Part shown: piece by piece, positions 1 to 33,548 of the stretch
Layout: each line of letters opens with the position of its first letter
Position numbering within the stretch: the stretch's first letter is position 1
Assembly (NCBI GenBank): GCA_016215105.1
Contig: JACRLJ010000153.1
Coordinates: 1,340-34,887 of the forward strand
Origin: Candidatus Hydrogenedentota bacterium
GTDB lineage: Bacteria > Hydrogenedentota > Hydrogenedentia > Hydrogenedentales > SLHB01
Direction of reading: 5' to 3'
DNA: 33,548 nt
Notes under the pieces: model-generated
What the model saw: the letters and a program-made list of their open reading frames with translations, nothing else
Told to the model about the DNA's origin: nothing
The model's database searches: none
Program-made: the position numbers and the translations under genes

Positions 1-2
1 GC

Positions 3-350
3 CGCTTCACCGCCGTCCTCAAACCCAAAAAGAAGAACCGCGCCACCCTAACCTCGAGCGACATGGCCCTGCTCCACCTAAGCGCCGCCCAAATCCCCGA
101 AGCCCCCGAATCGCCGCCTATCACCGATACTTCATCAGTCCCTGTGGTCCCTTGCGTCCCTTTGGTCCCTGAAACCCACCAAGTCCACCCCCCCACTGCC
201 CCCCGCAAGGCGCAGTCCACACCACCAAGATCCTGCCGACCTCAGGAGCCCCCCTGCGGTCTTCCCGACCCCAAACTCGCCGCCCTCCAATGCTTCCTCG
301 CATTGACCACTCCTTCGGAGCGCGCGCCTCGTCACAGGCCACCCGGCTGA
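3..350 (+). CDS. Possible 3' end of a truncated gene, unknown product
   Basis: The frame is open from the left window edge to a TGA at 348-350. The first ~35 codons look protein-like (Lys/Arg-rich, then MALLHLSAAQ). The rest is Pro-rich, and part of it is the translation of a 9-bp-period repeat (VPVVPCVPLVP), so the tail may be read-through of intergenic repeat DNA. I recognise no domain. It may be the C-terminus of an upstream gene or chance open frame in GC-rich DNA. Confidence 0.25.
   Translation, partial: RFTAVLKPKKKNRATLTSSDMALLHLSAAQIPEAPESPPITDTSSVPVVPCVPLVPETHQVHPPTAPRKAQSTPPRSCRPQEPPCGLPDPKLAALQCFLALTTPSERAPRHRPPG
138..170. repeat. 9-bp-period GTCCC/GGGAC array
   Basis: Nearly four copies of a 9-mer (GTCCCTGTG, GTCCCTTGC, GTCCCTTTG, GTCCCT). 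On the complementary strand this is GGGAC plus four variable bases. The same 9-bp phase with a GGAC core occurs at 7841 and 27346. Confidence 0.7.
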
Positions 351-373
351 AGCATCTTGAGCAATTACTGATA

Positions 374-403
374 CTTCTTTCTTTTCACGGGAAAAGAAAG
401 AAG
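374..403. repeat. Perfect 13-bp inverted repeat (hairpin)
   Basis: The arms CTTCTTTCTTTTC (374-386) and GAAAAGAAAGAAG (391-403) are perfectly complementary around the 4-base loop ACGG. There is no T-tract on either side, so a classic intrinsic terminator is unlikely. The right arm runs into CAAAGAAAAG, so this looks like a dispersed purine/pyrimidine palindromic repeat. It sits about 24 bases before the candidate promoter at 427. Confidence 0.6.
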
Positions 404-426
404 CAAAGAAAAGCGGGATTGGGGCA

Positions 427-455
427 TTGACAGCAGTCGGCACTTTCTCCACAAT
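427..455 (+). promoter_or_regulatory. Candidate sigma70-type promoter for the NHL/dockerin gene
   Basis: A perfect -35 TTGACA (427-432) is followed, after 17 bases, by CACAAT (450-455), a four-of-six match to the -10 consensus. It lies about 66 bases ahead of the TTG at 521 and points the right way. Base patterns alone support this; no transcript data. Confidence 0.45.
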
Positions 456-520
456 GATGTGGGTGCGGTAACGTGAGACTCAATCCTGGGCGCGAGAAGA
501 TACGAGGGTAGTTAACTACA

Positions 521-3331
521 TTGTTAGCGCCATCTACACAACGAACCGGGAATTTGCTGACAAGGAAGCGAATTCTATTAGAGGCGCGGCCAGAAAGGCT
601 CCGAATAGCGGGACTGCCAAATATCGGTCGTTGGTGTCAAAAGATTTACAGAAGCTTTCTGGCCGCGCCGCGTCAAATACCGAGATTTCAGGCCGAACTC
701 CTGGCCAATTCCGGCAGGTCACCCTATCGGGTTTGTGGGCTCCGTCCTGTCGTCTTACTGGTGGCGGCAATGCTGGGGCTATCGCTGAATGCGGCGGCCC
801 AAACGTTTAGTCAGTCATGGAAGACGGAATGTACTGAAGTTGCCGTTGATAGCTCGGGCAATGTGTACGTCACGGATTCTGCCAACGATTCTCTCGCTAC
901 ATTTACATCAACCGGAGATTCCTTGACACAATGGGGCATGCCGGGTTCGGGCGATGGGCAGTTTAGCAATCCGCAGGGAGTGGCGGTTGATACCAAGGAT
1001 AAAGTTTATGTCGCTGACTCCGGCAATAACCGCATTCAGGTGTTCACCTCGTCGGGAACCTACCTGACGCAGTGGGGTAAGCTCGGTCCGGGGGACGGAC
1101 AATTCACCAATCCGCAAGGGGTCGCGGTTGATACGTCGGGCAGTGTCTATGTCGCGGATTCCGGCAACAACCGCATTCAGAAGTTTTCGCCGGGCGGGGC
1201 GTATCTGACGCAGTGGGCCACAAGCGGAACTCCCATTGGCGTGGCGGTGGACTCTTCGGACTTTGTATACGTCGCGGAGAACCCGTTGCCAGTAGTTCAG
1301 AAGTTCTCCTCCGATGGAGTGTCTTTGGCGGAATGGCAAATGAACGGAAGCGACAGCCCCGGTTACCCAATAGGTATAGCCACCGACACCTTTGGCGCCA
1401 TTTACGTCAGCATGACGATCACGGACTATTCTCTGACCGTTACGGACTACCGGATTGTAAAGCTGACCTCTTCGGGAGCGTACGTGACCCGATGGGGACT
1501 GTTGGGATCGGGCGAAGGACAGTTTAGTAATCCGCAAGGTCTCGCAGTAAATACCTCTGGCGACGTGATCGTCGCCGATTCGGGTAATAGCCGTATCCAG
1601 GTATTCGCGCCGACACCGCTTCCGCGGCCCGTAGTGGGCTCCGTGTCCCCGCCTCAGACGCTTAACGGAGTAGTCACCGCTTCGATTCAGGCGGATGGGG
1701 TAGTCGGCCCGAGCGCCATTGCTCGTGTCTGGGCGGTAATAATCGCTCCGGGAGCGTCCGGCAGTGTGGTGGACGTCACCCTGCCGTCCGTCGGGGGAGG
1801 GAGTTACGCGGCGACACTGGATCTATTTACAGACCCGGGAGTGTACTGGATAGCGATCTATGCGGTCGATGTGTACGGAAGTATCGCGATGCCGGTAAAT
1901 ACCAGCGTGACGCAAGAATCCGATGCGGTGTTGCCCGACATCTACGAAGACGACGGCGCCCCACAGTCAGCGTCCACGTTGACCGAAGGTGTTTTGCAGT
2001 GGCACAACTTTCATGTGAGCGATGATGCGGATTGGGTCTACGTTCCGGATCCGTATTTGCGGAGAGTTTCGACATTCCGATTCGGCATAAACGCCAGTCC
2101 TACGATATCCGTCTACGGTAGTGACGGCGTCACACCGATCTTGGGCCTTGACGGCGGTTTGATCGATTTTGCGTTTAATATCGGTCCGTGCTATCTCCGC
2201 ATTACGAACGCTAACGCAATCGGTCAGGGAAACGCAACGGGATATGGCCTTCTGTTGAGTCCCGTCCCGAATGTTCCGATTAACGGTTTCCCGGGAGCGA
2301 TCACGGGCACTGTAACCAACGATTCAACGCATCTCCCTATCCCAGGCGTCACTGTTCAATTGTTGCCAACGATGGATCTTGCCCAGACCGATTCGCATGG
2401 TGTTTTCGCGTTTCCGGTAATTGCCCTTTCCGGGTTCTATACGCTTAAGGCGTTAGAGGACGGATTCAGTTCAACTCCGCTATTGGTCTATGTGCAGAAT
2501 CCGTTTACGACCGTGGCCGACATCTTTGTGACCGGCGGCGCAGCTACGGTGCTATCTGTACGCCGCGCAGGCGCAAATCCGGCCAATGCGTCTACGGTGG
2601 CGTTCACGATTACGTTTAGCGAGAGTGTCTCCGGCGTTGCAGTGAGCGACTTTGCACTGACCACGACCGGCGGCGTCTTGGGCGCATCCGTGACGTCGGT
2701 CACCGGATCGGGCGCCACGTACACGGTAGACGTCAACACCGGTTCGGGGGATGGAACCATCCGCCTGGATGTGGTTGATAGAGATACAATAGTTGGCGCA
2801 GTGAGTTCGCTACCATTGGGTGGCCCCGGGTTGGGCAATGGCAATTTCACCGGAGGCGAGGAGTACACCATTGACAAGACGCCCCCGTCGGTGAGTATGA
2901 GCTCGACGACGCTTGTTCTAACGAACACCACTCCGATACCCGTGATCGTGACATTTAGTGAACCCGTGACCGGCTTTACCTCGGGCGGCATTACCCCAGG
3001 TAACGCCAGCGTCAGCGGGTTCAGCGGCTCCGGCGCGAAGTATGGCTTCGATTTGGTTCCCAATGGTCACGGCGCCGTTACGGCCGACATCGCGGCGGGC
3101 GTCGCACACGACGCGGCCGGTAATGGCAGTCTAGCCGCCCTCCAATTCTTCCGCAACGGCGGGCCGGAAGACGTCGACAGTAGCGGGCTCGTGGACGCCG
3201 TGGACGTCCAGCTCGTCATTAACGCCGCATTGGGCCTGGACATCCACGGCCTAAACGCCGACGTGAACGGCGACTCTATAGTTGACGCCGTGGACATCCA
3301 ACTCGTCATTAACGCAGCACTGGGATTGTAG
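521..3331 (+). CDS. Secreted NHL-repeat, Ig-like, dockerin-terminated protein
   Basis: A large exported protein, probably structural or binding; no catalytic motif seen. With the TTG at 521 it has 936 residues. A hydrophobic segment ending NAAAQ (about 75-94) looks like a signal peptide. NHL-type beta-propeller repeats span ~104-364, with recurring GDGQFSNPQGVAVD and VYVADSGNNRIQ. Next come an Ig-like part, a region starting DIYEDDGAPQSA that resembles a pre-peptidase C-terminal domain, a carboxypeptidase-regulatory-like fold (GTVTNDSTHLPIPGVTV), and two bacterial Ig-like units (FSESVSGV, FSEPVTGF). The last 53 residues (884-936) are a type I dockerin with two Asp-rich calcium loops, each followed by VINAALGL. 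The start is uncertain: residues 22-60 are translated 118-bp repeat, and no ATG lies between it and the signal peptide. TTG 521 or TTG 554 are the only conventional starts before the hydrophobic core. A candidate promoter is at 427. Confidence 0.85.
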   Translation: MLAPSTQRTGNLLTRKRILLEARPERLRIAGLPNIGRWCQKIYRSFLAAPRQIPRFQAELLANSGRSPYRVCGLRPVVLLVAAMLGLSLNAAAQTFSQSWKTECTEVAVDSSGNVYVTDSANDSLATFTSTGDSLTQWGMPGSGDGQFSNPQGVAVDTKDKVYVADSGNNRIQVFTSSGTYLTQWGKLGPGDGQFTNPQGVAVDTSGSVYVADSGNNRIQKFSPGGAYLTQWATSGTPIGVAVDSSDFVYVAENPLPVVQKFSSDGVSLAEWQMNGSDSPGYPIGIATDTFGAIYVSMTITDYSLTVTDYRIVKLTSSGAYVTRWGLLGSGEGQFSNPQGLAVNTSGDVIVADSGNSRIQVFAPTPLPRPVVGSVSPPQTLNGVVTASIQADGVVGPSAIARVWAVIIAPGASGSVVDVTLPSVGGGSYAATLDLFTDPGVYWIAIYAVDVYGSIAMPVNTSVTQESDAVLPDIYEDDGAPQSASTLTEGVLQWHNFHVSDDADWVYVPDPYLRRVSTFRFGINASPTISVYGSDGVTPILGLDGGLIDFAFNIGPCYLRITNANAIGQGNATGYGLLLSPVPNVPINGFPGAITGTVTNDSTHLPIPGVTVQLLPTMDLAQTDSHGVFAFPVIALSGFYTLKALEDGFSSTPLLVYVQNPFTTVADIFVTGGAATVLSVRRAGANPANASTVAFTITFSESVSGVAVSDFALTTTGGVLGASVTSVTGSGATYTVDVNTGSGDGTIRLDVVDRDTIVGAVSSLPLGGPGLGNGNFTGGEEYTIDKTPPSVSMSSTTLVLTNTTPIPVIVTFSEPVTGFTSGGITPGNASVSGFSGSGAKYGFDLVPNGHGAVTADIAAGVAHDAAGNGSLAALQFFRNGGPEDVDSSGLVDAVDVQLVINAALGLDIHGLNADVNGDSIVDAVDIQLVINAALGL
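584..701 (-). repeat. 118-bp palindromic element, copy A (diverged, inverted)
   Basis: Read on the minus strand, this aligns without gaps to the copies at 7971 and 33217. Its outer arms GCGCGGCCAGAAAGG (584-598) and GCTTTCTGGCCGCGC (654-668) match at 14 of 15 positions. The central part and the outer flank (TTCGGCCTGAAA in place of TCCGGCCAGAAA) have drifted, so this is the oldest-looking copy. It lies inside the open 5' part of the NHL/dockerin frame. Confidence 0.8.
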
Positions 3332-3368
3332 TCTTGCGTCGTGGAAGGGGTGACGTTTGCAGTGAAGT

Positions 3369-3397
3369 TTGATGTCTTTGGTACCCGCGAGTACTAT
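3369..3397 (+). promoter_or_regulatory. Candidate promoter for the TPR-hydrolase gene
   Basis: TTGATG (3369-3374) and TACTAT (3392-3397) are 17 bases apart, each matching consensus at four of six positions. Transcription would start near 3404, about 100 bases before the ATG at 3502. A small hairpin (TGCGCCT/AGGCGCA, about 3414-3433) would lie in the leader. Confidence 0.35.
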
Positions 3398-3501
3398 CGT
3401 AGCGGATGGCAATGCGCCTGGGTGGAGGCGCAATCATGTAGTCGTTGACGTCTGGGGTTGTTCGGCGCAGCATCCCTACTAAGCGCCACGGGGCGGAACA
3501 A

Positions 3502-4716
3502 ATGGACAAAGAGCTTGCGGAAGGATACTACCGTCGGGCGAACCAGCTATTTGCGGCAGGTCAACTCGATGATGCGTTAGCGGATTTGAACGCGCTCGCG
3601 CAAGCCTTTCCAAAAGACCCCACGATTCAGTACGCCCGCGCCCGATGTTTCGCGGCGCACGGCGGCAAAGATACCGCGATGTCCATCTGTCAGCAGTTGG
3701 TCGCCGAACATCAACATAAACGCGCCGGCGAACTCTTGGCCGAACTGAATCGTCCCTCGTGCGCCGCCTTGCCTACTTCAGTGACTGAGGGTCCGCCCAA
3801 TGCGCCAGAGCGGCGTGTGCGCTGGACGCGTGTCCTCATCGTCGCGGCTGTCGCGGTCATCGGAGCCGGCGTGTACTACCAAGCGGTCGTATGGTCGGAG
3901 CAAGCCCTCGCGGACGCCAACCAGCGCGCCGTAGCCGCCGATCTCGGGTCCAGAGCAGCCAGACCGAAGAGTTCCGCTCCGGCAGGTATACAAGCCCCTC
4001 AAGCAGCGGTCATCGATCTGCGCGAGCACCTTCAAACAGAATGGATGCAAACGGCCATAAGCGGTGTTCCAGACTGGAAATCCGGGATCTATCGTCGAGT
4101 CCCAAATGTTCGCGATAACAAGTGGACAATCGATGTGTTCCTGCCCACGGCGTACGACGCGCAGCCAGAGAGCGCTTTTCCTGTGGTCTTCATTCAAATG
4201 CCTCAGGGCAACCCCGGATTCATGGAACTTGACGGATGGGCCGAAAGGCGGCAGGTGATTCTTATCGTGATGAACGAAAGCATGAACCGCAACAAGGGTC
4301 ACATGCATTACAACGAGATCGCGCAAGAAATGGCCCTTGAGACGATCAATCAGGGCATGCGCATCGATCGGCGCCTTGGTTTTGCGATGGGTACCAGTGG
4401 CGGCGGTAAGTCGTCGTGGTACCTCGTGTCGCGCTACCCGCAAAACTTTGCCGGATTATTGATGATGGCGATGAGTGACGACAATAAGTCGAGCTATATT
4501 CCGCCCCGCATTCGAGTTGCTTATGTCCACGGCGAGTCTGACTTCAATAACCCATACATCGCAAAGAAGATTCCGAAGTTGCGAGCCGCTGGGCATCAAG
4601 TCCGCGAAAAGGTAATTCCCGGAGGGCACGTCAGCGGACGGTATGAGGACATGGTTGAAATGCTGGATTGGTTGGTAACCGAAGCGCGCAAGGATATTGG
4701 GCTGCCGCTTCCCTAG
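3502..4716 (+). CDS. TPR - transmembrane - alpha/beta-hydrolase fusion
   Basis: 404 residues from the ATG at 3502; the frame also opens at a TTG at 3445, but that stretch looks non-coding. The N-terminal ~90 residues form TPR-like helices (YYRRANQLFAAGQLDDALADL). One membrane segment follows at about 106-128 (VLIVAAVAVIGAGVYY), then an Ala-rich linker. The C-terminal half is an alpha/beta hydrolase like the esterase-D/PHB-depolymerase group. It has the strand PVVFIQMPQG, a nucleophile elbow GTSGGG (Ser ~299) and a late His in GGHVSG (~376). A likely acid is Asp in HGESD. The predicted topology puts the TPR inside the cell and the hydrolase outside the inner membrane. Substrate unknown. It follows the NHL/dockerin gene by 170 bases with its own candidate promoter. 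Confidence 0.8.
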   Translation: MDKELAEGYYRRANQLFAAGQLDDALADLNALAQAFPKDPTIQYARARCFAAHGGKDTAMSICQQLVAEHQHKRAGELLAELNRPSCAALPTSVTEGPPNAPERRVRWTRVLIVAAVAVIGAGVYYQAVVWSEQALADANQRAVAADLGSRAARPKSSAPAGIQAPQAAVIDLREHLQTEWMQTAISGVPDWKSGIYRRVPNVRDNKWTIDVFLPTAYDAQPESAFPVVFIQMPQGNPGFMELDGWAERRQVILIVMNESMNRNKGHMHYNEIAQEMALETINQGMRIDRRLGFAMGTSGGGKSSWYLVSRYPQNFAGLLMMAMSDDNKSSYIPPRIRVAYVHGESDFNNPYIAKKIPKLRAAGHQVREKVIPGGHVSGRYEDMVEMLDWLVTEARKDIGLPLP

Positions 4717-4824
4717 CCAATGTATTTCACCACAATAACCATGACACGCGACTGCTCGTCAAAACCGACACTGTGTGACCTTCGGGAAATTCATGGATGT
4801 CCCCACGGCGCCGTCGAGAAAAGA

Positions 4825-6750
4825 CTAACGCAAACTGTCCAGTTCCGCCCAGCGGGCATAGAGTTGTTCGACTCGCGCCTTTGAGCGCTCGTGTTCGGCG
4901 AGGGTATCCTGGACTATTTTGTAGTCTTGGGTGTAGAACCCATCCCCGTGGAGTATCGCGTCCAACCGGGCCACTTCGGCTTCGGCCGTGTGGATATCGG
5001 TCTCCATCCGATCCAGTTCGCGCTTCTCTTTCCAGGAAAGCTTACGCGCGGCCGGGCTCGCGGCGGCTTTGGGTTCGGGGGAGGCGGCTTTCGTGGTCGC
5101 CGGAGCCTTGTCCGCTTCCTCACGCTTGGACTTGTAGAGGAGATAGTCATCGTAGTTGCCGACAATAGGGACTACGCGGCCGTCGTCTTCGAAGATCAGG
5201 ACGTGCGTGCATACCCGATTGAGGAAATAGCGGTCGTGACTTACGATTAGCGCGGCGCCGTCGAACGCCAAGACCGTTTCCTCGAGCAGGCGCAGGGTCG
5301 GAAGGTCCAAGTCATTCGTCGGTTCGTCCAGCACCAATACGTTTCCGCCGCGCAGAAGCTTCTTGGCAAGGTCCAGGCGATTGCGTTCGCCGCCGGATAG
5401 ATTCTTCATCGGCATGTGAACGCTCTCGATACTGAAGAGGAACTTCTCCAGATAGGACGGAACGTACATACGCCGACCGTTGATTTCCATATAAACTTGG
5501 CCGTTGGACACGTGCTTGAGGATGGTCGAGTTGGGGTCCACCTCTTCGTGCAATTGGTCCACGTAGAGAAACTGGACGGTGTCGCCGCGGACGACACGGC
5601 CCTTGTTGGGATCGAGTTCTCCCATCAGCAGCCGCAAGAGGGTTGTCTTGCCGCACCCGTTCGGTCCTATCACCCCCACTCGCATGTCTTTTTGCAGGAT
5701 GAATGAGAGACCGGTGACCAGCGTACGCTCTCCAAGCCTCAGCGTTACCGTGTCGGCTTCGACCACGCGCTTACCCAGACGCGGCGCCTCGGGGATTTCG
5801 AAAATGAAATCCTTGTGTTCGAGGGGGGGGCCTTTGGCTTCGACTTCGTCATAGCGATCAATGCGCGCTTTTTGTTTGGTGCTGCGCGCCTTTGCGCCCC
5901 GGCGCAGCCACGCCAGTTCGCGGCGCAATATGGCTTGGCGGCTGACTTCGGTTCGCGCCTCGCTTTCCAGGCGCACGCTCTTGTATTCGAGATAGCGTTC
6001 GTATTGCCCGACAAAGCTGTAGATCTTGTGGAACTCGATTTCGACGATACGGTTTACGACGCGATCGAGGAAATACCGATCGTGCGTGACCAGTACGCAG
6101 CTCCCGGGATAGCTGGCGAGAAACGTTTCGATCCATTCCACGCTGCGCGTGTCGATGTGATTCGTTGGTTCATCCAGCAAGAGGAGGTCGGGCCGCCGCA
6201 CGAGTTGAGCCGCGAGATCCACCCTCCGCAGTTCCCCGCCTGACAGTGAGTTCAAGACGCGATCTTGCGGCGGCAGGTCCAGCGCGATGGAGGCCTTCTT
6301 AATGTCCTGATCGAGATTCCAGGCGTCTGTCAACTCGATCTCGTGCTGCAATTGGCTCAACTGATTTTGCGCGCGGCGGTGCTCGGGAGAATCCTCGGGA
6401 GTCGAGGCCAGCACGTCCATTACGCGGTGATATTCATCCACCATATCCCGGACCTCGCTGACGCTTTGGTCCAGCGCCTGCTCGATGGTCAGGCTCGGAT
6501 CCAGCTTGCACTGCTGCGCGAGCAGGCCCACGCGAAGGCCCTGGCTGCGGGTGACGATTCCCTCGTCGGGCGTTTCGAGGCCGGCCATGATCTTCATGAG
6601 GGTGGACTTGCCACAACCGTTGCGACCGATGAATCCGATTCGATCACCTTCGTGAATCGTGAGGGAGACGTCCCGGAGCACGGGCTGTGCGCCAAATCCT
6701 TTGGAGATAGACTGGACGCTGAGGATTGCTTTTGTTGGTTCGGAGCTCAT
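4825..6750 (-). CDS. uup: ABC-F family ATPase, Uup type
   Basis: 641 residues, soluble, with no membrane segments. Two ABC cassettes each carry Walker A (GRNGCGKST at 42-50; GPNGCGKTT in the second), the ABC-F signature LSGGE, and Walker B with LDEPTNHID or LDEPTNDLD. They are joined by the charged ABC-F linker (ELAWLRRGAKARSTKQKAR), which in this family reaches the ribosomal tRNA site. An Ala/Pro/Lys linker then leads to a C-terminal coiled coil (ELDRMETDIHTAEAEVARLD) typical of Uup and its DNA/ribosome-binding tail. The family acts on translating ribosomes. It is a single gene, divergent from the 6927 gene and convergent with the hydrolase gene. Confidence 0.93.
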   Translation of the reverse strand: MSSEPTKAILSVQSISKGFGAQPVLRDVSLTIHEGDRIGFIGRNGCGKSTLMKIMAGLETPDEGIVTRSQGLRVGLLAQQCKLDPSLTIEQALDQSVSEVRDMVDEYHRVMDVLASTPEDSPEHRRAQNQLSQLQHEIELTDAWNLDQDIKKASIALDLPPQDRVLNSLSGGELRRVDLAAQLVRRPDLLLLDEPTNHIDTRSVEWIETFLASYPGSCVLVTHDRYFLDRVVNRIVEIEFHKIYSFVGQYERYLEYKSVRLESEARTEVSRQAILRRELAWLRRGAKARSTKQKARIDRYDEVEAKGPPLEHKDFIFEIPEAPRLGKRVVEADTVTLRLGERTLVTGLSFILQKDMRVGVIGPNGCGKTTLLRLLMGELDPNKGRVVRGDTVQFLYVDQLHEEVDPNSTILKHVSNGQVYMEINGRRMYVPSYLEKFLFSIESVHMPMKNLSGGERNRLDLAKKLLRGGNVLVLDEPTNDLDLPTLRLLEETVLAFDGAALIVSHDRYFLNRVCTHVLIFEDDGRVVPIVGNYDDYLLYKSKREEADKAPATTKAASPEPKAAASPAARKLSWKEKRELDRMETDIHTAEAEVARLDAILHGDGFYTQDYKIVQDTLAEHERSKARVEQLYARWAELDSLR

Positions 6751-6849
6751 TGAATTCCACCGATTCTTGTTTGAAGGACAACGTTATACACTATTTGGAG
6801 GCTCCAGGATAGCTCGCGCGGTTGCGTGGACAGCGTGAGTTCTCTACTT

Positions 6850-6878
6850 TTCCGCGTCCTGGGCGAGTGTGCTATAGT
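6850..6878 (+). promoter_or_regulatory. Candidate extended -10 promoter
   Basis: TGCTATAGT has a good -10 (TATAGT, 6873-6878) with the TGn extension. The -35 position (TTCCGC, 6850-6855) is weak. It lies 48 bases before the ATG of the 211-residue gene at 6927. Confidence 0.35.
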
Positions 6879-6926
6879 ACGCGCCGGCATGGGAATGAGT
6901 AGGGCACAGAGCGGACCATTTCAAGT

Positions 6927-7562
6927 ATGACGACCGGCGAACACCATCCGACGTTGACTGACCTGGAGGTATTGCGCCAGCAGCGGCAGGAAGTGCTCGG
7001 GCACGTTCTGGATCTTCTCGAGAAGGCCGAAGACCGTAACGCGGACGAGCCGGAAAACGAGACCAAATGGCGGCGGGTCCTCAACAACCTGTGGAAGTCG
7101 TTTGACGAAGCCAAAGCGCGTCTGGCCGAAGTCGAAGCGATGATCGAGCAAGAGCATCGCAAGACTATCCAACCGGCGCCGTCTCCGCTCGAGCCGCAGG
7201 CAGCCCCGGCGCCAGCCATTTCTCGGCCAGCTTCTCAGGAACCGCCAGCCAAGGCGCCCGCCGCGACCCCGCGGTATGCCAGTTTGAAAGTCTCCTCTGG
7301 CAAGAGCGTTCAGGAGCGGCGGCTTCAGCTTCTTTATCGAGGCGCCATTGACAAAGTGAAAGACAGGCGTATTGCGTGGATGACCATGGAGGAACTCGAT
7401 TTGGCCATCGAGTTCTTTGGCGCCCTATCGCGGCGGCACAACGCGAATCCCGAAGACGACACGCTTACGCGGTTCCTCGATAAGGCCAGCATCAACGTGG
7501 ACGAGGTGTGCGCCGAAATGCGCCGGCGCCGCGCGCAACTCTACGCCAAGAAGACGCGCTGA
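6927..7562 (+). CDS. Unknown protein: helical N-part, Pro/Ala linker, C-terminal domain
   Basis: 211 residues, no signal peptide or membrane segment. Residues ~1-80 are strongly helical and charged, likely a coiled coil (EVLRQQRQEVLGHVLDLLEK, then ARLAEVEAMIEQEHRK). A Pro/Ala-rich linker spans ~83-115. A basic C-terminal part (SVQERRLQLLYRGAIDKVKD, then a helical MTMEELDLAIEFF) ends AQLYAKKTR. I do not recognise the family. Codon use and the promoter-like site upstream support a real gene. It is monocistronic, divergent from uup and followed by tRNA-Leu on the other strand. Confidence 0.7.
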   Translation: MTTGEHHPTLTDLEVLRQQRQEVLGHVLDLLEKAEDRNADEPENETKWRRVLNNLWKSFDEAKARLAEVEAMIEQEHRKTIQPAPSPLEPQAAPAPAISRPASQEPPAKAPAATPRYASLKVSSGKSVQERRLQLLYRGAIDKVKDRRIAWMTMEELDLAIEFFGALSRRHNANPEDDTLTRFLDKASINVDEVCAEMRRRRAQLYAKKTR

Positions 7563-7658
7563 AGCCGTCCACATCGCCCGGCTGCGCTTGATACTATCCC
7601 CCCGGACCGACGCCCACGCGCCTCGAAAACCGCGCTGGGCAAGAAAGAGAAAAGTTAA

Positions 7659-7745
7659 TGGTGCCGGAGAAGGGAATTGAACCCCCACTCCCTTGCGGGA
7701 ACCGGATTTTGAGTCCGGCGCGTCTGCCAGTTTCGCCACTCCGGC
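7659..7745 (-). tRNA. tRNA-Leu (anticodon CAA), CCA encoded
   Basis: On the minus strand the acceptor arm GCCGGAG pairs with CTCCGGC, followed by discriminator A and encoded CCA (7659-7661). The anticodon stem CCGGA/TCCGG encloses loop CTCAAAA, giving anticodon CAA, which reads UUG leucine codons. A long variable arm (TTCCCGCAAGGGAG) and the T-loop GTTCAATTC fit a class II leucine tRNA of 87 bases. Confidence 0.96.
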
Positions 7746-7840
7746 AACCGACGGGAGTATAGCGCGTTGAATGGGGCGAGTTCAATTTCTTGGCGGGACT
7801 TAGTCCGGGAAGGCTGCTGTTGCCGGGCGCGGACGCATTC

Positions 7841-7898
7841 TGACAGGTCTGACAGGTTGGACAAGTCGGACAGGTTGGACAAGTCGGACTGGCGGACC
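7841..7898. repeat. 9-bp-period GGAC array (six units)
   Basis: Six consecutive 9-mers read TGACAGGTC, TGACAGGTT, GGACAAGTC, GGACAGGTT, GGACAAGTC, GGACTGGCG, then GACC. Units alternate, so an 18-bp higher order is visible. It lies between tRNA-Leu and copy B of the 118-bp element, in otherwise gene-free DNA (7746-8090). Confidence 0.8.
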
Positions 7899-7970
7899 GA
7901 AGTGGCAGCATGACTGCGGGACGATCTCCTGCTGACATGTGGCCACGTCAAGCGATGCCGTGGTTCGCTA

Positions 7971-8088
7971 GGAATCCGGCCAGAAAGAAAGCTTTATGAC
8001 GCGGCGCGGCCAGAAAGCATTTGTAAGTGGTTCAATACCAGCGCTGGCTCGTACGGGCTTTTGCTATGCGGAGGCTTTCTGGCCGCGC
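7971..8088 (+). repeat. 118-bp palindromic element, copy B
   Basis: It starts GGAATCCGGCCAGAAAG and ends in GCTTTCTGGCCGCGC. The inner arms at 8004-8018 and 8074-8088 are perfect 15-bp inverted repeats. By hand count it differs from the copy at 33217 at about 13 of 118 positions, with no gaps. The right edge lies 2 bases from the stop codon of the Eis-like gene. Confidence 0.9.
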
Positions 8089-8090
8089 CT

Positions 8091-9302
8091 CTAAAAGCGA
8101 TCGAACCGCCAGACGTAAGGATTGCGTTTAGGGAAGAGCGCGGTGAGCAATTGGCGGGCTTCGTGGCGTATCAAGCGGCGCCGCGCCGCGATGACATCGT
8201 CCAGGTGAAGATATCCCGTCAGCAGTTGGATGAGTTCCGTCAGGCTGACACTGAGTTTGTTCTCGCCGGGCGCTGAGGCGACATCAATGGCGCCTCGGTT
8301 TGCGCGCACGCGGAAGTTGGCGTGGTTGACGACCAACGCGAATTCGGTTCGCAGTTCGCGCGCGGCGCTTCGCGCGAGTAGGCTCTCCCATTCGGGGATC
8401 ATGTGCTCAAGCGTTTCGCCAATGTCGATAGGGGCCATCATTCCGCCAGCGTCGCGCTCGACTCGCATTTCGTGCGTGGATTTGATCTGGAGCAGGAAAC
8501 GCGCAAAGGGGTGGCCGGGTGGCGCGTAGAATCGCATCTTCCCGAGGTTATGCTCGACGGCGTACGCGGCGCAGGCGCTCAATACCGCGGGGTAGGTGGA
8601 GGGGTCGGTCACTCCCACTTCCGCGACGCTCAGACCGTCGTTCTCCGGATGGGCATGAAAGTACGCGCAAACCTTGCCCTGTTCCGTGGTGAGAGTCTGA
8701 ATGGCCTTGTAGGATTGTTCCCAGCGGTTGGTGATGTGCGCGCCGGTCCGCAGGAGCGAACACGCGACATCGGCGTCGTTGGCATGATGGATTCGTTGCA
8801 GCGCCGCGATATCTCCCGGCTTGGCGGTTCGCAGGCGGTACCCGCACTTGAGCCGCATTCCTTCGGCGACATCGACCGCGATGACGTATTCCGCGAGGGT
8901 CACGGCAAATCCGAATTTGTGGTAGAAGTTGGGGATACCAAAAAGCATTGCGACGTCGTAGCGATGACTGCGCAAGTAGCCAAGCGTGTCATTCATCAGC
9001 GCGCGTGCGATGCCCTTGCTTCGGAATCGGGGCGCGGTAGTGACCCATCCGAAGCCCCCCATTTTGAGACGGGCTTCGCCGATGCGAATGGTTTCCGTGT
9101 TTAGGCGGAGCGCGCCGGCAATTTCACCCCTATGCGCGGCGATGCGCGTGTGCTCGCGTAGGAATCCCGGATAGCCCGCTCCGCAGGTTTCGAGCCAGTG
9201 CATGCCGGCGAAGAAATCCTGGTAATGCACTTTCGCCATCAAATCGTTCGCGAGACGCAACTCCGCATCCGACTCAACCGCGCGATAGACGACCTGCTCC
9301 AT
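8091..9302 (-). CDS. Eis-like GNAT acetyltransferase
   Basis: 403 residues, an N-acetyltransferase of the Eis type: an N-terminal GNAT domain, a second GNAT-like fold and a C-terminal SCP2-like region. The acetyl-CoA loop is visible near 90-100 (APRFRSKGIARAL), where the R/K-x-x-G-I-A pattern binds pyrophosphate. Tyr128 in NFYHKFGF aligns with the general-acid Tyr of mycobacterial Eis. The protein ends ...WRFDRF; in Eis the carboxylate of a terminal Phe acts as catalytic base, so a Phe end is meaningful. The start has GGAG eight bases upstream, and a TACAAT box lies near 9341-9346. The natural acceptor is unknown. Single gene; the stop abuts a 118-bp repeat. Confidence 0.85.
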   Translation of the reverse strand: MEQVVYRAVESDAELRLANDLMAKVHYQDFFAGMHWLETCGAGYPGFLREHTRIAAHRGEIAGALRLNTETIRIGEARLKMGGFGWVTTAPRFRSKGIARALMNDTLGYLRSHRYDVAMLFGIPNFYHKFGFAVTLAEYVIAVDVAEGMRLKCGYRLRTAKPGDIAALQRIHHANDADVACSLLRTGAHITNRWEQSYKAIQTLTTEQGKVCAYFHAHPENDGLSVAEVGVTDPSTYPAVLSACAAYAVEHNLGKMRFYAPPGHPFARFLLQIKSTHEMRVERDAGGMMAPIDIGETLEHMIPEWESLLARSAARELRTEFALVVNHANFRVRANRGAIDVASAPGENKLSVSLTELIQLLTGYLHLDDVIAARRRLIRHEARQLLTALFPKRNPYVWRFDRF

Positions 9303-9420
9303 TCTGCGTTCTCCGCTTCAGATCTACGTGACCCGCTTGAATTGTACCACAGGCCTGACCGAGGAAGGATTAGCGTAGAGAATCATACTGACGGAGCCTT
9401 GTGATCGGTGGCGATTGCCG

Positions 9421-9591
9421 CGAGAAGCAGGGACAGACTCGCTTTTCAAACTGCTGAAAAGCGAGTCAGTGCCCAATCTTCGCTTGAGCTTTGTGTTTGT
9501 TGCGCGACGGCCGCGAAAAGCAGGGACAGACACGCTTTTCAAACCGCCGAAAAGCGAGTCAGTCCCTGGTTTTCGCTTGAGCTTCGTGTTC
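9421..9591. repeat. Two 93-bp-spaced direct repeats, each with a long hairpin
   Basis: Two ~78-base units start at 9421 and 9514. Each has the order AAGCAGGGACAGA, hairpin, CGCTTGAGCTT. In unit 2 the arms AGGGACAGACACGCTTTTC (9522-9540) and GAAAAGCGAGTCAGTCCCT (9549-9567) pair over 19 bases with two mismatches around an 8-base loop. Unit 1 has arms 9429-9447 and about 9456-9474. The gap 9303-9618 holds only this and the control region of the Eis-like gene. The hairpins could stop transcription of neither or both strands; no clear T-tract. Confidence 0.8.
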
Positions 9592-9618
9592 GATTCGTAA
9601 TTACGGGGTCTGAGTTTG

Positions 9619-10950
9619 CTACTCGTGGCGGAGGGCTTCGACGGGGTCCATATCGGCGGCGCGCAGGGCGGGGTAGATGCCGAAGATTACGCCGACCAGG
9701 CCTGAGATCGAGAAGGCGATGAGCGGCGACCAGAACGTAACAATCGTTTTCATTTCGGCGAAATAGGTAATGAAGAAAGGAATGGCCAGCCCAAGTCCTA
9801 CGCCGATCACGCCGCCGACTCCGGACAAGAGCACGGTCTCGATCAGGAATTGCAGCACGATATCGCGGCGTTTCGCGCCCAAAGCGCGGCGAATACCGAT
9901 CTCCCGCGTGCGTTCCGTCACGCTGGCCAGCATGATGTTCATGATTCCAATTCCGCCGACAATGAGCGAAATCGCGGCGATTGCGCCGAGCACCACGCTG
10001 AAAATGCGCTTGGTGCGTTCGGCTTGGCGTAACAATTCCAGCGGGACCACGAGCTCGTAGTCCTTCTTCTTATGGTTGCGCTTCAGCAATTCCGAGATGA
10101 TCAAGGAGGACTCGACCACGTGTTCCGGGCTGTCTACTTTCACCGTGGCCTCGTGCAACTCGACCCGTTCGGCGGCGCGGCTTCCTGAGCTGCTCTTGAT
10201 TAATATCTCGCCAAAGCGGCGCCGGGCGGCAGTCAAGGGGATGAACATTCGATCCGTCGCCGGCGAGGAGTCAGCGGGGCTTGCTTGAGGGGTTTGACCA
10301 GATCCCTTGTCTCCCCCGCCGTTGCCATTGGATGTCCCGGCAACGGCGCGATGGGACTTCAGTTCCATTACGCCGATGACTTTGTAGTAGTCCGAGCCAA
10401 CACGAACTGTCTTTCCCATGGGCTCGTCGATTGGGAAGAGTTGGCGCGCCATGTCGTGGCCGAGCACACAGACGTTGCTGACTGCCTGCATCTCCAATTC
10501 CGAAATAAAACGTCCGCGCTCGACCCGATGATTGTTGATTATGGGATACCAGGGCACGGTTCCGACGATTTCACAATCGACGCGCTGCTTAGCGTTCCAG
10601 ACATCCGTCCGGATCACACGGCCGGGAACCATCACGGTCACGTTGGGAATGGTCGCGCGAATACGGCTGATGTCCGCGTACGTCAATCCGTACTCGACCA
10701 TGTAGGTCGTGGTGCTTGAGGTCTTCTTCTCGTCAGGGGGTTTGACGCTGCGGATGATGATGTTGTTGCTGCCGAGGCTGCGGATTTGTTCCTGGGCCTC
10801 GTAGCTGGCGCCTTCGCCAATGGCCAACATGGCGATCACGGAACAGACGCCAAACACGATGCCCAGGACAGTGAGCAACGAGCGCAAGCGGTGCAGCCAC
10901 AGACTCTTGAGGCCCAGGCGGATCGTCCGCCAGAGGCGTGTAACGCCCAT
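9619..10950 (-). CDS. MacB-like ABC transporter permease (FtsX family)
   Basis: About 443 residues from the ATG at 10950; an upstream in-frame TTG at 11004 would overlap the ATPase gene by 26 bases and adds an unlikely Pro-rich leader. An N-terminal membrane helix (LLTVLGIVFGVCSVIAML) is followed by a large MacB-type periplasmic domain containing a Gly/Ser/Pro-rich insert (GTSNGNGGGDKGSG). Three C-terminal helices follow (AISLIVGGIGIMNIMLASV onward, with TREIGIRRALGAKRRDI between helices). MacB proteins use ATP to drive periplasmic substrates out through a TolC channel rather than move them across the inner membrane. It is the last gene of the efflux operon. Unlike E. coli MacB, the ATPase is a separate protein. 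Confidence 0.88.
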   Translation of the reverse strand: MGVTRLWRTIRLGLKSLWLHRLRSLLTVLGIVFGVCSVIAMLAIGEGASYEAQEQIRSLGSNNIIIRSVKPPDEKKTSSTTTYMVEYGLTYADISRIRATIPNVTVMVPGRVIRTDVWNAKQRVDCEIVGTVPWYPIINNHRVERGRFISELEMQAVSNVCVLGHDMARQLFPIDEPMGKTVRVGSDYYKVIGVMELKSHRAVAGTSNGNGGGDKGSGQTPQASPADSSPATDRMFIPLTAARRRFGEILIKSSSGSRAAERVELHEATVKVDSPEHVVESSLIISELLKRNHKKKDYELVVPLELLRQAERTKRIFSVVLGAIAAISLIVGGIGIMNIMLASVTERTREIGIRRALGAKRRDIVLQFLIETVLLSGVGGVIGVGLGLAIPFFITYFAEMKTIVTFWSPLIAFSISGLVGVIFGIYPALRAADMDPVEALRHE

Positions 10951-10978
10951 GGCATTGCCCGGTGGCCTCGGAGGGCGG

Positions 10979-11671
10979 CTAGTGGCGTTTGTGATCGTGC
11001 TCAAGCTGACCGTCCCGAAGTCGAATGACTCGCTTCGCCCGTTCCGACACCTCGTCTGAATGCGTCACCATAATCAACGTCTTGCCCTGTTGATGAAGCT
11101 CATCGAACACCGCCAGGATGTCGTTTCCGGAGCTCGAATCCAGGTTTCCCGTCGGCTCGTCCGCGAAGATGATAAGCGGATCGTTGACCAGGGCCCGGGC
11201 TATGGCCACGCGTTGCTGCTGACCACCGGAAAGCTCGAACGGTTTGTGATCCAACCGGTCTTTCAGTCCGACGCGCTCGGCGATTTGTGTCGCCAGCATG
11301 CGGCTGTAGCTTTCCGGAACCCCTTGGTAATACAACGGCACTTCAATGTTCTCGACCACGGACAGTTGCTGGATAAGGTTGTATGACTGGAAGATGAAGC
11401 CAAGCCGTGTCCCGCGTATGGCCGAAAGACTGTCATCGTCTAATTGTGATACGTCATCATCTCCCAAGATGTATTGTCCGGAAGTCGGTCGGTCGAGGCA
11501 TCCCAGGAGATTCAGGAGTGTGGACTTTCCGCAGCCGGACGGCCCCATGATCATCACATAGTCGCCTTCCGTAACTTCCAGGGATAGGCCGCGCAGCGCC
11601 TCGACGGTGACTGGGCCCATTTGATAGGACTTGCGCAGATCCTGCAGACGTACGATGCAACGATTCGTCAT
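10979..11671 (-). CDS. ABC transporter ATP-binding protein (MacB/LolD-like)
   Basis: 230 residues, a single ABC cassette. Walker A is GPSGCGKS (43-50), the signature LSGGQQQR starts at ~147, and Walker B with FADEPTGNLD places the key Asp/Glu at ~171-172. The switch His is in MVTHSD. The TGNLD form is typical of the MacB/LolD/FtsE group, which partners FtsX-type permeases. Its ATG overlaps the adaptor stop by 4 bases (ATGA), which implies translational coupling. It should power the MacB-like permease encoded next. Confidence 0.92.
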   Translation of the reverse strand: MTNRCIVRLQDLRKSYQMGPVTVEALRGLSLEVTEGDYVMIMGPSGCGKSTLLNLLGCLDRPTSGQYILGDDDVSQLDDDSLSAIRGTRLGFIFQSYNLIQQLSVVENIEVPLYYQGVPESYSRMLATQIAERVGLKDRLDHKPFELSGGQQQRVAIARALVNDPLIIFADEPTGNLDSSSGNDILAVFDELHQQGKTLIMVTHSDEVSERAKRVIRLRDGQLEHDHKRH

Positions 11672-13440
11672 TTCGGAGTCTCACCCGGTGACGGCGCCTC
11701 GCTGTTCGGGGGCCTGCTATCGGGGCGGGGTTGTTCCGGCTCGTCCTTCTTATTCTTTTCTGATTCCGGCGTTCCTTGGTCCTCTCCTCCGTCTTCTTGC
11801 GCGGTGGGACTAAGGAGCAGTACGGATTCCCCTTCCTTCAGTCCGGACTTGATCTCGATAGACTCATCGGTAAACTCGCCCACCGTAACCACCCGCTGTT
11901 CGGGGGACCCTAGCCCTTTCGCCACGTAGCAGACGTGTTCGCCGTCGCTTTCACTCACGGCCTGCACCGGCACGTAAATTACGTCCGATAGTTCATTCAC
12001 GAGGATCAGCGCCTGGGCGCTCATACCCGGACGCAGCCAATCGTTGGAGCCGTCAATGGCGATGTTTACGGTGTACAGCTTCAGATCGGGGTTCATCCAG
12101 CGCTGCTGAGAATCCGGAAGTACAGCGACTTTCATCACCTCGCCTGTAAGGACTTTATCCTGAAATGCGTCGAGGGTAATGGTCGCCTTGAGTCCTTTCT
12201 TGACCTGCTTGATAGCGGATTCGTGGACCTTAACGCTGACCGACATTTTGGTCATATCGGGTATGGTGATGATGGGCTGACGCTGGCGCACCATCGCGCC
12301 TTCCTTGATTTGATCGTCCCCGTAGAAATTGCGTTCGTTCCCGCCGTAAACGACCAACCCGGCCCGGTCGGCTTTGATAACACAGCGGTCGATTTGTTCC
12401 TGCAATTCCTTCGTCTGTTGCTCTTCCAATTGATATCTCGCTTCGGAAGCTTTCAGGGTCGCCTCCGCCTGAGACAGATGGGAAATGGATTGCTTCTTGG
12501 TGCGTATCAGCTTTCGGATCGATTCCTCATAGTCCGAGAGGAGTTTTTCGGCCATTTTCGGGAACTCATACTCGGCGTACAGTTGCTTCGCGGTGTTGGT
12601 GGAATCTTGCGCGACCGTGGCGCGCTTTACCTTCATTTGGTCCTGCTGCAACTCGGTGTTGGTCGCAAATTCTTTCGAGGCGAGTTCCTTCGTCCATTTG
12701 AGGGCGTCCTCCGCGACCAGCAGGTCCTGAGACGCCAGTTGGTTTTCGGACTCGAGCTTGTTTTTCATTTGCTTGGCGTCGCCCTGCAACTTGGGGTTTT
12801 GAGCCAGGGCGCTGAAATCGATGGCCGCCCGTTTCGATTGGACGTCAGCGCTTTCTTCCTTCTCTCCGGTTGGATCAAGCGCGAGTGAATCAAGTATTTC
12901 GCGGCCCAACTCGGCGCCGAGATACTTCTCGAAGTCGATGCGCTTGAACTTTACGTCGAGGGCGGCAGCGGTTATATCGCTTTCGTTTTGCTTCTGCGTA
13001 ATCTCGAACTGCTCCTGGGCCTGCGCGCGCGACGCTACGGCGCCTTGAAACTCGATTTGCTGTTGGGTCATGCGCTGCAGCAAGTCCGCGGAGTCGAGTT
13101 CGACCAGGACTTTGCCGTTCTTCACATCGTCCTCGGTAACTTGGTAGCCTTCCTCGACGATGCTCAGGATTTTGGTTTGGCCCTTGACGTCGGACTTCAC
13201 TTCCTGAAACTCGCGGGCCTCCATCTGGCCGCCTTCGAGCACCGTAATCTTCAAGGGGCCGCGTTTGACGGCAAATACCGCGCCATTGCTTTGCGGCCCC
13301 GCGCCGCGTCCAAACACCAAGTATCCGATTATTAGCACGGCTACGGGAATCGCCAGCTTCCATGTCCATGGTTTGTTCATGAAAAAGCGCGATAGCGATT
13401 TACCTTTAGGTCCGGTACCCGCTTCAGGAGCGCTTGTCAT
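11668..13440 (-). CDS. Periplasmic efflux adaptor (HlyD/MacA-like), long coiled coil
   Basis: About 590 residues from the ATG at 13440, chosen for GGAGG nine bases upstream; it lies inside the end of the channel gene (17-base overlap). One inner-membrane anchor (LAIPVAVLIIGYLVFG) is followed by a short lipoyl/barrel strand (VKRGPLKITVLEGG). A very long helical hairpin follows (about 90-360, rich in Gln/Glu/Lys), then the return lipoyl half (IDRCVIKADRAGLVVYGG), the beta-barrel and the membrane-proximal domain. The Pro/Glu/Ser-rich tail is disordered. Typical MacA is near 370 residues, so this adaptor is much longer, mainly in the hairpin. It should bridge the MacB-like permease to the TolC-like channel. 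Confidence 0.88.
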   Translation of the reverse strand: MTSAPEAGTGPKGKSLSRFFMNKPWTWKLAIPVAVLIIGYLVFGRGAGPQSNGAVFAVKRGPLKITVLEGGQMEAREFQEVKSDVKGQTKILSIVEEGYQVTEDDVKNGKVLVELDSADLLQRMTQQQIEFQGAVASRAQAQEQFEITQKQNESDITAAALDVKFKRIDFEKYLGAELGREILDSLALDPTGEKEESADVQSKRAAIDFSALAQNPKLQGDAKQMKNKLESENQLASQDLLVAEDALKWTKELASKEFATNTELQQDQMKVKRATVAQDSTNTAKQLYAEYEFPKMAEKLLSDYEESIRKLIRTKKQSISHLSQAEATLKASEARYQLEEQQTKELQEQIDRCVIKADRAGLVVYGGNERNFYGDDQIKEGAMVRQRQPIITIPDMTKMSVSVKVHESAIKQVKKGLKATITLDAFQDKVLTGEVMKVAVLPDSQQRWMNPDLKLYTVNIAIDGSNDWLRPGMSAQALILVNELSDVIYVPVQAVSESDGEHVCYVAKGLGSPEQRVVTVGEFTDESIEIKSGLKEGESVLLLSPTAQEDGGEDQGTPESEKNKKDEPEQPRPDSRPPNSEAPSPGETPK

Positions 13441-15247
13441 CCGTAACTTCCTCCCACTGCCCATTGTCCTTGATGTATAAGATACCCATACTGCTCCAAA
13501 AGCGGAGCCGGGCTATGGTGTGATCGACCACGGCGGCTGTCAGGGCGTTGCGCGAACTGATAAGCGCGTTCTGCGCATCGATCTGATCCAGCGCTGTAGC
13601 GCGGCCTGCTTGACTCAATAGATCCTGTTCTTCAACTCGTCCTTGGTTGAGTTTCACGCCCAATTGACGGATTTCGAAGCTTCGCTGGGCTTGCTCGAGG
13701 TCGCGGTAGGCGGCGCGGACCTGGAGTTTCGTGTTGTCCTCGGACAGGCTCAACGCCCGGGTTGCGCGATCGAGCGCAATGAGCGCCGCCCGGTAGGTGT
13801 TGCGTTCCTGTTTGCGATCAAGGCCCAGATCAGCGTCCAGTCCGACTCCCCATTGCGAGCGCTCGAAATCGAGATTGGATAAATTGTCGGCGCCGCTACT
13901 TGTCACCTGACCGTTAACCAGAACGTCCAACTGCGGCTTCAGTCCATTTGCGGCGACTGTGACTTTCCTGTCGGCATCGTCTTTCTGGTCCCTTGATGTG
14001 TACAGGTCCAGGCGGGCCTTCAGCGCTACCTGGATCGCGTCTTCGCTCGTCACCGCGGGCACGGCCAGCTCTTTCAGCATCAGTTCGTCCAGTTCCGAAC
14101 TGGCGAGCGCTACCTGCGCATCCGTGGAGAGCCCGAGTTGGATCTTGAACTGATCGAGGGCTTCCTTGTAGACGCGGATCGAGTTGTTCCAGGCATCCTT
14201 TGCGTCGAGCTCCGCCTGTTCCGTGCGTCCCAATTCGGACTTCTTCAGGCGGCCTGCCTGGGACAAGGCGCGCTGGCGCTCGACGGCCCGCTCCTGGGCC
14301 TTGTAACCAGCCCAATTATTACGCACGGCATCGTGGTTTTGTAGCACGCGGTAGAACGCGGAAGCGATGTTGACGGTGAATTCCTGGCGATAGCGCGCAA
14401 ACGCGCGCAATTGGTAGAGACAGTCCCGTTCCGACTGGGTAAGGGTTTCCTTGACCACTTTGCTGCCGGCGCCGCGCAGCAAGGGTTGGCGGATACTCGA
14501 TACGAGGGCAGAGGTGGCGCTCACTCGCGGATCTCCCGTGAGAAATCGAAGGAAATTGGAGGTCAGGTCGACGGCGATCTGAGCGCCGCCGGAAAGAAGG
14601 ACGCCTACGCCGATTCCGGTTTGACCGGAGAGGCTTCGATCATCCACCACATGCGCTTGGGGTTGATCGAGGCCGGTCAGTCGTGAGGCGCTGGTGATGA
14701 GCTGGGCATAGCTGCTGAGGAGGTCGCCGGGCGTGCCCACCAGAGTCCCAATTCCTTGGGCAAGTTCAGGAGAGCGGTTGAAAATGGCCGCGGCGTCGGA
14801 GAACTGGGTGAGGTCGCGAGTGGTTCGTCTATAGGTTCCGCTGGCGGTTCCGGAAAAGATGGGCGCAAATTGATGGCGCGCGAGACTCAGGTTTAGCGCA
14901 CTGAGATAGACCGCCTCCTTTTGTGACTGGTATTCCCGGCTGTTCTTTACCGCGATAGACAGGGCCTGTTCGAGCGTGAGCACAGTCGAACCGATCTCGC
15001 GTTTCCCCTCGTCCCCCATGAACTCGTCGGCCTTATCCAATGCCGGGAGTCCCGCGAGATCTGGCGCTCCCTGAGTTTCGATCGAGAATTCCGGAGTCAT
15101 GCCGGGCACGTTTGGCGTCTTTTGGCGGATGATGCCATACGCCTCGCGGTCCGCAGACTGGCGATAATGCGCAGTGGAGCATCCCCAGAACGCCATCAGC
15201 GCGGAGAGCAGAATAGAAATATCTCGAACACAGGTACAGGTACGCAT
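13424..15247 (-). CDS. TolC-like outer-membrane efflux lipoprotein
   Basis: About 607 residues from the ATG at 15247; the longer frame to 15382 adds a stretch without signal features. The N-terminus MRTCTCVRDISILLSALM followed by AFWGC looks like a lipoprotein signal with the modified Cys near residue 23, although the lipobox is not canonical. Two outer-membrane-efflux (TolC) repeats follow, with long amphipathic helices (LSLARHQFAPIFSGTASGTY; SLSEDNTKLQVRAAYRDLEQ). These form the outer-membrane barrel and periplasmic tunnel. It is the first gene of the four-gene tripartite efflux operon, 170 bases downstream of ribF. Substrate unknown; peptides, lipids or macrolide-like compounds are all possible. 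Confidence 0.88.
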   Translation of the reverse strand: MRTCTCVRDISILLSALMAFWGCSTAHYRQSADREAYGIIRQKTPNVPGMTPEFSIETQGAPDLAGLPALDKADEFMGDEGKREIGSTVLTLEQALSIAVKNSREYQSQKEAVYLSALNLSLARHQFAPIFSGTASGTYRRTTRDLTQFSDAAAIFNRSPELAQGIGTLVGTPGDLLSSYAQLITSASRLTGLDQPQAHVVDDRSLSGQTGIGVGVLLSGGAQIAVDLTSNFLRFLTGDPRVSATSALVSSIRQPLLRGAGSKVVKETLTQSERDCLYQLRAFARYRQEFTVNIASAFYRVLQNHDAVRNNWAGYKAQERAVERQRALSQAGRLKKSELGRTEQAELDAKDAWNNSIRVYKEALDQFKIQLGLSTDAQVALASSELDELMLKELAVPAVTSEDAIQVALKARLDLYTSRDQKDDADRKVTVAANGLKPQLDVLVNGQVTSSGADNLSNLDFERSQWGVGLDADLGLDRKQERNTYRAALIALDRATRALSLSEDNTKLQVRAAYRDLEQAQRSFEIRQLGVKLNQGRVEEQDLLSQAGRATALDQIDAQNALISSRNALTAAVVDHTIARLRFWSSMGILYIKDNGQWEEVTDDKRS

Positions 15248-15417
15248 GAATGCGGGTGGTATATCCCCGAGAACAAGAACGACGCGCAGGCCGGTCGTCC
15301 CGTTCAGATCATGACCAAACGTATTGTGGAGTGAAGCGATTTTCCGCCGTTTGTCGCGCCAAAGAGGTATCGCAGCGAGCAAAACCGGTCGGCAAGTCCC
15401 AATCCAATATTCTGTGA

Positions 15418-16359
15418 CTAGCTTTCCGATTGATTGGTTTCAAGGACGCATTCGCGCACAGACTCCACGTCGGCCCGAATTTGGGTTTGAAGCGCTTCTA
15501 CGGAGGGAAATTTCCGCTCGGATCGGAGACGTTTGTGGAAGACCAAGTCGATGGTTTGGCCGACCAAGTCGCCGTGAAAGTCCAGGACGAACGCCTCGAC
15601 GGTGGGATCTTCATTACGAATGGTGGGCGCGACGCCAATATTCACGGCAGCCGCGCGCGCGACGCCGCCGAAAATGGCCTCTGCCGCGTAGACTCCTTGG
15701 GCAGGAATGGCAGTGTGATGCGGCCGAATGTTCGCGGTGGGGAATCCCAATTTGGCGCCCATGCCACGCCCGGTCACCACGGTGCCCGAAACCGAATACT
15801 TGCGGCCCAAAAAGGCCTCGGTTCTTTCGAGGTCTCCGGCTAAGACTTGCTCACGAATGAGCGTGCTGCTCACGCGCTCGCCCTCGACGATAACCGGCGG
15901 GGCCTGCTCCACCGTGAAGCCAAATTCAGGGGCGACTTCGTTGAGGTAGCTGAAGTCACCGAGGGCGTCCCGTCCAAAACAGAAGTCGTGACCGACGACG
16001 AGATGACGGGCTTGGCACCGATCTCGGACGATTCGAGTGACGAACTCCCGGCGATCGAGCGCCGCGGATTCGGCGTTGAATGGCAAGAAAAAGACGATGT
16101 CGAGCCCGAGACGCTCAAACAGCTTGAGCTTGGTTTCATCGCTGGTGAGAAGGTTTGGCGCGTGCGCCGGCGAGAAGAATTCGCGCGGGTGAGGCCGCAT
16201 GGTCAAGACCGCCGCGGAACCATTGGCGGATCGGGCACGTTTGACCACCGTGTTGATGATGCATTGGTGCCCCAGGTGGACACCATCAAAACTGCCGATA
16301 GTCAGTACTACGTGAGGATGCCCACCATTGAACGAATGAACATTCTCGACGACGATCAT
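15418..16359 (-). CDS. ribF: Bifunctional riboflavin kinase / FMN adenylyltransferase
   Basis: 313 residues. Converts riboflavin to FMN and then FAD in the cytoplasm. The N-terminal nucleotidyltransferase has GSFDGVHLGHQ (~22-32), the HxGH-type ATP site, and later VVGHDFCFGRDALGD. The C-terminal flavokinase has GRGMGAKLGFPTANI with the conserved PTAN metal/ATP motif, and closes with FHKRLRSERKFPSVEAL. Length is normal for the family. The ATG overlaps the truB stop by 4 bases. It is the last gene of the rimP-ribF operon. Confidence 0.96.
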   Translation of the reverse strand: MIVVENVHSFNGGHPHVVLTIGSFDGVHLGHQCIINTVVKRARSANGSAAVLTMRPHPREFFSPAHAPNLLTSDETKLKLFERLGLDIVFFLPFNAESAALDRREFVTRIVRDRCQARHLVVGHDFCFGRDALGDFSYLNEVAPEFGFTVEQAPPVIVEGERVSSTLIREQVLAGDLERTEAFLGRKYSVSGTVVTGRGMGAKLGFPTANIRPHHTAIPAQGVYAAEAIFGGVARAAAVNIGVAPTIRNEDPTVEAFVLDFHGDLVGQTIDLVFHKRLRSERKFPSVEALQTQIRADVESVRECVLETNQSES

Positions 16360-17252
16360 GGCTGGCCGCAGAACACCCGCTTAGGCTGCAGCGTCGCCCC
16401 TTGCGGGTCCGTTGTCACTTCCGCCAAGGCCAGCATCTCGCCGGATTCGCTCCAGACTTGGACCCAACCGCTGGCGACCGGGCATTCACCGGTGATGTCA
16501 CCCGGACGAAGGGACGTGCCGGTCGGTATCAGCCGCTGGCGGTTCCGGCGAACGGTGACCACTGGCAGGTCGACTGCTTTTTCCAGCGGGATCAGGCGCT
16601 GCTGAACGCTGGCGGCGTCGGTGAACGAGGCCACTGGGGCGGCGTTCGCGACGGCATGGGGTCCGACCCATGTCCTGCGCAGCGCGGCGAGTGCTCCTCC
16701 GCAGCCCAGTTCGGCGCCTATTTCGTGGCAGAGGCTGCGCACGTAGGTGCCGCGGGTGCAACGCACGCGAAACGTGGCGTCGGGTGGAGTGTATCCCAAC
16801 AGCGTGAATTCGTGGATGGTGATAGTGCGCGGCGCGCGTTCAACCGTTTCGCCTTTGCGCGCGCGGCGGTACAGGCGTTCACCCCCCACCTTTACGGCGC
16901 TGACCATGGGGGGAACTTGCTCGATGCTGCCAGTGTAACGGACAAAGGACTCCGCCAGCGTGGCTTCGGTCAACTCAGGAACGGGCCGCTCGGCGATAGT
17001 CTTGCCGTCAAGATCGTAGGAGTCGGTCTCCAGTCCCAAGCGCATCGTGCCCTCGTAGACTTTGTCGAGTCCCGTAAGAAACTCGGAGAGGCGCGTGGCA
17101 TTGCCAAGGCAGAGAATGAGGAGTCCCGTGGCGAGTGGGTCCAGGGTTCCGGTGTGTCCGACCCTCCGCAGGCCCGAAGCCTTGCGGATCGCGTCTACTA
17201 CGTCGTGGGAGGTGACGCCGGCTGGCTTGTCTACCAGCAAAATGCCCGTCAT
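16356..17252 (-). CDS. truB: tRNA pseudouridine-55 synthase
   Basis: 298 residues. Makes pseudouridine at position 55 of tRNA T-loops. The start MTGILLVDKPAGVTSHDVV is the family N-terminus, and GHTGTLDPLATG holds the catalytic Asp (38). Later motifs include RVRCTRGTYVRSLCHEIG. A C-terminal PUA-like segment is present (LRPGDITGECPVASGWVQVW). It overlaps both neighbours by 4 bases (ATGA with nrnA upstream and ribF downstream), so the genes are likely translated together. Confidence 0.97.
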   Translation of the reverse strand: MTGILLVDKPAGVTSHDVVDAIRKASGLRRVGHTGTLDPLATGLLILCLGNATRLSEFLTGLDKVYEGTMRLGLETDSYDLDGKTIAERPVPELTEATLAESFVRYTGSIEQVPPMVSAVKVGGERLYRRARKGETVERAPRTITIHEFTLLGYTPPDATFRVRCTRGTYVRSLCHEIGAELGCGGALAALRRTWVGPHAVANAAPVASFTDAASVQQRLIPLEKAVDLPVVTVRRNRQRLIPTGTSLRPGDITGECPVASGWVQVWSESGEMLALAEVTTDPQGATLQPKRVFCGQP

Positions 17253-18229
17253 TCGGTTTTCCTTAGTTGAGCGAGCACGCTTTCGAGCACTCGCTCGCGG
17301 GCAGAAGCCAATTGCATAGGCAGGGTCGCTCCGGCCGCGGCGGCGTGACCGCCTCCACCGAGATTGTGCAAGGCCTCCGCGGAATTGAATCCCGGCCGAG
17401 AACGCAGGCTTACCTTCGTCGTTCCGAGGTTGACCTCCCGGAAGAGCACGGCCACTTCGACGCCCTCGATATTGCGTATAAAGTTGATGATTCCGTCGAA
17501 ATCCTCGCCCAAAGCGCCCGCCTCTTCCATGGCCTTGGCGGTTACTTCGGCATAGGCGAGTTTTCCTCCGTTGCCAAACTGAACGGCGTCCATTACGTAG
17601 CGCAACAGGCGGAACTTAGGCTCGGACATGACGTCGAAACAGCGCGAAGAGATCGTGGCAACGTCGATTCCCGTTTCCACCAGGCGCGCCGCGATGAGGT
17701 GTGTGCGCGCGTTCGTGTTTGAAAACCGAAAGCCGCCCGTGTCCGTGGTAATAGCCACGTAGGCGCACACGGCGGCGTCCATAGACATTGGAACGCCCGC
17801 GACGGAGAAACACTCGGTGACGATTTCGCCGGCCGCCGCGTATGTCGGGTCGACAAGGTACATATCACCGTAGGGCGCCGATTCCAGGTGGTGATCGAGC
17901 ACAATCACTTTCGCGCTTTTCGGGATGTGATTGGCGACAGTCCCGATTCGATCTCGCCGCGCAACGTCGATCACCAAAGCGATATCGAACGACGCCGGTA
18001 TTGCTTCGCTTTCTACAACGTTTTCGGCGCCGGGCAGCCATTGGTAAAGCCGGGGCACGCGATGCTCGAGTCCGACCGTGATTTCGGTTTTCCCGAGGGC
18101 GAGCATGAAATGCGCCAAGGCCAGCGCGCTACCCACGGCGTCGCCGTCGGGGTTCACATGGGTTGTGATGAGAACGGATTCCGCGGCGCGGAGTTCCGCT
18201 ACGATTGCGGCCAAATCACTTGCCGGCAT
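17249..18229 (-). CDS. nrnA: DHH-family oligoribonuclease / pAp phosphatase
   Basis: 326 residues from the ATG at 18229, chosen because AAGGGG lies just upstream; the frame upstream to 18304 runs inside rbfA. Degrades short RNA oligomers and can dephosphorylate 3'-phosphoadenosine 5'-phosphate. The DHH domain shows THVNPDGDAVGSALAL (metal-binding D-x-D), DVARRDR, VLDHHLES (the DHH motif) and TTDTGGFRFSNT. The C-terminal DHHA1 domain ends with GGGGHAAAAGA for substrate phosphate binding. Its start overlaps the end of rbfA by 14 bases. Confidence 0.95.
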   Translation of the reverse strand: MPASDLAAIVAELRAAESVLITTHVNPDGDAVGSALALAHFMLALGKTEITVGLEHRVPRLYQWLPGAENVVESEAIPASFDIALVIDVARRDRIGTVANHIPKSAKVIVLDHHLESAPYGDMYLVDPTYAAAGEIVTECFSVAGVPMSMDAAVCAYVAITTDTGGFRFSNTNARTHLIAARLVETGIDVATISSRCFDVMSEPKFRLLRYVMDAVQFGNGGKLAYAEVTAKAMEEAGALGEDFDGIINFIRNIEGVEVAVLFREVNLGTTKVSLRSRPGFNSAEALHNLGGGGHAAAAGATLPMQLASARERVLESVLAQLRKTE

Positions 18230-18587
18230 TCTTGTCCCCTTCTTGCTCTTCGTGAATTTCGCGAAAGACCTCTTCCATATGAAACACGCGATCCAATGTG
18301 TCATCCTCGAAGAATCGCAATTCGGGCGTGAAGCGAAGCCGCACGGTTTTCCCGAGCTCGCGGCGAATCCAGCCGGCGGAATTCTTGAGCGCGATCAAGC
18401 TGCTCTTGCGTTCGTTTTCCTTGCCGTAGAGGCTGACGTATACGTTGGCGTATCTCAGGTCGCTCGATACCCGCACGGCGAGCACCGAAACGAAGCCGAC
18501 TCTGGGGTCTTTGACCCCTTTGGTCAGCAGCGCGGCAATTTCTTCGCGTATAAGTTCACCGACCCGCTTTAATCTGTTTTCACGCAT
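18216..18587 (-). CDS. rbfA: 30S ribosome-binding factor A
   Basis: 123 residues, normal length. Helps late 16S rRNA maturation and small-subunit assembly, especially in the cold. The family pattern is clear: an N-terminal RLKRVGELIREEIAALLTKG, then KDPRVGFVSVLAVRVSSDLR and ANVYVSLYG, and RFTPELRFFEDDTLDR near the C-terminus (KH-like fold). The ATG overlaps the DUF503 stop by one base (TAATG), and the end overlaps nrnA. Confidence 0.96.
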   Translation of the reverse strand: MRENRLKRVGELIREEIAALLTKGVKDPRVGFVSVLAVRVSSDLRYANVYVSLYGKENERKSSLIALKNSAGWIRRELGKTVRLRFTPELRFFEDDTLDRVFHMEEVFREIHEEQEGDKNAGK

Positions 18588-18868
18588 TACAACATCTCGA
18601 TTCGATAGTCGATCAGTTCAGCGCCGTGATGCGACGCCGCGAATTTGGCGATTTCGTTTAGCTGTTCGTTGGCGTGGCGGCTTTCTCCGGATACCACACA
18701 CACCGTGAGGCGTCCACGCGCCCATAGATCCTGGAGGTCCGTCTCCGCAACCGAGCAGTTGAAGCGGCTGCGCATGCGCTCCTTGAGACTCTTCAGGACA
18801 CGCCGCTTATCCTTGAGGGATTGAGACCCATGAAAGAGTAAATCAAGATGCAAGACGCCGATGGTCAC
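18587..18868 (-). CDS. DUF503 (YlxP-like) small protein
   Basis: 93 residues with a GTG start. The pattern IGVLHLDLLFHGSQSLKDKR followed by VLKSLKERMRSRFNCSVAE matches the DUF503/YlxP family. These proteins are usually found between infB and rbfA, as here, and are thought to act in ribosome assembly or translation; no reaction is known. The ribosome site before the GTG is weak. It lies 62 bases after infB. Confidence 0.9.
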   Translation of the reverse strand: MTIGVLHLDLLFHGSQSLKDKRRVLKSLKERMRSRFNCSVAETDLQDLWARGRLTVCVVSGESRHANEQLNEIAKFAASHHGAELIDYRIEML

Positions 18869-18930
18869 TTGAAACGTCCATTCTCAAAGGGCGCCACACG
18901 CAGGGCGGCGGACCGGAGTAATCGAACGGG

Positions 18931-21780
18931 CTATTCCAGGGTCTTCCGGACCGTTTCCATACGGTACACCTCGATCACGTCGCCGACCTTGATGTCTTCG
19001 AACTTTTCGAGCTTGATACCACACTCGAAGCCAGTGGCGACCGTGCGCGCATCGTCCCGTTCGCGGCGAAGCGAATCGATCTTGCCCTCATAGACAACGG
19101 CGCCATCGCGAACAATTCGGGCCAGCGACGTGCGGGTGACCTCGCCGTCGGTGACGTAGGACCCAGCAATGTTTCCGAGCGCGGACGAGCGGAATACCTG
19201 GCGAATCTCGATATGTCCGGTAACGACTTCTTTGGAGTCCGGAGTCAGCATTCCTTCCAGGGCCAGACGCAGGCTTTCGATGGCCTCGTAAATGACGCGG
19301 TAGGTGCGAATGTCCACGCCTTCTTGTTCGGCGATCTTCTGGACTTTCGCATTCGCGACCACTTGGAAACCGATGATGACCGCGTCGCTGGCGCTGGCCA
19401 GCAGCACGTCGGATTCGTTGATACCACCGACACCGGAGTGTACCAACCGGATACGCACCTCTTCATTGCCCAGTTTAGCCAAGCTGGATTCCAGCACGTC
19501 GACCGAACCCTGCACGTCGGCCTTCAAGACCACGTTGAGTTCGTGTTTCTCACCGGCCATGAGACGCTCGTGGAAATCTTCGAGTGTAATGTGGCGCTTG
19601 ATCATTCCCTGTTTGGCGCGGTTATGCGCGGCGCGTTTTTCGGCAATGGCTCTCGCCACCCGCTCGTCAGTCAGCACGACGAAGGTATCGCCCGCATTGG
19701 GTGGCGCGCTGAAGCCGGTCACGGCCACCGGAGTCGAGGGTCCTGCCTCAGTGACGGTGTCTCCGCGCGGGGTATACATGGCGCGGACGCGTCCGTAGGT
19801 CTCGCCTGCGAGGAAGACATCGCCGGCGCGCAAGGTGCCGTTTTGCACCAGGACCCACGCGACGGTGCCGAGCCCACGGGTGATTTCCGCCTCGATTACC
19901 GCGCCGCGGGCGCGCTTCTTGGGATTGCCTTTCAACTCGAGCAGCTCTGCCTCAAGCAGCAGCAATTCCATCAGTTCGGACACGCCTTCCTTGGTCTTGG
20001 CGGAAATGTTCTTGACGATGGTCTTTCCACCCCACTGTTCGTCGACCAAGTCGTACTTAGTCAATTCCTGGCGGATTCGATCCGGTTGGGCGTTAGCCTT
20101 GTCAATTTTGTTCACTGCCACCACGATAGGCACTTCGGCGGCGCGCGCGTGGTCTATGGCCTCGATAGTTTGCGGCATTACACCGTCATCGGCGGCGACC
20201 ACCAGGACGACGATGTCCGTGACTGTGGCGCCGCGGGCGCGCATTTGCGTAAAGGCTTCATGGCCCGGCGTATCCAGGAAAACGACCCGGCCCTCTTTGA
20301 TGGGCACGTCATAGGCCGCGATGTGTTGCGTGATACCGCCGGCTTCGCCCTCGGCGACATTGGCCTTGCGCACCACGTCCAGCAGGGACGTCTTGCCGTG
20401 GTCTACGTGCCCCATGACGGTGATCACGGGCGCGCGCCAAACCATATCCGCCGGATCGTCCGGCTCTTCCAACAGCAGGTCAGTTTCTTCGGGGATGACG
20501 GACTGAACTTCGCAGCCATGGGATTGCGCGATACTGGTGATGAGCTCGAGTCCGAGCAATTGATTCTTCGTCGCGAGAACATTGAGATCCATGAGAGAAA
20601 GGATAACATCGTTTACGCTGACCTCGAGCGCGTTCGCGAGTTCCTCCACCGTCATGCCTTCGGTTACTTCAATCACGTGCGCTTCTCCGGCTTCCTCGTC
20701 GATTTCTGCGCCCGTTTCTTCATGGACACGCTTGCGCTTGCGCTTCTTGGCGCCTGGAGCGCCAAATCCCATCGCGGTGAATTCGCGAACGGCCGCGGCC
20801 GCGTCACGCCGCATGGACTCTTCCATACGAATTTTCTCGATCTTCTTTTGGCGTTTACGCGCGGTCTTGCCGGTTGAACCGCCTTTGCCTTTTCCGCCGC
20901 CATCCTCTCCGGCGCCACCGCCGCGGCGCGAACGGCCTTCAACTACGGGCGCCGCCGCTGCCGCCGCTGGTTTGGCGGCCGGCGCGGCAGGTTGTTGCTG
21001 CGCCTGGCGCTGCGCCATGCGTTCGGCGGCCTTGCGTTTAACTTCGGCGACGACTGCGGGGTCCGGCTTAGGGATTGGCCGCGCCGCTAATTGTTTTGCC
21101 TTCTTGCGTTCTTCTTCTTCCTGCCGTCGTTCCGCCTCGGCAAGAAGCCCGGGGGCTTCTTCTTCTTCCTCGGGTTTTTCCTCGACGGCCTCTTCGATCA
21201 GTACATCCGGTACATCCACCAGTGTGCCGTCGGCCCGGACAATTTCCACCGCGGCAGAAGCGTGTTCTATCGCGCTGCCAATCTTAATCGCGGGCGCGAG
21301 CGGGACCTCTTCAACGGGTTCCGGCGGGAGAATTTCGGCGCGCGGGTGGGCTGCCGCTGCGGGTTCCTTCTTGAGCTTAGCCGCTTTGACGGATTCGGAC
21401 GGCGCCGCCACAATCTCCTCTTGAGGAGGTTGGTCAAGAACCGGCGCTTGCGTTTCTGATTCGGGCTCGGGTTCAGCGCTCTTCTCCGCGGCGGTCTTCT
21501 TGGTGGTCTTGGCCGATGCTTTGCGCTTCGCGGGAGGTTTGGCGGCAGTCTTCTGCTTGCGCTCTTCCTTCTTGCGCAGCTTTTCTTGCTCTTTCAGCTT
21601 GGCCTCGCGAACCTTGTCGGCTACCGACGGGTCCTCATCCACATCAATGAGCAAGTCGATTTCTTCGTCGGAAAGCAACGTCTCCGCGTCGGTCACCTCG
21701 AAAAGCATGTACCGCAGCTTCTCGACCGCCGCTTCCGCGCTCATGTCAAGACGATCCGCCAAACTGGCAACTGTTTGCAT
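18931..21780 (-). CDS. infB: Translation initiation factor IF-2
   Basis: 949 residues. GTPase that brings initiator tRNA to the 30S subunit and joins the subunits. The N-terminal IF2_N helix domain ([17 protein letters not shown]) is followed by a very long charged Ala/Lys/Glu-rich linker (~55-345). A second IF2_N unit ([20 protein letters not shown]) precedes the G domain: G1 GHVDHGKT (~457-464), G3 DTPGHE (~503-508), G4 NKID (~555-558). Domains II-IV follow, ending near [12 protein letters not shown]. The ATG has GGAGG nine bases upstream. The linker makes it longer than the E. coli protein (890). It follows nusA by 58 bases with no ylxR/ylxQ between. Confidence 0.97.
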
Positions 21781-21838
21781 CTACTTCAACCTCCGGCCCA
21801 AATATTCGCGCCCGCCGTTCCTTCGCTTCACCAGATCA

Positions 21839-23002
21839 TCATTCGTCTCCGCCTGGTTCGGCGTCTTCAGTGACGAGCGATTTCGTTTCATACGCCGATT
21901 CGGCGGGCGGAGTATCCGCCTCGACCGAGGCCGGCTCTTGGATGTCCGCCGCCCGTTCCGGCGCCTCGCCGGAAAGCTCCAGGTCGCTCTTGATATCAAT
22001 ATTCCAACCGATCAAGCGCGACGCGAGACGGGCATTCTGCCCACGTTTGCCGATTGCCAATGACAATTGGTCGTGGGGCACCACCACCATAATCGACTTG
22101 CGTTCCTGGTCAACCGAAATATCCAGTATATCCGCTGGATTCAGTGCATTGCCACAAAACTCGACGGGGTCCTCGCTCCAGCGGACGATGTCGATCTTTT
22201 CGCCGGAGAGTTCTTCGACCACCGCCCGGACCCGAGCGCCCTTCATACCCACGCAGGCGCCCACCGCGTCCACATTGGGATCGGTGGACTGAACCGCCAC
22301 TTTCGTCCGGCTGCCGGGCTCGCGCGACACGGCGCGGATCTGAATCGTTCCGTCGTAAATCTCGGGCACTTCGAGCTCGAACAGCGCCCGCACAAGTTCG
22401 GGCGAGGTGCGGGACAGAATCACCTGCGCGCCGCGGGCGCCCTTTTCCACTTCGAGCAAGTAGCCGCGAATTCGGTCGCCGGGCTTGAAATTCTCGCGGG
22501 GGGACTGTTCGCGGTGGGGCAAAATCGCTTCTGCCTTGCCCACGGAAACGATAATGCTGCCGTGGGTGTTCCGTTTGACGATTCCGGTGATCAGTTCGCC
22601 TTCGCGCTTCTTGAATTCGTCGAAGACGTGTTCACGTTCGGCGTCTTTTATCTTTTGGACGATCACCTGCTTGGCGGTTTGGGCGGCGATCCGTCCGAAA
22701 TCCTTCGGTTCAGTAGGTACCTTGAGCCGATCACCGACAACGACCTCGGGATTCCAGGCGCGGGCGTCTTCCAGGCCAATTTCGCGCGTCGGGTCGCTTA
22801 CCTTGTCCGCGACGGTCCGGATCTCGAATACCTTAAATCCGAAGGTCTTCGTATCGACTTCCACGGACACATTCGCGGCATGGGCAAAGCTTTTTCTGGC
22901 AGCGCTTTCAATGGCGCTACGAATGGCTTCAATCAGAGTTTCGCGATCAATGCTCTTCTCTGCTTGGAGTTGTTGAAGAATCACCTGCAAGTTCGCATCC
23001 AC
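21839..23002 (-). CDS. nusA: Transcription termination/antitermination factor NusA
   Basis: 387 residues from a GTG at 23002, with GGGAG seven bases upstream. Binds RNA polymerase and nascent RNA and affects pausing, termination and antitermination. The N-terminal polymerase-binding domain (MDANLQVILQQLQAEK onward) is followed by an S1 domain (GELITGIVKRNTHGSIIVS). KH1 and KH2 follow (VGACVGMKGARVRAVVEEL; LAIGKRGQNARLASRLIGW). After a short acidic tail it ends at GGDE, so the two C-terminal acidic repeats of E. coli NusA are absent, as in many bacteria. It lies 19 bases after rimP. Confidence 0.96.
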   Translation of the reverse strand: MDANLQVILQQLQAEKSIDRETLIEAIRSAIESAARKSFAHAANVSVEVDTKTFGFKVFEIRTVADKVSDPTREIGLEDARAWNPEVVVGDRLKVPTEPKDFGRIAAQTAKQVIVQKIKDAEREHVFDEFKKREGELITGIVKRNTHGSIIVSVGKAEAILPHREQSPRENFKPGDRIRGYLLEVEKGARGAQVILSRTSPELVRALFELEVPEIYDGTIQIRAVSREPGSRTKVAVQSTDPNVDAVGACVGMKGARVRAVVEELSGEKIDIVRWSEDPVEFCGNALNPADILDISVDQERKSIMVVVPHDQLSLAIGKRGQNARLASRLIGWNIDIKSDLELSGEAPERAADIQEPASVEADTPPAESAYETKSLVTEDAEPGGDE

Positions 23003-23021
23003 AGCACTTCTCCCTTGTCCT

Positions 23022-23480
23022 CTATCGGTCCAGGTTGGCTTTATGGATAGAATCTGCAGGAATGGCGTAGAGCCTTCCGTCGCATTCCACTGTGGCCACC
23101 CCGTCCAGAAAGGACTTCAGCACCCCTGTGAACCGCTTGCGGCCGTCAATCGGCCGATGCGTCTTGAGCTTCAGTTTTTCTCCCGTAAACCGTTCAAAAT
23201 CACCGGGTTTGCGCAGTGGGCGCTCGACCCCGGGCGAGGACACTTCGAGCAAGTAGCCGGACAAATGGCCCGTTGTTGCATCCATAGCCGGCCGAACCAG
23301 ATGGGACACGGCTTGGCAATCGCCCAGGGTGACACCGCCGCCGGGCTTGTCAATGTACAGCCGCAGGATTACCGCGCTGCCTTGTTGAGCCAATTCCGCT
23401 TCCACGAGTTCGTATCTCTGGTCCGCAAGCATGGGTTCAAGCACGTCCCACGCCCATCGGACCGCTTCATTCGCGTTCAC
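23022..23480 (-). CDS. rimP: Ribosome maturation factor RimP
   Basis: 152 residues from a GTG at 23480. That start was chosen over the ATG at 23531 because AGAGG lies five bases upstream and the ATG sits inside a terminator-like hairpin. Required for 30S subunit maturation. The N-terminal domain shows YELVEAELAQQGSAVILRLYIDKPGG and then TLGDCQAVSHLV; the family motif LEVSSPGVERPLRKPGDFERF is present. An Sm-like C-terminal part follows. First gene of the rimP-nusA-infB-ribF operon; a candidate promoter and attenuator lie upstream. Confidence 0.95.
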   Translation of the reverse strand: MNANEAVRWAWDVLEPMLADQRYELVEAELAQQGSAVILRLYIDKPGGGVTLGDCQAVSHLVRPAMDATTGHLSGYLLEVSSPGVERPLRKPGDFERFTGEKLKLKTHRPIDGRKRFTGVLKSFLDGVATVECDGRLYAIPADSIHKANLDR

Positions 23481-23500
23481 GACAACCTCTTCGCCAGAAT

Positions 23501-23528
23501 TAAAAAGAGTGGGTACGGACCCACTCTT
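23501..23528 (-). terminator. Hairpin plus T-tract in the rimP leader (candidate attenuator)
   Basis: Read on the minus strand, AAGAGTGGGT, loop CCGT and ACCCACTCTT make a perfect 10-bp stem that runs straight into TTTAA, an intrinsic-terminator shape. It ends about 20 bases before the rimP GTG and starts ~30 bases after the candidate -10 box, so it would act on the leader of this operon. Premature termination modulated by NusA is a reasonable guess. Confidence 0.65.
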
Positions 23529-23557
23529 CATTCACCGCAACAAATTCCTGAATGGAT

Positions 23558-23587
23558 AGTGTAGCACAGCGGCGGCCCGCCATGCAA
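23558..23587 (-). promoter_or_regulatory. Candidate promoter of the rimP-nusA-infB operon
   Basis: On the minus strand TTGCAT (23582-23587) is followed after 18 bases by TACACT (23558-23563). Initiation would fall near 23550, just before the terminator-like hairpin. The rest of the gap 23532-23793 holds only a GC-rich hairpin (GGCCGCC/GGCGGCC, 23602-23618). Confidence 0.4.
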
Positions 23588-23793
23588 TCCCGGTGAAGGA
23601 GGGCCGCCTGGGGCGGCCGCGAGCTGCTCGATCGATTTCTAACCCGTTAATTCTTCGCAAGTTGTGGTCCGCCGCGAACCGACGGCGGCAAGGCAAGGAG
23701 AGCGCCAAATCGTGCCGGTAGCCGGGACCTTTGATGGCTTCAATTAGTCAACAGATTACCGGCGTACGACGAATCTTGTCTACCGGAATTCGG

Positions 23794-24090
23794 CTACGGT
23801 TTATTCTCACTGAGCTTTGTGAGGTACTTTTCCGGGTCCTTCGCGAATTCGTCCTTACAGTAGTCAGAGCAAAAGCCGTACTGTGCGCCCCGGTAGCTAT
23901 ACACGTCCGCGACCGCGTTTTCGAGGCGCATTCCGCAGAACGGATCCACTTTCAGAGCCAGTTTGTCGGACGAGACCTTCGGGGCCGGCTCGGTCAATGC
24001 CGGGGCGGGGGCGGGTCCCGCGGACTCGGAACACCCCGGACCGGCCAGAAGAGTCAGGGCGGCTAACACTGTGACGGTTATTCCACGCAT
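23794..24090 (-). CDS. YHS-domain lipoprotein
   Basis: 98 residues from the ATG at 24090, which has AAAGGA eight bases upstream; a longer frame to 24129 lacks a ribosome site. The signal MRGITVTVLAALTLLAGPGC suggests a lipoprotein with Cys20 modified, though Pro at -2 is unusual. A Pro/Ala spacer leads to a YHS domain (DPFCGMRLENAVADVYSYRG, then YGFCSDYCKDEFAKDPEKYL). YHS domains bind metals through their Cys residues and occur in copper and other heavy-metal systems. Likely role: metal binding at the membrane face outside the cytoplasm. It follows the prepilin-like gene by 84 bases on the same strand, so may share its transcript. Confidence 0.88.
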   Translation of the reverse strand: MRGITVTVLAALTLLAGPGCSESAGPAPAPALTEPAPKVSSDKLALKVDPFCGMRLENAVADVYSYRGAQYGFCSDYCKDEFAKDPEKYLTKLSENKP

Positions 24091-24174
24091 ATACGAAGTC
24101 CTTTCTATTGAGGAAGCGCCACCGCCCACGAGTCAGTCGTCGAGCCCGGGGCGGTAGCGTCATCGACTACGATC

Positions 24175-25035
24175 CTACATCATACTTCCTTCATGTAGAA
24201 TTAGTCCTGCTTGATTCATCGGGAAGAGTCCGGCTCCGTCCGACCACTGATCGTAGGCGACGTGACCGTCCATATAGAGTACGTTCGCGCCTCCCGGAAC
24301 GTGGTTGAAGTGCGCCACTTCGTCGGAGATGGCGTCGTGCATGACCACGAAAGTTGATTGCGCCTGGGCTGTTCCCGCCTGGTTGTTGATGTCGGTAATG
24401 AAGAAGCGCTCGACGCCTTCCTTGAGCCGGGGTATGGACAACTTACCGTCGACGGGGGCGTTGAACGGGAAGTCTCGATCCACGATGCTAGGATCGAGCG
24501 CCATGTCCGCCGCCAGAGCAGACACCCCGTCCTCGAAATTCTCCAGGTCGGTTTGGGTCTTGAACATTTCCGAAATGAACGCCCAACCGTAGTAATGGTA
24601 GGGGTCGGAATGTAATTCGCAGGGCTCGACCTTTCCGTTGTTGCTGAATCCTGGTATCTCCGTCCAGTGCTCGTACCCCGTCTCTCCCTTGTCGTAGGTA
24701 TCGAGCGCGCTGCCTCCCGCGCTATTGCTGGGGCAGATCAGCACGTTGAGATCGCTCAAGTACTCCGGATAGACGGCGGCGCCGTCGAATATCTGGTCCC
24801 ACTTGAGGGCGGTTCCCGAGCAGTCGAATATCTTCATTTGGGGAAACTTGTCCCTGTTCTCCCCGGTATACATCTTGAACACGATGCCCATCTGCTTGAG
24901 GTTGTTTTGGCATGATGCCCGCCGCGCCGCCTCGCGCGCCCGCGCCAATGCCGGCAGCAGGATTGCCGCCAGAATGGCGATAATGGCGATTACGACAAGT
25001 AGCTCAATCAGTGTAAAACCATTGCTCTTGCGCAT
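24175..25035 (-). CDS. Prepilin-like protein, H-Xn-DG type (left arm)
   Basis: 286 residues from the ATG at 25035, with GAGGAG nine bases upstream. The N-terminus [18 protein letters not shown] is a type IV/type II prepilin signal cut after Gly6 by prepilin peptidase; the helix [20 protein letters not shown] anchors it. The body carries Cys pairs ([21 protein letters not shown]). The C-terminus has [20 protein letters not shown], the processing-associated H-Xn-DG motif common in Planctomycetes/Lentisphaerae-type genomes. Here there are ten, not nine, residues between His and Asp-Gly. It is a clear paralogue of the protein at 26361, with the same motif order throughout. Probably an envelope-displayed pseudopilin; ligand unknown. 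Confidence 0.9.
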
Positions 25036-25202
25036 GGCTGTTATCTCCTCATAGTAGTTCTTCGACATGTAATTATCAGGAAGACGTGGATTACGACGCC
25101 GCGACAGGGTACAGGCGAGCTGGGGCCCCTGTAGTTTTCGGACGCGTCAACACACGGGTGCGGCGCCGCACAGAGTGTCTCCGCGGCAATTGCGAATTTG
25201 GG

Positions 25203-25607
25203 CTATACTTGGAAGGCGGGCGCGAACGGCGGCGCGCGCCCGAATAACAGGCGCCACGCAGAAAGGTCCTCGCGACGCGCTGCGGGAAGCGCCAGGCAGA
25301 TTTCGATATTCTGGGATGGGGCTGGGACTGCGGAATAGAGCGGTGGCTCGATCAACGCGCCAATCAGTAGACAAAAGGCGCATGCCGGCGGGGAAGAATT
25401 TACCGATGCCGAATCGGAAGCGGGATGTTCTGGGGCGCGGCGCGGTGAGTTCCCGTCTTCGCAGCATGCCTCCGCGGTTCGGGCTCGGCAACAGGCATCC
25501 GTCTGGGTGGCGCAAAGTCCGGGAATGATCGCGCGAACCGCGCCAAGGGTATAGAACGCCAGTATGAGCGCGGCCGGAATTCGCGACGCGCAGGCTACTC
25601 TAGACAC
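25203..25607 (-). CDS. Small Cys-rich exported or membrane protein with CxxC (left arm)
   Basis: 134 residues with a GTG start. A hydrophobic N-terminus (IPAALILAFYTLGAVRA) looks like a signal or anchor. It is followed by a Cys cluster (DACCRARTAEACCEDG), then CAFCLLIGALIEPP and a C-terminal AWRLLFGRAPPFAP. CxxC followed by a hydrophobic helix and a terminal R-x-PP resembles DUF2946-type small proteins. The same layout is found in the divergent protein at 25903, so the two look like distant paralogues. The ribosome site is weak and an overlapping plus-strand frame exists, so the gene call is moderate. It precedes the left prepilin-like gene by 167 bases. Confidence 0.55.
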   Translation of the reverse strand: MSRVACASRIPAALILAFYTLGAVRAIIPGLCATQTDACCRARTAEACCEDGNSPRRAPEHPASDSASVNSSPPACAFCLLIGALIEPPLYSAVPAPSQNIEICLALPAARREDLSAWRLLFGRAPPFAPAFQV

Positions 25608-25779
25608 GTAACGTGCCTTTTCTCGTCACGGGAAACGGGACTAGAGTCGCGCACACCACAATCACTCCGACCAGTAGGTACTGAAGCACTCAGCTCACTC
25701 ACCTGTCCTCAGCAGGCAAGCGCGCCAGAACCAGACGCCGTAACAGGAGCGATTCTGGAACTATTCCCCGGAAACGCGC

Positions 25780-25808
25780 TTGACAAGGCCCTTTTGAGAA
25801 TATATTCT
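25780..25808 (+). promoter_or_regulatory. Strong sigma70-type promoter for the right arm
   Basis: A perfect -35 TTGACA (25780-25785) is followed, after exactly 17 bases, by -10 TATTCT (25803-25808). It reads toward the CxxC gene at 25903 and the prepilin-like gene at 26361. The -10 box lies inside the palindrome at 25794. Confidence 0.75.
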
Positions 25809-25811
25809 CAA
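25794..25811. promoter_or_regulatory. Perfect 18-bp palindrome, Fur-family-like operator
   Basis: TTGAGAATATATTCTCAA is identical to its reverse complement. Its half-site TGAGAAT/ATTCTCA resembles Fur boxes, though the spacing here is two bases rather than the usual one. It covers the spacer end and the -10 of the promoter, the classic position for a repressor. Which regulator (Fur, Zur, PerR or another) cannot be told from this window. Confidence 0.6.
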
Positions 25812-25816
25812 TCTAA

Positions 25817-25839
25817 GGCGTTTCTTCCTGTGAAACGCC
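25817..25839 (+). other. 5' leader hairpin
   Basis: GGCGTTTC (25817-25824) pairs perfectly with GAAACGCC (25832-25839) across a 7-base loop, directly downstream of the -10 box, so it would form at the very 5' end of the transcript. No T-tract follows. It may protect the mRNA end or be a second protein-binding site. Confidence 0.5.
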
Positions 25840-25902
25840 CAGTCAGACTCGATGGGCAAAGCCGTCGTCAAGTCATCTCGGAATCGCGCGCCGTAAGCGT
25901 AT

Positions 25903-26220
25903 ATGCTGAACCATAGAATCAAATACTCTCTGCCAAGCCTGATCCCGGCGACGTCCCTGTGCCTGCTTCTGTTGCTCGGAATAGCCGCCGGACACGGTCT
26001 CGTCCCAGGCGTCCACTCCGCTTCTTCTCCCAGCCACGACTACTGCGGTTTCTGCGTACTGCTGTCATCACCTGCCGTGACCGTTGCGATCGTCGTGTTC
26101 TCTATCCTCTCACAGCGGCAGGGTTCTGCGATTGCCTTCGCATCTCCTTGTCCTCATACACGGCGTCACGTTACGGCGTGGTCGCTTCGTGGCCCCCCCG
26201 CGCTTCCTTCCCACGCATAG
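25903..26220 (+). CDS. Small membrane protein with CxxC, DUF2946-like (right arm)
   Basis: 105 residues from an ATG. Begins with a long hydrophobic stretch (LIPATSLCLLLLLGIAAGHG), a signal or anchor. HDYCGFCVLLSS (a His-x-x-Cys-x-x-Cys motif) is followed by a second hydrophobic helix and a His-containing tail, VTAWSLRGPPALPSHA. The CxxC plus terminal RGPP pattern resembles DUF2946-type proteins, often seen near metal genes. The same order recurs in the opposite-strand protein at 25203. It is driven by the palindrome-controlled promoter at 25780 and followed 140 bases later by a prepilin-like gene. The ribosome site is weak. Function unknown; metal sensing or handling is inferred. Confidence 0.65.
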   Translation: MLNHRIKYSLPSLIPATSLCLLLLLGIAAGHGLVPGVHSASSPSHDYCGFCVLLSSPAVTVAIVVFSILSQRQGSAIAFASPCPHTRRHVTAWSLRGPPALPSHA

Positions 26221-26360
26221 TCCGCCATCAACCGTTCGCAACCAAGGGGATTCTCTGGCTCGAGGCGCCGCCGCGCTTACTAGAATCGCGGCACGCGCCG
26301 GATCGAGGACCCCACTCTCAACAACGATATCCACGCATTCGCGTGAGAAGGAACTAGAAC

Positions 26361-27257
26361 ATGAGAAACCGTGACCGCAAAGGTTTTACTCTTATCGAAT
26401 TGCTTGTCGTTATCGCCATCATCGGAATTCTTGCGGCGATACTCTTGCCTGCGCTCTCGCGGGCAAGGGAAACGGCGCGCCGGGCCAGTTGCCAGAACAA
26501 CCTCAAGCAAATGGGTCTGGTGTTCAAGATGTACTCGAATGAAAGTCGAGACAAGTATCCGCCGATGAAATCGCAGGATTGCGCCGGAAACCTGGTTGGC
26601 TGGGCGACCATATTCAAAGCGGACGCCATTTATCCCGAGTACCTGACCGATTTCAATGTGTTGGTGTGCCCGAGCGCAGCCTCAGGCGCTAGCGCCGTCG
26701 ACATTTTCGACCAGGGCAACACCTCGTCGGCGTTCTATAGGAACTTGGCATGGCCCCAGAAGAAGGATGGTGTCGTCCAGCCATGTGAAGTTTTTGAGCA
26801 CCCGTACGTTTACTTGGGTTGGGTGATTCAGGACGGGATAGCGAACACTTCCCTAAAGACTGCGGCTCTAGCGACGAATCGCGATAACTTGTATCCGCAG
26901 TTGCTTACGGGGTCCGGACCGGCGCTCGTCGACAAGGATTGGAGCGTAGTATCCGGCACGGGAGACGCCGGCGGCAATACCATATTCCGTCTCAAGGAAG
27001 GGATCGAGCGCTTTCTGATCACGGATATCAACAATCCCGCAGGCGCCGCCCAAGCCCAGTCTCAGATCGCGGTGATGTGGGACGAAATCTCGGGCGATGC
27101 GGCGAGTCATTTTAATCACGTCCCAGGCGGCTGCAATCTCTTGTACATGGACGGACACGTGGCCTACGTCAAGTACGAAGGCGCGTTCGGAAGCTCGTTC
27201 CCGGTAAATGACGGGGGAATCGTGTTTCACGAGGCCAGCCATCTGCAATTCCCGTAG
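26361..27257 (+). CDS. Prepilin-like protein, H-Xn-DG type (right arm)
   Basis: 298 residues from the ATG, with a purine-rich ribosome site (GAAGGAAC). The prepilin signal [20 protein letters not shown] is cut after Gly8. The shared blocks with the left-arm paralogue run in the same order: [56 protein letters not shown] and [20 protein letters not shown]. The C-terminal motif again has ten residues between His and DG, and one position here is Cys. The shared Cys residues could form disulfides or bind metal. Probably a pseudopilin-like envelope protein; partner genes for a secretion machine are not in this window. Confidence 0.9.
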
Positions 27258-27288
27258 CCGCGGTAAGCACTAACGCGTTCGCGGGGTC

Positions 27289-27316
27289 GCCGGGAGGGGA
27301 TTTCCTCTCCCGGCGG
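27289..27316 (+). terminator. Hairpin after the prepilin-like gene
   Basis: CGCCGGGAGGGG and CCTCTCCCGGCG pair over 12 positions with one G-T pair and loop ATTT. It sits 31 bases after the stop codon at 27257. There is no U-run, so it may be a weak or protein-assisted terminator, or an mRNA 3' stabiliser. Confidence 0.45.
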
Positions 27317-27345
27317 CCTGCGCTCGTCGAGCGCAGGCGTACGGG

Positions 27346-27367
27346 GACAGGTCGGACAACGTGGACT
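27346..27367. repeat. 9-bp-period GGAC array (short)
   Basis: GGACAGGTC, GGACAACGT, GGAC: two and a half units with the same 9-bp phase and core as the arrays at 7841 and, on the opposite strand, 138. Confidence 0.55.
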
Positions 27368-27586
27368 GAGCATCAGCGGCGCTCTGAAGAATAGCGGCAA
27401 ATGGTTGTCGGTGTTGGGGCGCCAAAGCCTGTCAGAATTCGCAGTTAGAGGCGATTTCGGCGCTCCATCCGGTGTTTGGATATTCGCATTCGGCAGCCAG
27501 CTTCTGGTACTATTTCTACGATGTGTGATTGGTTGTAGTGTATCCGCCCTCGACAAATGCGGCTCAGACGTTGTCTGGAGGAAAGC

Positions 27587-29107
27587 ATGCGCAGTAGCAG
27601 GTTTGAATTCTTTACGCTCTTGGCGTTTCTAGTCATCGCCGCTCTCGTACTCACGAACGGGTTTTCGGAACGGATTTTCGCGAAGGACAACAAGGTCGAC
27701 ACCTTTGAGAGTGTCGAGCCGATCGCCGATGTCCTCACCGAAATCTTGCGGAGTTACGTTCGCGAGCCCGATGTGAACAAAGTTGTCGAGGGCGCACTCG
27801 CCGGGATGATGAGTTCTCTGGACAAACACAGCTCCTACGTTCCCGCGGAAATGTTGAAGGAGTTGACCAGTGACACGGAAGGCCAGTTCGACGGAATTGG
27901 CGTGGTCATCGGCCCGGATGAGGACAAGAATATCGTAATCGAGCAGCAGCCTATCCCCGGCTCCCCCGCCGCCAAGGCGGGCCTGCTGGCGGGCGATATC
28001 ATCGTCAAGATAGACCAAGTTGATACCAAAGGCATGACGACGTCTGACGTCGCGCAGCGCATAAAAGGTCCTCGCGGATCGGTGGTTCATTTGACGCTGT
28101 ACCGGAAGACGGAAGGCTCCACGGCGGAAACACCGCTCGTCGAAGTCGACGTCAAGCGCGATACGATTCCGCTCGAAAGCATCACGGAAGCGCGCGTGCT
28201 CGATGGCGGCATCGGATACATTCGCGTGAAGGATTTCAAGAAGACGACCGCGCGCGATCTGGATGAGAAGCTCAAGGAGCTGCAGAAACAGGGAATGAAA
28301 TCGCTCATTCTCGACTTGCGGTGGAATCCGGGGGGGCTGCTCTCTGCGTCGAAGGAAGCCTGCGAGCTCTTCCTTCCGAAGAACACGCTGGTTACCTACA
28401 CGAAAGGACGTGGCCAGGGCGTGAAGGGTCAATCGGACGACCTGAACCTGTACACGGAGCGTACGCCTGTAGTGCCTTCCGACTTCCCGCTGGTTGTTCT
28501 GGTAAATGAATTCACCGCGAGTTCTTCGGAGATTGTCACCGGAGCGCTTCAGTATTGGCAGCGGGCGATTATCGTGGGCCAGAAGAGCTATGGTAAGGGC
28601 AGTGTGCAGACCGTAATACCGTTGCGCCGCCCGTCGGGCGCTGCCTTGCGTTTGACCACGGCGCTTTACTACACGCCGGCTAAGGTCACCATTGACAACG
28701 AAGGGATCAAGCCCGACGTCGAAGTCCCCGTCGATAATAAGACCGAAGTGGCGTTGTACAAGCAGTTGTCCAAGTCGATAATCGAATCGCCGGAGAAGAA
28801 GAACGCCCAGAACCACGGACCGGTCACGGGGAACGAGGCAAAAGATGGGACCGTCGAGGATACCCAACTCAAGCGCGCCGTGGACATTATAAAGGAGGAC
28901 GGGGTTTTCGAGCATCTGGTTGCCAAGTATCACAAGGACACCCACGAAACGCAGACCGCCGCGGCGGAGAATTCGGTGGACCAGGTAGGGAAACTTCACG
29001 GCAGGAGCGCCGCCGCGCCGCCAGACGCCGATGACGCCGGCGCGAAACCCAAGAAGGGCCACGCGCCGAAGGACCAGGTCGAGGACAAGAAAGAGGGCAG
29101 CAAGTAG
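27587..29107 (+). CDS. ctpA: C-terminal processing protease, S41 family (CtpA-like)
   Basis: 506 residues from the ATG at 27587, chosen because GGAGGAAAGC directly precedes it; an upstream ATG at 27557 lacks a ribosome site. A membrane anchor or signal (FFTLLAFLVIAALVLTNGF) exports it to the periplasm. A PDZ domain follows (GIGVVIGPDEDKNIVIEQQ; AKAGLLAGDIIVKID), then the S41 core. The catalytic pair is the first Ser of TASSSEI (Ser312) and Lys in SYGKGSVQ (Lys337), 25 residues apart as in the family. The tail is charged and Ala/Lys-rich (to KEGSK). It trims the C-terminal ends of envelope proteins. rph starts directly after the stop. Confidence 0.95.
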   Translation: MRSSRFEFFTLLAFLVIAALVLTNGFSERIFAKDNKVDTFESVEPIADVLTEILRSYVREPDVNKVVEGALAGMMSSLDKHSSYVPAEMLKELTSDTEGQFDGIGVVIGPDEDKNIVIEQQPIPGSPAAKAGLLAGDIIVKIDQVDTKGMTTSDVAQRIKGPRGSVVHLTLYRKTEGSTAETPLVEVDVKRDTIPLESITEARVLDGGIGYIRVKDFKKTTARDLDEKLKELQKQGMKSLILDLRWNPGGLLSASKEACELFLPKNTLVTYTKGRGQGVKGQSDDLNLYTERTPVVPSDFPLVVLVNEFTASSSEIVTGALQYWQRAIIVGQKSYGKGSVQTVIPLRRPSGAALRLTTALYYTPAKVTIDNEGIKPDVEVPVDNKTEVALYKQLSKSIIESPEKKNAQNHGPVTGNEAKDGTVEDTQLKRAVDIIKEDGVFEHLVAKYHKDTHETQTAAAENSVDQVGKLHGRSAAAPPDADDAGAKPKKGHAPKDQVEDKKEGSK

Positions 29108-29818
29108 ATGCGGCCGGACGACCGGGCCAGCAGTCAACTACGCCCCATCACGATTCAGAAGAATTACACCAAGTTCGCCGAGGGTTCGGTGCTAATCGCC
29201 TTTGGAGACACAAAGGTGTTGTGTACAGCGAGCGTTGAAGATCGGGTTCCCCCTTTCTTGAAGGACTCCGGTTCCGGATGGGTAACCGCTGAATACGCCA
29301 TGCTGCCCCGCTCGACTAACACGCGCGTATCGCGGGACTCCTCGACCAAGGGCCGCGCCCAGGAAATCAGCCGTCTCATTGGCCGGTCCCTGCGCTGCGT
29401 CGTAGACTTACCTGCCCTGGGCGAACGCCAGATCACGCTGGATTGTGACGTGCTCCAGGCGGATGGCGGGACCCGCACCGCCGCCATCTCCGGCGCGTAC
29501 GTGGCCCTCAGCGACGCGATAAGCAAACTCCTATCCGATGGTAAGATCAAGCACTCACCGCTATTGTCGCAATGCGCCGCCGTCAGTGTTGGACTTGTTG
29601 AAGGGGAGCCGCGCCTTGACCTTTGTTATGCCGAGGACAGCGCTGCGGATGTCGATCTCAACTTGGTGATGGCGAGTACGGGCGATATCATCGAGATTCA
29701 GGGCAGCGCGGAAGGCGATGCATTCCCCCGCTCCGACCTGAACCGGCTGATTGATCTGGCTGAGGCGGGTATCCGGCAGATCTTTGCGCTTCAGATCGAG
29801 GCCCTCGGGCGTGACTAG
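29108..29818 (+). CDS. rph: Ribonuclease PH
   Basis: 236 residues. Phosphate-dependent 3'-5' exoribonuclease that trims tRNA 3' ends. Family blocks are clear: [71 protein letters not shown] and [18 protein letters not shown]. The ATG directly follows the protease stop (TAGATG); GAGGG lies 12 bases upstream. Its stop region overlaps the rdgB start by 8 bases. Confidence 0.97.
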
Positions 29819-30407
29819 ATCGCTGGTCATGGCTACGTCCAACCGGCATAAAGTGACGGAACTCACGCAGCTCCTTACCGGTCTTTCCTGGCAGGTCCAA
29901 TCCCTTCAGGACTATCCTGCCGTCGCGCCTCCGGACGAAGACGGCGCCACCTTCGAGGCCAACGCGCTTCACAAGGCGCTCTACTACAGCAAACTGCTGG
30001 GAGCGCCCTGTGTGGCCGATGACTCCGGCATCATGGTGGATGCGCTTTCGGGCGCTCCGGGTGTCCTTTCGGCCCGCTACGCCGGTCCAGGATGTTCTGA
30101 CGCGGACAACAATGCGCGGCTGCTTCACGAATTGAACGACGTACCCGAGTCACGACGGACTGCTCGATTCGTGTGTTGCGCGGCCTTTGCGGAGCCCGAT
30201 GGCCGAACGCATGTAGAAGAAGGTATCGTTCATGGGCGGATAGGATTTGCCGCCGCCGGCGATAACGGATTTGGCTATGACCCCTTGTTCATACCCGAGG
30301 GTCATCAGATTACATTCGCTCAGTTTACGCTCTCGCAAAAGCAGGCGATCAGCCATCGAGGCCGCGCATTTCGAAAACTGCGCGCGTTTCTGGAATCCCT
30401 GCCGTGA
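29811..30407 (+). CDS. rdgB: dITP/XTP pyrophosphatase (RdgB/HAM1)
   Basis: 198 residues from the GTG at 29811. This start keeps the first beta strand (SLVMATSN), which an ATG at 29829 would cut off; GAGG lies nine bases upstream. Hydrolyses non-canonical purine triphosphates (dITP, XTP) to monophosphates, keeping them out of DNA and RNA. The motifs are [11 protein letters not shown] (triphosphate loop), [22 protein letters not shown] (metal site), [15 protein letters not shown] and [11 protein letters not shown]. Pairing with rph is a common bacterial arrangement. Its TGA overlaps the GTG of the next gene. Confidence 0.95.
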
Positions 30408-31006
30408 GACTGCTTCCGCCCACACCGGAGGGGCTGGCTATTGCCGCTGCCGCCGTTCGACGCGACGAGGTCGTCGCTTACCCGACGGACACCGTTTACG
30501 GTCTGGGTGTCAATCCCTTTTCGGAAGAGGCCGTACGACGCTTGTTCGCGGCAAAACAACGGGACGCCGGAAAACCGGTGATGTTGATCGTCGCGGACGA
30601 GGCGCAGCTTTTCCAAGTCGTGTCCCACGTGTCGTCCATTGCGAGGACCTTTATCCAGGCGTTTTGGCCGGGCCCTTTGTCGCTGCTCTTTCCGAAATCT
30701 CAGCGGCTTCCCCACTCGCTTACGGCGGGCAGCGACAAAGTCTGTGTGCGTTGTCCGGCCTCCAGAATTGCCCGGGACCTATGTCTTGCCGCGGGCACGC
30801 CCTTGACGTCGTCATCGGCGAATCTATCGGGCGATCCGCCGGTTCGATCCCTGAAAGCTCTCGATCTTCTGGGAGTCGCGGCCGGTATCGACGCGGGTTT
30901 CCTGGAGGAAAGCGAAGCCTCGACCGTATTTGACCCAGCGCACGTTGCCGTATTGCGCAAAGGCGCTGTAGCGGAAGCGGAGCTGCGCGCAACGCTGGAA
31001 TGGTGA
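30404..31006 (+). CDS. tsaC: L-threonylcarbamoyladenylate synthase (TsaC/YrdC)
   Basis: 200 residues, GTG start with GTGA overlap to rdgB. Makes threonylcarbamoyl-AMP from Thr, bicarbonate and ATP, the first step to t6A37 in tRNAs that read ANN codons. The YrdC fold shows VVAYPTDTVYGLG (~24-36), AAKQRDAGKPVMLIV, WPGPLSLLF, VCVRCPAS and SSANLSGDPP. There is no C-terminal Sua5 domain, so it is the short TsaC form. Confidence 0.95.
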   Translation: MRLLPPTPEGLAIAAAAVRRDEVVAYPTDTVYGLGVNPFSEEAVRRLFAAKQRDAGKPVMLIVADEAQLFQVVSHVSSIARTFIQAFWPGPLSLLFPKSQRLPHSLTAGSDKVCVRCPASRIARDLCLAAGTPLTSSSANLSGDPPVRSLKALDLLGVAAGIDAGFLEESEASTVFDPAHVAVLRKGAVAEAELRATLEW

Positions 31007-31011
31007 GTTGC

Positions 31012-31040
31012 TTGTTCGTACTTGCCAAATTACCTAGAAT
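31012..31040 (+). promoter_or_regulatory. Candidate promoter for hslU
   Basis: TTGTTC (31012-31017) and TAGAAT (31035-31040) are separated by exactly 17 bases, in the 94-base gap between tsaC and hslU. Its position suggests that hslU has its own start besides any read-through. Confidence 0.5.
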
Positions 31041-31100
31041 GTCTGTTCCTGGGGGAGACAGAAAGGAACCCATGTTCAACTCGATAGTACGGAGTAATTC

Positions 31101-32489
31101 ATGAGCGCGTTAACCCCGAAACAAATCGTAGAGGAACTCGACAAGTATATCATCGGTCAGGGCGAGGCCAAGCGGAAAGTCGCGATTGCGCTACGCAATC
31201 GCTGGCGCCGTCAGCAGCTTCCCGAGTCCCTGCGCGACGAAGTTGCGCCGAAGAACATCATCATGATTGGACCAACTGGCGTAGGCAAGACCGAGATAGC
31301 CCGCCGCCTCTCCAAACTTGCCGATGCGCCATTCATAAAGGTGGAGGCCTCGAAGTTTACTGAAGTCGGATACGTGGGCCGCGACTGCGAATCGATGATT
31401 CGGGAGCTAACCGAAGTCGCCGTAGGCATGGTGCGGGACGAGATGCAGAAATCACTTGCAGACAAGGCGAAGGAAGTGACGGAACGACGCCTCCTGGACC
31501 TGTTGCTCCCCCCCACGCTGCGGCCTCAACGAATTTACCGTCCCTCTGACCCCGCCGCAGGCGATGAGGCCCCGGCGCCGCTGTCGTCAAATGAAGCGGC
31601 TGAGGAGCGTACTCGGGAAATCCTGCGCGACAAATTGGCGAAGGGCGACCTGGATGATCGGGAGATTGAAATCGAGACGAAGGAAACCGGCAACGCCGCG
31701 ATGATGCAAGTGTTCTCAAATACCGGCCTCGAAGAGATGGGCGTGAATATCAACGAGATGTTCGGCAAATTCATGCCGCAGCGCAAGAAGCAGCGCAAGG
31801 TGACCGTGGCGCAGGCCCGCGCCATACTTGAACAAGAAGCCCTCCAAGATATGTTGGACATGGAAGCCGTCGTCGCCCGCGCCATCGCGGTGACGGAGAA
31901 CTCCGGTATCGTATTTCTGGATGAAATCGACAAGATCGCTGGGCGGGGAAACCGAGGCGCAGGACCGGACGTGTCGCGCGAAGGCGTTCAGCGCGACATT
32001 TTGCCCATCGTTGAAGGCAGTACCGTCACGACCAAATATGGCCCCGTCAAGACGGACCACATTCTGTTCATCGCCGCGGGGGCCTTCCATATGACTAAGG
32101 TATCGGACCTGATTCCGGAATTGCAGGGCCGCTTTCCGATCCGTGTCGAACTGGACAGCTTGGGCGCCGAGGACTTTGTGCGTATCTTGCGCGAGCCCAA
32201 GAATTCCCTGATAAAGCAGTACGTGGGGATGCTTCAAACCGAGGGCGTGACGCTAGAATTCGAGGACGATGCAATCGAGGCCCTTGCGAATGTCTGCGAG
32301 AAGGTCAATCAGGAGTCCGAGAACATCGGAGCGCGCCGCCTGCACACGATCATGGAGTGTTTACTCGAGGACATCTCCTTCGAAGCGCCCGACAAGCCGG
32401 GGGCGACACTGCGCATTGACGTGAATGAAGTCCAGCGGCGCCTGGCAAATATCGTCGAAAACCGCGACCTCAGCAAATACATCCTGTGA
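31101..32489 (+). CDS. hslU: ATP-dependent unfoldase HslU (ClpY)
   Basis: 462 residues, ATG with GGAG seven bases upstream. AAA+ unfoldase of the HslVU protease. Walker A is GPTGVGKT (57-64) and the pore loop GYVGRD is at ~90-95. An inserted I-domain spans roughly 110-245 ([21 protein letters not shown] onward). Walker B is [13 protein letters not shown]. The sensor/lid is at [20 protein letters not shown]. The C-terminus DLSKYIL is the conserved tail that docks in and activates HslV. No hslV lies just upstream or anywhere in this window, which is unusual; the neighbours are tsaC and pgeF. The end overlaps pgeF by 4 bases. Confidence 0.96.
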
Positions 32490-33202
32490 TCCGGTTTCCT
32501 CAGCTCGAAAGTCTTGGCGTGGCCGTCGCGGCCTTTTCCGAGAAATCCGACGGGAACTGCGGTTTGAGAGGGGTATCGAACGCCGCAGGCGTTCTCGCCA
32601 GCAGGCGCGCCGTTTGCCGTGCGTGTGGCGCCGACGAAGGGCGCCTGGTCTGCGCTCAGCAAGTTCACAGTCCGAATGTAGCCTGGGTCACAGCAGACAA
32701 CGCGGGGGCCGGCGCGACGGTTTGGGAGACGGGACTGGACGCCACAGATGGCTTACTCACCCAAGAGCTCGGTCTTCCGCTGGGCATTCTCGTCGCCGAC
32801 TGCGTTCCACTGTACATCGTTGACCCTCGACGCCGGGTAGCGGGCTTGGCGCATGCTGGCCGGGAAGGAACACGCGCCGACATCGCCGGCCGCGCCGTTG
32901 CAGAACTTGTTTTGACCGCCGGCGCCAATCCTGATGATCTTGTGGCGTTGATAGGTCCATCCGCGGGACCCTGCTGCTATGAAGTGTCGCCAGAAATTGC
33001 CGCCGGCTTTGCCGAAGCGGGTTTGCCCGTCAGGGGCCGGCGTCTGGACTTGTGGGAGGCAAACGTCCAACAACTCGCGGACGCAGGGGTGCCTCGCAAC
33101 CAGATTGCCGTCGTTGGCGCCTGCACCATTTGCGATGGACGCTTCTATTCGTACAGAGCGGGTGACACGACCGAACGGAATCTCGCCGTGCTAATGCTGT
33201 GA
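32486..33202 (+). CDS. pgeF: Purine nucleoside phosphorylase / laccase-domain protein
   Basis: 238 residues, GTG start with GTGA overlap to hslU. YfiH/PgeF/LACC1 family, with reported purine-nucleoside phosphorylase and adenosine deaminase activities; also linked to peptidoglycan quality control in E. coli. Zinc and active-site residues are visible: [19 protein letters not shown] (Cys), [11 protein letters not shown] (His), [17 protein letters not shown]. The usual HAGWRG appears here as HAGREG, a change at the Trp position. A 118-bp element follows 14 bases later. Confidence 0.9.
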
Positions 33203-33216
33203 TTGATCGCAGCCTG

Positions 33217-33334
33217 GGAATCCGGCCAGAAAGTCAGCTTCTTGACGCGGCGCGGCCAGAAAGCGTTTGTAAGTCGTTCAATACAAGCGCTGGCTCGCGC
33301 GGAGTTCTGTTATGCGGAGGCTTTCTGGCCGCGC
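33217..33334 (+). repeat. 118-bp palindromic element, copy C
   Basis: Ungapped match to copy B (about 13 differences of 118 by hand). The inner arms GCGCGGCCAGAAAGC (33250-33264) and GCTTTCTGGCCGCGC (33320-33334) are perfect. A second GGCCAGAAAG stands 29 bases before the one in the inner left arm, as in copy B. Between pgeF and the PolX-like gene. Confidence 0.9.
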
Positions 33335-33417
33335 ACTTGGTGTGACTTGGCGCCTGGAATCATCTATCCTATGGGCGCAGATGACGCCGACAGCGAAACC
33401 GACGGAAGCACTCGATC

Positions 33418-33548
33418 ATGGATAAGAAGCAGGTAGTCACGGTCCTGGAAGAAATCGCGACCCTACTCGAACTTTCCGGCGAGAATACGTTCAAGGTCCG
33501 TTCGTACACCAATGCAGCTCGCGACATCGAGCAATGCGTAGAAGACAT
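33418..33548 (+). CDS. PolX-type DNA polymerase, N-terminal part
   Basis: The ATG at 33418 opens a frame that runs off the window (about 43 codons). MDKKQVVTVLEEIATLLELSG followed by ENTFKVRSYTNAARDIEQ is the helix-hairpin-helix lead-in of bacterial family X polymerases (PolX), which fill gaps in base excision repair and often carry a PHP exonuclease domain. The catalytic parts are outside the window. Confidence 0.85.
   Translation, partial: MDKKQVVTVLEEIATLLELSGENTFKVRSYTNAARDIEQCVED

Follow-up and report, generated by a model that had tools for sequence, protein, structure and literature searches.

The window, i.e. the whole stretch of 33,548 nt of Candidatus Hydrogenedentota bacterium DNA that was analysed, carries three copies of a short palindromic element, one of which lies against the end of a GNAT gene (Table 1). 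The three 118-nt copies of the original prediction (584-701, 7971-8088 and 33217-33334) were retrieved when the window was re-read, and they align without gaps within the element. Copies 2 and 3 differ at exactly 13 of the 118 positions, where about 13 had been counted by hand, and copy 1 is indeed the more diverged one (35 differences from copy 2 and 34 from copy 3 over the same 118 nt). The inverted arms were correctly placed, except that the stem comprises 16 bp and not 15 (Table 1), and the length of 118 nt was slightly short: the unit is GC-rich, is bounded by two NTAN sites and measures 127 nt between their outer edges. The sole Rfam match above gathering score in the window was a tRNA (7662-7745), with no match in the element.

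Table 1. Positions of the element copies and associated features in the window
Feature	Position	Strand	Remark
Copy 1	578-704	-	Minor diverged subfamily
Copy 1 terminal sites	701-704 (left); 578-581 (right)	-	CCAG; CTAA
Copy 2	7968-8094	+	Near largest-subfamily consensus
Copy 2 terminal sites	7968-7971 (left); 8091-8094 (right)	+	CTAG; CTAA
Copy 2 left stem arm	8003-8018	+	GGCGCGGCCAGAAAGC
Copy 2 right stem arm	8074-8089	+	GCTTTCTGGCCGCGCC
TAG stop of GNAT gene (8091-9302, -)	8091-8093	-	Copy 2 right-end TA plus the element's terminal C
Copy 3	33214-33340	+	Near largest-subfamily consensus; terminal sites CTGG, TTGG

Both ends show the same geometry, TA followed by 6 nt and CGGCCAGAAAG, and thereby form terminal inverted repeats; the 16-bp stem is almost invariant across copies and the loop is variable. 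The element belongs to a repeat family that is far above chance, with about 150 copies in a host genome of 6.7 Mb, and not to a set of three. At least 149 model matches were obtained at E<=0.01 among 150 scored candidates out of 4133, 155 distinct copies, whole or partial, were recognised in the genome sequence examined, and a genome-wide count of the exact arm pattern gave 61 (0 for the reversed control). Of the 155 copies, 115 near-full ones were used for end analysis, 110 or 111 with sufficient flank for gene context, 101 of exact length for conservation, and 92 of the two main subfamilies for reading frames and rates. The closest pair among the 101 exact-length copies differs at 4 sites. 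The family also includes shorter forms with internal deletions, a possible alternative left end (CTACAACGCTATTCGCCATAGTAG, 6 sites) and fragments of ~41 nt that comprise the left end alone. These fragments share an almost constant 3' boundary and have no simple explanation under the reading of a TA-duplicating MITE developed below.

The exact arm pair was absent from the 67 other genomes of the same class (0 occurrences), the exact-arm pattern from a viral contig collection, and plasmid and phage records held no match to the one element copy used as query. Five exact-arm loci found in a collection of genome contigs from other organisms (one in Prevotella, four in one Gallionellaceae MAG) were rejected, their loops and flanks being unrelated. 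Since no relative searched carries the element, its amplification appears to be local.

At the ends of the 115 near-full copies, conservation stops sharply, with essentially none outside, and CTAG is the commonest tetranucleotide on the left as on the right; GTAG is found at 7/115 left ends and 0/115 right ends. Within the NTAN sites, outer bases are more variable than inner ones (26/165 versus 8/165, p = 0.0017). In 16 copies, TA is present at either end and the left outer base is not C; this base recurs on the right in only two of them, the other 14 having C, which argues against duplication of a 4-nt CTAG. The end bases indicate that TA, usually inside CTAG, is duplicated, and they fit duplication of TA alone, the inner G (left) and inner C (right) being part of the element. 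Left outer bases also vary more than right ones (18/83 versus 8/82, p = 0.053), an asymmetry that is not predicted from symmetric insertion. CTAG itself is under-represented in the genome sequence examined (703 versus 986 expected, overlaps and elements included).

Element-free junctions were sought by joining the flanks, and for three of the 127 queries (L105, L110 and L176) paralogs align through one 4-nt junction site with no extra bases. Among the paralogs, the junction reads CTAG in L011 only, TGAA in L146, GGAG in L067 and L068, CCGG in L204, and TCGG in L106, L201 and L219. These paralogs are only ~76-83 % identical, so that the copy actually struck may have differed; still, they are no proof that CTAG was the target, and their junctions, mostly without CTAG, count slightly against the MITE reading developed below. 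At L142, one CTAG is common to two tandem copies.

The size, hairpins, variable loop, dispersed copies and singlet-like left ends, together with 13 Y1_Tnp matches in the genome and the greater variability of the left outer base, would also suit a REPIN- or REP-like element with single-stranded mobility conferred by a Y1 (RAYT or IS200-like) transposase, the left NTAG being the host target, the right CTAG the element's own, and the left-only copies REP singlets. We consider this unlikely, and with it the REP resemblance first noted for the element: both ends are inverted repeats of equal geometry, CTAG and not GTAG is the commonest tetranucleotide, and the element adjoins none of the 13 Y1 matches, three of whose loci (L059, L061 and L062) are truncated at contig boundaries. 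RAYT genes, by contrast, are described in passages of PMC2817692 as always having two flanking REPs. Several Y1 loci adjoin other palindromes; at a single one, L058, a left-end fragment lies ~1.1 kb upstream of the Y1 match, with another reading frame between.

Partners of other types were searched for in the same genome, a 171-contig draft that is 95 % complete. No DDE_3 (IS630) match was found above cut-off; multi-copy insertion sequences are often absent from draft assemblies. Since no IS630-type transposase with the same terminal repeats was found, we do not claim membership of IS630/Tc1-mariner. Seven DDE_Tnp_1 matches represent the IS4/IS5 type, and some IS5 subgroups, which duplicate TA, are possible parents. 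A MITE whose IS5-type transposase duplicates CTAG is nonetheless very doubtful: no element ends were found at the fetched DDE_Tnp_1 loci, and 14 of the 16 copies with a non-C left base have C on the right, which is not a repeat of the 4-nt site. The model for such an element would be MITEPsy1 of Pseudomonas syringae, described in passages of PMC3189936 as 100 nt long and as duplicating CTAG or YTAA, with inverted repeats that agree mostly in their inner portions. Additionally, no autonomous copy with both ends was seen among the left ends examined: 20 of the 100 left ends listed (118 counted) were outside the model list, 17 of these were checked over ~4 kb downstream, and only one, the mini copy in L218, had a right end (<=5 mismatches).

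Gene context was assessed with a custom hexamer script, i.e. not a standard gene finder, and genes were called after removal of the element because its presence interrupts reading frames. After this excision, 5/111 sites fall inside a called gene versus 120/358 background CTAG sites (p = 2e-11), and in 25/111 sites the stop codon of a gene is the terminal TAG of the element. Among frames of >=140 codons entering an end, the one that meets this TAG was counted at 30 ends and the other two at 7 and 9; no such excess is seen over 318 background CTAG sites (62 for the TAG frame versus 34 and 67). Special targeting of stop codons is not significant (25 stop / 81 intergenic versus 37 / 201 for background CTAG, p = 0.094; p = 0.13 when genes were called on DNA still containing the element). 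Ten of the 30 frames ending in a terminal site were scanned; eight have Pfam matches, and in six a domain reaches the end of its profile or nearly so. The L072 gene encodes a protein ending at the same residue in 6/6 relatives with an ortholog; it converges on an MFS neighbour, and both stops are kept, 119 nt apart with the element. Stops of this pair in four relatives are -4 (overlap at CTAA), 21, 28 and 35 nt apart. Truncation of genes by copies was considered, and is unlikely from domain coverage and orthologs.

Rickettsia palindromic elements insert in-frame inside genes, and the open frames of the window copies had suggested the same kind of coding constraint here. Two frames are in fact open in each of the three copies. 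An in-frame coding element is nevertheless extremely improbable: over the 92 copies of the two main subfamilies, the best frame is open in 76, random substitution giving 75.4, so that openness equals the neutral expectation, and at most the five sites mentioned above lie within genes.

Structural constraint, the other possibility raised initially, was not borne out by covariation: in the 16-bp stem of the 101 exact-length copies (1616 cells), 2 cells are changed on both sides, 26 on one side, 74 are broken and 1514 unchanged, and a smaller set of 43 copies (16 predicted pairs) has no both-side change. The copies nevertheless fold more stably than shuffled sequences (z from -2.3 to -5.6). The arms change much less (2.9 %) than the loop (12.0 %) and the flanking TA (13.9 %) in the two main subfamilies, and nearest-neighbour pairs agree (0.040 versus 0.117 changes per site for arms and loop). 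Such figures could reflect a hairpin of MITE origin exapted by the host, its arms being under selection for a function at the 3' ends of mRNAs, where it may serve as a site for RNase III or other processing or for protein binding. This addition, although compatible with a MITE, seems unlikely to us: private changes are about as frequent in the arms (0.0129) as in the loop (0.0140), in a test weakened by recurrent changes, and CTAG may be a mutation hot spot; the stem lacks compensatory evolution; and selection for mobility alone can account for conserved ends. In raw counts over the 155 copies, the neighbouring genes are tandem for 88, divergent for 25 and convergent for 22.

Taken together, the element is probably a GC-rich, TA-duplicating MITE that was moved by a DDE transposase with an IS630-like choice of target. 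Like MITEs in general, a resemblance that the original prediction had noted, it is short and non-coding, with terminal inverted repeats, many dispersed copies, internal-deletion forms, a TA pattern at its ends and element-free paralogous junctions. The outer and inner bases point to this TA as its target-site duplication, and likewise to the duplicated TA and preferred CTAG of IS630/Tc1-mariner elements. IS630-family insertion into TA, with duplication of TA, is described in passages of PMC2170065, whose reference list includes an article by Tenzen and Ohtsubo (1991) that names TA within CTAG as a preferred target in its title. The terminal repeats would have been recognised in trans by a DDE transposase, most probably one of IS630/Tc1-mariner type, that moved the element by cut and paste; the loop would have drifted while the need for mobilisation preserved the ends, and selection would have removed most copies that landed within genes. 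As the draft genome search yielded no mobilising enzyme, the family may now be stranded.

With TA duplicated and the inner G and C supplied by the element, each end reads TAG from the host side. A gene whose TAG or TAA stop was the target hence retains a stop on either side, and where two convergent genes overlap at CTAG, both stops are retained. The element can thus slip in at gene ends without altering proteins because both its ends restore TAG. L072 offers a comparative case of such entry by a mini-transposon, including at a convergent overlap of CTAG type, and the rare CTAG together with TAG stop codons shape where these elements can persist. That the ends evolved as a safe-landing device for gene ends at CTAG and even for 4-nt convergent overlaps, with the 3' UTR hairpin kept as useful to the host, is a tentative extension that we regard as rather improbable.

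REPINs are inverted pairs of ~110 nt with a variable loop, accompanied by singlets, and RU-1 is another name for ERIC. The Hydrogenedentota element resembles the REPIN/RAYT system in its inverted pairs, variable loop and singlets, and differs in adjoining no Y1 match, in CTAG instead of GTAG, and in TA on both sides. MITEPsy1, besides the size and inner repeats noted above, shares the CTAG target, and differs by its 4-nt duplication and its proposed IS5-type parent ISPsy2 in the passages of PMC3189936 that describe it. Correia/NEMIS elements of Neisseria, as described in parts of PMC10969869 and PMC2229807, likewise exceed 100 copies, come in two lengths of 107 and 155 bp and have terminal inverted repeats, which are used as sites for RNase III when transcribed into mRNA; the 107-bp form is found fused to reading frames, whereas our element is nearly all outside genes, a likeness drawn by description only. 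The RUP of Streptococcus pneumoniae (107 bp, IS630-Spn1) is also alike: it is close to 100 bp long, numbers ~110 copies, targets TA, lies between genes and has terminal inverted repeats (passages of PMC2229807 and PMC3049150). RUP is, however, rich in AT, and the genome that carries it also holds an IS630 element to which its terminal repeats are similar, whereas the Hydrogenedentota element is GC-rich, sits in CTAG and was found without a partner. Finally, RU-1 is likewise 127 bp long, carries terminal repeats with TA at its ends and duplicates TA; passages of PMC2759123 describe how its insertion at the ECA3499 terminus eliminated the normal stop and lengthened the protein, in contrast to L072, where the element rebuilds the stop.

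The three copies in the window were confirmed as originally predicted, without gaps within the element. The 118-nt alignment shows 13 differences between copies 2 and 3, 35 between copies 1 and 2, and 34 between copies 1 and 3. The original prediction would have been refuted had these been the only copies; a search of the host genome (6,675,297 bases, 171 contigs, 95% complete) found 61 exact arm pairs, against 0 in the reversed control. A covariance model trained on 43 copies gave at least 149 matches at E ≤ 0.01 (150 of 4133 candidates scored), and 155 distinct copies, whole or partial, were recognized in the DNA examined.

Boundaries were defined on 115 near-full copies. The conserved block is bounded by a 4-nt site at each end (CTAG at the left end in 61 copies, at the right end in 70 and at both in 42) and is exactly 127 nt long in 101 copies. 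Conservation outside these sites is essentially nil; the exception is the second base past the right site, where T is rare (6/115 right flanks). Both ends of the element carry TA, 6 nt and CGGCCAGAAAG; a second, internal CGGCCAGAAAG copy forms part of the 16-bp stem, whose opposite arm adjoins the right end. Mean identity to the consensus is 97% for the arms, 95% for the left motif and 80% for the loop, pairwise differences in the arms being 0.055-0.064, compared with 0.294 for the loop. On loop sequence the copies fall into two main subfamilies, with 50 and 42 members, besides minor subfamilies, to one of which copy 1 belongs. Several shorter forms also occur (Table). Among the 100 left ends listed, 20 were absent from the covariance-model list and, where fetched, proved to be mostly left ends of ~41 nt, with a few 44-nt forms. 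An alternative left end, CTACAACGCTATTCGCCATAGTAG, was found at six sites (loci L038, L180, L185 and L200-L202) and is joined to the usual right palindrome in L038, L180 and L185, i.e. a modular exchange of ends.

Table. Window features, short forms of the element and junction sites of element-free paralogs
Feature	Position or locus	Strand	Description
Copy 1	window 578-704	minus	element
Copy 2	window 7968-8094	plus	element
Copy 3	window 33214-33340	plus	element
tRNA gene	window 7662-7745	minus	~220 nt before copy 2
18-nt units	window 7842-7895		9-nt spacing, like GACAGGTTGGACAAGTCG
GNAT gene	window 8091-9302		ends within right end of copy 2
Other intergenic repeat	window 9411-9596		two tandem 93-nt units, GGGACAGAC / GTCAGTCCC palindromes
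Short form			~93 nt, without the stretch between direct repeats
Short form	L184		72 nt
Short form			~44 nt, essentially both ends folded on each other
Short form			~41 nt, left ends only
L105 paralog junction	L011		CTAG
L105 paralog junction	L146		TGAA
L110 paralog junction	L067, L068		GGAG
L176 paralog junction	L204, L106, L201, L219		CCGG or TCGG

Base variation at the terminal sites was counted only in copies with an intact TA. The outer bases, on the host side, vary in 18/83 copies at the left and 8/82 at the right, and the inner bases, on the element side, vary less (4/83 and 4/82, p = 0.0017). When TA is present on both sides and the left outer base is not C, a C is nevertheless kept at the right in 14 of 16 copies. 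Judging from these sequences, the duplicated unit appears to be TA, not CTAG, and the inner G and C appear to be the element's own bases. Outer-base variability is greater on the left than on the right (p = 0.053). With 127 joined-flank queries, element-free paralogous sequence (~76-83% identical) was obtained for three copies, those of L105, L110 and L176; in all cases the alignment crosses the junction through exactly one 4-nt site (Table). One CTAG is common to two adjacent copies in L142, and one particular end of another repeat family is occupied by several copies. A left flank common to the copies of L142, L175, L187, L219 and L105 is seemingly part of the 93-nt-type intergenic repeat.

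Sequence similar to that repeat was observed near many loci, and GACAGGTTGGACAAGTCG-like stretches lie beside other copies of the element (e.g. L007 and L037). Hairpin-like CCGGCGGATGAGGACATCCGCCCTCC stretches, recurrent in the flanks of L080, L148 and L176, apparently represent a further intergenic family.

Coding constraint, proposed in the original prediction, was not upheld. Among 92 copies, the six frames are open in 76, 53, 1, 9, 21 and 65, close to the 75.4, 49.4, 1.5, 7.4, 21.4 and 67.1 expected when the changed sites are filled with random bases; a laxer model that also randomizes the positions gives 73.3, 34.2, 1.2, 10.5, 10.4 and 66.2, values that two of the other frames exceed somewhat. 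Nor did the arms display the covariation expected from structural constraint, changes among 1616 stem cells being both-side in 2, one-side in 26 and breaking in 74. Single strands do form more stable folds than shuffled sequences (z -2.3 to -5.6), as would be expected of a long inverted repeat. Within the two main subfamilies, change amounts to 2.9% in arms, 12.0% in loops and 13.9% in the flanking TA; private changes are nearly equal in arms and loop (0.0129 and 0.0140), which is weak evidence because fast sites mutate repeatedly. Selection for mobility in source copies is enough to explain arm conservation, and a host role for the arms is possible.

Reading frames that run into the element and span 140 codons or more were followed in 110 copies. 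They read the terminal TAG in phase at 30 ends, and the other two phases account for 7 and 9 ends, the same counts for 318 background CTAG sites being 62, 34 and 67. When genes were called by our own procedure on the flanks after removal of the element, 25 of 111 copies lay at a gene stop, 81 were intergenic and 5 were inside a gene, versus 37, 201 and 120 of 358 background CTAG sites. The element is thus strongly depleted inside genes (p = 2e-11), and its share at stops among tolerable sites does not differ significantly from background (p = 0.094); landings on stop codons therefore follow from the CTAG target combined with loss of in-gene copies.

Genes ending in the element do not look truncated. 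Of the 30 frames that stop in the element's terminal site, ten were scanned against Pfam, and eight gave matches: a domain extends to its profile's end, or almost so, in six (MFS_2, Proton_antipo_M, Peptidase_MA_2, Aldo_ket_red, Peptidase_S9 and Acetyltransf_1), and the Transglut_core (below cut-off) and Response_reg matches concern the N-terminal half and are uninformative on the C-terminus. For the convergent gene pair of L072, the first gene was found in 6 of 24 relatives, its protein having the same final residue in all six. The convergent neighbour lay within the fetched stretch in four relatives, the stops overlapping by 4 nt at CTAA in one (L235) and standing 21, 28 and 35 nt apart in the others; in the host genome they are 119 nt apart across the element, both being TAG.

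A single copy was used as query, with at most 14 candidates scored per genome. It had no match in 24 genomes from its own family and, among another 35 from the order, only a single trivial 24-nt match. Plasmids and phages gave no match to a one-copy query, and the exact arm pair was absent from 67 other genomes of the class. Exact arms were also detected at one locus of a Prevotella MAG, with loop and flanks unrelated to the element. A Gallionellaceae MAG (UBA2239) holds at least four copies (L054-L057) of a distinct repeat that shares the CGGCCAGAAAGC / GCTTTCTGGCCG arms, has a loop of 67 or 68 nt, and is unrelated to the element in loop and flanks, apparently a coincidence of arm sequence.

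Regarding the mobilizing enzyme, no DDE_3 transposase was found above cut-off in the genome, and the element ends were absent from the loci around its seven DDE_Tnp_1 matches. A TnpA-REP-type (Y1) partner, as suggested originally, was not found either: the element adjoins none of the 13 Y1_Tnp matches (L058-L070), three of these loci being cut by contig ends. Several Y1 genes have other palindromes beside them, for example GTAGACGCGGCG..CGCCGCGTC at L067 and CCGGTTTTGGAAAAACCGG at L070, which suggests that more than one REP/RAYT-like set, indeed several, is present in the genome. Of the proposed MITE/REP resemblance, the MITE part is supported, as an apparently TA-duplicating MITE, and the REP part is disfavoured: none of the 13 Y1 matches, three of them at contig-cut loci, is adjoined, whereas RAYT genes reportedly always have REPs on either side (PMC2817692). 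IS630/Tc1-mariner elements use TA as insertion site and duplicate it (PMC2170065), and the title of a study cited there indicates that IS630 prefers the TA in CTAG. Our element resembles an IS630-type MITE in its apparent TA duplication and CTAG target and differs in that no DDE_3 gene was found above cut-off in the genome; it therefore works like an IS630-type MITE and is not filed in the IS630 family. It is best read as a new, GC-rich, TA-duplicating MITE family of otherwise known kind, lineage-specific so far, whose sparing of gene ends is well documented. Rebuilding of a stop by a MITE or insertion sequence was not described in the titles and abstract openings searched, which leaves its absence from the literature unproven. 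RU-1 at one gene end is described as having removed the stop, making the protein longer (PMC2759123), the opposite outcome to the stop rebuilding by our element.

Follow-up and report, generated by a model that had tools for sequence, protein, structure and literature searches.

Two questions are raised by this locus of a Candidatus Hydrogenedentota bacterium: which regulator would act on a strong promoter whose -10 box lies inside a perfect palindrome, and what the genes behind that promoter do. The window, that is, the whole 33,548-nucleotide stretch of DNA analysed here, is part of contig C8 in a 6.7-Mb, 95%-complete assembly. Its relevant features are listed below, by position and strand.

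23794-24129, minus strand: YHS-domain lipoprotein-like gene (PF04945, E 2.4e-14), after the second prepilin
24175-25035, minus strand: second DUF1559 prepilin-like gene, behind the divergent leader; a longer start is possible at 25068
25203-25607, minus strand: divergent second leader ORF, 134 aa, with CAFC (25371-25382), 44 residues and RAPP (25227-25238)
25780-25808, plus strand: sigma-70-type promoter TTGACA-17-TATTCT, -35 at 25780-25785, -10 at 25803-25808
25793-25812, no strand assigned: candidate Zur-type operator, 7-2-7, core TGAGAAT-AT-ATTCTCA, with the palindrome TTGAGAATATATTCTCAA at 25794-25811; top matrix score
25817-25839, plus strand: 8-bp hairpin at the predicted mRNA start, perfect stem GGCGTTTC-7-GAAACGCC
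25903-26220, plus strand: leader ORF of the DUF2946/CruR/CutF type, 105 aa, with CGFC, 44 residues, RGPP and a 6-residue tail
26044-26055, plus strand: CGFC codons of the leader ORF, putative metal-binding motif
26188-26199, plus strand: RGPP codons, putative ribosome-arrest motif (RAPP/RGPP arrest uORFs, PMC10987492)
26204-26216, plus strand: anti-Shine-Dalgarno stretch TTCCTTCCCACGC, just 3' of the arrest codons, pairing with 26341-26353
26341-26353, plus strand: Shine-Dalgarno region of the prepilin gene, GCGTGAGAAGGAA, predicted to be sequestered when the helix forms
26361-27257, plus strand: DUF1559 prepilin-like gene, 298 aa (PF07963 and PF07596)

Downstream of the plus-strand prepilin gene, at 27316-27338, there is a perfect 11-bp inverted repeat with a 1-nt centre (GCCTGCGCTCGTCGAGCGCAGGC) and no T run. 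Elsewhere in the window, a row of genes for a MacB-type permease, an ABC ATPase, an HlyD-type adaptor and outer-membrane efflux proteins occupies 9619-15382 on the minus strand; we saw no link between this row and the leader/operator locus.

The promoter and its palindrome within the genome

The promoter with its 17-nt spacer, the 9+9 palindrome covering the -10 box and the 8-bp hairpin are all present where the original prediction had placed them. The description of the promoter as the best in the window holds as far as the strength of the consensus is concerned, but not as a sole first rank, because a second site, at 427, also matches 10 of the 12 consensus positions. Each taken alone, the promoter consensus and the hairpin are not unusual: in a 4-kb region, one promoter-like site of such quality was found against 1.9 in shuffled sequences, and perfect 8-bp stems are common, with 19 in the window. 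Promoters of the form TTGACA-16/17/18-TAnnnT also precede many of the related leaders described below. The regulatory role proposed for the hairpin draws no support from these relatives, across which it is not generally conserved; there is no clear counterpart at the 5' end of most related modules, and one in that of genome G017.

The palindrome stands apart: the window has no other that is perfect over 9+9 bases, 0.17 being expected, and it is placed where a bound repressor would block transcription. Within its own genome, however, TTGAGAATATATTCTCAA is unique at 0-2 mismatches, an outcome that the original prediction had named as speaking against it. At three mismatches, the sole match in the genome lies inside an ABC permease gene, and pattern searches of the whole genome yielded no convincing further members of a regulon; in one of these searches, the reversed control produced more matches than the pattern itself. 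The significance of the palindrome therefore comes from the relatives rather than from its own genome.

The palindrome compared with znuA operators of the order

In relatives, the intergenic region between znuA and divergent Fur-family genes contains an operator of the same 7-2-7 architecture, TGATAAT-NN-ATTATCA. We trained a position matrix on 12 zur-znuA or znuA sites from other genomes of the order, with the source genome and all leader sites excluded. When the window was scanned with this matrix, the palindrome came out on top at 20.2 bits, the next position reaching 8.8. In the 12-kb region around the znuABC genes of the source genome, the best site was ATTGAGAATGCATTATTGCT, about 125 bp upstream of znuA, a weaker box than the palindrome (18.0, with the next site at 7.2). 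Regions upstream of leaders exceeded 10 bits in 13 of 53 cases compared to 2.7 expected from a background that itself includes real sites.

Direct comparison of the sites gave a similar picture. With up to two mismatches, the original 18-mer was matched in four others of the 60 genomes searched, and in one of these, G044, the match is located directly upstream of a leader of the same type. When up to four mismatches were allowed, 51 leader-upstream regions, not counting the window, gave 5 matches, where the other DNA retrieved led us to expect 0.44. Of 53 leader promoters inspected, several had related palindromes at or beside the -10 box, including TTGATATATGATTATCAA in G035, TTGATAATATGGTATCAA in G018 and TTGATAGCATATTATCAA in G007, where the arrangement TTGACG-8-TTGATAGCATATTATCAA preserves the 8-nt distance from the -35 box seen in the window. 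The pattern TTGAKA-N6-TMTCAA occurs about once per two genomes, with four sites in the family of the source (25 genomes), three of which are at leader promoters, as is one in G035; these counts are descriptive because the pattern was drawn after the sites had been seen. Most occurrences of the relaxed motif elsewhere are intragenic and resemble chance matches. One leader of G021 is preceded by a different palindrome, TACCAAGTGTGCTTGGTA (L026:1187-1204), and followed by an ABC transporter gene, with no prepilin gene.

Operators of this type are not confined to znuA and leaders. About a dozen genomes have TGATAAT-NN-ATTATCA, or a sequence very similar to it, in the promoter of a split-MacB ABC ATPase gene, and in G058 (L222, G058:C363) the gene order is leader, DUF1559 prepilin, split-MacB ATPase, FtsX permease and DUF3299; no operator was found upstream of the split-MacB gene of the source genome itself. 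Many leader-prepilin loci, including orthologous promoters in the same family, have no operator either, so transcriptional control appears to be patchy.

Given the result obtained with the znuA-trained matrix and the presence of the operator between znuA and Fur-family genes, the palindrome is most likely a Zur box, as judged from sequence. The original prediction of a Fur-family member that recognises half-sites separated by two central bases thus agrees with the 7-2-7 operator at znuA, but a profile search with PF01475 gave no match to a Fur-family gene in the 95%-complete source assembly. Fur itself, with its classical 7-1-7 box, was rejected on the 7-2-7 spacing of the sites, and a MerR-type promoter on the 17-nt spacer and the position of the palindrome over the -10 box rather than between the boxes. 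Fur-family genes are present in 52 of the 68 genomes of the order and are divergent to znuA in a dozen or so. Most of the 16 genomes in which none was detected, the source included, keep a ZnuA-family gene. An assembly gap is the simplest reason for the missing gene; loss of zur in the source lineage is a possible alternative. There is no regulator gene adjoining the locus in the window, and none was noticed beside related modules.

The missing gene bears on two other readings of the palindrome. It might serve some other repressor not linked to the locus, of the ArsR, MarR or TetR type for instance, whose recognition sequence happens to resemble a Zur box, zur itself having been lost. The assembly with no Fur-family gene, the lack of an adjoining regulator gene and the half-site TGAGAAT, in place of the commoner TGATAAT, all agree with this, but the same matrix detects the box upstream of znuABC in the same genome, and in relatives the operator lies between znuA and Fur-family genes, so that we consider an unlinked repressor unlikely. 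We find it very improbable that the palindrome arose by chance or is a relic, serving no function today. Its uniqueness in the genome at up to two mismatches, the several orthologous promoters that lack it and the failure of the Fur-family search to reveal a repressor gene would fit such an origin. Against it stand the perfect 18-bp symmetry, at 0.17 expected per window, the position over the -10 box combined with the top matrix score, and the palindrome of G007, located at the same 8 nt from the -35 box.

The leader family and its complementarity to the prepilin ribosome-binding site

The original prediction gave an incomplete account of the locus: it overlooked the principal regulatory element, an arrest-type leader ORF and the complementarity of this leader to the ribosome-binding site of the following prepilin gene. 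The plus-strand leader has a hydrophobic N-terminal segment, followed by CGFC and, 44 residues on, by RGPP, which ends six residues before the C-terminus. It falls marginally short of the Pfam cut-off for DUF2946 (E 1e-4, 23.5 bits, cut-off 23.7), which some relatives exceed. The divergent leader has no Pfam match; it was found with an HMM built from 18 leaders, at 2.2e-13, its own sequence being among the 18. This leader is of a longer, Cys-rich type common to several relatives, PGLCATQ...CC...CAFC...RAPP; no promoter was located for it. The HMM has matches in 45 of the 68 genomes of the order. Across the 18 aligned leaders, CxxC, R and PP are invariant, with identity to the window leader at 17-32%, and about 55 leaders share the arrangement CxxC-42..46-R[AGS]PP. 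In nearly all of these roughly 55 loci, the prepilin signal FTLIEL starts 60-340 nt past the end of the leader; in the plus-strand operon, the gap between leader and prepilin gene is 140 nt. Some loci depart from the simple arrangement: two arrest-type leaders stand in tandem before one prepilin gene in G052, and probably also in G018 (L096, L105), and the gene behind the leader of this type at L147 (G061:C15) looks like one for an outer-membrane efflux (TolC-like) protein rather than a prepilin.

Among 45 module prepilins, Cys and His positions C74, C103, C142, H250, H253, H266 and H290 (window numbering) are conserved. Several genomes of the same family share the downstream gene order prepilin, S41 protease, RNase PH. 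The literature that we searched contained no link between DUF1559 and metals.

Several features of the leader have counterparts in published systems. The DUF2946 protein CruR of Bordetella pertussis (bp2923) is the copper-responsive upstream ORF of the bfrG operon, and its function needs both the CxxC and the RAPP motif, which are 45 residues apart (PMC9426467). CruR and the window leader are alike in being short and heading an operon, in carrying CxxC and a C-terminal RAPP or RGPP at nearly equal spacing (45 vs 44), in the long gap to the next gene (162 bp for CruR) and in a C-rich 3' part. The target of CruR is a TonB-dependent transporter, whereas that of the window leader is a DUF1559 prepilin, and, unlike in the case of CruR, the promoter has a Zur-type operator and the region of the arrest codons is complementary to the Shine-Dalgarno sequence that follows. 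CutF, the leader of cutFOG in Rhodobacter capsulatus, is a relative of CruR (PMC9973294). It resembles the window leader in its apparent export segment, metal-binding-type cysteines and proline-rich C-terminus, and in its operon, too, the Shine-Dalgarno sequence of the gene that follows is masked by RNA structure. In CutF, however, the cysteine motif is CxxxC, the proline motif is another one and the target is a multicopper oxidase; its stem-loop is intergenic, whereas in the window the last codons of the leader form one arm.

A third comparison is with the RAPP-type arrest peptides ApdA, ApdP, ApcA and the RQH family (PMC10951233, PMC10987492), which share with the window leader the C-terminal RAPP/RGPP, the small size and an N-terminal localisation signal. 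These peptides are linked to protein localisation, the following gene being secA, secDF or yidC, whereas the window leader has a CxxC motif and a prepilin target. According to PMC10987492 and PMC12992588, RAPP/RGPP uORFs arrest the ribosome with the third residue of the motif in the P site; arrest by CruR and CutF themselves lacked experimental demonstration as of PMC10987492. The short leader gene of the window probably stalls the ribosome.

In the plus-strand operon, and in the family overall, leader RNA close to the putative stall site is predicted to base-pair with the ribosome-binding site of the prepilin gene. In the window, 26204-26216 and 26341-26353 can form 12 pairs with a duplex energy of -19.4 kcal/mol, and the helix is part of the minimum free energy fold. 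Among 46 modules, the duplex between a leader and its own prepilin gene averaged -12.35 kcal/mol compared to -9.58 kcal/mol for cross-pairs, and none of 20,000 permutations was as low. When the leader segment was slid along the ORF, the excess, about -2.65 +/- 0.54, appeared only for segments beginning close to RxPP; it was greatest between -6 and +6 nt of the motif and faded by 18-24 nt on either side. It also exceeded what the protein sequence dictates: against synonymous recodings that were drawn from local codon use and kept the arrest peptide, the mean z was -0.91 +/- 0.23 (-1.03 +/- 0.34 by genus), and there was no excess in a control 60 nt upstream (-0.07 +/- 0.15). Some 20 modules account for the signal, and about half of the modules show no excess. 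Compared by itself with synonymous recodings, the plus-strand module of the window falls short of significance (p 0.095), and no anti-Shine-Dalgarno helix was seen for the divergent leader/prepilin pair. Several of the regions and tests in this study were chosen post hoc; the least affected are the znuA matrix, the permutation, the offset and the synonymous controls. With the third codon of the motif in its P site, a ribosome should shield most of the stretch that is complementary to AAGGAA.

The same observations allow other views of what the leader does. If the leader worked as CruR does in B. pertussis, release of the stalled ribosome would expose a Rho site in the intergenic region, so that the prepilin gene would be controlled by termination instead of a hidden Shine-Dalgarno sequence. 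Around 26166-26243, comprising the 3' part of the leader and the start of the gap, C amounts to 0.44 and G to 0.22; the 140-nt gap is long, like the 162 bp of CruR, and the divergent module has no anti-Shine-Dalgarno helix. Nevertheless, C-rich stretches occur elsewhere too, on both transcripts, and the complementarity to the Shine-Dalgarno sequence peaks at the arrest codons and is visible in codon choice, neither of which Rho needs; we regard control by Rho as rather unlikely, but as the most serious of these competitors. It is considerably less plausible that the leaders are ordinary small metal-handling membrane proteins whose complementarity stems from C-rich proline codons facing a G-rich Shine-Dalgarno sequence. 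Proline codons are indeed C-rich, the excess is absent in about half of the modules and Pfam still names DUF2946 a "family of unknown function", but once composition is accounted for by the cross-pair, shuffled and synonymous controls, an excess is still seen, restricted to the arrest site, and the leaders, for all their low identity, retain 42-46 residues from CxxC to RxPP, with RxPP near the C-terminus.

A proposed double control of DUF1559 prepilins by metal

Taking these observations together, all of them comparative and computational, we consider it fairly likely that a Zur-type operator over the -10 box of the leader-prepilin operon acts in combination with a metal-sensitive stalling leader that controls translation. 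When zinc is sufficient, a Zur-like repressor would sit over the -10 box and keep the operon off. As zinc falls, transcription would begin and the leader would be translated. With its CxxC motif free of metal, the nascent leader would probably arrest the ribosome at RGPP, and the stalled ribosome would cover the codons just after this motif. Left uncovered, these codons would base-pair with the prepilin Shine-Dalgarno sequence, so that stalling would open the prepilin gene for translation. Binding of metal to CxxC would release the stall, the helix would form and the prepilin would be shut off.

If the leader responds in the sense of CruR, abundant metal would turn the prepilin off through both switches; the sense of CutF is opposite, both published systems responding to copper. 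Thus, by analogy with the studied cases, the leader family points to copper, and the operator points to zinc. Known Zur regulons provide a precedent for the transcriptional part of this arrangement. In Caulobacter, the Zur operators of znuK, znuL and znuGHI overlap the -10 box (PMC4176598), and in Pseudomonas aeruginosa the split-MacB operon PA4063-PA4066 is Zur-regulated (PMC11481552). The operators of the order examined here are similar in their position over the -10 box and in their zinc-uptake and split-MacB targets. They differ in sequence, TGATAAT-NN-ATTATCA with 7-2-7 spacing as against GTTA-N5-TAAC in many proteobacteria, and in being found also on arrest-leader/prepilin operons.

More tentatively, and with somewhat less than even confidence, we propose that in this order DUF1559 prepilins are products of zinc starvation, placed under the joint control of Zur and a peptide of the CruR/CutF type, with the codons at the arrest site serving as the anti-Shine-Dalgarno arm. 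In the literature that we found, metal-sensing leader peptides of the CruR/CutF family have been studied in detail in two cases only. The approximately 55 natural variants described here have invariant motifs and a clear RNA target, and in some cases their promoter also bears a metal switch acting on transcription, so that both the model of arrest and the question of which metal is sensed can be tested directly. For the module-specific DUF1559 prepilins, these variants provide a functional lead, namely, zinc or another metal.
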